The position numbers were made by a program, and so were the translations under genes. A DNA stretch of 64,000 bases from the NCBI GenBank assembly GCA_030674155.1, contig CM060335.1, forward strand, positions 39,539,902-39,603,901, in the 5' to 3' direction. Source of the stretch: Stramonita haemastoma. Its lineage: Eukaryota; Mollusca; Gastropoda; Neogastropoda; Muricidae. Below the pieces are notes generated by a model. That model was not told the origin of the DNA and did not search any database. It worked only from the letters and a program-made list of their open reading frames with translations. Of the stretch, positions 1 to 64,000 are shown piece after piece; positions within the stretch are counted from its first letter, which is position 1; every line of letters begins with the position of its first letter.

Positions 1-202
1 TAGTGGTAGAGTGAAGGTCGTGAAAATTTAATTTGAAGTTTTGTACTGTTTTTTGGGATGATTTTTTTTCTTGATTTTTTTAAAAGTCTTTTTTTTAATG
101 TATGTTCATCCCCTGCACAGTTTGTTTTTATTTTTATTATATAAAAATTTATATTCCTGTTTGTGTGATTCCCGGGGTCTTGCCAGAATTTTTTGATGGC
201 AG
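1..202 (+). other. T-rich spacer preceding the A array
   Basis: This AT-rich, T-run-dominated stretch has no gene. It is homologous, in reverse complement, to about 43216-43420 beyond the gap: both carry the TTTTGTACTGTTTT, GTTCATC and GTTTGTGTGATT segments. It is the 5' flank of the A cassette. Confidence 0.7.
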
Positions 203-476
203 GGGACTTTTTTCTCACTGCAAGAACTTTGTCTTTGCTAGGATAACATCACAAGAGTTCTTCATCACTGCAAGAACTTTGTCTTTGCCAGGATAACATC
301 ACAAGACTTCTTCATTACTGCAAGAACTGTGTCTGCGAGGGTGACATCACAAGACTTCTTCATCACTGCAAGAACTTTGTCTTTGCCAGGATGACATCAC
401 AAGACTTCTTCACTGCGGCAAGGACTTTCTCATCCCAACAATGTCTTCATCACCAGGACTTGAAAAGCCCTTCAAG
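203..476 (+). repeat. A minisatellite array (about 50-bp unit)
   Basis: About five imperfect 50-bp units contain CACTGCAAGAACTTTGTC, GCCAGGAT and ACATCACAAGACTTC. The spacing of 50 can be read directly between 241 and 291. The last units degrade into the common GGACTTC core, and the array ends at TTCAAG immediately before GTATGG. Confidence 0.85.
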
Positions 477-600
477 GTATGGTTCTGACACCTTTCCTGT
501 TAGTTCTATGTACAGAGAACTGTAATTGTATTGGATCAGGTACCCCCAGTTGATGAAGTACTCTGATGACTCTGCTCTTGAAGATTTTTAAAATTGGCGC
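471..600 (+). pseudogene. Reverse-transcriptase relic following the A array
   Basis: From 473 the frame reads QGMVLTPFLLVLCTEN, which resembles RT motif B (QGSVLSPLLFxLYxND). At 553-585 another frame reads MKYSDDSALED, which resembles motif C (the FADD box of non-LTR elements). The two are out of frame with each other and no start or longer domain is visible, so this is a decayed fragment. The motif match is seen in translation. The assignment to a LINE-type RT is inference. Confidence 0.55.
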
Positions 601-857
601 TCTGAATACTCTAAACAAGGTGAAGAGATTTCTCGTAATGAAAATGTATGTAGGAAAACTGTGAAAATGAGTAGTAAGAAAGTCAGACTGCATGAAGTTG
701 GGATGCATTCATGTTATCCTCTGCAGGGTTTTGTAGTGATGTGTTTTTTCTTGATGTCATTTTATGCATTTCTTTTTAATTGCCTTGCTCATAAGCTGTT
801 CCAATCATCTTTTTTGAGATAATGATGCATTCTTGTTTTTTTTGTGTGTGTGGACAG
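601..857 (+). other. Spacer with a diverged M80 relative and a pyrimidine-CAG boundary
   Basis: CAGACTGCATGAAGTTGGGATGC near 690 is a diverged form of the M80 module found before D arrays. It is followed by TTTTATGCATTTC, TTGCCTTGCTCATAAGCTG and a T/GT-rich run ending in CAG at 855-857, which abuts the next array. This upstream block recurs before nearly every D and E array. Confidence 0.6.
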
Positions 858-1374
858 AATCTCATCACTGCAAGAACTTTCAGCAACACCAGAACTGCAG
901 TCTTCATCACCAGAATTGCAGTCTTCATCACCAGAATTGCAGTCTTCATCACCAGAATTGCAGTCTTTATCACCAGAATTGCAGTCTTTATCACCAGAAT
1001 TGCAGTCTACATCACCAGAATTGAAGTCTACATCACCAGAATTGCAGTCTACATCACCAGAATTGCAGTCTTCATCACCAGAATTGCAGTCTACATCACC
1101 AGAATTGCAGTCTTCATCATCAGAACTGCAGTCTTCATCATCCCTGGGACTTCAGTCTTCATCATCACCAGGACTTCAGTCTTCATCATCACCAGGACTT
1201 CAGTCTTCATCATCACCAGGACTTCAGTCTTCATCATCACCAGGACTTCAGTCTTCATCATCACCAGGATTTCAGTCTTCAGTGTTTTATGCAGCACTCA
1301 TGGTTCTGTTGTAAAACCAGCTCCACAGTTGCTGATCTACATACTTCTTCAACGCAAAATGCTCCGGTCTTAAT
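858..1374 (+). repeat. E1 array: 21-bp units changing to 24-bp units
   Basis: After a conserved AATCTCATCACTGCAAGAAC leader come about a dozen 21-bp CAGTCTTCATCACCAGAATTG units. From about 1140 come five 24-bp GGACTTCAGTCTTCATCATC units. All three forward frames stay open because both periods are multiples of three and lack stops (peptides ELQSSSP, then GLQSSSSP). The array ends in the E1 tail (CAGTGTTTTATGCAGCACTC ... GTTGCTGATCTACAT), not in an RT-like segment. Non-coding origin is the simplest reading. Confidence 0.85.
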
Positions 1375-1627
1375 GATTGAACTTCATTTTGAGTGGATAT
1401 CTTGTTGTATATGTTTTTTATAAGCCTGCTGTTTGGTACAGGACAATAATAATGTATGGAGTTTAGATAGTGCTGAATCTCATAAAGCTATAAATAGAAG
1501 CACTTACATTCAAATAGATTTTCATCACTTTGAAGTTTTGTTTTGCTTAGTGTGTTTTGAATGAGTGTTTATTTAGGTGACATGAATATTGGATGTCAGA
1601 AAATGAAAATAGAAGAAAAAGTGGGAA
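1375..1627 (+). other. Spacer leading into P1
   Basis: It contains TTTGGTACAGGACAATAATAATG...TAGTGCTGAATCT, a block repeated before every P1. The P1 leader follows (GAGTGTTTATTTAGGTGACA ... GGATGTCAGAAAATGAAA), which is paralogous to the leader of P2. No gene is seen. Confidence 0.65.
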
Positions 1628-2275
1628 AAACACTAATAAGGGGAAAAGAAAAGGTGGTTGGAGGCCCCAGAAAAAAGAAATTAAAAAAAAAATGTGAGGA
1701 AAAGAAAAGGTGGTTGGAGGCCCCATAAAAAAAGGAAAAAAAATGATATGGGGAAAAGAAAAGGTGGTTGGAGGCCCCAGAAAAAAGAAATTAAAAAAAA
1801 AATGTGAGGAAAAGAAAAGGTGGTTGGAGGCCCCAGAAAAAAAGAAAAAAAAGAATGTGGGGAAAAGAAAAGGTGGTTGGGGGCCCCAGAAAAAAAAAAG
1901 ATAAATAATGTGGGGAAAAGAAAAGGTGGTTGGGGGCCCCAGAAAAAAAGAATAAAAAAATAATGTGGGGAAAAGAAAAGGTGGTTGGGTCCCCAGAAAA
2001 AAAAAATGTGGGGAAAAGAAAAGTTGGTTGGAGGCCCCAGAAAAAAAAAAAAGTGGGAAAAGAAAAGGTGGTTGGGGGCCCCAGAAAAAAAGAGAAAAAT
2101 GTGGGGAAAAGAAAAGGTGGTTGGAGGTCCCAGAAAAAAAGAAACAAAATGTGGGAAGAAGAAAATTAAAAAAAAATGGGGAAAAGAAAAGGTGGTTGGA
2201 GGCCCCAGAAAAAAGAAAATAATGTGGGGAAAAGAAAAGGTGGTTGGAGGCCCCACCAAAAATATAAAAAAGAAA
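1628..2275 (+). repeat. P1 purine-rich array, copy 1
   Basis: About 13 units of roughly 45-60 bp each carry GGGGAAAAGAAAAGGTGGTT followed by GGAGGCCCCAGAAAA. Length varies in the A-runs. The plus strand is strongly purine-biased. Several frames on both strands are stop-free, giving spurious K-rich (plus) and F/P-rich (minus) translations. GGTGGTTGGAGG is a candidate two-tetrad quadruplex. Confidence 0.9.
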
Positions 2276-2453
2276 AGAAAAAAAAAGAAGTACAATTGAG
2301 TGTGTATGTGTGTGTATGGAAGTCACCATCATTACATTTTATTTCAAAATCTTAGATAAGGATTTAAATAATAAAATCTGTTCAAATGTCCATTGAAAAA
2401 AACACAACATGGTCTTGATATAGCAGTATTCTGTGTGTTTCTGGCTCATAATG

Positions 2454-2968
2454 TGTGTATTGATGTATCCCTGATAGATGTTACATCCACTGGAGATTTA
2501 AAAGATATACAAGTGGAGTAAATAATGTGTGTATTGATGTATCCCTGATAGATGTTACATCCAGTGGGAGATTTAGAAGATATACAAGTGGAGTAAATAA
2601 TGTGTGTGTTGATGTATCCCTGATAGATGTTACATCCACTGGGAGATTTAGAAGATATACAAGTGAAGTAAATAATGTGTGTGTTGATGTATCCCTGATA
2701 GATGTTACATCCACTGGGAGATTTAAAAGATATACAAGTGGAGTAAATAATGTGTGTGTTAATGTATCCCTGATAGATGTTACATCCAGTGGGAGATTTA
2801 GAAGATATACAAGTGGAGTAAATAATGTGTGTATTGATGTATCCCTGATAGATGTTACATCCAATGAGAGATTTAGAAGATATACAAGTGGAGTAAATAA
2901 TGTGTGTATTGATGTATCCCTGATAGATTTTACATCTAGTGGGAGATTTAGAAGATACACAAGTTGAG
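2454..2968 (+). repeat. S75 satellite, copy 1 (7 units)
   Basis: Seven 75-bp units begin at about 2454, 2527, 2602, 2677, 2752, 2827 and 2902. Each has GTATTGATGTATCCCTGATA, GATGTTACATCCA and AGATATACAAGTGGAGTAAA. 75 bp equals 25 codons, so frames on both strands stay open. Substitutions fall at replacement positions as readily as silent ones, so coding is not favoured. Confidence 0.92.
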
Positions 2969-3559
2969 TAAATGGATAAAATATGCACAAATGTGATGAA
3001 TTGCAGAAAATGTGAATATAAATATTGTAACGTGTAAAATGTGTTGTGAGTAGCAGATGTTTGTCTTTGTGTGCATGTAATGCATTTCTGTTTTTGTTTT
3101 TGTTTTATTTTGTTTCATTTTTACTAAGGAAGGGGGTAGATAATGATTTTTTTCATACCATCAACTTGTTTAAAAAAATTATTGTAGTTTAAAACAACCC
3201 TTGTTTTTGATAGCCTGGACTGGATATTTGTGATTTGTGATGCAGCGCCAAAGTTTTAGTATTTGTATGATTTTGTTATGTAACTTTAAAATTACCATTA
3301 CTTTTATGTATGATGTTTTTAGTGGAAAAGCAGTGACCTAAGTAGCAGGTGCTTTATTAGGCATTTTGATCAGAGTGAATTTTTGTGTTTTGTATTTTTA
3401 TTTTGACTCCTGTTACTTGGTACATCACTTTGTTTGATAGTGTTTTTTCTTATTCCTTTTTAAATGAGTGTGTATGTAGGTGACAGAAATTTGGATGTGA
3501 GAAACTGAAACTAGAAAGAAAAGTAGGAAAAGAGGAGATTGGACAACCCACCAAAAAAA
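2969..3559 (+). other. Conserved inter-array spacer S75 to P2
   Basis: Unique-looking within a unit but present in every composite unit. Landmarks are GAGGAAGGGGGTAGATAATG-like at 3120, CCTGGACTGGATATTTGTGA at 3215, GCAGCGCCAAAGTTTTAGTA at 3243, then the P2 leader (GAGTGTGTATGTAGGTGACA at 3464). No gene, RNA or promoter is recognised. Confidence 0.65.
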
Positions 3560-3860
3560 AAAATTGAATGGGGAAAAGAAAAGGTGGTTGGAGGCCCTAC
3601 ACATAAAACGAGAAAAAAAATCCAAATCAAACAAAAAACTAAAACAAAACAAAAAAAAAGGGGAAAGAAAAGGTGGTTGGAGGCCCCACACATAAAAAGA
3701 AAAGAACAAAAAAATTCAAATCAAAACAAAAAACTAAAACAAAACAAAAAAAGGGGGAAAGAAAAGGTGGTTGGAGGCCCCACACATAAAAAGCAAAAAG
3801 CTAATTAAAAAAAATATATTAAGAAAAGAAAAAATAGGAGGTTGAAGTCCCCACAAAAAA
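3560..3860 (+). repeat. P2 purine-rich array, copy 1
   Basis: Three units of about 92 bp carry the GGTGGTTGGAGGCCC core of P1 but are followed by ACACATAAAAAG. A degenerate fourth core follows (GGAGGTTGAAGTCCCCAC). It shares its leader with P1, so P1 and P2 are paralogous cassettes. Confidence 0.85.
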
Positions 3861-4073
3861 GTGTCTGATTCAGTGTGTTTCAGTTGCCATTGTACATTTT
3901 TGTTATTGAGTTTGAAATTCATATTTCAGATCAGAAGTATGGTCACTTGTCCATTGAAAAAAAAATCAGGGTCTTGCAATGGCTGTGCAGTTGACGTTTC
4001 TGGCTAAGAATCTGTGTATTGATCTATTACTGACAGATTTTCCGTCAGCTGAGAAGTTCAGGTCTTTATTGCT

Positions 4074-5053
4074 GTGAGGACTTATTTGCTGCAAGGATTT
4101 CTTCATCATCACAAGGACTCATTCAACACTGTAGCCTTGTTAATTGCTGCAAGGACTTGTTTATTGCCACAAGGACTTCTTCATCTCTGTAAGGATTTCT
4201 TCATCGCCACAAGGTTTTCTTTATTGCTGAAAGGACTTCTCCATTGCCACAAGGACTTTTTCATCACTGCAAGGACTTCTCCATTGCCACAAGGACTTCT
4301 TCATCGCTGAAAGGACTTCTCCATTGCCACAAGGACTTGTTTCATCACTGCAAGGACTTCTCCTTTGCCACAAGGACTTCTTCATTGCTGAAAGGACTTC
4401 TCCATTGCCACAAGGACTTTTCATCACTGCAAGGACTTCTCCATTGCCACAAGGACTTCTTCATCACTGAAAGGACTTCTCCATTGCCACAAGGACTTCT
4501 TCATCACTGAAAGGACTTCTCCATTGCCACAAGGACTTTTTCATCACTGCAAGGACTCGTCCATCGCTACAAGGACTTTTTCATCACTGCAAGGACTTCT
4601 CCATTGCCACAAGGACTTCTCCATCGCTACAAGGACTTTTTCATCACTGCAAGGACTTCTCCATTGCCACAAGGACTTCTTCATCACTGCAAGGACTTCT
4701 CCATTGCCACAAGGACGTCTTCATCACTGCAAGGACTTCTCCATTGCCACAAGGATGTCTTCATCATCACACAGACTTCTTCCTCACCACAAGGATTTCT
4801 TCATCATCACAATAGACTTCCTCATTGCCACAAAGATGTCTCCATTGCTACAGACTTCTTCATTGCTGAAAGGCTTCTTCATTGCTGAAAGGACTTTTTC
4901 ATTGCTGAAAGGACATCTTCATTGCAAGGGCTTCATCATTACAAACACTTTTTTTATTGCTTCAAGAATCTCGTCTCTGCAAGGACTTTTTCATTTCTAC
5001 ACAGACTTCTGTATTGCCAGTACTTAAATCCACGTTCCTTGGTTCCCTTCAAG
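4074..5053 (+). repeat. C array (20-bp unit), copy 1
   Basis: Some 45 units of about 20 bp alternate CATTGCCACAAGGACTTCT and CATCACTGCAAGGACTTCT or related forms. Because 20 is not a multiple of 3 and the units lack stops, all frames are open and give the same 20-residue cycle. It is preceded by a single-copy relative of the S75 unit (TGTGTATTGATCTATTACTG at 4011) and followed directly by the RT-like segment. Confidence 0.9.
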
Positions 5054-5172
5054 GTATGGTTCTGTCACTTATGCTCTTCATTCTTTATATACATACATGA
5101 TTTAATTGTATTGGATTTGGTACCACCCTGTTGATTAAGTGCTCTGATGACACTGATGTTGAGGATATATGA
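5041..5172 (+). pseudogene. Reverse-transcriptase relic following C, copy 1 (best preserved)
   Basis: From 5047 one frame reads LQGMVLSLMLFILYIH, which matches RT motif B of non-LTR elements (QGSVLSPLLFILYIND). A stop follows at 5098-5100. In the same frame TTLLIKCSDDTDVED follows at 5122-5166, which matches motif C (FADD). The spacing between the LS-(P) position and DD is about 26 codons, as expected for the palm domain. Upstream palm motifs are replaced by the C minisatellite. The frame closes at 5170. The RT identification is inference from these two motifs and their spacing. It is a relic, not a working enzyme. Confidence 0.65.
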
Positions 5173-5289
5173 AACTGAAGCTGTGTCACTGTGTGTATTG
5201 TAAAAAAGTTGAGAAGTTCTCTATGAATAGAAAAGTTATTTTTTCCCTGTTTTTCAGCTACAGCTCTGAGGTTTACCAGTGGTGAGATT

Positions 5290-5635
5290 TTTGCAAATGC
5301 AACTGTTTTTTTCCCCCCACCACTAAGGTAGAAGCATTTTGACTTTGGGGATACTGTTGGAGATTGAACCTGCCACTTTTGCCAGGACAGTCAGGAGGAA
5401 CCTCCCTGTTCTTCCATATTTCCAGCTGTCATGGATTCTTTTGATGTGCACAAGACCGTAAGAACACTGGTCTGACTGGTTTAGAGTCTTTAGAAAGACT
5501 TGGTATTTATTTTTTATTTGAATGTCAAACCAAGAAGCAAGGGCAAAGCTTAGAATTGAACCCAGAACCTCACGGTTTGCTTGTTAGGCAGGTGGACATC
5601 TGAACCATTCTGCCACCATCCCTCTTAAATGTTCT
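5290..5635 (-). mobile_element. SINEa, tRNA-derived, copy 1
   Basis: On the minus strand the head (near 5625) reads GGTGGCAGAATGGTTCAGA, an A-box-like sequence. GAGGTTCTGGGTTCAATTCT, B-box-like, follows about 40 bp later, and then a body through AGACCAGTGTTCTTACGGTC. Copies at 44833 and 60358 lie at the equivalent place, between C and D'. Boundaries are approximate. Confidence 0.6.
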
Positions 5636-5840
5636 GACTAAAATTTTGCAGAATGTAACTCAAAGGTAGTCTGCATGAAGTCGTGATGCATTAATGGTAT
5701 ACTGTGTTCTGTGATGATTTGATTCTTTTTGGATTTGTAAAAAAAACCCCATGATTTCTTTACAGAATTTTATCTTGCTCATGAGCTAGCCCAGTTTCTC
5801 TTTTGAGATAATACTCTCTTCCTTTTTGTGTCTTCAAGAG

Positions 5841-6012
5841 AAATTCGTCATCACAAGAACTTCACCATCACCCAAATTTGATCATGCCCAGGACTTCAGT
5901 TTTCCTTGCCAGGACTTCAGTCTTCATCATCACCAAGACTTGAACATCACCAGAATGGGCACTCTTCAACATCAGCAGGTCTTGAAAAGTGGACTTTAAT
6001 TGCTCCCTGCAA
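5841..6012 (+). repeat. D' short array, copy 1
   Basis: Only about six irregular units of the GGACTTC core are present (AGAACTTCACCATCACC, CCAGGACTTCAGT and so on). They lie between a TTTTTGTGTCTTCAAGAG boundary and CTGCAAG before GTATGG. It looks like an unexpanded version of the D or E arrays and may be nearest the ancestral state. Confidence 0.6.
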
Positions 6013-6115
6013 GGTATGGTTCTACCATCTACCATCTTCATTTTTAATGCAGTTGAAACAGTACTGGATCTGATACCGCACTGAAGTACATGGATGACAC
6101 TGCTCTTGGAGGTTA
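6000..6115 (+). pseudogene. Reverse-transcriptase relic following D', copy 1
   Basis: CSLQGMVLP begins near 6002, and KYMDDTALGG is encoded at 6084-6113. The YMDD form of motif C is textbook for reverse transcriptases. The two motifs are separated by a decayed stretch with stops. Confidence 0.55.
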
Positions 6116-6214
6116 ACAAAATCAATGTTGTGTATATTCTGAAGAAGTTAAACTTTCTATATATAGAAATGTAGAGAGAAGTGTCCCGTATAGATAGAAA
6201 TGTACTGAATAAAA

Positions 6215-6376
6215 TTGTATAAATATGTAGGGAGATAGTAGACTGTATGAAGTCAGGATATATTAATGTTAATACTGTACAGTGTTCTGTGATGATTTAT
6301 TTCTATGTAGGGAGATAGTAGACTGCATGAAGTCAGGATATATTAATGTTAATACTGTACAATGTTCTGTGACGAT
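6215..6376 (+). repeat. M80 module, 2 tandem copies
   Basis: Two 80-bp units (TATGTAGGGAGATAGTAGAC ... ACTGTACAATGTTCTGTGAT) lie directly upstream of the D cassette. Copy number at this site varies between composite units (1 to about 4). Confidence 0.8.
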
Positions 6377-6490
6377 TTAGTTCTATTTCTTCGTGATGCC
6401 ATTTTATTCATCTTTTTAAATTGCCTTGCTTAAAAGCTGCTCCTGTTTTCTTTTTGGAGATAATGATGTATTCTTGTTTTTTGTGTGCAG

Positions 6491-6867
6491 AATCTCATCA
6501 TCACAAGAATTTTATCATCTCTAGGACTTCAGTCATCATCATTGCCTGAACTACATCATCCTCTGGACTTCATCAACACCAGGACTTCATCAACACTTCA
6601 TCAACACCAGGACTTCATCAACACCAGGACTTCATCAACACCAGGACTTCATCAACACCATGAACACCAGGACTTCATCAACACCAGGACTTCATCATCA
6701 CCAGACTTCATCAACACCAGGACTTCTTCAACACCAGGACTTCTTCATCACCAGGACTTTATCAACACCAGGACTTTATCAACACCAGGACTTTATCAAC
6801 ACCAGGACTTCATCAACACTTCATCAACACCAGGACTTCAGAAGTCAACTTTACTTGTTCCCTTCAA
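6491..6867 (+). repeat. D array (17-bp unit), copy 1
   Basis: It starts after TTTTTTGTGTGCAG with an AATCTCATCATCACAAG leader and a less regular segment (TAGGACTTCAGTCATCATCA ... CTACATCATCCTCTGG). About 15 units of AGGACTTCATCAACACC follow. The 17-bp period makes each frame cycle through the same 17-residue peptide (TPGLHQHQDFINTRTSS). Confidence 0.9.
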
Positions 6868-6985
6868 GGCATGGTTCTGTCACCCATTGTATTCAGTTTT
6901 TATGCAAACGTTAAGTCTGTATTGGATCTACTGGCACTGTGTGCTAAGGTTGTGTGATGATACTGCTCTGGGAAATTTACAGTAT
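6840..6985 (+). pseudogene. Reverse-transcriptase relic following D, copy 1
   Basis: From 6862 the frame reads LQGMVLSPIVFSFYAN (motif B). Shifted by one base, 6947-6982 reads RLCDDTALGNLQ (motif C). A single frameshift separates them. Confidence 0.6.
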
Positions 6986-7299
6986 GTATATTCTTAAGTT
7001 GGGGTTTTGGGGGTGGTGGTGTTAAAATGTAGAGATTAAAATTGTAAAAATTATGTCGCCAGATAGTGGATAGAGTGAAGGTCATGATTGATTAGTCAAG
7101 TTTTGTACTGTTTTCTGGGATGATTTCTTTCTTGATATTTTAAAACTGTTTTTTTTTTAAATAGTATGTTCATCACCTACACAGATTTGTCTTTTTTCTT
7201 GATGTCATTTTATGCATACCTTTTTAATTGCCTCACTGATAAGCTGCTCCAATTGTCTCTTTTGAAATAATAATATATTCTTATTTGCTTATTTGACAG
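6986..7299 (+). other. Spacer D to E2
   Basis: A G/GT-rich run (GGGGTTTTGGGGGTGGTGG) is followed by AGATAGTGGATAGAGTGAAG and TTTTGTACTGTTTTCTGGGA. A pyrimidine-rich run ends in GACAG at 7295-7299. The block is the same as that found before the A array at position 1, so A and E cassettes share an upstream region. Confidence 0.65.
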
Positions 7300-7843
7300 A
7301 ATCTCATCATTGCAAGAACTTTCATCATCACCAGCACTTCAGTCTTCATCATCACCAGGACTTCAGTCTTCTTCATCACCAGGACTTCAGTCTTCTTCAT
7401 CACCAGGACTTCAGTCTTCTTCATCACCAGGACTTCAGTCTTCATCATCACCAGACTTCATCATCACCAGGACTTCATCATCACCAGGACTTCAGTCTTC
7501 ATCATCACCAGGACTTCAGTCTTCATCATCACCAGGACTTCAGTCTTCATCATCACCAGGACTTCAGTCTTCATCATCACCAGGACTTCGGTCTTCATCA
7601 TCACCAGGACTTCAGTCTTCATCATCACCAGGACTTCAGTCTTCATCATCACCAGGACTTCAGTCTTCATCATCACCAGGACTTCAGTCTTCATCATCAC
7701 CAGGACTTCATCATCACCAGGACTTCAGTCTTCATCATCACCAGGACTTCAGTCTTCATCATCGCCAGAACTTCTTGACCTCCATGTCTTTTGTCTTTGT
7801 TGATGCTGGAACTTCAAAAGTCAACTTGCTGTTTACTTGCAAG
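7300..7843 (+). repeat. E2 array (24-bp unit), copy 1
   Basis: About 18 units of 24 bp (CAGGACTTCAGTCTTCATCA TCAC) include a few truncated ones. The E2 tail follows (TTCTTGACCTCCATGTC, GTTGATGCTGGAACTTC, TTTACTTGCAAG). All three plus frames are open (QDFSLHHH, GLQSSSSP, TSVFIITR), as is one minus frame (MMKTEVLV). Confidence 0.9.
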
Positions 7844-7890
7844 GTATAGTTCAGTCACATGATATTGTCTTCATTCTTTATACATGCAAA
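7832..7890 (+). pseudogene. RT motif-B-like relic following E2, copy 1
   Basis: One frame across the array end reads LQGIVQSHDIVFILYTC, a decayed counterpart of LQGMVLSPILFIFYAN after D arrays. No motif C is found downstream. A G-homopolymer lies at 7920-7931. Confidence 0.4.
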
Positions 7891-8075
7891 ATGTCACCAT
7901 TCTTTAAGATCAGTGGGGAGGGGGGGGGGGGTACAAGGAAAGGGCAGGTAATTTCAGCAGTGGCCTGAGTGATGTGGGACAGGTGCACTGAGGAGGTAAA
8001 GGAGGAACAGGAAGGTGAGGGGAAGAGAGAAAAGGGAGAGAATTGTGTGGAATTTATTTATTTATCTATGTATTA

Positions 8076-8440
8076 TTTATTTATTCTTTTATATCGAGGA
8101 TAATGGAATAAGCACTCGTGTGCTTTTTTTTTTTTTTTTACATCCGGTCCCCGTGTGTATGCATTTTTGTAAATCTTGTCATCTGTTCCCACCGGCACAC
8201 AGTACACAGTAACCTACTCTTATGAAAAGCAGAACAGGATTTAACATGTGCAAGATGTTCTGTGTGCGTTCGCACACTGGCTTGGTTTATAGTCTCATCC
8301 GAAGGACTTTTGGGGAGAGGGGAGTCAGCACTGATGTTAACTCCAGGGGAAAAATCCCCTTAAACAGGAATCAAACCTGGGTTGTAATTGAGAGTGCAAT
8401 GTTTTGACCATTAGGCTATCTCGACTCCTAGATGAGAGAA
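8076..8440 (-). mobile_element. SINEb, tRNA-derived, copy 1
   Basis: The minus-strand head reads GATAGCCTAATGGTCAAAAC (A-box-like) and CAGGTTTGATTCCTG (B-box-like). The body contains CCCCAAAAGTCCTTCGGATG and AGACTATAAACCAAG, and a T-run/AAAT tail lies at its far end near 8050-8140. AGTCC-TTCGGATGAGAC bodies are common in molluscan SINEs (general knowledge). Confidence 0.7.
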
Positions 8441-8574
8441 GCTACAGATTTGATTTCATAGTTGCATGATGGAAAAACTCAAAATCTGATCCCCCCCCCA
8501 ATGTAAGATAACACATCTTTGATTTTTGAAAATATTTTTAGATAATAATGTATTTATGCTCTTATTGTCCTCAG

Positions 8575-8945
8575 GACTTATCACTAGGACTTCAAAACTT
8601 CACCATTGTCAGGACTTCATTTTTGCTGAGACTTCAACACCCGAAATGTCGCCAAGACATCATCACCAAGACTTCATCATCACCAAGACTTCATCATCAC
8701 CATCATCACCAAGACTTCATCATCACCAAGACTTCTTCCTCACCAAGACTTCATCATCACCAAGACTTTATCATCACCATCATCACCAAGACTTCATCAT
8801 CACCAAGACTTTATCATCACCATCATCACCAAGACTTCATCATCACCAAGACTTCATCATCACCAAGACTTCATCATCACCAAGACTTCATCATCAAGAC
8901 TTTGTCATTATTAAGAGTTCATTAACTCAAAAACTTAATCATAGA
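8575..8945 (+). repeat. F array (17-bp unit), copy 1
   Basis: After ATTGTCCTCAG at 8574, early units are irregular and are followed by about 14 regular AAGACTTCATCATCACC units with CATCATCACC interruptions. The sequence drifts toward AAGAGTTCATTAACTCAAAA at the end. Confidence 0.88.
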
Positions 8946-9250
8946 TGAGACTTCATTACCACCAAAAGATCCCCACAGGACTTTTATTATCATCACCAGA
9001 ATATACTTCATCAGTGCGTGGACTTCATTATCACCAAGACTTTTTATCATCATTAGAATATACTCATCAGTGCCTGGACTTCATTATCACCAAGACTTTT
9101 TATCATCACCAGAATATTCCCCATCAGTGCCTGGACTTCATTATCACCAAGACTTTTTATCATCACCAGAATATACCCCATCAGTGCCTGGACTTCATTA
9201 TCACCAAGACTTTTTTTTCATCAGCAAAACTTCATCATCACCAAGATTTC
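8946..9250 (+). repeat. G array (57-bp unit), copy 1
   Basis: About four to five units contain TATCACCAAGACTTTTTATC, ATCACCAGAATAT and CCATCAGTGCCTGGACTTC. 57 bp equals 19 codons. The unit itself is built from GACTTC-core pieces. Confidence 0.85.
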
Positions 9251-9440
9251 ATCCACTTCAAAACATTATCAATGCCAAGACTTCCTTATCGTGAAGACTT
9301 CATCAGTGCCAAGATTTCCTTATCATGAAGACTTCATCAGTGCCAAGACTTCCTTATCGTGAAGACTTCATCAGTGCCAAGACTTCCTTATCGTGAAGAC
9401 TTTATCAGTGCCAAGACTTCATCATTATTTAGAGCTCATT
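9251..9440 (+). repeat. H array (34-bp dimeric unit), copy 1
   Basis: About four units are made of AAGACTTCCTTATCGTG (17 bp) plus AAGACTTCATCAGTGCC (17 bp). The 34-bp period is thus a dimer of the F/D-type 17-mer. A non-repeat tail (ATTATTTAGAGCTCATTAAC) follows. Confidence 0.85.
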
Positions 9441-9489
9441 AACATGAGGACTTCATCCCTGAGACTTCATCATCATCAAAATATCTCCA

Positions 9490-9795
9490 CAGGACTTTTA
9501 ACATCACTGTAATATATATACCTCAGTGCCATGATTTCTGGCCTGTATCATCACATCACTGTAATATATATACCTCAGTGCCATGATTTCTGGCCTGTAT
9601 CATCACATCACTGTAATATATATACCTCAGTGCCATGATTTCTGGCCTGTATCATCACATCACTGTAATATATATACCTCAGTGCCATGATTTCTGGCCT
9701 GTATCATCACATCACTATTATATGTATACCTCAGTGCCATGATTTCTGGCCTGTATCATCACATCACTATTATATATATACCTCAGTGCCATGAT
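9490..9795 (+). repeat. 52-bp tandem array private to this unit
   Basis: Five to six near-perfect 52-bp copies read ATCACTGTAATATATATACC, TCAGTGCCATGATTTCTGGC, CTGTATCATCAC. Equivalent sites at about 19725, 40370 and 56200 hold one copy only, so this is a recent local expansion. Confidence 0.9.
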
Positions 9796-10110
9796 TTCTG
9801 GCCTTTCTCATCACAAAGGACTTCAGTATCAGTACTTTACCTTTGCCTCTTCTTCATTTTTGCCACAAGAAGAACAGAACAAATATCCTCCCCCCCCCCC
9901 CCCCTTTTTTTTTCCCCCTGCCCCAAAACAGCAAAAGAATACATAGAAAAAAAGTATAGGAGGTCTCTCAAAAAGAAAAACAACCCCCCTTCCAAAAACA
10001 AACAAAAGACCAAAATGCCCCCCCTCCCCCCTCCCCATGGCCTCCCGAAACAAAGTAGGATACCCCGGAAAAAGAAAAATTGGAATGTTTGCCTGTGTGT
10101 ATGTAGTTTA
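9796..10110 (+). other. C-rich low-complexity spacer
   Basis: A C-run at about 9890-9904 and other C/A-rich tracts (CCCCTCCCCATGGCCTCCC) are present. The same block recurs at 19830, 40480 and, inverted, at 55920-56115. No gene. Confidence 0.6.
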
Positions 10111-10285
10111 TCTTGATTTGTTGTTGAGATCATAGATCAAATGCCCTTTGAGAATATAGGCTGGTCTCAGAATGGTAAGAAAAATTGGAATGTTTGCCTG
10201 TGTGTATGTAGTTTATTTTGATTTGTTGTTGAGATCATAGATCAAATGCCCTTTGAAAATATAGGCTGGTCTCAGAATGGTATTT
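10072..10285 (+). repeat. Direct duplication of about 107 bp
   Basis: The segment AAAAATTGGAATGTTTGCCT ... TATAGGCTGGTCTCAGAATG occurs twice in succession with a few substitutions. Other units carry it once. Confidence 0.85.
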
Positions 10286-11061
10286 GATTGGAGTAAATTT
10301 GGAAATATTTGTTTTGCTGGTAAATCTGTCAACTTAATCTTCTGCTCTTAATAGATTTTATCTGTCAGTATCTGTAACAAAACTGCAACTGAAACAAATT
10401 TAATGAAATCTGAGGGGGAATGGGGGATAAAATGGGAAAAATGATGAACAAGATGAGTTGCAAAATTTTTAGTATGTAAGAAATGTATGTGGGTCCATGC
10501 ACATGAAATGACTTTTTAGAATTGTTCGGTTTTTTGTTTGTTTTTGTTTTTTTCTATTTTATCATTGATACGCCCTAGGTAACGTTTGTTGATCAGCCAC
10601 CAAGGCCAGCACAGCACATGGATTAGTGTGTGTATGCTGATTTTTCTCCAGTGGAAAATGTTATGATGTTGTGTAGGAAAAGCATATGTGTATGCTCATG
10701 AGCATGTGAGTGTGGATGTGTGTGAAAGCATGCATGTGCATAGGATTTGATTTTGTTTTGATTAGGTCATATGTAACAGATCAGCATGATTATATTTGGG
10801 GAAGAACTTTGTGGTTCATAGATGATCCTGAATAAAAACAGGATCTGATACAGTTTGTACTATAAGTAAACCTAATATACCAACGTTGCAGATTTGATCG
10901 CAGCATAAGGTTCACAGAAAGAGACCAGAACTATATAGATGTGCGTGTATATATGTATATATATATATGTGTGTGTGTGTGCATGCGTGCATGAGAATTA
11001 CGGAAGTATACAGTAATTATGAAATATGAGTACTACATAATTTTCAATAGGATTTGTTTTC
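10286..11061 (+). other. Spacer, no gene recognised
   Basis: AT-rich spacer with ACTGAAACAAATTTAATGAA, CGCCCTAGGTAACGTTTGTT at 10570 and a GT/TA dinucleotide tract at about 10940-10985. An inverted counterpart lies at 55171-55920. Units 2 and 3 lack the 10540-11200 part. Confidence 0.55.
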
Positions 11062-11345
11062 ATTCTTTTATTTCTTCAAGGATAATGGAATAAGTACTCA
11101 TGTGCTTTTCTCCTGCCATCCAGTCCCTTTGTGTATGCAGTTTTGTAAATTTTGTCATCTGTTCCCATCGGCACAGAACAGGTTTTAACATGTGTAAGAT
11201 GTTCTGCATGCGTTTGCACACGGGACCTTGGTTTATAGGCTCATCCGGACTTCAGGGGGGAGTGGAGTGGGCACTCATGTTAACTACAGAGGAAAGAGCC
11301 TCTTGAATGAGATTCGAACCCAAGTCAGCAGGTTATCCCATCCAT
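11062..11345 (-). mobile_element. SINEb-related element (variant head), copy 1
   Basis: The minus strand starts ATGGGATAACCTGCTGACTT and then GGGTTCGAATCTC (B-box). It continues into a SINEb-like body (CCGGATGAGCCTATAAACC, AACATCTTACACATGTTAAA) with an A-rich end near 11062. The part between the A and B boxes is shortened relative to SINEb. Confidence 0.6.
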
Positions 11346-11499
11346 CGGATTGTGTTTTCAGTTTGAGGTAAAGGGTTACTTGGGAGAAGGGCTTAGGATG
11401 CACATTTGCATTAGTAATTTAAAGAACATTATAGGAAAGTTTCATAAGGTAGTTTTTTTTACTTAATCTTTTTCCTTTTTTTTGATAGATCAAAAAAAA

Positions 11500-11835
11500 T
11501 CAGTCTTGGAATCCTTTTTTTGGCATTGGGGTAAAAAGCAAAAAACCCTTGGAACCTGTTTTTGGCATAGGGATAAAAAGCAAAAAGCCTTGGAACCTGT
11601 TTTTGGCATGGGGGTAAAAAGCAAAAAGCCTTGGAACCTGTTTTTGGCATGGGGGTAAAAAGCAAAAAGCCTTGGAACCTGTTTTTGGCATGGGGGTAAA
11701 AAGCAAAAAGCCTTGGAACCTGTTTTTGGCGTTGGAGTAAAAAATAAACCTTTGAACCTGTTTTTGGCATTGGGGTAAAAAGTAAGCCTTGGAACCTGTT
11801 TTTGGCATTGGGGTAAAAAGGAAAAAAAAAAAATT
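11500..11835 (+). repeat. I41 array (about 41-bp unit), copy 1
   Basis: About eight units of AAAAAGCAAAAAGCCTTGGA, ACCTGTTTTTGGCATGGGGG, T are present. Other long units keep only two to four copies (20695, 41380, 54800). Confidence 0.88.
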
Positions 11836-12203
11836 TAGAACTACCCTCTGCATTTGGCAAGAACAGCAATTCGTGATTGAAAGAAAACTAAATACCATGG
11901 TGTCTATGTTCTGTTGTGTCCACTTGCATTTATTCATGCATACATACAAACTAACAGGCCCAGTCCTAACTACTAATCTTAACCCTAACCTGACACTGTT
12001 TACACTTACCCTGACCCCTACCCTGCATGTAAACACACTGGCAGATGGATGCAATGGTACGTGGACACAATGGTCACTTCTCTGTCCAGACTCCTGAAAC
12101 CAGTGAAGAGGTATTGGGAGGGGTGAAGTTTGAGAAAAGTGAATATTTAGGAGAAAGGGGTAGGATATTTATTCAGGTATACGCAAATGAGGGAGAGGTA
12201 TTC

Positions 12204-12206
<3 letters not shown>
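11836..12206 (+). other. Conserved spacer with short telomere-like segment
   Basis: It contains CTTAACCCTAACCTGACACT, TACCCTGACCCCTACCCTGC and ACACTGGCAGATGGATGCAA. It is nearly identical to 20870-21165, 41530-41837 and inverted 54440-54760. The CCCTAA-like part is under two repeats long. No gene. Confidence 0.6.

Positions 12207-12269
<63 letters not shown>
12207..12269 (+). repeat. (TG)n microsatellite
   Basis: About 30 uninterrupted TG dinucleotides. The same position in other long units carries tracts of different length (21170, 41838, 54368 inverted). Confidence 0.95.
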
Positions 12270-12272
<3 letters not shown>

Positions 12273-12514
12273 GTATAGGACAATAATAATTATAATGCAG
12301 GGAGTTTATATAGTGCTGAATCTTGTAAAAGCTCTCTCTCTCTATATAAGCACTTATATTCAAATAAATTTTCATCACTTTGAAGTTTTGGGGTTTTTTG
12401 TTTTTAGTGTGTTTTGAATGAGTGTTTATTTAGGTGACATGACTATTGGATGTCAGAAAATGAAAATAGAAGAACAAGTGGGAAAAAAGAAGAGAATGGA
12501 GGACTCACCAATAA

Positions 12515-13165
12515 GGGGGAAAAGAAAAGGTGGTTGGGGGCCCCGGAAAAAAAAAGAAGAAAAAATAATGTGGGGAAAAGAAAAGGTGGTTGGGGGCCCC
12601 GGAAAAAAAAAGAAAAAATAATGTGGGGAAAAGAAAAGGTGGTTGGAGGCCCCAGAAAAAAAAAAAAAAATGTGGGGAAAAGAAAAGGTGGTTGGGGGCC
12701 CCGGAAAAAAAGAGAAAAAATAATGTGGGGAAAAGAAAAGGTGGTTGGAGGCCCCAGAAAAAAAGAATTTAAAAAATAATGTGGGGAAAAGGTGATTGGG
12801 GGCCCCAGAAAAAAAAGAAAAGAAAAAAATATGGGGAAAAGAAAAGATGGTTGGAGGCCCCCCCCAAAATAATGTGGGGAAAAGAAAAGGTGGTTGGAGG
12901 CCCCAGAAAAAAAAAATAATGTGGGGGAAAAGAAAAGGTGGTTGGAGGCCCCAGAAAAAAAAAAATAATGTGGGGGAAAAGAAAAGGTCGTTAGAGGCCC
13001 CAGAAAAAAAGAATAAAAAAATATTGTGGGGAAAAGGAAAGGTGGTTGGGGGCCCCAGAAAAAAGAAAATGTGGGGAAAAGAAAAGGTGGTTGGGGGCCC
13101 CGGAAAAAAAGAAAAGAAAAAATAATGTGGGGAAAAGAAAAGGTGGTTGGAGGCCCCACCCAAAA
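12515..13165 (+). repeat. P1 purine-rich array, copy 2
   Basis: About 13 units. The core alternates GGTGGTTGGGGGCCCC and GGTGGTTGGAGGCCCC, with variants GGTGATTGG (12790) and GGTCGTTAG (12987). Preceded by the common leader from about 12415. Confidence 0.9.
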
Positions 13166-13341
13166 AAAAAGGAAAGAAAAGAAAAGAAAAAGTACACTTG
13201 AGTGTGTGTGTGTGGAAGTCACCATTATAATGTTTTATTTCAAAGTCTTAGATAACGACTTAAATCATGAAGTCTGTTCAAATGTCTATTGAAAAAAACA
13301 TATCTTGATATAGCAGTATTCTCTGTGTTGCTGGCTGATAA

Positions 13342-13640
13342 TGTGTGTATTGATGTATCCCTGATAGATGTTACATCCAGTGGGAGATTTAGAAGATGTA
13401 CAAGTGGAGTAAATAATGTGTGTATTGATGTATCCCTGACAGATGTTACATCCAGTGGGAGATTTAGAAGATATACAAGTGGAGTAAATAATGTGTGTAT
13501 TGATGTATCCCTGACAGATGTTACCTCCAGTGGGAGATTTAGAAGATATACAAGTGGAGTAAATAATGTGTGTATTGATGTATCCCTGACGATGTTACTC
13601 AGTGGAGATTTAGAAGATAACAAGTGGAGAATTGAAGGAT
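13342..13640 (+). repeat. S75 satellite, copy 2 (4 units)
   Basis: Three good 75-bp units and a fourth that has lost single bases at several places (13585-13640). The following 60 bp also lack bases present in the other copies, which suggests consensus errors or decay. Confidence 0.88.
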
Positions 13641-14212
13641 AAAATGTGCAATATGATGATAATGGCAGAAATGATGTGAATGTAAATATTGTAAATTGTC
13701 AAATCAAATGTGTTGTGGAGTAGCAGATGTTTGTCTGTGTGTACATGGATTGTGTTTCTTTTTTGTTTTTGTTTTATTTTGTTCCATTTTGACTGAGGAA
13801 GGGGGTAGATAATGAATTTTTTTTATACCATCAACTTATTGTAGTTTAAAACAACCCTGGTTTTTGATAGGCTGGACTGGATATTTGTGATAGCAGCACC
13901 AAAGTTTTTAGTATTTGGATGATTTTGTAATGTAACCTTAAAATCACCATTACTTGTATGTATGCTGTTTTTAGTGGAAAAGCAGTGACCTAAGTAGAAG
14001 GTGCTTTATTAGGCATTTTGATCAGACTGAATTTTTGTGTTTTGTATTTTTATTTTGAATCCTGTTACTTGGTACATCACTTTGTTTGATAGTTTTTTTT
14101 TTCTTATTGCTTTTTGAATGAGTGTGTATGTAGGTGACAGAAATTTGAATGTGAGAAACTGAAACTAGAAAGGAAAGTTGGAAAAGAGGAGATTGGAGGA
14201 CCCACCAAAAAA
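13641..14212 (+). other. Conserved inter-array spacer S75 to P2
   Basis: Homologous to 2969-3559, including the GAGGAAGGGGGTAGATAATG and GGCTGGACTGGATATTTGTG landmarks, then the P2 leader. No gene. Confidence 0.6.
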
Positions 14213-14440
14213 AAAAAAAAAGAACGGGGAAAAGAAAAGGTGGTTGGAGGCCCCACACATAAAAAGAAGAGAAAAAAAAGCAACAAAAAATAAAATATAA
14301 AATAAACGGGGAAAAGGAAAGATGGTTGGAGGCCCCACACTTAAAAAGAGAAAAGATTATAAAAAAAAAAGCCAAAACAAATAAAAAAGAAAAAGAAAAT
14401 ATAGGAAAAAAATAGGAAGTTGGAGGCCCACAAAAAAAGG
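14213..14440 (+). repeat. P2 purine-rich array, copy 2
   Basis: Two clear GGTTGGAGGCCCCACAC units (14240, 14322) and one degenerate unit (GGAAGTTGGAGGCCCAC at 14412), separated by A-rich filler. Confidence 0.8.
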
Positions 14441-14631
14441 GTCTGATTCTGTGTGTTTCAGTTGCCATTGTACATTTTGGAAATTTATATTTCAAATCAT
14501 AAGTATGGTAACTTGTCCATTAAAAAAACAACAAACAGGGTCTTGCAATGGCCGTGCAGTTGACGTTTCTGGCTAGGAATCTGTATTGATCCATTACTGA
14601 CAGATTTTACGTCTGCTGAGAAATTTAGGTT

Positions 14632-15062
14632 TTGAGGACTTATTTTCTGCAAGGATTTCTTCATCATCACAAGGACTCATTCATCATTGCAGCCTTGTTA
14701 ATTGCTGCAAGGACTTTTGTGTTGCTGCAAGAGTTTTTTTTCTCTTCAAGGACTTGTTCATTGCCACAAGGACTTCTTCATCACTACAAGGACTTCATCT
14801 CTGCAAGGACTTCTTCATCTCTGCAAGGACTTCTTCATCTCTGCAAGGACTTCCTCATTGCCACAAGGACTTCTTTATCTCTGCAAGGACTTCATCATCT
14901 CTGTAAGGACTTCTTCATCTCTGCAAGGACTTCATCATCTCTGTAAGGACTTCATCATCTCTGTAAGGACTTCTTCATCTCTGCAAGGACTTCTTCATCG
15001 CCATGAGGACTTCTTCAACAACATCGGGTCTGGAAAAGTGGACTTTAATTGCTCCCTGCAAG
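14632..15062 (+). repeat. C array (20-bp unit), copy 2
   Basis: Nineteen or so units. From 14770 onward most are the TCATCTCTGCAAGGACTTCT variant in perfect 20-bp register. Ends CTCCCTGCAAG. Confidence 0.9.
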
Positions 15063-15160
15063 GTATGGTTCTACCATCTTCATTTTTAATACAGTTTAAA
15101 CAGTACTGGATCTGATACCACACTGAAGTACCTTGATGACACTGCTCTTGGAGGGTAATA
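15050..15160 (+). pseudogene. Reverse-transcriptase relic following C, copy 2
   Basis: CSLQGMVLPSSFLIQF (decayed motif B), then KYLDDTALGG at 15126-15155 in a different frame. Compared with copy 1 it has lost part of the LSPxLFILY stretch. Confidence 0.55.
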
Positions 15161-15261
15161 GAATCAATGTTGTGTATATTCTGAAGAAGTTGAACTTTCT
15201 TTATATATAAATATAAAGAAAAGTGACCCATATAGATAGAAATGTACTGAATAAAATTGTA

Positions 15262-15505
15262 AAAAATATGTAGGGAGATAGTAGACTGCTTAAAGTCAGG
15301 ATATATTAATGTTAATACTGTACAATGTTCTGTGATGATTTATTTCTATGTAGGGAGATAGTAGACTGCATAAAGTCAGGATATATTAATGTTTATACTG
15401 TACAATGTTATGTGATGATTTATTTCTATGTAGGGAGATAGTAGACTGTATGAAGTCAGGATATATTAATGTTGATACTGTACAATGTTCTGTGATGATT
15501 TATTT
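15262..15505 (+). repeat. M80 module, 3 tandem copies
   Basis: Three 80-bp units starting at about 15268, 15348 and 15428, with few differences. Confidence 0.85.
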
Positions 15506-15612
15506 CATCGTGATGCCATTTCATTCATGTCTTTTTGATTGCCTTGCTTAGAAGCTGCTCCTGTTCTCTTTTTTGAGATAATGATGGTTTCTTATTTGTT
15601 TTTTTTGTGCAG

Positions 15613-15832
15613 AATCTCATCATCACAAGAACTTTTATTATCTCTTGGACTTCAGTCATCATCATTGCCTGAACTACATCATCCTGACTTCACCAACACA
15701 AGGACTTCACCAACACCAGGACTTCACCAACACCAGGACTTCATCAACACTTCATCATCACCAGGACTTCATCAACACCAGGACTTCATCATCACCAGGA
15801 CTTCAGAAGTCAAGTTTACTTGTTCCCTTCAA
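15613..15832 (+). repeat. D array (17-bp unit), copy 2
   Basis: A short array of about nine units after TTTTTTGTGCAG. Some units use CACCAACAC in place of CATCAACAC. Confidence 0.88.
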
Positions 15833-15945
15833 GGCATGGTTCTATCACCCATTCTATTCATTTTTATAGCAAACATTAAGTCTGTATTGGATCTACTAGC
15901 TTTGTGTGCTAAAATTCTGTGATGATACTGCTCTGGGAAATTTAC
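15800..15945 (+). pseudogene. Reverse-transcriptase relic following D, copy 2
   Basis: EVKFTCSLQGMVLSPILF and FIANIKSVLDLLALCAKIL follow the array in one open frame ending near 15922. KFCDDTALGN lies one base out of frame. Confidence 0.6.
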
Positions 15946-15966
15946 AATATGTATATTCTAAAGTGG

Positions 15967-15997
<31 letters not shown>

Positions 15998-16273
15998 AAA
16001 TGTAGAGATTAAAATTGTAAAATTTTTTTTAGCCAGATACTGGATAGAGTGAAAGTCATGATTCATTAGTGAAGTTTTGTACTGTTTTCTGGGATTATTT
16101 TTTTCTTGATGTTTTAAAACTCTTTTTTTTTTCTAATCGTATGTCCATCACCTACACAGATTTGTCTTTTTCTTGATGTCATTTTATGCATTTCTGTTTA
16201 ATTGCCTTTCTCATAAGCTGCTCCAATTGTCTCTTTTGAAATAATGATATATTCTTATTTGCTTATTTGACAG
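15946..16273 (+). other. Spacer D to E2 with G-run
   Basis: A G homopolymer (about 15974-15994) replaces the GGGGTTTTGGGGGTGG of copy 1. The rest matches 7000-7299 and ends in GACAG at 16273. Confidence 0.6.
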
Positions 16274-16520
16274 AATCTCATCATTGCAACAACTTCCATC
16301 ATCACCAGGACTTCAGTCTTCATCATCACCAGGACTTCAGTCTTCATCATCACCATAACTTCAGTCTTCATCTTCACCAGGACTTCATCATCACCAGGAT
16401 TTCAGTCTTCATCATCACCAGGATTTCAGTCTTCATCATCACCAGAACTTCTTGACCTCCATGTCTTCGGTCTTTGTTGATGCTGGAACTTCAAAAGTCA
16501 ACTTGCTGTTTACTTGCAAG
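16274..16520 (+). repeat. E2 array (24-bp unit), copy 2
   Basis: A contracted array of about seven units, one changed to CATAACTTCAGTCTTC. It has the E2 tail and ends CTTGCAAG. The LQGMVQSHDIVFIL remnant follows directly, then a G-run at 16593-16604. Confidence 0.88.
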
Positions 16521-17254
16521 GTATGGTTCAGTCACATGATATCGTCTTCATTCTTTATGCATGCAAAATGTCACCATTCTTGAACATCAGTTGGGGGGGG
16601 GGGGAGTACAAGGAAAGGGCAGGTAATTTTAGTAGTGGACTGAGTGATTTGGGACAGGTGCACTGAGGGGGTAAAGGAGGGACAGGAAGGTGAGCACACC
16701 AACTCCTTCTAACACTTTTAGTTCGGCAGTGGGAGAGAAAAGAAGGCAGAGGCCGAAAAACTTAACAAACCAGCATCACTTCTCACCTCCTCTCATCCCC
16801 CGATGCCAGAGTCAAAATCCACGTTGCACATTTGCAACGCGAGAATAGCTAAAAGTCTCTCTTAGTCCCAGTCAAACAGCGCTATTTTTGCACCGAAGTT
16901 AAGTAGCTCCTTACACAGTAGCCTACCAGACTAACACGCCTAAAGGCACGTAGCCCCCCACCCCACTCCCCACCCCCTCCCCCTGTGGAACGGCCAGATT
17001 TCAGGGAGATGTGATATAACACAGATGTCTACCATATGTGGCGGTCCACAAAATAGCCTATCTGTAGGTCTTAAGGTCTATGCGTTCTAATTATTTTGTT
17101 GCTGTTATGATACTGATGGTCTGTGCACAAAGTAGAAATCTCTTTATGTACTTCCCTTTTAAAGATATAACTAACATTACTTTTCAACGCAAAGATTTAA
17201 GGCAGTAATTATTCCATAAAACCAAAAAGCACGCCCGACATTTTACTTTAAGGT

Positions 17255-17310
17255 AGGTGTGTGCGCGCGCGAGCATACACACACGCACGCACGCACGCTC
17301 GCGCGTGCGT

Positions 17311-17400
<90 letters not shown>
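17255..17400. repeat. (CA)n / (GA)n microsatellites inside the insertion
   Basis: GCGC-rich and CA-rich tracts to 17352 are followed by about 22 GA dinucleotides to 17400. Confidence 0.95.
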
Positions 17401-17405
<5 letters not shown>

Positions 17406-17589
17406 TGCTGTCATTGAAATTTAATTTTAGACACAATGTGCTTTTCCTAAGCTTTTTTTTCTTTCTTTTCTTTCTTTCGTTTTGTTTGTTTGTTAATTTG
17501 TTCTTCACTAGATCTATATGAATAGAAAAGTGACCAGAGGATGGAAGACAATCACAAAAAATCCCTAAACCACTCTTACATTGAACGTG

Positions 17590-17639
17590 GTATGCACACA
17601 CACACATGCACGCACGCACACGCACGCACACGCACGCAC

Positions 17640-17703
<64 letters not shown>

Positions 17704-17715
17704 CACACACTCTTA
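17590..17715. repeat. (CA)n microsatellite inside the insertion
   Basis: CACACACATGCACGCACG leads into a long pure CA tract ending at about 17702. Confidence 0.95.
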
Positions 17716-18189
17716 CACTGCTAACACAACACACACTAACACAGAGATGCTCTACACATGAAGCAGACACAGACAACGAACACTGAATGACACAAATGAG
17801 GAACTTCAAGCTGTTACATTTACTACTTACAGATCGTTTTACATCACCATTCTTTCACAGAGTAATCCATGTATATCGAGCAACTCTGGGCACTTATAAA
17901 CATTCACATAGAAACATAACTTTAGATTTTATGAAAACTTTTGTCGCATTAATCGGAAAGCGTGGGTTTCTCCAATACAGAGAAATAGTAGGGAGCCTGA
18001 GCCAGCCTGCCTGCTGTGCTATGGAATTTCGCTTACAGTGTAGCCGAATGGATAGGGTCAGTCACAGAATAACAGAGCCAGCGTTGCGCTAACTAAAGAG
18101 TCAGATTTTGGGAAGGGTAAACTGCCGTGTGAGGGGAAGAGAGAAAAGAGAGAGAGTCACGTAGAATTTATTGATTTATCTATTTATTT

Positions 18190-18525
18190 ATTCTTTTATA
18201 TTGAAGTAATGGAATAAGCACTCGTGTGCTTTTTTACATCCAGTCCCCCGTGTGTATGTAGTTTTGTAAATCTTGTCATCTGTTCCCATCCACACACCAT
18301 GGATTATTTTTACTAAAAGCGGAACAGGATTTAACGTGTGCAAGATGTTCTCTGTGTGTTCGCACACAGGGCCTCAGTTTATAGTCTCATCCGAAGGACT
18401 TTTGGGGAGAGTGGAGTCAGCACTGATGTTAACTCCTGGGGAAAAATCCTCAAAAAGGAATCGAACCCGTGTTGTTGAATTGCGAGCGCAATGTTCTGAC
18501 CACTAGGCTATCCCGTCCCCTAGAT
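18190..18525 (-). mobile_element. SINEb, tRNA-derived, copy 2
   Basis: The minus-strand head GGGGACGGGATAGCCTAGTG, GTCAGAACATTGCGCTCGC and GGGTTCGATTCC is intact and cleaner than copy 1. The tail lies in ATTTATT repeats near 18175. Confidence 0.72.
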
Positions 18526-18754
18526 GAGAGGAAGCTACAAATGTTATTTCATAGTTGCACGATGGAAAAACTGACGATCTAATCTCCCCTCCCTCCCCCC
18601 CAATAAAATAAATAAAATCAAACAAAAATGAGAAGATTTTTTATGAGCTAATTCTTTTTTTTTCTCTCCAAGTGATGATAGTTACAAAATAATACATTTT
18701 TGATTTAAAAAATAGAGTTAGATGATAATTTATTTATGCTCTTATTGTCCTCAG

Positions 18755-18990
18755 GACTTATCACGAGAACTTCAAAACTCCACCATTGTCAAGACTTCAT
18801 TTTTGCTGAGACTTCAACACCTGAAATGTCGCTAAGACGTTATCATCACCAAGACTTCATCATCACCAGACCAAGACTTTATCATCACCAAGACTTCATC
18901 ATCGCTGAGACTTCATCATCACCAAGACTTCTTCATGAAGACTTTGTTATTATTAAGAGTTCATCAACTCAAAGACTTAATCATAGCTGA
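18755..18990 (+). repeat. F array (17-bp unit), copy 2
   Basis: A short, irregular array of about nine AAGACTTCATCATCACC-type units after TGTCCTCAG. Confidence 0.85.
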
Positions 18991-19009
18991 GACTTCATCA
19001 CCATCAAAA

Positions 19010-19345
19010 GATCTCCACAGGACTTTTATTATCATCACCAGAATATACCCCATCAGTGCCTGGACTTCGTTATCACCAAGACTTTTTATCATCACTAGAA
19101 TATACCCCATCAGTGCTGGGACTTCATTAGCACCAAGACTTTTTATCATCACCAGAATATACCCCATCAGTGCCGGGACTTCATTATCACCAAGACTTTT
19201 TATCATCACTAGAATATTCCCCATCAGTGCCGGGACTTCATTATCACCAAGACTTTTTATCATCACTAGAATATTCCCCATCAGTTCCTGGACTTCATTA
19301 TCACCAAGACTTTTTATCATCAGCAGAACTTCGTCATCACCAAGA
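19010..19345 (+). repeat. G array (57-bp unit), copy 2
   Basis: About five to six 57-bp units with GTGCCGGGACTTC and GTGCCTGGACTTC variants. Confidence 0.85.
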
Positions 19346-19354
19346 TTTCATCAA

Positions 19355-19660
19355 CTTCAAAACTTTATCAGTGCCAAGACTTCCTTATCGTGAAGACTTC
19401 ATCAGTGCCAAGACTTCCTTATCGTGAAGACTTCATCAGTGCCAAGACTTCCTTATCGTGAAGACTTCATCAGTGCCATGACTTCCTTATCGTGAAGACT
19501 TCATCAGTGCCAAGACTTCCTTATCGTGAAGACTTCATCAGTGCCAAGACTTCCTTATCGTGAAGACTTCATCAGTGCCAAGACTTCATCATTATTTAGA
19601 GCTCATTAACATGAAGGCTTCATCAGTGCCAAGACTTCATCATTATTTAGAGCTCATTAA
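19355..19660 (+). repeat. H array (34-bp), copy 2
   Basis: About seven AAGACTTCCTTATCGTG + AAGACTTCATCAGTGCC dimers. The non-repeat tail ATTATTTAGAGCTCATTAAC is itself duplicated at 19590 and 19640. Confidence 0.85.
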
Positions 19661-20399
19661 CATGAAGATTTCATCACTGAGACTTCATCATCACCAAAAT
19701 ATCTCCACAGCACTTTTAACATCACTATAATACATATACCTCAGTGCCATGATTTCTGGCCTTTATCATCCCAAAGGACTTCAATATCAGCACTTTACCT
19801 TTGCTCCTTCTTCATTTTTGCCACAAGAAGAAAAGAACAAAAATCATCCCCCCTGCCCCAAAACAGCAAAAGAATACATAGAAAAAATATATGGGAGGTC
19901 TCACAAAAAGAAAAATAACCCCCCTTCCAAAAACAAACAAAAAGTGATCAAAACATCCCCCCCCCCCCCTCCCCATGGCCTCTCGAAATGAAGTTGAATA
20001 CCTCTGAGGAAAAAAAAAATGAATGTTTGCCTGTGTGTATGTATTTTATCTTGATTTTTTTGTTAAGATCATAAATCAAATGCCCTTTGAAAATATAGGC
20101 TGGTCTCACAATGGCGTTTGATTTGAGTAAATTTGATGATTGTTTTGCTGGTAAATCTGTGGACTTAATCATCTGCTCTTGATAGATTTTATCTGTCAGT
20201 AGCTGTAACAAAGCTGCAACTGAAACAAATTTGATGAAAACTGAGGGATTATGGGGGATGAAATGGGAAAAATGATGTACAAGATGAGTTGCAACATTTT
20301 TAGTATGTAAGAAATGTATGTGGGTTCACACACATGCACATGAAATGACTTTTTAGATTTTTTTGGTTTGTTTTTGTTTATATGGTTTCTTTATGTGTT
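19661..20399 (+). other. Spacer, single-copy 52-bp unit and C-rich block
   Basis: Contains one copy of the 52-bp unit (19725-19775), the C-rich block (19840-19975) and a spacer homologous to 10090-10540. No gene. Confidence 0.55.
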
Positions 20400-20560
20400 T
20401 TATCTGTGCATTTGCACAGGGGACCTTGGTTTATAGGCTCATCCGGACTTTCGGTGGGAGTGGAGAGGGCACTAATGTTAACTACAGAGGAAAAAGCCTC
20501 TTGAATGAGATTCAACCCAGGTCAGCAGGTTATCCCATCCATCGGATTGTGTTTTCAGTT
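20400..20560 (-). mobile_element. SINEb-related element (variant head), copy 2, truncated
   Basis: The head and mid-body match 11205-11345, but the 3' part is missing. Flanking spacer jumps from the equivalent of about 10530 straight into the body, so this unit has a deletion of about 0.67 kb relative to unit 1, or unit 1 has the insertion. Confidence 0.55.
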
Positions 20561-20689
20561 TGAGGTAAAGGGTTACTTGGGAGAAGGGCTTAGGATGCAC
20601 ATTTGCATTAGTAATTTAAAGAACATTATAGTAAAATTTCATAAGGTAATTTTTTAGGCCTTATCTTTTTCCTTTTTTGATAGATTAAA

Positions 20690-20800
20690 AAAAGTCAGTC
20701 TTGGAACCTTTTTTTTGGCGATGGGATAAAAAGCAAAAAGTCTTGGAACCTGTTTTTGGCATTTCGGTAAAAAGCACAAAAAAAGTCTTTGAACTACCCT
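20690..20800 (+). repeat. I41 array, copy 2 (2-3 units)
   Basis: TTGGAACCTTTTTTTTGGCG, TTGGAACCTGTTTTTGGC and a third degenerate unit. Contracted compared with 11500-11835. Confidence 0.75.
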
Positions 20801-21169
20801 CTGCTTTTGGCAGGAACAGCAATTTGTGATTAAAAAAAAAAAAGTAAATACCATGGTGTCTATGTGCCATTGTGTCCACCTGCATTTATTCATGCATGCA
20901 TACAAACTGACAGGGCCAGTCCTAACTACTAACCTTAACCCTAACCTGACACTGTTTACACTTACCCTGACCCCTACCCTGCATGTAAACACACTGGCAG
21001 ATGGATGCAATGGTACATGGACACAATGGTCACTTCTCTGTCCAGACTCCTGAAACCAGTAAAGAGGTATTGGGAGGGGTGAAGTTTGAGAAAAGTGACT
21101 ATTTAGGAGAAAGGGGTAGGATATTTATTCAGGTATATGCAAATGAGGGAAAGAGGTGTTCCTGTGTGT
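20801..21169 (+). other. Conserved spacer preceding (TG)n
   Basis: Nearly identical to 11836-12206, including the ACCTTAACCCTAACCTGACA segment. No gene. Confidence 0.6.
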
Positions 21170-21170
21170 G

Positions 21171-21209
<39 letters not shown>
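21170..21209 (+). repeat. (TG)n microsatellite
   Basis: About 18 TG dinucleotides after a TGTTG interruption. Confidence 0.95.
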
Positions 21210-21345
21210 CCTAATGGCACATAGTGGCCTATTCTGAAAGTCATACCAGTTTTTACATTTGTGATCACACATAGGACCTCAGTTTCTAGACTCATCCAAA
21301 GGACTTTTGGGGGAGTGGAGTTTAGTACTGGGCTTTGCTACTGTA
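21210..21345 (-). mobile_element. SINE body fragment abutting (TG)n, copy 1
   Basis: The minus strand reads CCCCCAAAAGTCCTTTGGAT, GAGTCTAGAAACTGAGG and GGCCACTATGTGCCATTAGG, which is a SINEb-like body without a tRNA head. Its 3' side runs into the dinucleotide tract, which may be the expanded tail. Confidence 0.5.
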
Positions 21346-21631
21346 CAGTGTTTTAAAATTGTATATTTTTTGGTAAATATTCATTATTGTTGAAATATCC
21401 TTTTAAAATTTTTTAATCACAGGTTAGACTGGAGATTTGTAATTTGTATAAGCAGCATCGAGGTTGTAGTACTTGTTTGTATGACTTTGTAGTGTAGCCT
21501 TACAATTACAGTCACTTGTGTGTATGATGTTTTAAGTGGAAAAGCAGTTACCTTGGTAGCTAGTGCTTTTTTGTCATTTTGTTCAGACTGACTTTCTGAT
21601 TTAAAGCTTTTGTGCTATTTTTGAGTAAAAC
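21346..21631 (+). other. Spacer ahead of P1
   Basis: Differs from the leader of other P1 arrays (no GTTTATTTAGGTGACA block). Homologous instead to 42060-42379, through GTTAGACTGGA(G/T)ATTTGTA and TTGAGTAAAACTG. No gene. Confidence 0.5.
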
Positions 21632-22275
21632 TGGTTGGCGGCCCCAGAAAAAATAACAAAAAAATAATGTGGGGAAAAGAAAAGGTGGTTGGGGGACCCA
21701 GAAAAAAGAAAATAATGTGGGGAAAAGAAAAGGTGGTTGGAGGCCCCAAAAAAAGAATGTGGGGAAAAGAAAAGGTGGTTGGAGGCCCCAGAAATAAAGA
21801 AAAAAAATAATATAGGGAAAAGAAAGGTGGTTGGAGGCCCCAGAAAAAACAAAATATGGGGAAAAGAAAAGGTGGTTGGAGGCCCCAGAGAAAAAAAAAG
21901 AAAAAAATATGGGGAAAAGAAAAGGTGGTTGGAGGCCCCAGACAAAAAGAAAAGAAGAAAATATGGGGAAAAGAAAAGGTGGTTGGAGGCCCCAGAAAAA
22001 AAAAGAATGTGGGGAAAAGAAAAGGTGGTTGGAGGCCCTAGAAAAAAAGAAAAAAAATAATGTGGGGAAAAGAAAAGGTGGTTGGAGGCCCCAGAAAAAA
22101 AAATGGGGAAAAGAAAAGGTGGTTGGAGGCCCCAGAAAAAAAAATGGGGAAAAGAAAAGGTGGTTGGAGGCCCCAGAAAAAAAAAAAAGAATGTGGGGAA
22201 AAGAAAAGGTGGTTGGAGGCCCCAGAAAAAAAAAAAAAAAATGGGGAAAAGAAAAGGTGGTTGGAGGCCCCACCA
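21632..22275 (+). repeat. P1 purine-rich array, copy 3
   Basis: About 14 units, the first joined abruptly to non-array spacer (CTGGTTGGCGGCCCCAG). Most cores are GGTGGTTGGAGGCCCC. Confidence 0.9.
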
Positions 22276-22447
22276 AAAGAAAAAAAAAGAAGTACATTTG
22301 AGTGTGTGTGTGTGGGGAAGTCACGATTATCACATTTTATTTCAAAGTCTGAGATAACGACTTCAATCATAAAATCTGTTCAACTGTCCTTTGAAAACAC
22401 AACATGGTCTTGATATAGCAGTATTCTCTGTGTTGCTGGATGATAAT

Positions 22448-23415
22448 GTGTGTATTGATGTATCCCTGACAGATGTTACATCCACTGGGAGATTTAAAAG
22501 ATAAACAAGTGGAGTAAATAATGTGTGTATTGATGTATCCCTGATAGACGTTACATCCAGTGGGAGATTTAGAAGATATACAAGTGGAGTAAATAATGTG
22601 TGTGTTGATGTATCCCTGATAGATGTTACATCCATTGGGAGATTTAGAAGATGTACAAGTGGAGTAAATAATGTGTGTATTGATGTATCCCTGATAGATG
22701 TTGCATCCAATGGGAGATTTAGAAGATATACAAGTGGAGTAAATAATGTGTGTATTGATGTATCCCTGATAGATGTTGCATCCAATGGGAGATTTAGAAG
22801 ATGTACAAGTGGAGTAAATAATGTGTGTATTGATGTATCCCTGACAGATGTTACATCCACTGGGAGATTTAGAAGATATACAAGTGGAGTAAATAATGTG
22901 TGTATTGATGTATCCCTGATAGACGTTACATCCAGTGGGAGATTTAGAAGATATACAAGTGGAGTAAATAATGTGTGTGTTGATGTATCCCTGATAGATG
23001 TTACATCCATTGGGAGATTTAGAAGATGTACAAGTGGAGTAAATAATGTGTGTATTGATGTATCCCTGATAGATGTTGCATCCAATGGGAGATTTAGAAG
23101 ATATACAAGTGGAGTAAATAATGTGTGTATTGATGTATCCCTGATAGATGTTGCATCCAGTGGGAGATTTAGATGTACAAGTGGAGTAAATAATGTGTGT
23201 ATTGATGTATCCCTGATAGATGTTACATCCACTGGGAGATTAAGATGTACAAGTGGAGTAAATAATGTGTGTATTGATGTATCCCTGATAGATGTCGCAT
23301 CCACTGGGAGATTTAGAAGATGTACAAGTGGAATAAATAAGGTGTGTATTGATGTGTCCCTGATAGATGTTGCATCCACTGGGAGATTTAAAAGATATAC
23401 AAGTGGAGTAAATGG
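22448..23415 (+). repeat. S75 satellite, copy 3 (13 units, with 5-unit higher-order repeat)
   Basis: The largest S75 array. Units 2-4 (22523-22747) recur as units 7-9 (22898-23122), sharing GTGTGTTGATG, ATCCATTGGGAG, GTTGCATCCAATGGG and a rare GATAGACGTTACATCC. This gives a 375-bp higher-order period of five monomers. Units 10-11 carry small deletions. Both strands hold long open frames (about 300-355 codons) that follow from the 75-bp period. Confidence 0.92.
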
Positions 23416-24012
23416 ATAAAATGTGCACATATGTGATGGATTGCAGAAAATGATGTGAATATGAATATTGTAAATTGCAAAATGTATTGTGGAGTAGCAG
23501 ATGTTTGTGTGTACATGGAATGTGTTTCTTTTTTGTTTTTGTTTTATTTTGTTCCATTTTTACTGAGGAAGGGGTAGATAATGATTTTTTTCATACCATG
23601 AACTTGTTTAAAAAAAATCTTGTAATTTAAAACAACCCTTGTTTTTGAAAGCCTGGACTGGATATATGTAATTTGTGATAGCAGCGCCAAAGTTTTAGTA
23701 TTTGCATTATTTTGTACTGTTACTTTAAAATGACCTTTACTTGTATGTATGATGTTTTTAGTGGAAAGGCAGTGACCTAAGTAGCAGGTGCTTTATTAGG
23801 CATTTTGATCAGACTGAATTTTTGTGTTTTGTATTTTTATTTTGACTCCTGTTACTTGGTACATCACTTTGTTTGATAGTTTTTCTTATTGCTTTTTGAA
23901 TGAGTGTGTATGTAGGTGACAGAAATTTGAATGTGAGAAACTGAAACTAGAAAGGAAAGTAGGAAAAGAGGAGATTGGAGGACCCACCAAAAAGCAAACA
24001 AAACAAAAGAAC
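23416..24012 (+). other. Conserved inter-array spacer S75 to P2
   Basis: Homologous to 2969-3559, with the same landmarks and P2 leader. No gene. Confidence 0.6.
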
Positions 24013-24205
24013 AGGGAAAAGAAAAGGTGGTTGGAGGCCCTACACATAAAAAGAAGAGAAAAAAAAGCAAAAAAAAAAAATTGGGGAAAAGAAAAGGTGG
24101 TTGGAGGCCCCACACATAAAAAGAAAAAGATTAAAAAAAAAAAAGCCACAACAAAAAAAAGAGAAAAAGAATATATAGGAAAAATACAAGGTTTGAGGCC
24201 CAAAC
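24013..24205 (+). repeat. P2 purine-rich array, copy 3
   Basis: Two GGTGGTTGGAGGCCC units with ACACATAAAAAG, plus a decayed third (AGGTTTGAGGCCCAAAC). Confidence 0.8.
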
Positions 24206-24423
24206 AAAAAAGTGTCAAGTTCAGTGTGTTTCAGTTGCCATTGTACATTTTGTATTGAGTTTGAAATTCATATTTCAGATGATAAGTATGGTCACTTGTC
24301 CATTGAAAAAAAAAATCAGTGTTTTGCGATAGCTGTGTAGTTGACATTTCTGGCTAAGAATCTGTGTATTGATCTATTACTGACAGATTTTACGTCAGCT
24401 GAGAAATTCAGGTCTTTATTGCT

Positions 24424-25115
24424 GTGAGGACTTATTTGCTGCAAGGATTTCTTCATCATTGCAAGGACTCGTTCATCACTGCAGCTTTGTTAATTGCTGC
24501 AAGGACTTCTATGTTGCTGCAAGAGCTTTTCATCTCTGCAAGGACTCGTTTGTCACTGCAAGAGTTTTTTATCTCTGCAAGGACTTGTTCATTGCACAAG
24601 GACTTGTTCATGTCTGCAGGAACTTGTTCATGTCTGCAAGGACTTGTTCATGTCTGCAGGGACTTGTTCATGTCTGCAAGGACTTCTTCATCTCTGCAAG
24701 GACTTCCTCATTGCCACAAGGACTTCCTCATTGCCACAAGGACTTCCTCATTGCCACAAGGACTTCTTCATTGCCACAAGGACTTCTTCATTGCCACAAG
24801 GACTTCTTCATTGCCACAAGGACTTCCTCATTGCCACAAGGATGTCTTCATCTCTGCAAGGACTTCCTCATTGCCACAAGGACTTCCTCATTGCCACAAG
24901 GACTTCCTCATTGCCACAAGGACTTCCTCATTGCCACAAGGATTTCCTCATTGCCACAAGGATGTCTTCATCTCTTCAAGGACTTCTTCATCTCTGCAAG
25001 GACTTCGTCATCTCTTCAAGGACTTCGTCATCTCTTCGAGGACTTCTTCATTGCTATGAGGACTTCTTCAACATCAGCAGGTCTGGAAAAGTGGACTTTA
25101 ACCGCTCCCTGCAAG
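24424..25115 (+). repeat. C array (20-bp unit), copy 3
   Basis: About 33 units. A central block of perfect-register units (24700-24965) alternates CTTCCTCATTGCCACAAGGA and CTTCTTCATTGCCACAAGGA. GTTCATGTCTGCAAGGACTT variants lie at 24600-24680. Confidence 0.9.
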
Positions 25116-25215
25116 GTAGGGTTCTACCATCTTCATTTTTAATACAGTTTAAACAGTACTGGATCTGATACCACTCTGAAGTACATTGATAACACTGCTC
25201 TTGGAGGTTAACAAA
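25098..25215 (+). pseudogene. Reverse-transcriptase relic following C, copy 3, catalytic pair changed
   Basis: CSLQGRVLPSSF, then KYIDNTALGG, near 25178-25207. The second aspartate of the DD pair is replaced by asparagine, which would inactivate a real RT. It is already a relic. Confidence 0.55.
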
Positions 25216-25307
25216 ATCGATGTTGTGTATATTCTGAAGTTGAACTTTCTATATATAGAATTGTAAAAAATAGTGTTCCATATAGATAGAAATGTACTGA
25301 ATTATAT

Positions 25308-25480
25308 TGTAAAAATATGTAGGGAGATAGTAGACTGCAAGTCAGGATATATTAATGTTAATACTGTACAGTGTTCTGTGATGATTTATTTCTATGTAGG
25401 GAGATAGTAGACTGCATGAAGTCAGGATATATTAATGTTAATACTGTACAGTGTTCTGTGATGATTTATTTCTATTTCTT
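25308..25480 (+). repeat. M80 module, 2 tandem copies
   Basis: The first unit has lost GCATGAA-type bases (CTGCAAGTCAGG). The second is complete. Confidence 0.8.
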
Positions 25481-25583
25481 CGTGATGCCATTTCATTCAT
25501 CTCTTTTTGATTGCCTTGCTTAGAAGCTGCTCCTGTTGTTGTTTTTTTGAGAAAATGATATATTCTTGTTTTTTTGTGTGCAG

Positions 25584-26213
25584 AATCTCATCATCACAAG
25601 AACTTTTATTATCTCTAGGACTTCAGTCATCATCATTGCCTGAACTACATCATCCTCTGGACTTCATCATCACCAGGACTTCATCAACACCAGCACTTCA
25701 TCAACACCAGGACTTCATCAACACCAGGACTTCATCAACACCAGGACTTCATCAACACCAGGACTACATCAACACCAGGACTTCATCAACACTTCATCAA
25801 CACCAGGACTTCATCAACACTTCATGACTTCATCATCACCAGGACTTCATCAACACCAGTATTCTTCAACACCAGGAATTCATCAACACCAGGAATTCAT
25901 CATAAACATCATCACCAGGACATCAACACCAGAATTACATCAACACCAGGACTTCATCATCAACACCAGGACTTCATCATCAACACCTGGACTTCAACAC
26001 CAGGACTTCATCATCACCAGGACTTCATCAACACTTCATCAACACCAGGTCTTCATCAACACCAGCACTTCATCAACATCAGCACTTCATCAACACCAGG
26101 ACTTCATCAATACTCCATCAACACCAGGACTTCATCAACACCAGGACTTTATCAACACCAGCACTTCATCAACACCAGGACTTCAGAAGTCAACTTTACT
26201 TGTTCCCTTCAAG
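25584..26213 (+). repeat. D array (17-bp unit), copy 3
   Basis: About 34 units after TTTTTTTGTGTGCAG. It includes irregular truncated units (AACACTTCATCAACACC) and variants such as AGGAATTCATC and AGCACTTCATC, which suggest unequal exchange within the array. Confidence 0.9.
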
Positions 26214-26335
26214 GCATGGTTCTGTCCCCCATTCTATTCATTTTTTATGTAAATGTTAAGTCTGTATTGGATCTGCTAGCGCTGTGTGCTAAAGTTCTGT
26301 GATGATACTGCTCTGGGAAATTTAAAGTATGTATA
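26190..26335 (+). pseudogene. Reverse-transcriptase relic following D, copy 3
   Basis: The SLQGMVLSPILFIFY frame (near 26205-26250) is followed by NVKSVLDLLALCAKVL and, one base out, KFCDDTALGN. Confidence 0.6.
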
Positions 26336-26645
26336 TTCTAAAGTTGGGGTTTTTTTGGGGTGGGTGGGGGTGGTGGTGTTAAAATGTAGAGATTAAAATT
26401 GTAAAAATTATGTCGCCAGATAGTGAATAGAGTGAAGGTCATGATTGATTAGTGAAGTTTTGTACTGTTTTCTGGGATGATTTCTTTCTTGATATTTTAA
26501 AACTGTTTTTTTTAATAGTATGTTCATCACCTACACAGATTTGTCTTTTTTCTTGATGTCATTTTATGCATACCTTTTTAATTGCCTCACTGATAAGCTG
26601 CTCCAATTGTCTCTTTTGAAATAATAATATTTGCTTATTTGACAG
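26336..26645 (+). other. Spacer D to E1
   Basis: Homologous to 6986-7299. Ends TTTGCTTATTTGACAG at 26645. No gene. Confidence 0.6.
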
Positions 26646-26945
26646 AATCTCATCATTGCAAGAACTTTTATCATCACCAGGACTTCAGTCTTCATCATCA
26701 CCAGGACTTCAGTCTTCATCATCACCAGGACTTCAGTCTTCATCATCACCAGGACTTCAGTCTTCATCATCACCATGACTTCAGTCTTCATCATCACCAG
26801 AACTTCAGTCTTCATCATCACCAGGATTTCAGTCTTCAGTGTTTTATGCAGCACTCATGGTTCTGTTGTAAAACCAGCCCACAGTTGCTGATCTACATGC
26901 TTCTTCAAAGCAGAATGCTCCTGTCTGAATGATTGAACATCATTG
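26646..26945 (+). repeat. E1 array (24-bp unit), copy 2
   Basis: About seven 24-bp units followed by the E1 tail (CAGTGTTTTATGCAGCACTC), not the RT-like E2 tail. It leads directly into a P1 cassette (short-unit architecture). Confidence 0.88.
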
Positions 26946-27204
26946 TGAGTGGATATTTTGTTGTATATTTTTTGTAAGCCTGCTGTTTGGTACAGGACAA
27001 TAATAATGTAGGGAGTTTCTATAGTGCTGAATATCGTATACTATAAGCATTTACATACAGATAATTTTTTATCTTGTTGAATTAAAAAAAAAAATTTTAA
27101 TACATTGTTTTGAATGTTTATCTAGGTGACATGAATATTGGATGTCAGAAAATGAAAATAGAAGAAAAAGTGGGAAAAAAAGGAGAGAATGGAAGACCCA
27201 CCAA
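26946..27204 (+). other. Spacer leading into P1
   Basis: GTTTGGTACAGGACAATAAT block and the P1 leader. Homologous to 1375-1627. No gene. Confidence 0.6.
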
Positions 27205-27950
27205 TAAGGGGGAAAAGAAAAGGTGGTTGGAGGCCCCAGAAAAAAAAAGAAAAAAAAATTATGTGGGGAAAAGAAAAGGTGGTTGGGGGCCCCAGAAAAA
27301 AAAGAAAAAAAAATTATGTGGGGAAAAGAAAAGGCGGTTGGAGGCCCCAGAAAAAAAAGAAAAAAAAATTATGTGGGGAAAAGAAAAGGCGGTTGGAGGC
27401 CCCAGAAAAAAAAAAAAAAAAAGTGGGGAAAAGAAAAGGTGGTTGGGGGCCCCAGAAAAAAAAATGTGGGGAAAAGAAAAGGTGGTTGGGGGCCCCAGAA
27501 AAAAAAATGTGGGGAAAAGAAAAGGTGGTTGGAGGCCCCAGAAAAAAAAGAAAAAAAATAATGTGGGGAAAAGAAAAGGTGGTTGGGGGCCCCAGAAAAA
27601 AAGAAAAAAAATAATGCGGGGAAAAGAAAAGGTGGTTGGAGGCCCCAGAAAAAAAAGGAAAAAAAAAATGTGGGGAAAAGAAAAGGTGATTGGAGGCCCC
27701 AGAAAAAAAAAATATGGGGAAAAGAAAAGGTGGTTAGGGGCCCCAGAAAAAAAAACATGGGGAAAAGAAAAGGTGGTTGGAGGCCCCAGAAAAAAAGAAA
27801 AGAAAATAATATGGGGAAAAGAAAAGGTGGTTGGGGGCCCCAGAAAAAAAAAATGGGGAAAAGAAAAGGTGGTTGGAGGCCCAAGAAAAAAAGAAAAGAA
27901 AAAAAATATGGGGAAAAGAAAAGGTGGTTGGAGGCCCCACCAAAAGGAAA
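27205..27950 (+). repeat. P1 purine-rich array, copy 4
   Basis: About 15 units, the longest P1 array here. Includes GGCGGTTGG (27331, 27387) and GGTGATTGG (27685) core variants. Confidence 0.9.
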
Positions 27951-27984
27951 AGAAAAGAAAAAAAAAAGAAGTACATTTGAGTGT

Positions 27985-27987
27985 GTG

Positions 27988-28026
<39 letters not shown>
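27985..28026 (+). repeat. (TG)n microsatellite downstream of P1
   Basis: About 20 TG dinucleotides, expanded from the short GAGTGTGTGTGTGTGG found after other P1 arrays. Confidence 0.95.
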
Positions 28027-28028
<2 letters not shown>

Positions 28029-28164
28029 AAGTCACCATTATTACGTTTTATTTCAAAGACTTAGATAATGACTTAAATCATAAAATCTGTTAAATTGTCC
28101 ATTTATTAAAAAAAAAAGATGGTCTTGATACAGCAGCATTCTCTGTGTTGCTGGCTGATAATGT

Positions 28165-28968
28165 GTGTATTGATGTATCCCTGATAGATGTTACATCCAG
28201 TGGGAGATTTGGAAGATATACAAGTGGAGTAAATAATGTGTGTATTGATGTATCCCTGATAAATGTTACATTCACTGGGAGATTTAGAAGATAAACAAGT
28301 GGAGTAAATAATGTGTGTATTGATGTCTCCCTGATAGATGTTACATCCAGTGGGAGATATAGAAGATATACAAGTGGAGTAAATAATGTGTGTATTGATG
28401 TATCCCTGATAAATGTTACATTCACTGGGAGATTTAGAAGATACACATGTGGAGTAAATAATGTGTGTATTGATGTATCCCTGATAGATGTTACATACAC
28501 AAGTGGAGTAAATAATGTGTGTATTGATGTATCCCTGATAGATGTTGCATCCACTGGGAGATTTAGAAGATATACAAGTGGAGTAAATAATGTGTGTATT
28601 GATGAATCCCTGATAGATGTTACATCCACTGGGAGATTTAGAAGATATACAAGTGGAATAAATAATGTGTGTATTGATTTATCCCTGATAGAAGTTACAT
28701 CCACTGCGAGATTTAGTAGATATACAAGTGGAATAAATAATGTGTGTATTGATGTATCCCTGATAGATGTTACATCCACTGCGAGATTTAGTAGATATAC
28801 AAGTGGAGTAAATAATGTGTGTATTGATGTATCCCTGATAGATGTTACATCCACTGGGAGATTTAGAAGATATACAAGTGGAGTAAATAATGTGTGTATT
28901 GATGTATCCCTGATAGATGTTAGATCCAATGGGAGATTTAGAAGATATACAAGTGGAGTAAATGGATA
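28165..28968 (+). repeat. S75 satellite, copy 4 (11 units)
   Basis: Eleven units, one shortened to about 54 bp by loss of CCACTGGGAGATTTAGAAG (28490-28515). ATAAATGTTACATTCACTGG variants at 28260 and 28410 indicate local unit copying. Confidence 0.92.
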
Positions 28969-29563
28969 AAATGTGTACATATTTGCTGAATTGCAGAAAT
29001 TGATGTGAATATATTGTTTTAAGTGCAAAATATGTTTGCAAGTAGCATATGTTCGTCTGTGTGTACATGAAGTGTGTGGGTTTTTTGTTTTTGTTTTATT
29101 TTGTTCCATTTTTACTGAGGAAGGGGGTAAATAATGATTTTTTTCAAACCATCAACTTGTTTAACCAAAAAATATTGTAGTTTAAAACAACCCTTGTTTT
29201 TGATATCTTGGACTGGATATTTGTGATTTGTGATGCAGCGCCAAAGTTTTAGTATTTGTATGATTTTGTTATGTAACTTTACAATTACCATTACTTGTGT
29301 GTATGATGCTTTTAGTGGAAAAGCAGTGACCTAAGTAGCAGGTGATTTATTAGGCATTTTGATCAGACTGAATTTTTGTGTTTTGTGTTTTTATTTTGAA
29401 TCCTGTTACTTGGTACATCACTTTGATGTTTTTTTTTTCTTGTTCCTTTTTAAATGAGTGTGTATGTAGGTGACAGAAATTTGGATGTGAGAAACTGAAG
29501 CTTGAAAGAAAAGTAGGAAAAGAGGAGATTGGACAACCCATCAAAAAACCAAACAACAAAAAA
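28969..29563 (+). other. Conserved inter-array spacer S75 to P2
   Basis: Homologous to 2969-3559. No gene. Confidence 0.6.
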
Positions 29564-29792
29564 AAGAATGGGGAAAAGAAAAGGTGGTTGGAGGCCCCAC
29601 ACATAAAAAGAAGAGAGAAAAAAACTAAAACCAAAACAAAAAAAACAAAAACAAAAACAAAAAACAGGGAAAAGAAAAGGTGGTTGGAGGCCCCACATAT
29701 AAAAAAAATATAACAATTGTTTTTTTAAAAAGAGAAAGAGAAAATATGGAAAAAATAGGAGATTTGAGGCCTCACAAAAAAGCGCCTGATTC
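29564..29792 (+). repeat. P2 purine-rich array, copy 4
   Basis: Two full GGTGGTTGGAGGCCCCACA units, with ACAAAAACAAAAAC filler between them, and one decayed unit. Confidence 0.8.
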
Positions 29793-29993
29793 ACAGTGTT
29801 TCAGTTACCATTGTACATTTTGTATTGAGTTTGAAATTCATATTTCAGATCATAAGTATGGTCACTTGTCCATTGAAAAAAAAAATCAGTGTTTTGTGAT
29901 AGCTGTGTAGTTGACGTTTCTGGTTAGGAGTCTGCGTATTGATCTATTACTGACAGATTTTACGTCAGCTGAGAAATTCAGGTCTTTATTGCT

Positions 29994-30520
29994 GTGAGGA
30001 CTTGTTTGCTGCAAGGATTTCTTCATCATTGCAAGGACTCATTCATTGCTGTAGCCTTGTTAATCGCTGCAAGGACTTCTATGTTGCTGCAGGAGTTTTT
30101 CATCTCTGCAAGGACTTGTTTATTGCACAGGGACTTGTTCATGTCTGCAGGGACTTGTTCATGTCTGCAGGGACTTGTTCATGTCTGCAAGGACTTGTTC
30201 ATGTCTGCAAGGACTTGTTCATGTCTGCAGGGACTTTTTCATTGCCACAAGAACTTGTTCATTACCACAAGGACCTCTTCATTGCCACAAGGACTTCTTC
30301 ATCTCTGCAAGGACTTCTTCATTGCCATGAGGACTTCTTCATCTGTGCAAGGACTTCTTCATCTGTGCAAGGACTTCATCATCTCTGCAAGGATTTCATC
30401 TCTGCAAGGATTTCATCTCTGCAAGGACTTCTTCATCTCTGCAAGGACTTCTTCATTGCCATGAGGACTTCCTCAACATCAGCAGGTCTGGAAAAGTGGA
30501 CTTTAATTGCTCCCTGCAAG
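29994..30520 (+). repeat. C array (20-bp unit), copy 4
   Basis: About 26 units. A run of CATGTCTGCAGGGACTTGTT variants occupies 30130-30235 and TCATCTGTGCAAGGACTTCT variants lie at 30340-30375. Ends CTGCAAG. Confidence 0.9.
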
Positions 30521-30620
30521 GTATGGTTCTACCATCTTCATTTTTAATACAGTGTAAACAGTACTGGATCTGATACCACACTGTAGTACCTGGATGACAC
30601 TGCTCTTGGAGGTTAATTAA
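30505..30620 (+). pseudogene. Reverse-transcriptase relic following C, copy 4
   Basis: CSLQGMVLP near 30510, then YLDDTALGG at 30587-30613. Decayed between the motifs. Confidence 0.55.
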
Positions 30621-30717
30621 ATTGATGTGTATATTCTGAAGAAGTTGAACTTTCTATTTATAGAAATGTAAAGAAAAGTGTCCCATATAGATAGAAATGT
30701 ACTGAATAAAATTGTAA

Positions 30718-31055
30718 AAAATATGTAGGGAGATAGTAGACAGCATGAAGTGAGGGTATATTAATGTTAATACTGTACACTGTTCTGTGATGATTTATTT
30801 CTATGTAGGGAGATAGTAGACTGCATGAAGTCAGGACATATTAATGTTAATACTGTACAGTGTTCTGTGATGATTTATTTCTATGTAGGGAGATAGTAGA
30901 CTGCATGAAGTCAGGATATATTAATGTTAATACTGTACAATAATGTTCTGTGACGATTTATTGCTATGTAGGGAGATAGTAAAGATAGTAGACTGCATGA
31001 AGTCGGGATATGTTAATGTTAATACTGTACAATGTTCTGTGATGATTTATTTCTA
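30718..31055 (+). repeat. M80 module, about 4 tandem copies
   Basis: The highest M80 copy number in the window. The fourth unit contains a GATAGTAAAGATAGTAG micro-duplication at 30975. Confidence 0.85.
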
Positions 31056-31133
31056 TTTCTTCTTGATGCCATTTTATTCATTTCTTTTTGATTGCCATGC
31101 TTATAAGCTGCTCCTGTTTTCTTTTTTGAGATA

Positions 31134-31560
31134 ATGATGTATTCTTTTTTGTGTGTGTGTGCAGAAACTCATCACCACAAGAACTTTTCTCATCTCTTGG
31201 ACTTCTGTCATCATCATTGTCTGAACTACATCCTCCTCCGGACTTCATCAACACCAGGACTTCATCAACACCAGGACTTCATCAACACCAGGACTTCATC
31301 AACACCAGGACTTCATCAACACTTCAACACCAGGACTTCATCAACACCAGGACTTCATCATCACTTCATCATCACCAGCACTTCACCAACACCAGCACTT
31401 CATCAACACCAGCACTTCATCAACACCAGCACTTCAGAAGTCAACTTTACTTGTTCCCTTCAAGGCAAGGTTCTGTCACCCATTGTATTCATTTTTTATG
31501 CAAACGTTAAGTCTGTATTGGATCTACTAGCACTGTGTGCTAAAGTTCTGTGATGATACT
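31134..31560 (+). pseudogene. Open frame spanning D array and RT motif B (copy 4)
   Basis: A 139-codon frame runs from 31134 to 31553. It opens with LLDFCHHHCLNYI, continues through about a dozen 17-bp D units (31230-31440) and ends CSLQGKVLSPIVFIFYAN plus VKSVLDLLALCAKVL. KFCDDTALG lies one base out of frame just after. It is the only copy I see where the DF-containing leader and motif B share a frame. Expression is not implied. Confidence 0.5.
31165..31461 (+). repeat. D array (17-bp unit), copy 4
   Basis: About 12 units after GTGTGTGTGTGCAG. The last four are AGCACTTCATCAACACC. Confidence 0.88.
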
Positions 31561-31891
31561 GCTCTGGGAAATTTACAGTATGTATATTCTAAAGTTGGGG
31601 TTTTGGTGGTGGTGGTGTTCAAATATAGAGATTAAAATTGTAAAAATTTTTTAGCCAGATAATGGATAGAGTGAAGGTCATGATTGATTAGTGAAGTTTT
31701 GTGCTGTTTTCTGGGATGATTTCTTGATATTTTTAACTCATTTATTTTTTAATAGTATGTTCATCACCTACACAGACTTATCTTTTTTTCTTGATGTCAT
31801 TTTATGCTTTTCTTTTTAATTGCCTCGCTCATAAGCTGCTCCATTTGTCTCTTTTCAGATAATGATGTTTTCTTATTTGCTTATTTGACAG
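31561..31891 (+). other. Spacer D to E1
   Basis: Homologous to 6986-7299. Ends in GACAG at 31891. No gene. Confidence 0.6.
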
Positions 31892-32170
31892 AATCTCATC
31901 ATTGCAAGAATTTCCATCATCACCAGGACTTCAGTCTTCATCATCTTCAGTCTTCATCATCATCACCAGGACTTCAGTCTTCATCATCACCAGGACTTCA
32001 GTCTTCATCGTCAACAGAACATCAGTCTTCATCATCACCAGGACTTCAGTCTTCATCATCACCAGGATTTCAGTCTTCAGTGTTTTATGCAGCACTCGTG
32101 GTTCTGTTGTAAAACCAGCTCCACAGTTGCTGATCTACATGCTTCTTTAAAACAGAATGCTCCTGTCTGA
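31892..32170 (+). repeat. E1 array (24-bp unit), copy 3
   Basis: About six units, one changed to CAACAGAACATCAGTC, followed by the E1 tail. Confidence 0.85.
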
Positions 32171-32451
32171 ATGATTGAACATCATTTTGAGTGGATATTT
32201 TGTTGTATATTTTTTGTAAGCCTGCTGTTTGGTACAGGACAATAATAATGCATGGAGTTTCTATAGTGCTGAATATTGTATACTATAAGCACTTACATTC
32301 AAATAATTTTTTATCACGTTGAATTAACAAATTTTTTTAATAGAGTGTTTTGACTGAGTGTTTATTTAGGTGACATGAATATTGGATGTCAGAAAATGAA
32401 AACAAGAAAAAAGTGGGAAAAAAGAAGAGAATGGAGGTCCTACCAATAAGG
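32171..32451 (+). other. Spacer leading into P1
   Basis: TTTGGTACAGGACAATAATA block and P1 leader. No gene. Confidence 0.6.
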
Positions 32452-32990
32452 GGAAAAGAAAAGGCGGTTAGGGCCCCAGAAAAAAAAGAATATAAAAATA
32501 ATGTGGGGAAAAGAAAAGGCAGTTGGAGGCCCCAGAAAAAATAGAATAAAAAAAAATGTGGGGAAAAGAAAAGGTGGTTGGGAGCCCCAGAAAAAAAAGA
32601 ATATGGGGAAAAGAAAAGGTGGTTGGAGGCCCCAGAAAAAAAAAGAAGAAAAAAATAATATGGGGAAAAGAAAAGGTGGTTGGAGGCCCCAGAAAAAAAG
32701 AAAAAAATATGGGGAAAAGAAAAGGTGGTTGGAGGCCCCAGAAAAAAAAGAAAAAAATATGGGGAAAAGAAAAGGTGGTTGGAGGCCCCAGAAAAAAAGA
32801 AAAAAATATGGGGAAAAGAAAAGGTGGTTGGAGGCCCCAGAAAAAAAAGAAAAAAATGTGGGGAAAAGAAAAGGTGGTTGGAGGCCCCAGAAAAAAGAAA
32901 AAAAAATGATATGGGGAAAAGAAAAGGTGGTTGGAGGCCCCAGAAAAAAAAAATTGGGGGAAAAGAAAAGGTGGTTGGAGGCCCCATCCA
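32452..32990 (+). repeat. P1 purine-rich array, copy 5
   Basis: About 11 units. The central five (32640-32900) are nearly identical with a 49-bp period, which suggests recent homogenisation. Confidence 0.9.
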
Positions 32991-33177
32991 AAAAACAGAA
33001 GAGAAAAGAAAAAAAAGGAGTACATTTGAGTGTGTGTGTGTGGAAGTCACCATTATAACGTTTTATTTCAAAGTCTTAGATAACGACTTAAATCATAAAA
33101 TCTGTTCAAATGTCCATTGAAAAAACAGCAACATGGTCTTGATATAGCAGTATTCTCTGTGTTGCTGGCTGATAATG

Positions 33178-33325
33178 TGTGTATTGATGTATCCCTGATA
33201 GATGTTACATCCAATGGGAGATTTAGAAGATATACAAGTGGAATAAATAATGTGTGTATTGATGTATCCCTGAGAGATGTTACATCCAGTGGGAGATTTA
33301 GAAAATAGACAATGGGAGCAAATGG
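33178..33325 (+). repeat. S75 satellite, copy 5 (2 units)
   Basis: The smallest S75 array: two units, the second ending in an altered AAATAGACAATGGGAGCAAA. Confidence 0.85.
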
Positions 33326-33744
33326 ATAAAATGTGCACATATGTGATGAATTGCAGAAAATAAAGTGAATATGAATATTGTAAAGTGAAAAATGTGTTTT
33401 GAATAGATGTTTGTCTGTGTGTACATGGAACATGTTTCTTTCTTTTTTGTTTTTGTTTTATTTTGTTTCATTTTTTATCTGAGGAAGGGGGTAGATAATG
33501 ATTTTTTTATGCCATCAACTTGTTTTAAAAATATTGTAGTTAAAAACAACCCTTGTTTTTGATAGCCTGGACTGGATATTTGTAATTTGTGATGCAGCTC
33601 CAAAGTTTTAGTATTTGTATGTTTTTGTAATGTAACTTTAAAATTACCATCACTTGTGTGTATGACAGTTTCTGTGGAATAGCAGTTACCAAAGTAGCAA
33701 GTGCTTTATTAGGCATTTTGATCCTACTGAATTTTTGTCTCCAA
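33326..33744 (+). other. Conserved inter-array spacer
   Basis: Homologous to 2969-3360 but diverging at GACAGTTTCTGTGGAATAGC. No gene. Confidence 0.55.
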
Positions 33745-33845
33745 CATTATAGTTGAGAAATGATGTTTGTTGTGATGTGTTGAGAGATGATGTGTGTTGT
33801 GATGTGTTGAGAAATGTTTGTTGTGATGTGTTGAAATAGATGGTG
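33745..33845 (+). repeat. Short GT-rich tandem array
   Basis: About three irregular units of TGTTGTGATGTGTTGAGAAA lie just before the 27-bp array. Confidence 0.75.
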
Positions 33846-33865
33846 GTCCTGAAGTAAGGGTTGAT

Positions 33866-34197
33866 GTGGGCATAAACAGAATGAATTGTGTTGTGGGCAT
33901 GAACAGAATGAACTGTGTTGTGGGCATGAACAGAATGAATTGTGATGTGGGCATGAACAGAATGAATTGTGTTGTGGGCATGAACAGAATGAACTGTGTT
34001 GTGGGCATGAACAGAATGAACTGTGTTGTGGGCATGAACAGAATGAACTGTGTTGTGGGCATGAACAGAATGAATTGTGATGTGGGCATGAACAGAATGA
34101 ATTGTGATGTGGGCATGAACAGAATGAACTGTGTTGTGGGCATGAACAGAATGAATTGTGATGTGGGCATGAACAGAATGAATTGTGATGTGGGCAA
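33866..34197 (+). repeat. 27-bp array private to this unit
   Basis: Twelve units of GGGCATGAACAGAATGAA plus TTGTGATGT or CTGTGTTGT. 27 bp equals 9 codons (NRMNCVVGM), and both strands are open. The corresponding places at 46740 and 51660 have no such array. Confidence 0.92.
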
Positions 34198-34689
34198 ATC
34201 CTTGCTGTGGCCTTAGGACTGACAATGCCATGGCAGATTGGACTGCAACACAGATGTGAAAGCAGCATGAATTTTGGGGTATGGTTTTGTGTGTGGAATT
34301 GGCAGTTAGCTGTCCAGAGGGTACTGTATGGTTTTTAATTTGTATTGATGTATGTGTGAGAGGGAGGAAGCAAATCTGTGCACAAGGGTTATCACAGATT
34401 CTCAGGGATATATTGCCATGACACATTTGAAGCAACACTCTTGGTTCTGGTTTCAAATAAAGACCACAGTTGCTTCTTCAAAACAAAATGCTCCTGTCTT
34501 AATGATACTACTTCAGTTTGTATCAGGGTTTATTTCTTTTTTTTTTTAATCCTGTTACTTGACACATCACTTTGTTGATAGTTTTTTTTCTTATTGCTTT
34601 TTAAATGAGTGTGTATGTAGGTGACATAAATTTGGATTTGAGAAACTGAAACTAGAAAGTAAAGTAGAAGAGGAAATTGGAGGACCCAC
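34198..34689 (+). other. Spacer with E1-tail-like block and P2 leader
   Basis: TCTTGGTTCTGGTTTCAAAT, CACAGTTGCTTCTTCAAAAC and ATGCTCCTGTCTTAATGAT resemble the E1 tail seen before P1, supporting P1/P2 paralogy. The AATAAA at 34457 is not enough to call a poly(A) signal. No gene. Confidence 0.55.
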
Positions 34690-34908
34690 CAAAAAAAAAA
34701 AAAAAAAAAAGAATGTGGAAAAGAAAAGGTGGTTGGAGGCCCACACATAAAAAGAAGAGAGAAAAAAACAAACAAAAAAACCAAAAACAAAATTAAAAAA
34801 TGGGGAAAAGAAAAGGTGGTTGGAGGCCCTATACATAAAAAAAGAAAAAAATCCCCCCAAAAAAGAGAAAAACTGGGAAAAAATAGGAGGTTGGAGGCCC
34901 CACAAAAA
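34690..34908 (+). repeat. P2 purine-rich array, copy 5
   Basis: Two GGTGGTTGGAGGCCC units plus a decayed GGAGGTTGGAGGCCCCAC. Confidence 0.8.
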
Positions 34909-35117
34909 AGTGTGATTCACAGTGTTTCAGTTGCCATTGTACATTTTGTATTGAGTTTGAAATTCATATTTCAGATCATAAGTATGATAACTAGTCCACT
35001 GAAAAAAAATCAGGGTCTTGCAACGGCCGTGTAGTTGACATTTCTGGCTAAGAATCTGTGTATTGATCTGTTACTGACAGATTTTACGTCAGCTGAGAAA
35101 TTCAGGTCTTTATTGCT

Positions 35118-35709
35118 GTGAGGACTTATTTGCTGCAAGGATTTCTTCATCATTGCAAGGACTCATTCATCACTGCAGCCTTATTAATTGCTGCAAGGAC
35201 TTCTATGTTGCTGCAAGAGCTTTTCATCTCTGCAAGGACTTGTTTGTCACTGCAAGAGTTTTTCATCTCTGCAAGGACTTGTTCATTGCACAAGGACTTG
35301 TTCATGTCCGCAGGAACTTGTTCATGTCTGCAAGGACTTGTTCATGTCTGCAAGGACTTCCTCATTGCAACAAGAACTTCTTCATTGCCACAAGGACCTC
35401 TTCATTGCCACAAGGACTTCTTCATCTCTGCAAGGACTTCTTCATCTCTGCAAGGACTTCTTCATTGCCACAAGGACCTCTTCATTGCCACAAGGACCTC
35501 TTCATTGCCACAAGGACTTCTTCATCTCTGCAAGGACGTCTTCATCTCTGCAAGGACATCTTCACCTCTGCAAGGACGTCTTCATCTCTGCAAGGACGTC
35601 ATCATCTCTGCAAGGACGTCTTCATCTCTGCAAGGACTTCTTCATTGCCATGAGGACTTCTTCAACATCAGCAGGTCTGGAAAAGTGGACTTTAATTGCT
35701 CCCTGCAAG
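35118..35709 (+). repeat. C array (20-bp unit), copy 5
   Basis: About 29 units. A 3' block of CTCTGCAAGGACGTCTTCAT variants (35530-35625) is specific to this copy. Confidence 0.9.
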
Positions 35710-35805
35710 GTAGGGTTCTACCATCTTCATTTTTAATACAGTTTAAACAGTACTGGATCTGATACCACACTGAAGTACCTTGATGACACTGCTCTTGGAG
35801 GTTAA
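35695..35805 (+). pseudogene. Reverse-transcriptase relic following C, copy 5
   Basis: CSLQGRVLPSSF, then KYLDDTALGG at 35773-35802. Confidence 0.55.
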
Positions 35806-35904
35806 TAAAATCGATGTTGTGTATATTCTGAAGAAGTTGAACTTTCTATATATGGAAATGTAAAGAAAAGTGTTCCATATAGATAGAAATGTACTGAATA
35901 AAAT

Positions 35905-35990
35905 TGTAAAAATATGTAGGGAGAAAGTAGACTGCATGAAGTCAGGATATATTAATGTTAATACTGTACAATGTTCTGTGACAATTTATT
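35905..35990 (+). repeat. M80 module, single copy
   Basis: One unit (TATGTAGGGAGAAAGTAGAC). It represents the unexpanded state. Confidence 0.7.
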
Positions 35991-36107
35991 TCTATTTCTT
36001 TTCGATGGTATTTTATTCATTTTGTTTTGGTTGCCTTGCTTAGAAGCTGCTCCTGTTTTCTTTTTTGAGATAATGATGTATTCTTATTTGGGTTTTTTTG
36101 TGTGCAG

Positions 36108-36570
36108 AATCTCATCAAAAGAACTTTTGTTAGATCTTGGACTTCAGTCATCATCATTGTCTGAACCACATCATCCTCTGGACTTCAACACCAGAATTTC
36201 ATCAACACCAGGACTTCATCAACACCAGGACTTCATCAACACTTCATCAACACCAGGACTTCATCAACACCAGAACTTCATCAACACCAGGACTTCATCA
36301 CCAGGACTTCATCATCACCAGGACTTCATCAACACCAGGACTTTATTAACACCAGGACTTCATCAAAACTTCATCTACACCAGGACTTCATCAACACCAG
36401 GACTTCATCATCACTTCATCAACACCAGGACTTCATCAACACCAGGACTTTATCAACACTTCATCTACACCAGGACTTCATCAACACCAGGACTTCATCA
36501 ACACTTCATCAACACCAGGACTTCATCAACACCAGGACTTCAGAAGTCAACTTTACTTGTTCCCTTCAAG
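36108..36570 (+). repeat. D array (17-bp unit), copy 5
   Basis: About 24 units, with several AACTTCATCTACACC and ACTTCATCAACACTTCATC rearranged units. Confidence 0.9.
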
Positions 36571-36685
36571 GCATGGTTCTGTCACCCATTCTATTCATTT
36601 TTTAAGCAAGCGTTAAGTCTGTATTGGATCTACTAGCACCGTGTGCTAAAGTTCTGTGAGGATACCATTCCGGGAAATTTACAGT
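36545..36685 (+). pseudogene. Reverse-transcriptase relic following D, copy 5, catalytic pair changed
   Basis: LQGMVLSPILFIF, then KFCEDTIPGN: the first aspartate of the DD pair is glutamate and TALG is lost. Confidence 0.55.
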
Positions 36686-36998
36686 ATGTATATTCTAAAG
36701 TTAGGGTTTTGGGGGTGGTGGTGTTAAAATGTAGAGATTAAAATTGTAAAATTTTGTTAGCCAGATAGTGGATAGAGTGATGGTCATGATTCATTAGTGA
36801 AGTTTTCTACTGTTTTCTGGGATGATTTTTTTCTTGATATTTTAAAAGTCTTTTTTTTTTTTAATAGTATGTCCATCACCTACACAGATTTGTCTTTTTC
36901 TTGTCATTTTATGCATTTCTTTTTAATTGCCTCGCTCATAAGCTGCTCCGATTCTCTCTTTTGAAATAATAATATATTCTTGTTTGCTTATTTGACAG
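36686..36998 (+). other. Spacer D to E2
   Basis: Homologous to 6986-7299. Ends GACAG at 36998. No gene. Confidence 0.6.
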
Positions 36999-37735
36999 AA
37001 TCTCATCATTGCAACAACTTTCATCATCACCAGGACTTCAGTCTTCATCACCACCAGCACTTCAGTCTTCATCATCACCAGGACTTCATCATTACCAGGA
37101 CTTCAGTCTTCATCATCACCAGGACTTCAGTCTTCATCATCACCAGGACTCCATCATCACCAGAACTTCAGTTTTCATCATCACCAGCACTTCAGTCTTC
37201 ATCATCACCAGCACTTCAGTCTTCATCATCACCAGCACTTCAGTCTTCATCATCACCAGGACTTCAGTCTTCATCATCACCAGGACTTCAGTCTTCATCA
37301 TCACCAGGACTTCAGTCTTCATCATAACCAGCACTTCAGTCTTCATCATCACCAGCACTTCAGTCTTCATCATCACCAGCACTTCAGTCTTCATCATCAC
37401 CAGGACTTCAGTCTTCATCATCACCAGCACTTCAGTCTTCATCATCACCAGGACTTCAGTCTTCATCATCACCAGGTCTTAAGTCTTCATCCTCACCAGC
37501 ACTTCAGTCTTCATCCTCACCAGGACTTCAGTCTTCATCATCACCAGGACTTCAGTCTTCATCCTCACCAGGACTTCAGTCTTCATCATCACCAGGACTT
37601 CTTCATCACCAGGACTTCAGTCTTCATCATCACCAGGACTTCAGTCTTCATCATCACCAGGACTTCTTGACCTCCATGTCTTTGGTCTTTGTTGATGCTG
37701 GAACTTCAAAAGTCAACTTGCTGTTTACTTGCAAG
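36999..37735 (+). repeat. E2 array (24-bp unit), copy 3
   Basis: About 26 units, alternating CAGGACTTCAGTC and CAGCACTTCAGTC blocks, with the E2 tail. The LQGMVQSHDI remnant follows, then a long G-run (about 37809-37835). Confidence 0.92.
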
Positions 37736-37984
37736 GTATGGTTCAGTCACATGATATCGTCTTCATTCTTTATACTATGGAAAATTTCACCATTCTTGAA
37801 CATCAGTTTTGGGGGGGGGGGGGGGGGGGGGGGGGCAGGGGAAGGAAAGGGCAGGTAATTTCAGCAGTGGACTGAGTGATTGGGGACAGGTGCACTGAGG
37901 AGGTAAAGGAGGGACAGGAAGGTGAGGGGAAGAGAGAAAAGGGAGAGAACGGCATGGGATTTATTTATCTATTTATTATTTATT

Positions 37985-38325
37985 TATTCATTCTTTTATA
38001 TGGAGGATAATAGAATAAGCATTCGTGTGCTTATTTACATCCAGTCCTCGTGTGTATGCAGTTTTGTAAATCTTGTCATCTGTTCCCACCAGCACACAAT
38101 GGCCTACTCTTATGAAAAGCGGAACAGGATTTAACGTGTGCAAGATGTTCTGTGTGCGTTTGCACATGGGGCCTCAGTTTAAAATCTCATCCGAAGGACT
38201 TTTGGGGAGAGTGGAGTTAGCACTGATGTTAACTGCAGGGGGAAAATCCCCTTAAACAGGAATTGAACCCGGGTCGTCAAATTGCGAGCGCAGTGTTCTG
38301 ACCACAAGGCTATCCCGTCCCCTAG
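37985..38325 (-). mobile_element. SINEb, tRNA-derived, copy 3
   Basis: Head on the minus strand: GGGACGGGATAGCCTTGTGG and CCCGGGTTCAATTCCTG. Body and ATTTATT-type tail as in copy 2. Confidence 0.72.
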
Positions 38326-38594
38326 ATGAGAGGAAGCTACAGATGTGATTTCATTGTTACACAATGGAAAATCTCACAATCTGATCTCCCCTCCCTCCCA
38401 ACCTCCCCCCCAAAAAAACAACAACAAAAAAACCCCAACAAAATATATAAAAGCAAACAAAAATGAGAAGAAGATTTTTTATGAGATGTATCTTTTTTTT
38501 TTCTCTCCATGTGATGATAGTTACAAGATAATACATTTTCGATTTTTAAAAATATTTGTAGATTATAATGTATCTATGCTCTTATTGTCGTCAG

Positions 38595-39262
38595 GACTTA
38601 TCACTAGGACTTCAAAACTTCACCATTGTCAGGACTTCATTTTCACTGAGACTTCAACACCTGAAATGTTGCGAAGACGTTATCATCCCCAAGACTTCAT
38701 CATCACCATCATCACCAAGACATTATCATCACCAAGACTTCATCAACACCATCATCACCAAGACGTTATCATTACCAAGACTTCATCAACACCAAGACTT
38801 CATCAACACCAAGACTTCATCAACACCAAGACTTCATCATCACCAAGACTTCATCATCACCAAGACTTCATCATCACTGAGACTTCATCATCACCATCAT
38901 CACCAAGACTTCATCATCACCAAGACTTCATCATCACCAAGACTTCATCAGCGCCAATACTTTATCATCACCAAGACTTCATCATCATCAAGATTTCATC
39001 AGTGCCAAGACTTCATCATCACCAAGACTTCATCAGCGCCAATACTTTATCATCACCAAGACTTCATCATCACCAAGACTTCATCAGTGCCAAGACTTCA
39101 TCATCACCAAGACTTCATCAGCGCCAATACTTTATCATCACCAAGACTTCATCATCATCATCAAGATTTCATCAGTGCCAAGACTTCATCATCACCAAGA
39201 CTTCATCAGCACCAATACTTCATCATCAAGACTTTGTCATTATTAAGAGTTCATTAACTCAA
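38595..39262 (+). repeat. F array (17-bp unit), copy 3
   Basis: About 37 units. A roughly 100-bp sub-block containing CATCAGCGCCAATACTTTAT is repeated at 38950, 39030 and 39120, a higher-order period inside the 17-bp array. Confidence 0.9.
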
Positions 39263-39362
39263 AGACTTAATCATAGCTGAGACTTCATCACCACCAAAAG
39301 ATCTCCACAGGACTGTTATCATCACTAGAATATACCCCATCAGTGCCTGGACTTCATTATCA

Positions 39363-39596
39363 TTCATTCCTGCTTTGTTGAGTTTAAATTTTGCTCCTGT
39401 TTTTAAGACTATTATATTTTTAATCACTTTTTCAAATTTTTTTAAGCGTACAAAAATACCACCATTAATGCTATCTTATAATGTTTTCTCTTTCCACCCC
39501 TTCCACTCACTTCCATAACTTCCATTACACTTTCCACTTTTCTCGTCTAATATCACTTAGAGTGAACAGACATTAAATTGAAGACAACAACAACAA
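39363..39596 (+). mobile_element. 234-bp retroposon-like insertion in the G array
   Basis: Flanked by CTTCATTATCA at 39352-39362 and again at 39597-39607, a perfect 11-bp target duplication. The insert ends ATTGAAGACAACAACAACAA, a short-motif 3' tail as in non-LTR elements. No internal gene. It is probably a 5'-truncated LINE or a SINE end, family unknown. Confidence 0.75.
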
Positions 39597-40285
39597 CTTC
39601 ATTATCACCAAGACTTTTTATCATCACCAAGATTTCATCAATTTCAAAACTTTATCAGTACCAAGACTTCCTTATCATGAAGACTTCATCAGTGCCAAGA
39701 CTTCCTTATCATGAAGACTTCATCAGTGCCAAGACTTCCTTATCATGAAGACTTCATCAGTGCCAAGACTTCCTTATCATGAAGACTTCATCAGTGCCAA
39801 GACTTCCTTATCGTGAAGACTTCATCAGTGCCATGACTTCCTTATCGTGAAGACTTCATCAGTGCCAAGACTTCCTTATCGTGAAGACTTCATCAGTGCC
39901 ATGACTTCCTTATCGTGAAGACTTCATCAGTGCCAAGACTTCCTTATCGTGAAGACTTCATCAGTGCCAAGACTTCCTTATCGTGAAGACTTCATCAGTG
40001 CCATGACTTCCTTATCGTGAAGACTTCATCAGTGCCATGACTTCCTTATCGTGAAGACTTCATCAGTGCCATGACTTCCTTATCGCGAAGACTTCATCAG
40101 TGCCATGACTTCCTTATCGTGAAGACTTCATCAGTGCCATGACTTCCTTATCGTGAAGACTTCATCAGTGCCAAGACTTCCTTATCGTGAAGACTTCATC
40201 AGTGCCATGACTTCCTTATCGTGAAGACTTCATCAGTGCCAAGACTTCATCAGTGCCAAGACTTCATCAGTGCCAAGACTTCATC
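39597..40285 (+). repeat. G remnant and H array (34-bp), copy 3
   Basis: One residual G unit to 39645, then about 18 H dimers. CATGACTTCC and CAAGACTTCC variants are interspersed. The largest H array. Confidence 0.9.
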
Positions 40286-41079
40286 GTTATTTAAAGCTCA
40301 TTAACATGAAGACTTGATCACTGAGACTTCATCATCACCAAAATATCTCCACAGGACTTTTAGCATCACACTAATATATATACCTTAGTGCCATGATTTC
40401 TGGCCTTTATTATCACAAAGGACTTCAATGTCAGTACTTTACCTTTGCCTCTTCTACATTTTTGACACAAGAAGAAGAAAACCCAAATCCTCCCTCCCCC
40501 CCTTTTTCCCCCACCCCAAAGCAGCAAAAGAATACATAGAACATAATATTTGGGAGATCTCACAAAAAGAAAAATACCCCCCCTTCCAAAAACAAACAAA
40601 AAATGATCAAAACATACCCCCCCTCTCCCCATGGCCTCCTGAAACAAAGTTGGATACCTCAGAGGAAGAAAAATTGGAATGTTTGCCTGTGTGTTTGTAG
40701 TTTATCTTGATATTTTATTAAGATCATAGATCAAATGCCCTTTGAAAATATAGGCTGGTCTCAGAATGGTATTTGATTGAAGTAAATTTGATACTTATTG
40801 TTTTGCTGGTAAATCTGTGGACTTAATCATGTGCTCTTAATAGATTTTATCTGTCAGTAGCTGTAACAAAGCTGCAACTGAAACAAATTTGATGAAAACT
40901 GAGGGGGAATGGGGGATGAAATGGGGAAAATGATGTACAAGAAAGAGTTGCAAAATTTTTAGTATGTAAGAAATGTATGTGGGTTCACACACATGCACAT
41001 GAAATGACTTTTTAGAATTTTTTTGTTTGTTTTTGTTTATATGGTTTCTTTTTTTTATCTATTTTATCTGTGCATTTGC
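40286..41079 (+). other. Spacer, single 52-bp unit and C-rich block
   Basis: Homologous to 19661-20399. No gene. Confidence 0.55.
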
Positions 41080-41225
41080 ACAGGGGACCTTGGTTTATAG
41101 GCTCATCCGGACTGTTGGTGGGAGTGGAGAGGGCACTGATGTTAACTACAGAGGAAAAAGCCTCTTGAATGAGATTCAAACCCAGGTCAGCAGGTTATCC
41201 CATCCACCCAATTGTGCGTTCAGTT
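41080..41225 (-). mobile_element. SINEb-related element (variant head), copy 3, truncated
   Basis: Same truncation point as the 20400-20560 copy, so units 2 and 3 share this deletion state. Confidence 0.55.
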
Positions 41226-41379
41226 TGAGGTAAAGGGTTACTTGGGAGAAGGGCTTAGGATGCACATTTGCATTAGTAATTTAAAGAACATTATAGTAAA
41301 GTTTCATAAGGTAATTTTTTTTAGTCTTAATCTTTTTCCCTTTTTGATAGATTAAAAAAAAATCAGTATTGGAACCCTT

Positions 41380-41465
41380 TTCTTTGGCGTTGGGGTAAAA
41401 AGCAAAAATCCTTGGAACCTGTTTTTGGCATTAGGGTAAAAAGCAAAAAAAAAGCCTTAGAACTA
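41380..41465 (+). repeat. I41 array, copy 3 (2 units)
   Basis: TTGGAACCCTTTTCTTTGGC and TTGGAACCTGTTTTTGGC units only. Confidence 0.75.
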
Positions 41466-41837
41466 CTGTCTGCTTTTGGCAGGAACAGCAGTTTGTGATT
41501 AAAAGAAAAAAAATCCTAAATACCATGGTGTCCACGTGCTGTTGTGTCCACCTGCATTTATTCATGCATACATACAAAATGACAGGCCCAGTCCTAACTA
41601 CTAACCTTAACCCTAACCTGACACTGTTTACACTTACCCTGACCCCTACCCTGCATGTAAACACACTGGCAGATGGATGCAATGGTACGTGGACACAATG
41701 GTCACTTCTCTGTCCAGACTCCTGAAACCAATAAAGAGGTATTGGGAGGGGTGAAATTTTGAGAAAAGTGAATATTTAGGAGAAAGGGGTAGGATATTTA
41801 TTCAGGTATATGCAGATGAGGGAAAGAGGTGTTCCTC
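41466..41837 (+). other. Conserved spacer preceding (TG)n
   Basis: Matches 11836-12206. No gene. Confidence 0.6.
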
Positions 41838-41841
41838 TGTG

Positions 41842-41913
<72 letters not shown>
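41838..41913 (+). repeat. (TG)n microsatellite
   Basis: About 37 TG dinucleotides with one TTTG interruption. Confidence 0.95.
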
Positions 41914-41915
<2 letters not shown>

Positions 41916-42050
41916 CCTACTGGCACACAGTGGCCTATTCTGAAAGTCGTACCAGTTTTTACATTTGTGATCACACATAAGGCCTCAGTTTCTAGTCCCA
42001 TCCAGAGGACTTTTGGGGGAATGGAGTTTAGTACTGGGCTTTGCTGCTGT
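41914..42050 (-). mobile_element. SINE body fragment abutting (TG)n, copy 2
   Basis: The same fragment as 21210-21345, in the same relation to the dinucleotide tract. Confidence 0.5.
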
Positions 42051-42379
42051 ACAGTGAGTTTTAAAATTATATATTTTATTTTAAATATTCATTATTGTTG
42101 AAATGTCCTTTTAACCTTTGTTATTCACAGGTTAGACTGGATATTTGTAATTTGTATAAGCAACACCAAGGTTGTAGTACTTGTTTGTTTGAATTTGTAG
42201 TGGAGCATTACACTTACTGTCACCTGTGTGTATGATGTTTTAAGTGGATAAGCAGTTACCCTTGTAGCTAGTTCTTTTTGTCATTTTCTTCAGACTGACT
42301 TTTCTGTTTTAAAGCTTTTGTGATATTTGAGTAAAACTGATTTGCTGTTATTGATACTTTCATCAAAATCATGTTGAAC
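42051..42379 (+). other. Spacer running into the assembly gap
   Basis: Reverse complement of 53905-54200, which continues where this copy is cut off at ATGTTGAAC. No gene. Confidence 0.65.
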
Positions 42380-42479
42380 NNNNNNNNNNNNNNNNNNNNN
42401 NNNNNNNNNNNNNNNNNNNNNNNNNNNNNNNNNNNNNNNNNNNNNNNNNNNNNNNNNNNNNNNNNNNNNNNNNNNNNNN
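42380..42479. other. Assembly gap (100 N)
   Basis: Exactly 100 N, the usual placeholder for a gap of unknown size. Module polarity reverses across it. Confidence 0.99.
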
Positions 42480-42549
42480 ATAATGCATCCCAGCTTCATG
42501 CAGTCTGACTTTCTTACTACTCATTTTCAACGTTTTTTCCTACATACAT

Positions 42550-42720
42550 TTTTTTAGGGAAAATCTCTTCACCTTGTTTAGATTATTCAAAATTGCCAAT
42601 TCAAAAATCTCAAGAGCAGAGTCATCAGAGTACTTCATCAACTGGGGGTACCTGATCCAATACAATTACAGTTCTATGTACATAGAACTAACAGGAAAGG
42701 TGTCAGAACCATACCTTGAA
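42550..42720 (-). pseudogene. Reverse-transcriptase relic following A, copy 2
   Basis: Minus-strand counterpart of 471-600: QGMVLTPFLLVLCT, then MKYSDDSALE. Confidence 0.55.
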
Positions 42721-43215
42721 GGGCTTTTCAAGTCCTGGGGATGAAGACATTGTTGGATGAGAAAGTCCTTGCCGCTGTGAAGAAGTCTTGTGATGTCATC
42801 CTGGCAAAGACAAAGTTCTTGCAGTGATGAAGTCTTGTGATGTCATCCTGGCAAAGACAAAGTTTCTTGCAGTGATAGAAGTCTTGTGATGTCACCCTCG
42901 CAGACACAGTTCTTGCAGTGATGAAGAAGTCTTGTGATGTTATCCTGGCGAAGACAAAGTTCTTGCTGCAGTGATGAAGAAGTCTTGTGATGTCATCCTG
43001 GCAAAGACAAAGTTCTTGCTGCAGTGATGAAGAAGTCTTGTGATGTTATCCTGGTGAAGACAAAGTTCTTGCTGCAGTGATGAAGAAGTCTTGTGATGTC
43101 ATCCTGCAAAGACAAAGTTCTTGCTGCAGTGATGAAGAAGTCTTGTGATGTTATCCTGGCAAAAGACAAAGTTCTTGCAGTGATGAAGAAGTCTCTGCCA
43201 TCAAAAAATTCTGGC
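42715..43215 (-). repeat. A minisatellite array, copy 2
   Basis: About nine 50-bp units (GAAGTCTTGTGATGTCATCC and AAGACAAAGTTCTTGC on the plus strand), longer than copy 1. Some units have an extra GCT before GCAGTGATGAAG. Confidence 0.88.
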
Positions 43216-43489
43216 GAAGATCCTGGCAATCACACAAACAGTAATATATTATTATATAATAAAAATAAAGACAAATCTGTGAAGGTGATGAACATACTAT
43301 TAAAAAAAAGACTTTTAAAATATCAAGAAAAAAATAATCCCAGAAAACGGTACAAAACTTGACTAATGTATCATGACCTTCACTCTATCCACTATCTGAT
43401 GACGTAAATTTTACAATTTTAATCTGTACATTTTTAACAGCCCCCCCCCCCACCCCAAAAAACAACAACACCACAACTACTTAAGAATA
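43216..43489 (-). other. Spacer between D and A
   Basis: Reverse complement of 1-202 plus the C-run (43441-43452). This shows that D normally precedes A. No gene. Confidence 0.6.
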
Positions 43490-43622
43490 TACATACTGTA
43501 AATTTCCCAGAGCAGTATCATCACACAACCTTAGTACACAGTGCTAGTAGATCCAATACAGACTTAATGTTTGCATGAAAAATGAATACAATGGGTGACA
43601 AAACCATACCTTGAAGGGAACA
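43490..43622 (-). pseudogene. Reverse-transcriptase relic following D, copy 6
   Basis: Minus strand: LQGMVLSPIVFIFHAN, then LCDDTALGN one base out of frame. Confidence 0.58.
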
Positions 43623-44040
43623 AGTAAAGTTGACTTCTGAAGTTCTGGTGTTTTATGAAGTGTTGATGAAGTCCTGGTGTTGATGAAGTCCTAGTGTTGA
43701 TGAAGTGAAGTCCTGGTGTTGATGAAGTCCTGGTGTTGATGAAGTCCTGGTGTTGATGAAGTTCTGGTGCTGATGTAGTCCTCATGTTGAAGTCTTGGTG
43801 TTGAAGTAGTCCTGGTGTTGAAGTAGTCCTGGTGTTGAAGTAGTCCTGGTGTTGAAGTAGTCCTGGTGTTGAAGTAGTCCTGGGGATGATGAAGTCCTGG
43901 TGTTGATGAAGTCCTGGTGTTGATGAAGTCCTGGTGTTGATGAAGTCCTGGTGTTGATGAAGTCCGAAGAACAAAGTAGTTCAGCAATGATGATGACTGA
44001 AGTCTGAGAGGTGATAAAAGTTCTTGTGATGATGAGACTC
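43611..44040 (-). repeat. D array (17-bp unit), copy 6
   Basis: About 23 units. A central run of GAAGTAGTCCTGGTGTT (43800-43880) is a variant not seen elsewhere. The boundary is CTGCACACAAAAAAAAC. Confidence 0.9.
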
Positions 44041-44149
44041 TGCACACAAAAAAAACAAATAAGAATACATCATTATCTCAAAAAAGAAAACAGGAGCACT
44101 TCTAAGCAAGGCGATCCAAAAGTAAATGAATGAATTGGCATCAAGAAGA

Positions 44150-44235
44150 AATAGAAATATTTCATCACAGAACATTGTACAGTATTAACATTGATATATC
44201 CTGACTTCATGCAGTCTACTTTCTCCCTAGATATT
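44150..44235 (-). repeat. M80 module, single copy
   Basis: One inverted unit (GACTTCATGCAGTCTACTTT). Confidence 0.65.
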
Positions 44236-44337
44236 TTTACAATTTTATTCAGTACATTTCTATCTATATGGACACTTTTTTACAATTATATATATATAGA
44301 AAGTTTAACTTCTTCAGAATATACACAACATCGATTT

Positions 44338-44460
44338 TATTAACCTCCAAGAGCAGTGTCATCAAGGTACTTCAATGTGGTATCAGATCCAGTACTGTTT
44401 AAACTGCATTAAAAATGAAGATGGTAGATGGTAGAACCACACCTTGCAGGGAGCAATTAA
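44338..44460 (-). pseudogene. Reverse-transcriptase relic following D', copy 2
   Basis: Minus strand: CSLQGVVLP, then KYLDDTALGG near 44345-44372. Confidence 0.55.
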
Positions 44461-44625
44461 AGTCCACTTTTCCAGACCTGCTGATGATGAAGAGTGCCCA
44501 TTCTGATGATGTTCAAGTCTTGGTGATGATGAAGACTGAAGTCCTGGCAAGGAAAACTGAAGTCCTGGGGATGGTCAAATTTGGGCGATGGTGAAGTTCT
44601 GGTGATGATGAATTTCTGTTGAAGA
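44447..44625 (-). repeat. D' short array, copy 2
   Basis: Inverted counterpart of 5841-6012 with the same irregular units, so D' does not expand in either block. Confidence 0.65.
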
Positions 44626-44832
44626 CACAAAAAGGAAGAGAGTTTATACTCAAAAGAAAAACTGGACTAGCTCATGAGCAAGATAAAATTCTGTAAAAAA
44701 GTCAAGTGTTTTTTTTTACAAATCCACAAAGAATCAAATCATCACAGAACACAGTATAACATTAATGCATCATGACTTCATGCAGACTACTTTTGAGTTA
44801 CATTCTGCAAAATTTTAGTCAGGACATTTAAG

Positions 44833-45150
44833 AGGGATGGTGGCAGAATGGTTCAGATGTCCACCTGCCTAACAAGCAAACCCTGAGGCTGAGGTTCTGG
44901 GTTCAATTCTAAGCCTTGCCCTTGCTTCTCAAATTCACGTTCAAATAAAAAAAAATATACCAAGTCTTTCTAAAGACTCTAAACCAGTCAGACCAGTGTT
45001 CTTACGGTCTTGTACACATCAAAAGAATCCATGACAGCTGAAAATCTGGTAAACATGGAGGTTCCTCCCAAAGGTCCTGGCAAAAGTGACAGGTTCAATA
45101 TCCAACAGTATCCCCAAAGTCAAAATACTTCTACTTTAGTGGTGGTGGTG
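44833..45150 (+). mobile_element. SINEa, tRNA-derived, copy 2
   Basis: Head GGTGGCAGAATGGTTCAGAT at 44838, B-box-like GGTTCTGGGTTCAATTCTA at 44894. The body extends to a G-run (45151-45163). Confidence 0.62.
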
Positions 45151-45264
45151 GGGGGGGGGGGGGCAGTTGCATTTGCAAAAATCTCACCATTGGTAAACCT
45201 CAGAGCTCTAGCTGAAGAGCAGGGAAAAGTTCACAACTTTTCTATTCAAAGAGAACTCCTCAAC

Positions 45265-45412
45265 TTGTTCACAATACACACAGCTTCAGTTTCCTATATC
45301 CTCAACAGCAGTGTCATCAGGGCACTTGATTAACAGGGTGGTATCAAATCCAACACAATTAAATCACATATATAAAGAATGAAGAGCACAAGTGACAGAA
45401 CCATACCTTGAA
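45265..45412 (-). pseudogene. Reverse-transcriptase relic following C, copy 6
   Basis: Minus strand: LQGMVLSLVLFILYICDLI in one frame, then TTLLIKCPDDTAVEDI in a shifted frame. The motif B plus DLI part is the longest uninterrupted match to FILYINDL among the copies. Confidence 0.62.
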
Positions 45413-45960
45413 GGGAACCAATGAACGTGGACTTGAGTCCTGGCAATAAAGATGTCTGTGTAGAAATGAAAAAGTCCTTGCAGAGATGAGATTCTTGAAG
45501 CAATAAAAAAAAAAAAAGTGTTTGTAATCATGAAGTCCTTGCAATAATGAAGACGTCTTTTCAGCAATGAAGAAGTACTTTCAGCAATGAAGAAGTCCTT
45601 TTGGCAATGAAGAAGTCCTTTCAGCAGTGAAGAAGTCCTTGTGGTGATGAACAAGTCCTTTCAGCAAAGAAGTCCTTGTGGCAGTGAAGAAATCCTTGCA
45701 GTGATGAAGAAGTCCTTGCAGTGATGAAGAAGTCCTTGCAGTGATGAAGAAGTCCTTGTAGAGATGAAGAAGTCCTTTCAGCAATGAAGAAGTCCTTGTG
45801 GCAATGAACAAATCCTTGTAGAGATGAAAAGCTCTTGCAGCAACATAGAAGTCCTTGCAGCAATTAACAAGGCTGCAGTGATGAATGAGTCCTTGCAATG
45901 ATGAAGAAATCCTTGCAGCAAATAAATCCTCACAACAATAAAGACCTAAATTTCTCAGCA
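45407..45960 (-). repeat. C array (20-bp unit), copy 6
   Basis: About 24 units (GAAGAAGTCCTTGCAGTGAT and GTGGCAATGAAGAAGTCCTT on the plus strand). Confidence 0.9.
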
Positions 45961-46144
45961 GACATAAAATCTGTCAGTAATAGATCAATACACAGATTCG
46001 TGGCCAGAAACAAACTACACAGTCATCACAAGACCCTGAATTTTTTTTTCAGTGGACAAGTTAGCATACTTATGATCTAAAATATGAATTTCAAACTCAA
46101 TACAAAATGTACAATGGCAACTGAAACGCAATGAACTAGGCATT

Positions 46145-46330
46145 TTTTTTGTGGGCCTCAAACCTCCTATTTTTTCCACACATTTTCTTTTTCTCTTCTT
46201 TTCTATATTTTTTTCTCTTCTTTTCTTATTTTTTTCTCTTCTTTTCTTATTTTTTTCTCTTCTTTTTATGTGCAGGGCCTCCAACCTCCTTTCCTTTCCC
46301 CCCCCCCTTTTTTTTGAGGGTCCTCCAATC
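46145..46330 (-). repeat. P2 purine-rich array, copy 6 (degenerate)
   Basis: Only one clear GGAGGTTGGAGGCCC core. The rest is a 24-bp TCTCTTCTTTTCTTATTTTT array (46190-46265) private to this copy. Confidence 0.7.
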
Positions 46331-47080
46331 TCTTCTTTTCCTACTTTCCTTTCTAGTTTCAGTTTCTCACATCCAAATTTCTGTCACCTACATACACACT
46401 CATTCAAAATGGAATAAGAAAAACTATCAAACAAAGTGATGTACCAAGTTACACGATTCAAAATAAAAATACAAAAAATAAAACCCTGATACAAACTGAA
46501 GTAGCATCATTAAGACAGGAGCATTTGTTTTGAAGAAGCAACTGTGGTGTTTCTTTGAAACCAGAACCAAGAGTGTTGCTTCAAATATGTCATGGCAACA
46601 TATCCCTGAGAATCTGTGATAACCCTTGTGTACAGATTTGCTTCCTCCCTCTCACACACACATCAATACAAACTAAAAACCATACAGTACCCACTGTCAG
46701 CTAACTGCCAATTCCACACACAAAACCATACCCAAAATTCATGCTGCTTTTACATGTGATGGTTATTGTAAAGTTACATTACAAAATCATCCAAATACTA
46801 AAACTTTGGCGCTGCTATCACAAATTACAAATATCCAGTCCAGGCTATCAAAAACAAGGGTTGTTTTAAACTACAATGTTTTTTAAAAACAAGTTGATGG
46901 TATAAAAAAATCAGTATCTACCCCCTTCCTCAGTAAAAATGGAACAAATTTTTTTTTTTAATTAAAAAACCATTCCATGTACACACAGACAAACATCTGC
47001 TACTCACAACACATTTTGCACTTTACAATATTCATATTCAAATCATTTTCTGCAATTCATCACATATGTGCATGTTTTAT
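46331..47080 (-). other. Inverted P2 leader and conserved spacer
   Basis: Includes the block related to 34198-34530 (46490-46740) without the 27-bp array, then the spacer homologous to 2969-3360. No gene. Confidence 0.58.
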
Positions 47081-47084
47081 CTAT

Positions 47085-47308
47085 TTACTCCACATGTATA
47101 TCTTCTAAATCTCCCACTGGATGTAACATCTATCAGGGATACATCAACACACATTATTTACTCCACTTGTACATCTTCTAAATCTCCCAGTGATGTAACA
47201 TCTATCAGGGATACATCAATACACACATTATTTACTCCACTTATCTTCTAAATCTCCCACTGGATGTAACATCTATCAGAGATACATCAATACACACATT
47301 ATCAGCCA
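47085..47308 (-). repeat. S75 satellite, copy 6 (3 units)
   Basis: Three inverted units with single-base losses at 47150 and 47190 and a shortened third unit. Confidence 0.88.
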
Positions 47309-47469
47309 GCAACACAGAGAATACTGCTATATCAAGATCATGTTTTTTTCAATGGACATTTGAACAGACTTCATGATTTAAGTCGTTATCTAAGACTTTG
47401 AAATAAAACATTATAATGGTGACTTCCACACACACACACTCAAATGTACTTTTTCTTTTTTTTCTTTCC

Positions 47470-48090
47470 TTTATTTTTGGGTGGGGCCTCCAACCACCTT
47501 TTCTTTTCCCCACATTATTTTTTTTATTCTTTTTTTCTGGGGCCTCCAACCACCTTTTCTTTTCCCCACATTTTTTTTTTCTGGGGCCCCCAACCACCTT
47601 TTCTTTTCCCCACATTTTTTTTTTCTGGGGCCCCCAACCACCTTTTCTTTTCCCCACATTTTTTTTTTTTCTGGGGCCTCCAACCACCTTTTCTTTTCCC
47701 CACATTTTTTTTCTTTTTTCTTCTGGGGCCCCCAACCACCTTTTCTTTTCCTCACATTATTTTTTTATTCTTTTTTTTCTGGGGCCTCCAACCACCTTTT
47801 CTTTTCCCCACATTTTTTTTCCTGGGGCCTCCAACCACCTTTTCTTTTCCCCACATTATTTTTTTATTCTTTTTTTCCTGGGGCCTCCAACCACCTTTTC
47901 TTTTCCCCTCATTTTTTTTTCTTTTTTCTTCTGGGGCCCCCAACCACCTTTTCTTTTCCCCACATTATTTTCTGTTTTTCTGGGGCCTCCAACCACCTTT
48001 TATTTTCCCCACTTTATTTTTTTATTCTTTTTTTTCTGGGGCCTCCAACCACCTTTTCTTTTCCCCCTTATTGGTGGGTCCTCCATTCTC
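47470..48090 (-). repeat. P1 purine-rich array, copy 6
   Basis: About 12 units read as CTGGGGCCTCCAACCACC on the plus strand, with GGGGCCCCCAACCACC variants. Confidence 0.9.
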
Positions 48091-48399
48091 TTCTCTTTCC
48101 CATTTTTTTTTCTTCTATTTTCATTTTCTGACATCCAATATTTCTGTCACCTAAATAAACATTCAAAACACACTACAAAAATATATTTAAAAAACCCAAA
48201 ACTTCAAAGTAATAAAAAATTATTTCAATGTAAGTGCTTATATTTATAGCTTTACAAGATTCAGTACTATGTAAACTCCATACATTATTATTGTCCTGTA
48301 CCAAACAGCAGGCTTACAAAAAATATACAACAAAATATCCACTCAAAATGATGTTCAATCATTCAGACAGGAGCATTCTGCTTTGAAGAAGTATTTAGA
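48091..48399 (-). other. Inverted P1 leader and spacer
   Basis: Contains the TATTATTGTCCTGTACCAAA block. No gene. Confidence 0.6.
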
Positions 48400-48636
48400 T
48401 CAGCAACTGTGAAGCTGGTTTTACAACAGAACCATGAGTGCTGCATAAAACACTGAAGACTGAAATCCTCGTGATGATGAAGTCCTGGTGATGATGAAGA
48501 CTGAAGTCCTGATGATGAAGACTGAAGGTCTGGTGATGATGAAGACTGAAGGTCTGGTGATGATGAAGACTGAAGTCCTGGTGATGATGAAGACCGAAGT
48601 CCTGGTGATGATGAAAGTTCTTGCAATGATGAGATT
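48400..48636 (-). repeat. E1 array (24-bp unit), copy 4
   Basis: About seven inverted units with the E1 tail at the left end (GAGTGCTGCATAAAACACTG). Confidence 0.87.
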
Positions 48637-48959
48637 CTGTCAAATAAGCAAATAAGAATATATTATTATTTCAAAAGAGACAATTGGAGCAGCTCATGAG
48701 CAAGGCAATTTAAAAGAAATGCATAAAACGACATCAAGAAAAAAGACAAATCTGTGTAGGTGATGAACATACTATTAAAAAAAAAAGTTTGAAAATATCA
48801 AGAAATAAATCATCCCAGAAAACAGTACAGAACTTCACTAATCAATTATGACCTTCACTCTATTCACTATCTGGCTAAAAATATTTACAATTTTAATCTC
48901 CACATTTTTAACCCCCCTCCCCCCCAAAAAAAAAGAACCTTAGGATATACATACTGTAA
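48637..48959 (-). other. Spacer between D and E1
   Basis: Inverted counterpart of 26336-26645. No gene. Confidence 0.6.
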
Positions 48960-49085
48960 ATTTCCCAGAGCAGTATCATCACAGAACTTCAGCACACAGT
49001 GCTAGTAGATCCAATACAGACTTAACGTTTGCATGAAAAATGAATACAATGGGTGACAAAACCATGCCTTGAAGGGAACAAGTAA
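48960..49085 (-). pseudogene. Reverse-transcriptase relic following D, copy 7
   Basis: Minus strand: LQGMVLSPIVFIFHAN and NVKSVLDLLALCAEVL, with KFCDDTALGN out of frame. Confidence 0.58.
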
Positions 49086-50003
49086 AGTTGACTTCTGAAG
49101 TGCTGGTTTGATGAAGTGCTGGTGTTGATGAAGTGCTGGTGTTGATGAAGTCCTGGTGTTGATGAAGTCCTGGTGTTGATGAAGTGCTGGTTTGATGAAG
49201 TCCTGGTGATGATGAAGTCCTGGTGATGATGAAGTCCTGGTGTTGGTGAAGTCCTGGTGTTGATGAAGTTTTGATGAAGTCCTGGTGATGATGAAGTCCT
49301 GGTGATGATGAAGTCCTGGTGTTGATGAAGTGATGATGAAGTCCTGGTGTTGATGAAGTCCTGGTGTTGGTGAAGTCCTGGTGTTGATGAAGTTTTGATG
49401 AAGTCCTGGTGATGATGAAGTCCTGGTGATGATGGAGTCCTGGTGTTGATGAAGTGATGATGAAGTCCTGGTGATGATGAAGTCCTGGTGTTGATGAAGT
49501 GTTGATGAAGTCCTGGTGTTGATGAAGTCCTGGTGTTGATGAAGTCCTGGTGTTGATGTAGTCCTGATGTTGATGAAGTAATGATGAAGTGTTGATGAAG
49601 TCCTGGTGTTGATGAAGTGTTGATGAAGTCCTGGTGTTGATGATGAAGTCCTGGTGTTGATGATGAAGTCCTGGTGTTGATGATGAAGTCCTGGTGTTGA
49701 TGAAGTCCTGGTGTTGATGAAGTGTTGATGAAGTGTTGATGAAGTGTTGATGAAGTCCTGGTGTTTATGAAGTGTTGATGAAGTCGTGGTGTTGATGAAG
49801 TCGTGGTGTTGATGAAGTGTTGATGAAGTCCTGGTGTTGATGAAGTTCTGGTGTTGATGAAGTGTTGATGAAGTCCTGGTGTTGATGTAGTCCTGGTGTT
49901 GATGAAGTCCTGGTCTTGATGTAGTCCGGAGGACGATATAGTTCAAGCAATGATGATGACTGAAGTCCAAGAGATAATAAAAGTTCTTGTGACGATGAGA
50001 TTC
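49075..50003 (-). repeat. D array (17-bp unit), copy 7 (longest)
   Basis: Over 50 units with frequent part-unit joins (GAAGTGTTGATGAAG, GAAGTTTTGATGAAG). A block spanning 49250-49330 recurs at 49360-49440. A 339-codon minus-strand frame (49002-50021) runs through it but only reflects the stop-free 17-mer. Confidence 0.92.
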
Positions 50004-50289
50004 TGCACACAAAAAAAACAAAATAAGAATCCATCATTATCTCAAAAGAGAAAACAGCTTCTAAGCAAGGCAATTAAAAAGAAATAAATACAATAGCATC
50101 AGGAAGAAATAGAAATAATTTGTCACAGAACATTGTACAGTATCAACATTAATTTTTTATCCTGACTTCATGCAGTCGACTATCTCCCTAAATATTTTTA
50201 CAGTACATTTCTATCTATATGGGACACCTTCCTTTACATTTCTATATAAAGGTCAACTTCTCCAGAATATACACAACATCGATTTTATT
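50004..50289 (-). other. Spacer with one M80 unit
   Basis: CTGCACACAAAAAAAACAAA boundary, then an inverted, slightly shortened M80 unit (50115-50190). No gene. Confidence 0.58.
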
Positions 50290-50400
50290 AACCTCCAAGA
50301 GCAGTGTCATCGAGGTACTTCAGTGTGTTATCAGATCCAGTACTGTTTAAACTGCATTAAAAATGAAAATGGTAGATGGTAGAACCCTACCTTGCAGGGA
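50290..50400 (-). pseudogene. Reverse-transcriptase relic following C, copy 7
   Basis: Minus strand: CSLQGRVLPSTIFIF, then KYLDDTALGG near 50296-50325. Confidence 0.55.
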
Positions 50401-50790
50401 GCAATTAAAGTCCACTTTTCCAGACCTGCTGATGTTGAAAAAGTCATCATGGTAATGAAGAAGTCCTTGCAGAGATGAAGAAGTCCTTGCACAGATGAAG
50501 AAGTCCTTGTGGCAATGAAGAGGTCCTTGTGGCAATGAGGAAGTCCTTGTGGCAATGAACAAGTCCTTGCAGACATGAACAAGTCCCTGCAGACATGAAG
50601 AAGTCCCTGTGCAATGAACAAGTCCTTGCAGAGATGAAAAACTCTTGCAGTGACAAACAAGTTCTTGCAGAGATGAAAAACTCTTGCAGCAACATAGAAG
50701 TCCTTGCAGCGATTAACAAGGCTGCAGTGATGAATGAGTCCTTGTGATGATGAAGAAATCCTTGCAGCAAATAAGTCCTCGCATCAATAA
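50391..50790 (-). repeat. C array (20-bp unit), copy 7
   Basis: About 18 units. The shortest C array of the inverted block. Confidence 0.9.
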
Positions 50791-51004
50791 AGACCTGAAT
50801 TTCTCAGCAGATGTAAAATCTGTCAGTAATAGATCAATACACAGATTCTTCGCCAGAAACGTCAACTACACAGCTATCACAAAACACTGATTTTTTTTTT
50901 TCAATGGACAAGTGACCATACTTATGATCTGAAATATGAATTTCAAACTCAATACAAAATGTACAATGGCAACTGAAACACTGTGAATCAGGCACTTTGT
51001 TGTG

Positions 51005-51222
51005 GGCCTCCAACCTCCTATTTTTCGCATATTTTCTCTTTTCTCTTTAAAAAAAAATTTTTTTGTTCTATTTTTATGTGTGGGGCCTCCAACCACCTTT
51101 CTCTTTTCCCCTTTTTTTTGTTTGTTTTGTTTTTTTCTTATTTTCTTTTCTTTTTTTTCTATGTGTGGGGCCTTCAACCACCTTTTCTTCTTCCCCCTTT
51201 TTTGTGGTTTATTTTTGTCTTT
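51005..51222 (-). repeat. P2 purine-rich array, copy 7
   Basis: Three inverted units (GGCCTCCAACCACC, GGCCTTCAACCACC and a decayed GGCCTCCAACCTCC) separated by T-rich filler. Confidence 0.8.
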
Positions 51223-52009
51223 TGATGGGTTCTCCAATCTCCTCTTTTCCAACTTTCCTTTCTAGTTTCAGTTTCTCACATCCAAATTTCTGTCTCCTAC
51301 ATACACACTCATTCAAAAAGCAATAATAAAAAAAAAACCTATCAAACACAGTGATGTACCATGTACCAAGTAACAGGATTAAAAAATAAATAAATAAATA
51401 AACCCTGATGCAAACTGAAGCTGCAGCATTAAGACAGGAGCATTTTGTTTTGAAGAAGCAACTGTGGTGTTTATTCGAAACCAGAACTATGAGTCTTGCT
51501 TCAAATATGTCATGGCAACATATCCGTGAGAATCTGTGATAACCCTTGTGCACAGATTTGCTTCCTCCCTCTCACACACACATCAATACAAACTAAAAAC
51601 CATACAGTACCTACCAATCAGCTACCAATTCCACACACAAAACCGTACCCCAAAATTCATGCTGCTTTTACATGTGATGGTTATTGTAAAGTTACATTAC
51701 AAAATCATCCAAATACTAAAACTTTGGCGCTGCTATCACAAATTACAAATATCCAGTTCAGGCTATCAAAAACAAGGGTTGTTTTTAAACTACTACGTTT
51801 TTTAAAAACAAGTTGATGGTATATAAAAAAAATCATTATCTACCCCCTTCCTCAGTAAAATTGGAACAAAATAAAACAAAAACAAAAAAAGAAACACATT
51901 CCATGTACACACAGACAAACATCTGCTACTCACAACACATTTTGCACTTTACAATGTTCATATTCAAATCATTTTCTGCAATTCATCACATATGTGCACA
52001 TTTTATCCA
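51223..52009 (-). other. Inverted P2 leader and conserved spacer
   Basis: Very similar to 46331-47080. It holds the CTCTCACACACACATCAATA block and no 27-bp array. No gene. Confidence 0.58.
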
Positions 52010-52445
52010 TTTACTCCACTTGTATATCTTCTAAATCTCCCATTGGATGTAACATCTATCAGGGATACATCAATACACACATTATTTTACTCCACTTGTG
52101 TATGTAACATCTATCAGGGATACATCAATACACACATTATTTACTCCACTTGTATATCTTCTAAATCTCCCATTGGATGTAACATCTATCAGGGATACAT
52201 CAATACACACATTATTTACTCCACTTGTATATCTTCTAAATCTCCCACTAGATGTAAAATCTATCAGGGATACATCAATGCACACATTATTTACTCCACT
52301 TGTATATCTTCTAAATCTCCCAGTGGATGTAACATCTATCAGGGATAAATCAATACACACATTATTTACTCCACTTGTTTATCTTCTAAATCTCCCAGTG
52401 GATGTAACATCTATCAGGGATACATCAATACACACATTATCATCC
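52010..52445 (-). repeat. S75 satellite, copy 7 (6 units)
   Basis: Six inverted units. The second is truncated in the same way as 28462-28515 (unit reading TACACAAGTGGAGTAAA), a shared variant between blocks. Confidence 0.9.
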
Positions 52446-52614
52446 AGCAACACAGAGAATACTGCTATATCAAGATCATGTTTTTTTCAATGGACATTTG
52501 AACAGACTTCATGATTTAAGTCGTTATCTAAGACTTTGAAATAAAACATTATAATGGTGACTTCCACACACACACACACAAATGTACTTCTTTTTTTTTC
52601 TTTTCTTTATTTTT

Positions 52615-53225
52615 TTTTTTTCTGGGGCCTCCAACCACCTTTTCTTTTCCCCACATTTTTTTTTTCTTTTTTTTCTGGGGCCTCCAACCACCTTTTCTTT
52701 TCCCCACATTATTTTTTTTATTCTTTTTTTCTGGGGCCCCCCAACCACCTTTTCTTTTCCCCACATTTTTTTTCTTTTATTTTTTTCTGGGGCCCCCAAC
52801 CACCTTTTCTTTTCCCCACATTATTTTTATTATTCTTTTTTTCTGGGGCCCCCAACCACCTTTTCTTTTCCACACATTTTTTTTTTTCTGGGGCCCCCAA
52901 CCACCTTTTCTTTTCCCCATATTTTTTTTTCTGGGGCCCCCAACCACCTTTTCTTTTCCCCACATTATTTTTTTTATTTTTTTTTCTGGGGCCCCCAACC
53001 ACCTTTTCTTTTCCCCACATTATTTTTTTAATTCTTTTTTTCTGGGGCCTCCAACCACCTTTTCTTTTCCCCACATTTTTTTTTCTTTTCCCCATATTTT
53101 TTTTCCTTTTTTTTCTGGGGCCCCCAACCACCTTTTCTTTTCCCCACATTTTTTTTTCTTTTCCCCATATTTTTTTTTCTTTTTTTTCTGGGGCCCCCAA
53201 CCACCTTTTCTTTTCCCCTTATTGG
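52615..53225 (-). repeat. P1 purine-rich array, copy 7
   Basis: About 11 units plus two partial ones (53075-53105, 53145-53175) made only of the CTTTTCCCCA(C/T)A filler. Confidence 0.9.
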
Positions 53226-53670
53226 TAGGTCCTCCATTCTCTTCTTTTTTCCACATTTTTTCTTCTATTTTCATTTTCTGAAATCCAATATTCAAGTCAC
53301 TTAAATAAACACTCATTCAAAACACACTAAAAAAAAAAACAACACCCCAAAACTTCAAAGTAATGAAAAATTATTTCAATGTTAAGTGCTTATATGTATA
53401 TCTTTACACGATTCAGCACTATATAAACTCCCTACATTATTGTTGTCCTGTACCAAACAGCAGGCTTACAAAAAACATACACAACAAGATATCCACTCAA
53501 AAAAAGTTCCATAATTAAGACAGGAGCATTCTGTTTTGATTAAAGCATGTAGATCAGCACCTGTGGAGCTGGTTTTACAACAGAAGCATGAGTGCTGCAT
53601 AAAACATGTTGTGGCAACATATCCATGACAATCCATGACATCCAATATTCAGTGCATAGATTGGCTTGCT
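53226..53670 (-). other. Inverted P1 leader and E1-tail-like block
   Basis: GTTTTACAACAGAAGCATGA is an E1-tail relative that is not followed by an E array here. No gene. Confidence 0.55.
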
Positions 53671-53690
53671 CACACACACACACACACACA

Positions 53691-53740
<50 letters not shown>
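53671..53740 (-). repeat. (CA)n microsatellite
   Basis: About 33 CA dinucleotides with one CACCAC interruption. The corresponding site at 34350 (TATGTGTGAGAGG) is unexpanded. Confidence 0.95.
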
Positions 53741-53742
<2 letters not shown>

Positions 53743-54239
53743 TGAAAATCATACAGTACATACTGGTTAACTGCCCATTCCACACCAAACCATAACCAAA
53801 ATTCATTCTGCTTTCACATCTGTGTTGCAGTCAAATCTGCCATGGCTGTATCAGTCATAAGGCCGCAGCAAGGATTTGCTCTTCACACATTTCATTAAGT
53901 TGGTTCAACATGATTTTGATGAAAGTATCAATAACAGCAAATCAGTTTTACTCAAATATCACAAAAGCTTTAAAACAGAAAAGTCAGTCTGAAGAAAATG
54001 ACAAAAAGAACTAGCTACAAGGGTAACTGCTTATCCACTTAAAACATCATACACACAGGTGACAGTAAGTGTAATGCTCCACTACAAATTCAAACAAACA
54101 AGTACTACACCCTTAGTGCTGCTTATACAAATTACAAATATCCAGTCTAACCTGTGAATAACAAAGGTTAAAAGGACATTTCAACAATAATGAATATTTA
54201 AAATAAAATATATAATTTTAAAACTCACTGTACAGCAGT
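53741..54239 (-). other. Spacer, inverted copy of the pre-gap sequence
   Basis: 53741-53900 resembles 34200-34330 without the 27-bp array. 53905-54239 is the reverse complement of 42030-42379 and shows what lies beyond the truncated end at the gap. No gene. Confidence 0.6.
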
Positions 54240-54366
54240 AAAGCCCAGTACTAAACTCCACTCCCCCAAAAGTCCTTTGGATGAGTCTAGAAACTGAGGT
54301 CTTATGTGTGATCACAAATGTAAAAACTGGTACGACTTTCAGAATAGGCCACTGTGTGCCATTAGG

Positions 54367-54367
<1 letters not shown>
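54240..54367 (+). mobile_element. SINE body fragment abutting (CA)n, copy 3
   Basis: CCCCCAAAAGTCCTTTGGAT, GAGTCTAGAAACTGAGGTC and GGCCACTGTGTGCCATTAGG. Confidence 0.5.

Positions 54368-54428
<61 letters not shown>
54368..54428 (-). repeat. (CA)n microsatellite
   Basis: About 30 pure CA dinucleotides. Confidence 0.95.
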
Positions 54429-54431
<3 letters not shown>

Positions 54432-54799
54432 GAACACCTCTTTCCCTCATTTGCATATACCTGAATAAATATCCTACCCCTTTCTCCTAATTATTCACTT
54501 TTCTCAAAATTTCACCCCTCCCAATACCTCTTTATTGGTTTCATGAGTCTGGACAGAGAAGTGACCATTGTGTCCACGTATCATTGCATCCATCTGCCAG
54601 TGTGTTTACATGCAGGGTAGGGGTCAGGGTAAGTGTAAACAGTGTCAGGTTAGGGTTAAGGTTAGTAGTTAGGACTGGGCCTGTCATTTTGAATGTATGC
54701 ATGAATAAATGCAGGTGGACACAACAGCATGTGGACACTATGGTATTTAGTTTTTTTTCTTTTAATCACAAATTGCTCTTCCTGTCAAAAGCAGAGCGT
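54429..54799 (-). other. Conserved spacer
   Basis: Inverted 11836-12206 block. AGGTTAGGGTTAAGGTTAG is the telomere-like part. No gene. Confidence 0.6.
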
Positions 54800-54990
54800 A
54801 GTTCTAAGACTTTTTTTACCCCAATGCCAAAACAGGTTCCAAGGCTTTTTGCTTTTTACGCAATGCCAAAAACCGGTTCCAAGGCTTTTTGCTTTTTACG
54901 CAATGCCAAAAACCGGTTCCAAGGATTTTTGCATTTTACCCCAATGCCAAAAACAGGCCATCGCCAAAAAAAGGTTCCAAGACTGATTTT
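54800..54990 (-). repeat. I41 array, copy 4 (about 4 units)
   Basis: CCAATGCCAAAAACAGG and GGTTCCAAGGCTTTTTGC units with small deletions. Confidence 0.8.
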
Positions 54991-55089
54991 TTTTAATCTA
55001 TCAAGAAAGGAAACAGATTAAGTTTTAAAAAATTGTGCAAATGTGCATCCTAAGCCCTTCTCCCAAGTAACCCTTTACCTCAAACTGAA

Positions 55090-55170
55090 CACACAATCGG
55101 TGGATGGGATAACCTGCTGACTTGGGTTCGAATCTCATTCAAGAGGCTTTTTCCTCTGTAGTTAACATTA
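55090..55170 (+). mobile_element. SINEb-related element (variant head), copy 4, truncated
   Basis: Head ATGGGATAACCTGCTGACTT and GGGTTCGAATCTC intact. It stops at GTAGTTAACATTAATG and the flank resumes at the equivalent of about 11045, so most of the body is lost. Confidence 0.6.
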
Positions 55171-55919
55171 ATGAACATTACTGAAAATTATGTAGTACTC
55201 ATTACTGTAAACTTAACTCTTATGCATGCATGCATGCACACACACACACATCTATATAGTTCTGGTCTCTTTCTGTGAACCTTGCGTTGCAATCAAATCT
55301 GCAACATTGGTATATTAGGTTTACTTATAGTACAAACTATATCAGATCCTGTTTTTATTCAGGATCATCTATAAACCAGAAGGTTCTTCCCCAAATATAT
55401 CTTTGCTGATCTGATAAGCTTGGGAAACTGGAGAAAAAACAGCATACATACACTAATCCATGTGCTGTGCTGGCCTTGGTGGCTGATCGACCAACATTAC
55501 CTAGGGCGTACCAATGATAAAATAGATATAAAAATAAACCATGTAAACAACAAAAAAACAAACAATTCTAAAAAGTCATTTCATGTGCATGTGTGTGGAC
55601 CCACAAACATTTCTTACATACTTAAACTTTTGCAACTCTTTCTTGTACATCATTTTTCCCATTTCATCCTCCATAAACCCTCAGATTTCATCAAATTTGT
55701 TTCAGTTGCAGCTTTGTTACAGCTACTGACAGATAAAATCTATTAAGAGCAGATGATTAAGTCCACACATTTACCAGCAAAACAATTATTATCAAATTTA
55801 CTCAAATCAAATACCATTTTGAGACCAGCCTATATTTTCAAAGGGCATTTGATCTATGATCTTGACAAAAAAATCAAGATACGAAAGATACACATAGGCA
55901 AACATTCCAAATTTTCTTC
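55171..55919 (-). other. Spacer
   Basis: Inverted counterpart of 10120-11050 (for example ACCTAGGGCGTACCAATGAT at 55498). The 107-bp duplication of unit 1 is single here. No gene. Confidence 0.55.
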
Positions 55920-56285
55920 CTCTGAGGTATCCAACTTTGTTTCGGGAGGCCACGGGGAGAGGGGAGGGGGGAGTGGGGGGGACGTTTCAGTCTTTTTTTG
56001 TTTGTTTTTGGAAGGGGGTTGTTTTTCTTTTTGAGAGACCTCCCACATTTTTTTCCATGTATTTTTTTGCCGTTTTGGGGTGAGGAAAAAAAAAAGGGGG
56101 GGGGGGGGGGGGGTATTTTTTGTTCTTTTCTTCTTGTGGCAAAAATGAAGAAGGGGCAAAGGTAAAGTACTGATTTTGAAGTCCTTTGTGATGATAAAGG
56201 CCAGAAATGACACTGAGGTATATATATTACAGTGATGTTGAAAGTCCTGTGGAGATATTTTGGTGATGATGAAGTCTCAGTGATT
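55920..56285 (-). other. G-rich block and single 52-bp unit
   Basis: G-runs (56096-56113) on the plus strand are the inverted C-rich block. One copy of the 52-bp unit at about 56185-56235. No gene. Confidence 0.55.
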
Positions 56286-57005
56286 AAGTCTTTGAGTTAA
56301 CAAACTCTTTAATAATGCTGAAGTCTTGATGATGAAGTCTTGGTGATGATGAAGTCTTGGTGATGATGAAGTCCTGGTGATGATGAATTCCTGGTGAAGA
56401 TGAAGTCTTGGTGATGATGAAGTCTTGGTGATGATGGTGTTGATGAAGTCTTGATGATGAAGTCTTGGTGATGATGAAGTCTTGGTGATGATGAAATCTT
56501 GATGATGATGGTGATGATGGTGATGATGAAGTCTTGGTGATGATGAAATGTTGATGAAGACGTCTTGGTGATGAAGACATCTTGGTGATGATGAAGTCTT
56601 GGTGATAATGGGGATGATGAAGTCTTGGTGAAGATGAAATGTTGATGAAGACGTCTTGGTGATGAAGACATCTTGGTGATGATGAAGTCTTGGTGATAAT
56701 GGGGATGATGAAGTCTTGGTGAAGATGAAGTCTTGGTGATGATGAAGTCTTGGTGATAATGGAGATGAAGAAGTCTTGGTGGTGGTGGCGATGATGAAGT
56801 CTTGGTGATGATGAAGTCTTGGTGATGATAACGTCTTGGTGATGATGAAGTCTTGGTGATGATGAAGTCTTGGTGATGATGAAGTCTTGGTGACGAAGTC
56901 TTGGTGATGATGAAGTCTTGGCAACATTTCTGGTGTTGAAGTCTCAGTGGAAATGAAGTCCTGGCAATGGTGAAGTTTTGAAGTCCTAGTGACAAGTCCT
57001 GAGGA
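56286..57005 (-). repeat. F array (17-bp unit), copy 4, with G and H missing
   Basis: About 40 units. A sub-block with GATGAAATGTTGATGAAGAC and GTGATAATGGGGATGATG recurs (56540-56610 and 56635-56710). G and H arrays, present next to F in all left-hand units, are absent. Confidence 0.9.
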
Positions 57006-57244
57006 CAAAAAGAGCATAAATACATTATTATGTAAAATATTTTTAAAAACCAAAAATGTATTATCTTGTAACTATCATCACATGGAAAGAAAAAAAGATT
57101 CATCTCATAAAAAATCTTCTCAGTTTTGTTTGCTTTTTTATATTTTGTTGGGGTTTTTTTTTCTTTTAGGGGGAGGGGGGAGGGGAGATCAGATTGTCAG
57201 TTTTTCCATTGTGCAACTATGAAATCACATCTGTAGCTTCCTCT

Positions 57245-57612
57245 CATCTAGGGGATGGGATAGCCTAGTGGTCAGAACATTGCTCTCGCAATTTGATGAC
57301 CTGTGTTCGATTTCTGTTTAAGGAGATTTTTTCCCTGGAGTTAACATCAGTGCTGAATCCACTCTCCCCAAAAGTCCTTCAGATGAGACTATAAACAGAG
57401 GCCTCGTGTGCAAACACACGCAGAATATCTTGCACACATTAACTCCTGTTCCGCTTTTCGTAAGAGTAGGCCACTGTGTGCTGGTGGGATCAGATGACAA
57501 GATTTCCAAAACTGCATACACATGAGGACTGGATGTAAAAAAGCACACAAGTGCTTATTCCATTATCCTGGATATAAAAGAATAAATAAATAAATAGATA
57601 AATAAATAAATT
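57245..57612 (+). mobile_element. SINEb, tRNA-derived, copy 4 (most complete)
   Basis: GGGATAGCCTAGTGGTCAGA (A-box-like) at 57256 and CCTGTGTTCGATTTCTG (B-box-like) near 57301. The body has CCCCAAAAGTCCTTCAGATG and ends in an AATAAATAAATAAATAGATA tail to about 57612. Confidence 0.75.
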
Positions 57613-57738
57613 CCACACCATTCTCTCCCTTTTCTCTCTTCCCCTCACCTTCCTGTCCCTCCTTTACCCCCTCAGTGCACCTGTCCCACATCACTCAGTC
57701 CACTGCTGAAATTACCTGCCCTTTCCTTGACCAACCAC

Positions 57739-57761
57739 GCCCCCCCCCCCCCCCCCCCCCA
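57739..57761. repeat. C homopolymer
   Basis: Inverted counterpart of the G-runs at 7920, 16593 and 37809, always at the same place after E2. Confidence 0.9.
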
Positions 57762-57779
57762 AACTGATGTTCAAGAATG

Positions 57780-57842
57780 GTAACATTTTGCAAGTATAAA
57801 GAAAGAAGACAATATCATGTGACTGAACCATACCTTGCAAGT
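57780..57842 (-). pseudogene. RT motif-B-like relic following E2, copy 4
   Basis: The minus strand reads LQGMVQSHDIVFFLYTC directly after the array. Confidence 0.4.
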
Positions 57843-58557
57843 AAACAGCAAGTTGACTTTTGAAGTTCCAGCATCAACAAAGACCAAAGACATGGAGGTC
57901 AAGAAGTGCTGGTGATGATGAAGACAGAAGTGCTGGTGATGATGAAGACTGAAGTGCTGGTGATGATGAAGACTGAAGTGCTGGTTATGATGAAGACTGA
58001 AGTCCTGGTGATGATGAAGACTGAAGTCCTGGTGATGATGAAGACTGAAGTGCTGGTCATGATGAAGACTGAAGTCCTGGTGATGATGAAGACTGAAGTC
58101 CTGGTGATGATGAAGACTGAAGTCCTGGTGATGATGAAGACTGAAGTTCTGGTGATGATGAAGACAGAAGTTCTGGTGATGATGAAGACTGAAGTTCTGG
58201 TGATGATGAAGACTGAAGCCCTGGTGATGATGAAGACTGAAGCCCTGGTGATGATGAAGACTGAAGTGCTGGTGATGATGAAGACTGAAGTCCTGGTGAT
58301 GATGAAGACTGAAGTCCTGGTGATGATGAAGTCCTGGTGATGATGAAGTCCTGGTGATGATGAAGACTGAAGTCCTGGTGATGATACAAGAAGACTGAAG
58401 TTCTGGTGATGATGAGGACTGAAGTGCTGGTGATGATGAAGACTGAAGTGCTGGTGATGATGAAGACTGAAGTGCTGGTGATGATGAAGACTGAAGTCCT
58501 GGTGATGATGAAGACTGAAGTTCTGGTGATGATGAAAGTTCTTGCAATGACGAGATT
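57834..58557 (-). repeat. E2 array (24-bp unit), copy 4
   Basis: About 26 units with GAAGTGCTGG, GAAGTCCTGG, GAAGTTCTGG and GAAGCCCTGG sub-families in runs, plus an inserted ATACAAGAAGACTG unit at 58384. Confidence 0.92.
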
Positions 58558-58859
58558 CTGTCAAATAAGCAAATAAGAATATATTATTATTTCAAAAGAG
58601 ACAAATGGAGCAGCTTATGAGTGAGGCAATCAAAAAGAAATGCACAAAATGACATCAAGAAAAAAAAATAATCTGTGTAGGTGATGGACATACTGTTAAA
58701 AAAAAAAGACTTTTAAAATATCAAGGAAAAAATCATCCCAGAAAACAGCACAAAACTTCACTAATCAATCATGACCTTCACTCTATCCATTATATGGCTA
58801 AAAATTTTACAATTTAATCTCTACATTTTTAACACCACCACCCCCAAAACCCCCAACTT
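58558..58859 (-). other. Spacer between D and E2
   Basis: Inverted counterpart of 6986-7299. No gene. Confidence 0.6.
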
Positions 58860-58990
58860 TAGAATATACATACTGTAAATTTCCCAGAGCAGTATCATCA
58901 CAGAATTTTAGCAACAGTTTATAACACCAATACACCTTAACTTGCATTAAAAATGAATACAATGGTGACAATAACCATACCTGAAGGATC
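58860..58990 (-). pseudogene. Reverse-transcriptase relic following D, copy 8
   Basis: KFCDDTALGN is intact on the minus strand. The motif B part has lost several bases (ACCATACCTGAAGGATC). Confidence 0.5.
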
Positions 58991-59493
58991 ACAAGGTAAG
59001 TTGACTTCATGAATTCTGGTGTTATGAAGTCTGGTGTATGATAAGTCCTGTATGATGAACTTGTTTGAGAAGTGATGATGAAGTCTGGTGTTGATGAAGT
59101 CCTGTGTTGAAGGATGAAGTAGTTGATTGATGAAGTCCTGGTTGATGAAGTCTGGTTGATGTGATGAGTGATGAGAAGTCCTGGTGTTGATGAAGCCTGG
59201 TGTGATGAAGTCCTGGTGTTGATGAAGTTTGATGAAGTCCTGGTGTTGATGAAGTGTTGATGAAGTCCTGGTGTTGATGAATGTTATGATCCTGGTGTTG
59301 ATGAAGTCTGCTGGTGTTGAAGTCCTGTGTGATTGAAGTCCTGGTGTTGATGAAGTCCTGGTGTTGATGAAGTCCTGGTATGAGCTGGTGTTGATGAAGT
59401 CCTGGTGATGATGAAGTCCAGAGGATGATGTAGTTCAGGCAATGATGATGACTGAAGTCCAAGAGATGATAAAAGTTCTTGTGATGATGAGAT
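58985..59493 (-). repeat. D array (17-bp unit), copy 8, indel-rich
   Basis: Units are riddled with one- and two-base losses (GATGAAGTCTGGTGTATG, AAGTCCTGTATGATG) that are absent from other D arrays. The right-hand end (59400-59493) is normal. Confidence 0.8.
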
Positions 59494-59597
59494 TCTGCGC
59501 ACAAAAAAACAAATAAGAATACATCATTATCTCCAAAAAGAAAACAGGAGCAGCTTTTAAGCAAGGCAATTTAAAAAGATGAATAAAATGGCATCAC

Positions 59598-59768
59598 GAA
59601 GAAATAGAAATAAATCGTCACAGAACATTGTACAGTATTAACATTAATATTTCCTGACTTCATGCAGTCTATCACCCTACATAGAAATAAATCATCACAG
59701 AACACTGTACAGTATTAACATTAATATTTCCTGACTTTATGCAGTCTACTATCTCCCTACATATTTAT
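59598..59768 (-). repeat. M80 module, 2 inverted copies
   Basis: Two units, the first with CTATCACCCTACATAG. Confidence 0.8.
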
Positions 59769-59867
59769 ACAATTTTATTCAGTACATTTCTATCTATACA
59801 GGACACTTTTCTTTACATTTCTATATATAGAAAGTTCAGTTTCTTCAAAATATACACACATCAATTT

Positions 59868-59985
59868 TATTAACCTCCAAGAGCAGTGTCATCAAAGTAC
59901 TTCAGTGTGGTATCAGATCCAGTACACTTTAAACTGTATTAAAAGTGAAGATGGTAGAACCATACCTTGCAGGGAGCAATTCAAG
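59868..59985 (-). pseudogene. Reverse-transcriptase relic following D', copy 3
   Basis: The minus strand reads CSLQGMVLP, then KYFDDTALGG. Confidence 0.55.
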
Positions 59986-60145
59986 TCCACTTTTCAAGAC
60001 CTGCTGATGTTGAAGAGTGCCCATTCTGGTGATGTTCAAGTCTTGGTGATGATGAAGACTGAAGTCCTGGCAAGGAAAACTGGAGTCCTGGGGATGATCA
60101 AATTTGGGCGATGGTGAAGTTCTGGTGATGATGAATTTCTGTTAA
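59972..60145 (-). repeat. D' short array, copy 3
   Basis: Almost identical to 5841-6012 in reverse. Confidence 0.65.
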
Positions 60146-60357
60146 AGACACAGAAAGGAACAGAGTATTATCTCTAAAGAGAAACTGGACTAGCTCATGA
60201 GCAAGATAAAGTTCTGTAAAGAAATCAGGGTTTTTTTTACAACTCCAAAAAGAATCAAATCTTCACAGAACACAGTATACCATTAATGCATCACGACTTC
60301 ATGCAGACTACCTTTGAGTTACATTCTGCAAAATTTTAGTCAGAACATTTAAGAGGG

Positions 60358-60680
60358 ATGGTGGCAGAATGGTTCAGATGTCCACCTGCCTAACAAGCAA
60401 ACCATGAGGTTCTGGGTTCAATTCTAAATATAAACCTTGCCCTTGCTTCTCAGTTTGACACTCAAATAAAAGATATATACCAAGTATTTCTAAAGACTCT
60501 AAACCAGTCAGACCAGTGTTCTTATGGTCTTGTGTACATCAAAAGAATCCATGTCAGGTGAAAATCTGGAAGAACAGGGAGGTTCCTCCTGACTGTCCTG
60601 GCAAAAGTGGCAGGTTCAATATCCAAAAGTATCCCCAAAGTCAAAATGCTTCTACCTTAGTGGTGGGGGGAAAAAAACAG
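60358..60680 (+). mobile_element. SINEa, tRNA-derived, copy 3
   Basis: GGTGGCAGAATGGTTCAGAT and GAGGTTCTGGGTTCAATTCT, then a body with CAGTCAGACCAGTGTTCTTA and AGGTTCCTCCTGACTGTCCT. Confidence 0.65.
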
Positions 60681-60797
60681 TTGTATTTGCAAAAATCTCA
60701 CCACTGGTAAACCTCAGAGCTGTAGCTGAAGAACAGGGAAAAAATAACTTTTCTATTCATAGAGAACTCCTCAACTTTTTTACAATACACACAGTGA

Positions 60798-60945
60798 CAC
60801 AGCTTCAGTTTCATATATCCTCAACATCAGTGTCATCAGGGCACTTAATCAACAGGGTGGTATCAAATCCAATCCAATTAAATCATGTATATATATAAAG
60901 AATGAAGAGCACAAGTGACAGAACCATACCTTGAAGGGAACCAAT
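60798..60945 (-). pseudogene. Reverse-transcriptase relic following C, copy 8 (both motifs in frame)
   Basis: Minus strand: LQGMVLSLVLFILYIYT, one stop, then TTLLIKCPDDTDVEDI in the same frame, reproducing the arrangement at 5047-5169. Finding the same in-frame pair in two distant copies argues against a chance match. Confidence 0.65.
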
Positions 60946-62085
60946 GAACATGGACTTAAGTCCTGGCAATCCAGAAGTCTGTGCAGAAATGAAAAAGTCC
61001 TTGCAGAGACGAGATTCTTGAAGCCATAAAAAAGTGTTTGTAATAATGAAGCGCTTGAAATGAAGACGTCCTTGCAGTGATGAAGACGTCTTTGTGGTTA
61101 CGAAGAAGTCCTTTCAGCAATGAAGAAATCCTTGTGGCAATGAAGAAGTCCTTGTGGTAATGAAGAAGTTCTTGCGGCAATGAAGAAGTCCTTGCGGGAC
61201 CCAGCAGAAGTGAAGGGCCCCTCTGGCTGGTGGCCCAACTGCGCCTAATATTGATGGGCTCCCTGGTACTCCCGACCCCGGGGATGAGACACAACGTATC
61301 AGGGTATTGCTGTGGTGGGGAGATTGGAATGAGTGGTGTGGGAGCTACATGACAGGGATGTCACAGAAGACAAGGCAGCTAAAAAATAAAAAAAAAGAGT
61401 CCTTGTGGCGATGAAGAAGCCCTTGTGGCGATGAAGAAGCCCTTGTGACAATGAAGAAGTCCTTTCAGCAATGAAGAAGTCCTTTCAGCAATGAAGAAGT
61501 CCTTGAGGTGATGAAGAAATCCTTTCAGCAATGAAGAAGTCCTTGTGGCGATGAAGAAGTCCTTGTGGCGATGAAGAAGTCCTGGCAGTGATGAAGATGT
61601 CCTTTCAGCAGTGAAGAAGTCCTTTTAGCAATGAAGAAGTCCTTTCAGCAATGAAGAAGTCCTTGTGACAATGAAGAAATCCTTGAGGCGATGAAGAAGT
61701 CCTTGCGGCGATGAAGAAATCCTTGCAGTGATGAAGAAGTCCTTGCAGTGATGAAGAAGTCCTTGCAGTGATGAGGAAGTCCTTGCGGCAATGAGGAAGT
61801 CCTTGCGGCGATGAAGAAATCCTTGCAGTGATAAAAAAGTCCTTGCAGTGATGAAGAAGTCCTTGCAGTGATGAAGAAGTCCTTGCAGTGATGAAAAAGT
61901 CCTTGCAGAGATTAAGTCCGTGCAGAGATTAAGTGGTCCTTGTAGCAATGAAGAAGTCCTTGCAGAGATGAAACTCTCTTGCAGTGAGAAAGAAGTCTTT
62001 GCAGCAATTAACAAGGCTACAGTGTTGAATGAGTCCTTGTGATGATGAAGAAATCCTTGCAGCAAATAAGTCCTCACAAAAATAA
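60940..62085 (-). repeat. C array (20-bp unit), copy 8
   Basis: About 45 units, interrupted at 61198-61397. CTTTCAGCAATGAAGAAGTC and CTTGTGGCGATGAAGAAGTC runs are interspersed. Confidence 0.9.
61198..61397 (+). mobile_element. 200-bp poly(A)-tailed insertion inside the C array
   Basis: GC-rich sequence (GACCCAGCAGAAGTGAAGGG ... CCCGACCCCGGGGATGAGAC) unlike anything nearby. It ends in AAAAAATAAAAAAAAA and is followed by a resumed C unit. The repeated AGTCCTTG on both sides fits a target duplication but cannot be told apart from the array itself. It is probably a SINE or other retrocopy, source unknown. Confidence 0.65.
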
Positions 62086-62294
62086 AGACCTAAGTTTCTC
62101 AGCTGACGTAAAATCTGTCAGTAATAGATCAATACACAGATTCCTAGCCAGAAATGTAAACTATACAGCCACCACAAGACCATGATCTTTTTCAGTGGAC
62201 AAGTGACCATACTTATGATCTGAAATATGAATTTAAAACTCAATACAAAATGAACAATAGCAACTGAAACACTGTGAATTACGCACTTTTTTGT

Positions 62295-62685
62295 GAGGCC
62301 TCCAACCTCCTATTTTTTCCCATATTTTCTTTCTCTTTTTTTTTCTTTTTTATTAAAAAAAAATTCATGAGTGTGGCCTCTAACCACCTTTTCTTTTCCC
62401 CATTTTTTTGTTTTGTTTTTGTTTTGTTTTGTTTTCTTTCTCTTCTTTTTATGTGTGGGGCCTCCAACCACCTTTTCTTTTCCCCATTTTTTTTGTTTGT
62501 TTTGTTTTGTTTTTTTTCTCTTCTTTTTTTGTGTGGGGCACCAACCCACCTTTTCTTTTCCCCATTTTTTTGTTTTGTTTTGGGGGTTTTTTGTTTCTTT
62601 TTTTTTCTCTTCTTTTTATGTGTGGGGCCTCCAACCACCTTTTCTTTTCCCCATTCAGTTTTTTTTTTTTGGTGGGTTGTCCAAT
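62295..62685 (-). repeat. P2 purine-rich array, copy 8
   Basis: Three good inverted units of about 90 bp with GTTTTGTTTTGTTTT filler, plus two variants (GGGGCACCAACCCACC and GTGGCCTCTAACCACC). Confidence 0.85.
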
Positions 62686-63245
62686 CTCCTCTTTTCCTAC
62701 TTTCCTTTCTAGTTTCAGTTTCTCACATTCAAATTTCTGTCACCTACATACACAGTCCTTCAAAAAGGAATCAGAAAAACTATCAAACAAAGTGATGTAC
62801 CAAGTAACAGGAGTCAAAATAAAAATACAAAACACAAAAATTCACTCTGATCAAAATGCCTAATAAACCACCTGCTACCTAGGTCACTGCTTTTCCACTA
62901 AAAACATCATTCATAAAAGTGATGGTAATTTTAAAGTTACATTACAAAATACAAATACTTAAACTTTGGCGCTGCATCACAAATCACAAATATCTAGTCC
63001 AGGCTATCAAAAACAAGGGTTGTTTTAAACTACAATCTTTTTTTTAAACAAGTTGATGGTATGAAAAAAATCATTATCTACCCCCTTCCTTAGTAAAAAT
63101 GGAACAAAATAAAACAAAAACAAAAACAGAAATGCATTACATGCACACAAAGACAAACATCTGCTACTCACAACACATTTTGCACGTTACAATATTTATA
63201 TTCACATCATTTTCTGCAATTCATCACATATGTGCATATTTTATC
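62686..63245 (-). other. Inverted P2 leader and conserved spacer
   Basis: Inverted 2969-3559. No gene. Confidence 0.6.
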
Positions 63246-63249
63246 CATT

Positions 63250-63700
63250 TACGCCACTTGTGTATCTTCTAAATCTCCCAGTGGATGTAACATCTATCAG
63301 GGATACATCAATACATACATTATTTACTCCACTTGTATATCTTCTAAATCTCCCAGTGGATGTAACATCTATCAGGGATACATCAATACACACATTATTT
63401 ACTCCACTTGTATATCTTCTTAATCTCCCACTGGATGTAACATCTATCAGGGATACATCAATACACACATTATTTACTCCACTTGTATATCTTCTAAATC
63501 TCCCACTGGATGTAACATCTGTCAGGGATACATCAATACACACATTATTTACTCCACTTGTATATCTTCTAAATCTCCCAGTGGATGTAACATCTGTCAG
63601 GGATACATCAATACACACATTATTTACTCCACTTGTATATCTTCTAAATCTCCCAGTGGATGTAACATCTGTCAGGGATACATCAATACACACATTATCA
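63250..63700 (-). repeat. S75 satellite, copy 8 (6 units)
   Basis: Six inverted, well-preserved units. CTGTCAGGGATACATC marks three adjacent ones. Confidence 0.92.
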
Positions 63701-63859
63701 GCCAGCAACACAGAGAATACTGCTATATCAAGATCATGTTGTTTTTTTCAATGGACATTTGAACAGACTTCATGATTTAAGCCGTTATCTAAGACTTTGA
63801 AATAAAACATTATAATGGCGACTTCCACACACACACTCAAATGTACTCCTTTTTTTTTT

Positions 63860-64000
63860 CTTTTTTTTGGGTGGGGCCTCCAACCACCTTTTCTTTTCCC
63901 CACATTTTTTCTCTTTCTCTGGGGCCCCCAACCACCTTTTCTTTTCCCCAAGTTTTCTTTTTTTTCTGGGGCCTCCAACCACCTTTTCTCTTCCCCCCAT
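63860..64000 (-). repeat. P1 purine-rich array, copy 8 (cut by window end)
   Basis: Three inverted units up to the window edge. Confidence 0.88.

Follow-up and report, generated by a model that had tools for sequence, protein, structure and literature searches.

Type-specific minisatellite cassettes probably form a higher-order repeat in the muricid snail Stramonita haemastoma, with an apparent inversion attributed to scaffolding

A stretch of 64,000 nucleotides from Stramonita haemastoma (the window; C20:39539902-39603901) probably represents a non-coding higher-order repeat of decayed, partly retrotransposon-like cassettes with minisatellites, interrupted at position 42380 by a junction that is most likely an assembly error. 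Higher-order repeats are a known kind of system in satellite DNA, where diverged sub-units in a fixed order are amplified jointly as a larger unit. The snail cluster constitutes a further case, sharing these three features and differing in that its sub-units hold minisatellites of their own with different periods. The genome that contains the window comprises 2,166,303,198 bases in 9373 contigs. Haemocyanin beta-sandwich domains occur at 17 places in it and in 0 of 14 control genomes, with 8trz, a molluscan structure named Hemocyanin, as the best PDB match, in keeping with a mollusc.

The window is rich in the motif RGACTTC, with 461 matches compared to a mean of 19.1 in shuffled sequence (standard deviation, 3.8; as high in 0 of 100 shuffles). 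Tandem Repeats Finder gives, among the repeats listed, periods of 50 bases for array A, which also forms a 98-base doublet, 20/40 bases for C, 17 for D, 21/24 for E, 17 for F, 57 for G, and 34 for H. Apart from rotation and strand, the 17-base D consensus is identical on C20, C14, and C27, with one C14 array being 1 letter off. The arrays P (about 50 bases), S75, T52, U105, V41, and W27 are additions to those named in the preliminary description. An Rfam search of the whole window at gathering thresholds returns 0 families.

The arrays are embedded in cassettes with a recurrent order in the block map, running from a pyrimidine-CAG boundary through the array and an RT-like segment to M80. Among the seven intervals compared, the inter-array parts of different cassette types show ∼66 to 88% identity over the aligned pieces. 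The three lower levels of organization proposed in the preliminary description, namely, 17- to 24-bp units sharing (A/G)GACTTC, private periods for arrays A and C to H, and cassettes composed of an M80-like block, a pyrimidine-CAG boundary, an array, and an RT-like segment, are all recovered, the last through the fixed order and the inter-array homology. The period is largely tied to the cassette type. On C20, the best period just upstream of the RT-like segment is 17 in 12 of 13 D segments, 20 in all 7 C segments, and 24 in all 6 E segments; it is unclear in all 4 A segments. The 14 s segments are divided, with 8 following their own weak 17-base array and 6 following the 20-base C array. The junctions of these six fused cassettes are near identical, a pattern that a single array-to-array deletion with subsequent amplification would be expected to leave.

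Above the cassettes, P arrays starting at 1640, 12516, 21671, 27209, and 32450 mark steps of 10.9, 9.2, 5.5, and 5.2 kb. The block order within a unit begins with the P, S75, and C arrays and the s cassette, followed by M80, boundary, D array, and RT-like segment and then by boundary, E array, and RT-like segment. Long units continue with F, G, H, T52, U105, and V41, and some units are without single blocks. Self-comparison yields inter-unit alignments of >2 kb at about 62 to 85% identity. Diverged sub-units in a fixed order are repeated here as a block, as is typical of higher-order repeats (Table 1).

Table 1. Mapped features of the repeat cluster, in window positions
Feature	Position	Strand	Basis
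Array A (50 b; 98-b doublet)	215..412	+	Repeat calling, block map
RT-like segment, type A	468..578	+	Block map, tree
Array E21/E24 behind pyrimidine-CAG boundary (816-879)	884..1281	+	Block map
Composite unit 1, long: P, S75, C, s, D, E, F, G, H, T52, U105, V41	1640..12515	+	Self-comparison, block map
Array C (20/40 b), then its RT-like segment (5026-5155)	4063..5010	+	Repeat calling, block map, tree
Small s cassette with own RT-like segment	5805..6106	+	Block map, tree
D cassette: two M80, pyrimidine-CAG, 17-b array, RT-like segment	6224..6971	+	Block map
E cassette: M80, pyrimidine-CAG, 24-b array, RT-like segment	7052..7884	+	Block map
Arrays F (17), G (57), H (34), and T52	8658..9812	+	Repeat calling, block map
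Composite unit 2, long; C array fused directly to s-type RT-like segment	12516..21670	+	Self-comparison, block map
Composite unit 3, short, without F to V41	21671..27208	+	Self-comparison, block map
Composite unit 4, short	27209..32449	+	Self-comparison, block map
Composite unit 5, long, ending at assembly gap	32450..42379	+	Self-comparison, block map
100-N scaffold gap at supposed inversion point	42380..42479
First part of assembly piece M1; dovetail overlap, in reverse complement, with the start of piece R (window-frame 95416-107167)	42480..54250	-
Rest of piece M1 in window: V41, U105, T52, F, E, D, s, C, S75, P	54251..64000	-	Block map

The relative age of cassette types and units was addressed by phylogeny. 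A tree of 24 RT-like segments from the window, which takes in the segments of piece M1 including its overlap with piece R and leaves out the D segment at 58884-59008 of the last inverted unit, places types A, C, s, D, and E in groups of their own and contains no unit groups. Segments cluster by cassette type, so that like sub-units from different units are closer to each other than unlike ones within a unit; clustering by unit, which would have spoken against the proposed architecture, is not seen. A second tree of 62 segments from five chromosomes (C20, C14, C27, C3, and C4) requires 10 changes for its eight labels, compared with a mean of 40.7 after shuffling. Here, s, C, E, and A of C20 each fall on one side of a branch, and D has two stray long-branch rows. 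Nine of the 11 D segments from other chromosomes join 12 of the 13 from C20 with a support of 94, the tool's star being set at 95, and the two A segments of C27 join the A group of C20 with a support of 88. The C-like segments of C14 form a separate group outside the C group of C20, together with one from C4 and two weak C27 rows; the second C4 row and one weak D row of C20 are placed elsewhere. These placements speak against a simple history. The type-wise grouping supports cassette types that would be older than the composite units, with at least types D and A predating the spread of cassettes to other chromosomes.

Paralogous cassette clusters are present on other chromosomes, and segments were taken from C14, C27, C3, and C4. 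On C14, the period is 17 in all five D segments and 20 in all three C segments. C27 contributes two strong D segments with a period of 17, two weak ones with 20, and two A segments with 28 and 20, while C3 holds a single D segment with a period of 17, and C4 holds one D segment of no clear period and two C segments with 20 and 24. Types s and E are absent among the segments fetched from these chromosomes. Among at least 72 genome-wide matches to S75, all those of at least 88% identity lie on C20, and weaker ones of about one monomer each lie on C14, C4, C3, C2, C21, C22, and C2298. P matches at least nine chromosome-sized contigs.

The designation "RT-like" is supported only at the motif level. 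It was examined in 59 segments, a set in which the 6 duplicate C20 segments of 42480-54250 are removed and their copies in piece R are retained. A QGxVLSP-like motif is found in 24 of the 59 (6 of 40,000 shuffles of D segments) and a DDT-like motif in 35 (106 of 40,000). Both motifs at the right spacing occur in 19 of 59 segments and in 0 of 40,000 D-segment shuffles, the motif having been picked after reading of the sequence. The joint motif is absent from the s (0 of 14), E (0 of 6), and C (0 of 7) segments of C20 and from the A segments of C27. A Pfam search with two short pieces of one D cassette finds 0 families, with the RVT_1 profile of non-LTR reverse transcriptases not being matched, and a PDB search with one C-type piece from C14 gives no match. 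The label of the preliminary description stands as a motif resemblance, without a Pfam domain in the two D pieces and without the joint motif in s, E, and C of C20. All cassette types may share an RT ancestry.

The apparent inversion coincides with the structure of the assembly. All labeled blocks up to 42379 are on the plus strand, and all those after 42480 are on the minus strand. Across the 264 kb examined, the orientation changes only at the 100-N gaps at 42380-42479 and 95316-95415; it is retained across the 100-N gaps at 66609-66708 and at -35929 (window frame), and no change lies inside contiguous sequence, where a real inverted duplication would be expected to show one. Repeat-unit BLAST matches on the plus and minus strands number 933 and 0 for assembly piece L, 0 and 453 for M1, 0 and 666 for M2, and 461 and 0 for R, with parts of L and R examined. 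Starting from the first base of M1 (42480-54250) and from the first bases of R (95416-107167), the two pieces match in reverse complement, forming a dovetail of 11.8 kb, and the start of R lies 41 kb to the right of this overlap in M1. The alignment of 11,793 columns contains 38 mismatches and 63 gap columns, the latter divided among 55 events, none longer than 3 bases. The mismatches per 1000-column bin amount to 19, followed by nine bins of 0 and then 4 and 15, which places 34 of the 38 in the two end bins; contig ends are usually the poorest sequence. M1 and R thereby look like one locus read twice, left as an unmerged contig overlap. If they are one locus, the scaffold has them wrongly oriented to each other, with M1 flipped in the simplest case and R flipped otherwise. 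M1 is preceded by sequence of R and not of L in both cases, which makes the junction at 42380 false.

The alternative of a real inversion, in which recent duplication or conversion would have kept a pair of inverted 11.8-kb arms identical, agrees with the order of the pieces in the scaffold, and identical arms are known in real palindromes. It is nevertheless highly improbable, as each arm starts at the first bases of a contig, the inner flank alone is retained in arm 1 and the outer flank alone in arm 2, and the mismatches are confined largely to the first and last kilobase bins. Furthermore, the next longest match of at least 95% identity between different pieces measures 838 bases, and the remaining matches that reach a contig end have identities of about 71 to 94%. 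A match between the ends of L and M1 was rejected as a join; it spans 1374 bases at 89.7% in dovetail geometry, but this identity is only that of the background. The apparent inversion is thus most likely a scaffolding artefact, judged from the assembled sequence, a statement that covers the junction at 42380 and the orientation of M1 against R. The preliminary description had units of 5 to 11 kb arranged in tandem and then inverted, with array divergence followed by amplification of cassettes and then of units. The tandem units agree with the P spacing and the block order, and types before units agree with the 24-segment tree; the inversion is the part that is not supported, since orientation flips only at 100-N gaps and at a contig overlap.

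The pyrimidine tract and CAG in front of each array and the CAAG/GTA behind it resemble an acceptor and a donor, so that each cassette could provide an intron and an array exon of a long spliced repeat RNA or repeat-protein gene. The CAAG/G site carries GT in 48 of 59 segments and GC in 11, with no other dinucleotide, but the GC form is limited to D cassettes (11 of 13 on C20 and the single D of C4), and the conservation of the site is biased because the anchors served to find the segments. Plus-strand frames of the array intervals contain 0 to 2 stops each, except for one 1661-base interval spanning more than one cassette. Against this, interval lengths vary modulo 3, contrary to a protein-coding exon array of constant frame. 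Stop-creating changes fall below expectation in D (24 observed, 35.2 expected) and in one C-array form, C20b (14 and 53.6), but not in the other three of five sets, F (67 and 67.0), E (18 and 18.3), and C20a (52 and 56.8); the two C forms are overlapping consensus sequences for a single kind of array. S75, with 81 monomers and 223 substitutions, offers no frame with a clear synonymous excess. Coding arrays are judged unlikely on the basis of the interval lengths, the three sets without stop depletion, and S75. Pfam matches on two S75 translations (HAMP_2, DUF4884, and others) were rejected as homology because they cover short pieces of repetitive translated sequence; among the five further frames scanned with them, the sole result is a sub-threshold VIR_N match. 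Low variability at the array end, with 17 of 170 variable columns compared with 208 of 724 further away (as low in 1 of 5000 circular shifts), would suit a donor site, but variability climbs gradually over some 60 bases and more, without a sharp step there. This rise away from the array 3' end is seen in the pooled set and, type by type, is clear in D, E, and C, weak in s, and absent in A. These variability comparisons exclude two weak D rows (119249 and 120264) and use the 3' side only; on the unused 5' acceptor side, the group labeled A was mixed, and E and A cassettes were picked up by the D pattern as well. The gradient is read here as exchange centered on the arrays; constraint could also explain it. 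Overall, the exon reading is unlikely. A wider form of it, in which the cassettes are serial exons of long transcripts on several chromosomes that keep boundaries resembling splice sites and a sense strand with few stops and weak folding while their type-specific exon arrays are free in length, is about as unlikely. In RNA folding of one D interval, 100 of 100 shuffles fold at least as well as the original (z, 3.69).

The decayed, partly retrotransposon-like origin of the cassettes can also be compared with known elements carrying tandem arrays. SVA-type composite retroelements hold an internal VNTR at a fixed site and share with the cassettes a variable tandem array at a fixed site of a composite element. 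The Cg_HINE Helentrons of Crassostrea gigas, in the part of their description available (PMC7492417), are interspersed elements with a TT insertion preference. They resemble the cassettes in the succession of a conserved left flank, a central tandem array, and a right flank, in an array kind tied to the flank kind, and in their mollusc host. That the cassettes are themselves non-autonomous Helentron-type (HINE) elements is unlikely, since the listed genome matches, of which the best candidates only were scored, are clustered in tandem and not densely interspersed, and part of the cassettes contain an RT-like motif. In Lathyrus, the accessible account of Ogre elements (PMC7004042) reports satellites arising from tandem repeats inside LTR retrotransposons as well as interlaced complex arrays. 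In both systems, short tandem arrays occupy a fixed position within retrotransposon sequence and expand later; in the snail, unlike in that account, the arrays are carried by a short RT-like relic, and ordered cassettes combine several related periods.

The higher-order repeat may have formed in several steps. The building block would be a cassette measuring some 0.4 to 0.8 kb in addition to its array and descending at least partly from a retrotransposon RT fragment that has decayed. GGACTTC would have seeded a minisatellite at one fixed site, between the pyrimidine-CAG boundary and the RT-like segment, with different periods becoming fixed in different cassettes. At least types D and A would have been in place before the cassettes spread to other chromosomes. 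On C20, a block of several cassettes would then have been amplified as tandem units of 5 to 11 kb, with array lengths changing through slippage and unequal exchange, and an array-to-array deletion would have produced the fused C/s cassette, which was amplified as well. The cluster as a whole may be without function. Counting against this explanation are the blank Pfam and PDB searches of cassette pieces, the lack of the joint motif in s, E, and C of C20, the position of the C-like segments of C14 and C4 outside the C group of C20, the stop depletion in C20b and D, and the low variability at array ends.

The period of a minisatellite is here, for the most part, inherited with the cassette that flanks it and, for type D, this is so across several chromosomes. 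The cluster is useful for the study of how retrotransposon relics turn into ordered satellites. It also carries a practical warning: where contigs overlap in a repeat cluster and are left unmerged, scaffolding can make the overlap look like a large inversion.

The stretch from 42480, the first base of an assembly piece that follows a 100-N gap, to 54250 is present a second time in the assembly, as a piece-to-piece alignment places the same 11.8 kb at 95416 to 107167 (window numbering extended past the window end). Judging from the sequence, this duplicate looks like a contig overlap left unmerged.

The P arrays are built from a 29-base core with the ends GGGG and CCCC, flanked by A-rich spacers of differing length, and among the matches listed, their relatives lie on at least nine chromosome-sized contigs. 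Close copies of the S75 satellite are confined, among the matches listed, to C20, the contig carrying the window. The block map places an incomplete S75 monomer ahead of the C arrays in the window. The W27 array recurs at 115661 in the extended numbering.

Positions of tandem arrays in the window
Array	Repeat	Position	Remark
P		1640-2254	
P		12516-13157	
P		21671-22271	
P		27209-27938	
P		32450-32985	
S75	75-base satellite	2448-2971	plus other S75 arrays
W27	27 bases	33865-34187	in composite unit 5

As RNA, the D interval (6488-6870) folds more weakly than its shuffles, with 100 of 100 equal or better (z 3.69).

Along the RT-like segments of C20, the fraction of variable columns rises from 0.10 next to the array to 0.35 at 121 to 160 bases. 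On the chromosome-sized contig C27, the listed matches, as assembled, lie on the minus strand in 22445061-22485600 and on the plus strand in 22662985-22703275. C27 also carries an open frame matching the reverse transcriptase profile RVT_1 (22484685-22485434); it shares its strand with an RT-like segment ∼25 bases away and is perhaps an insertion adjoining the cassette.
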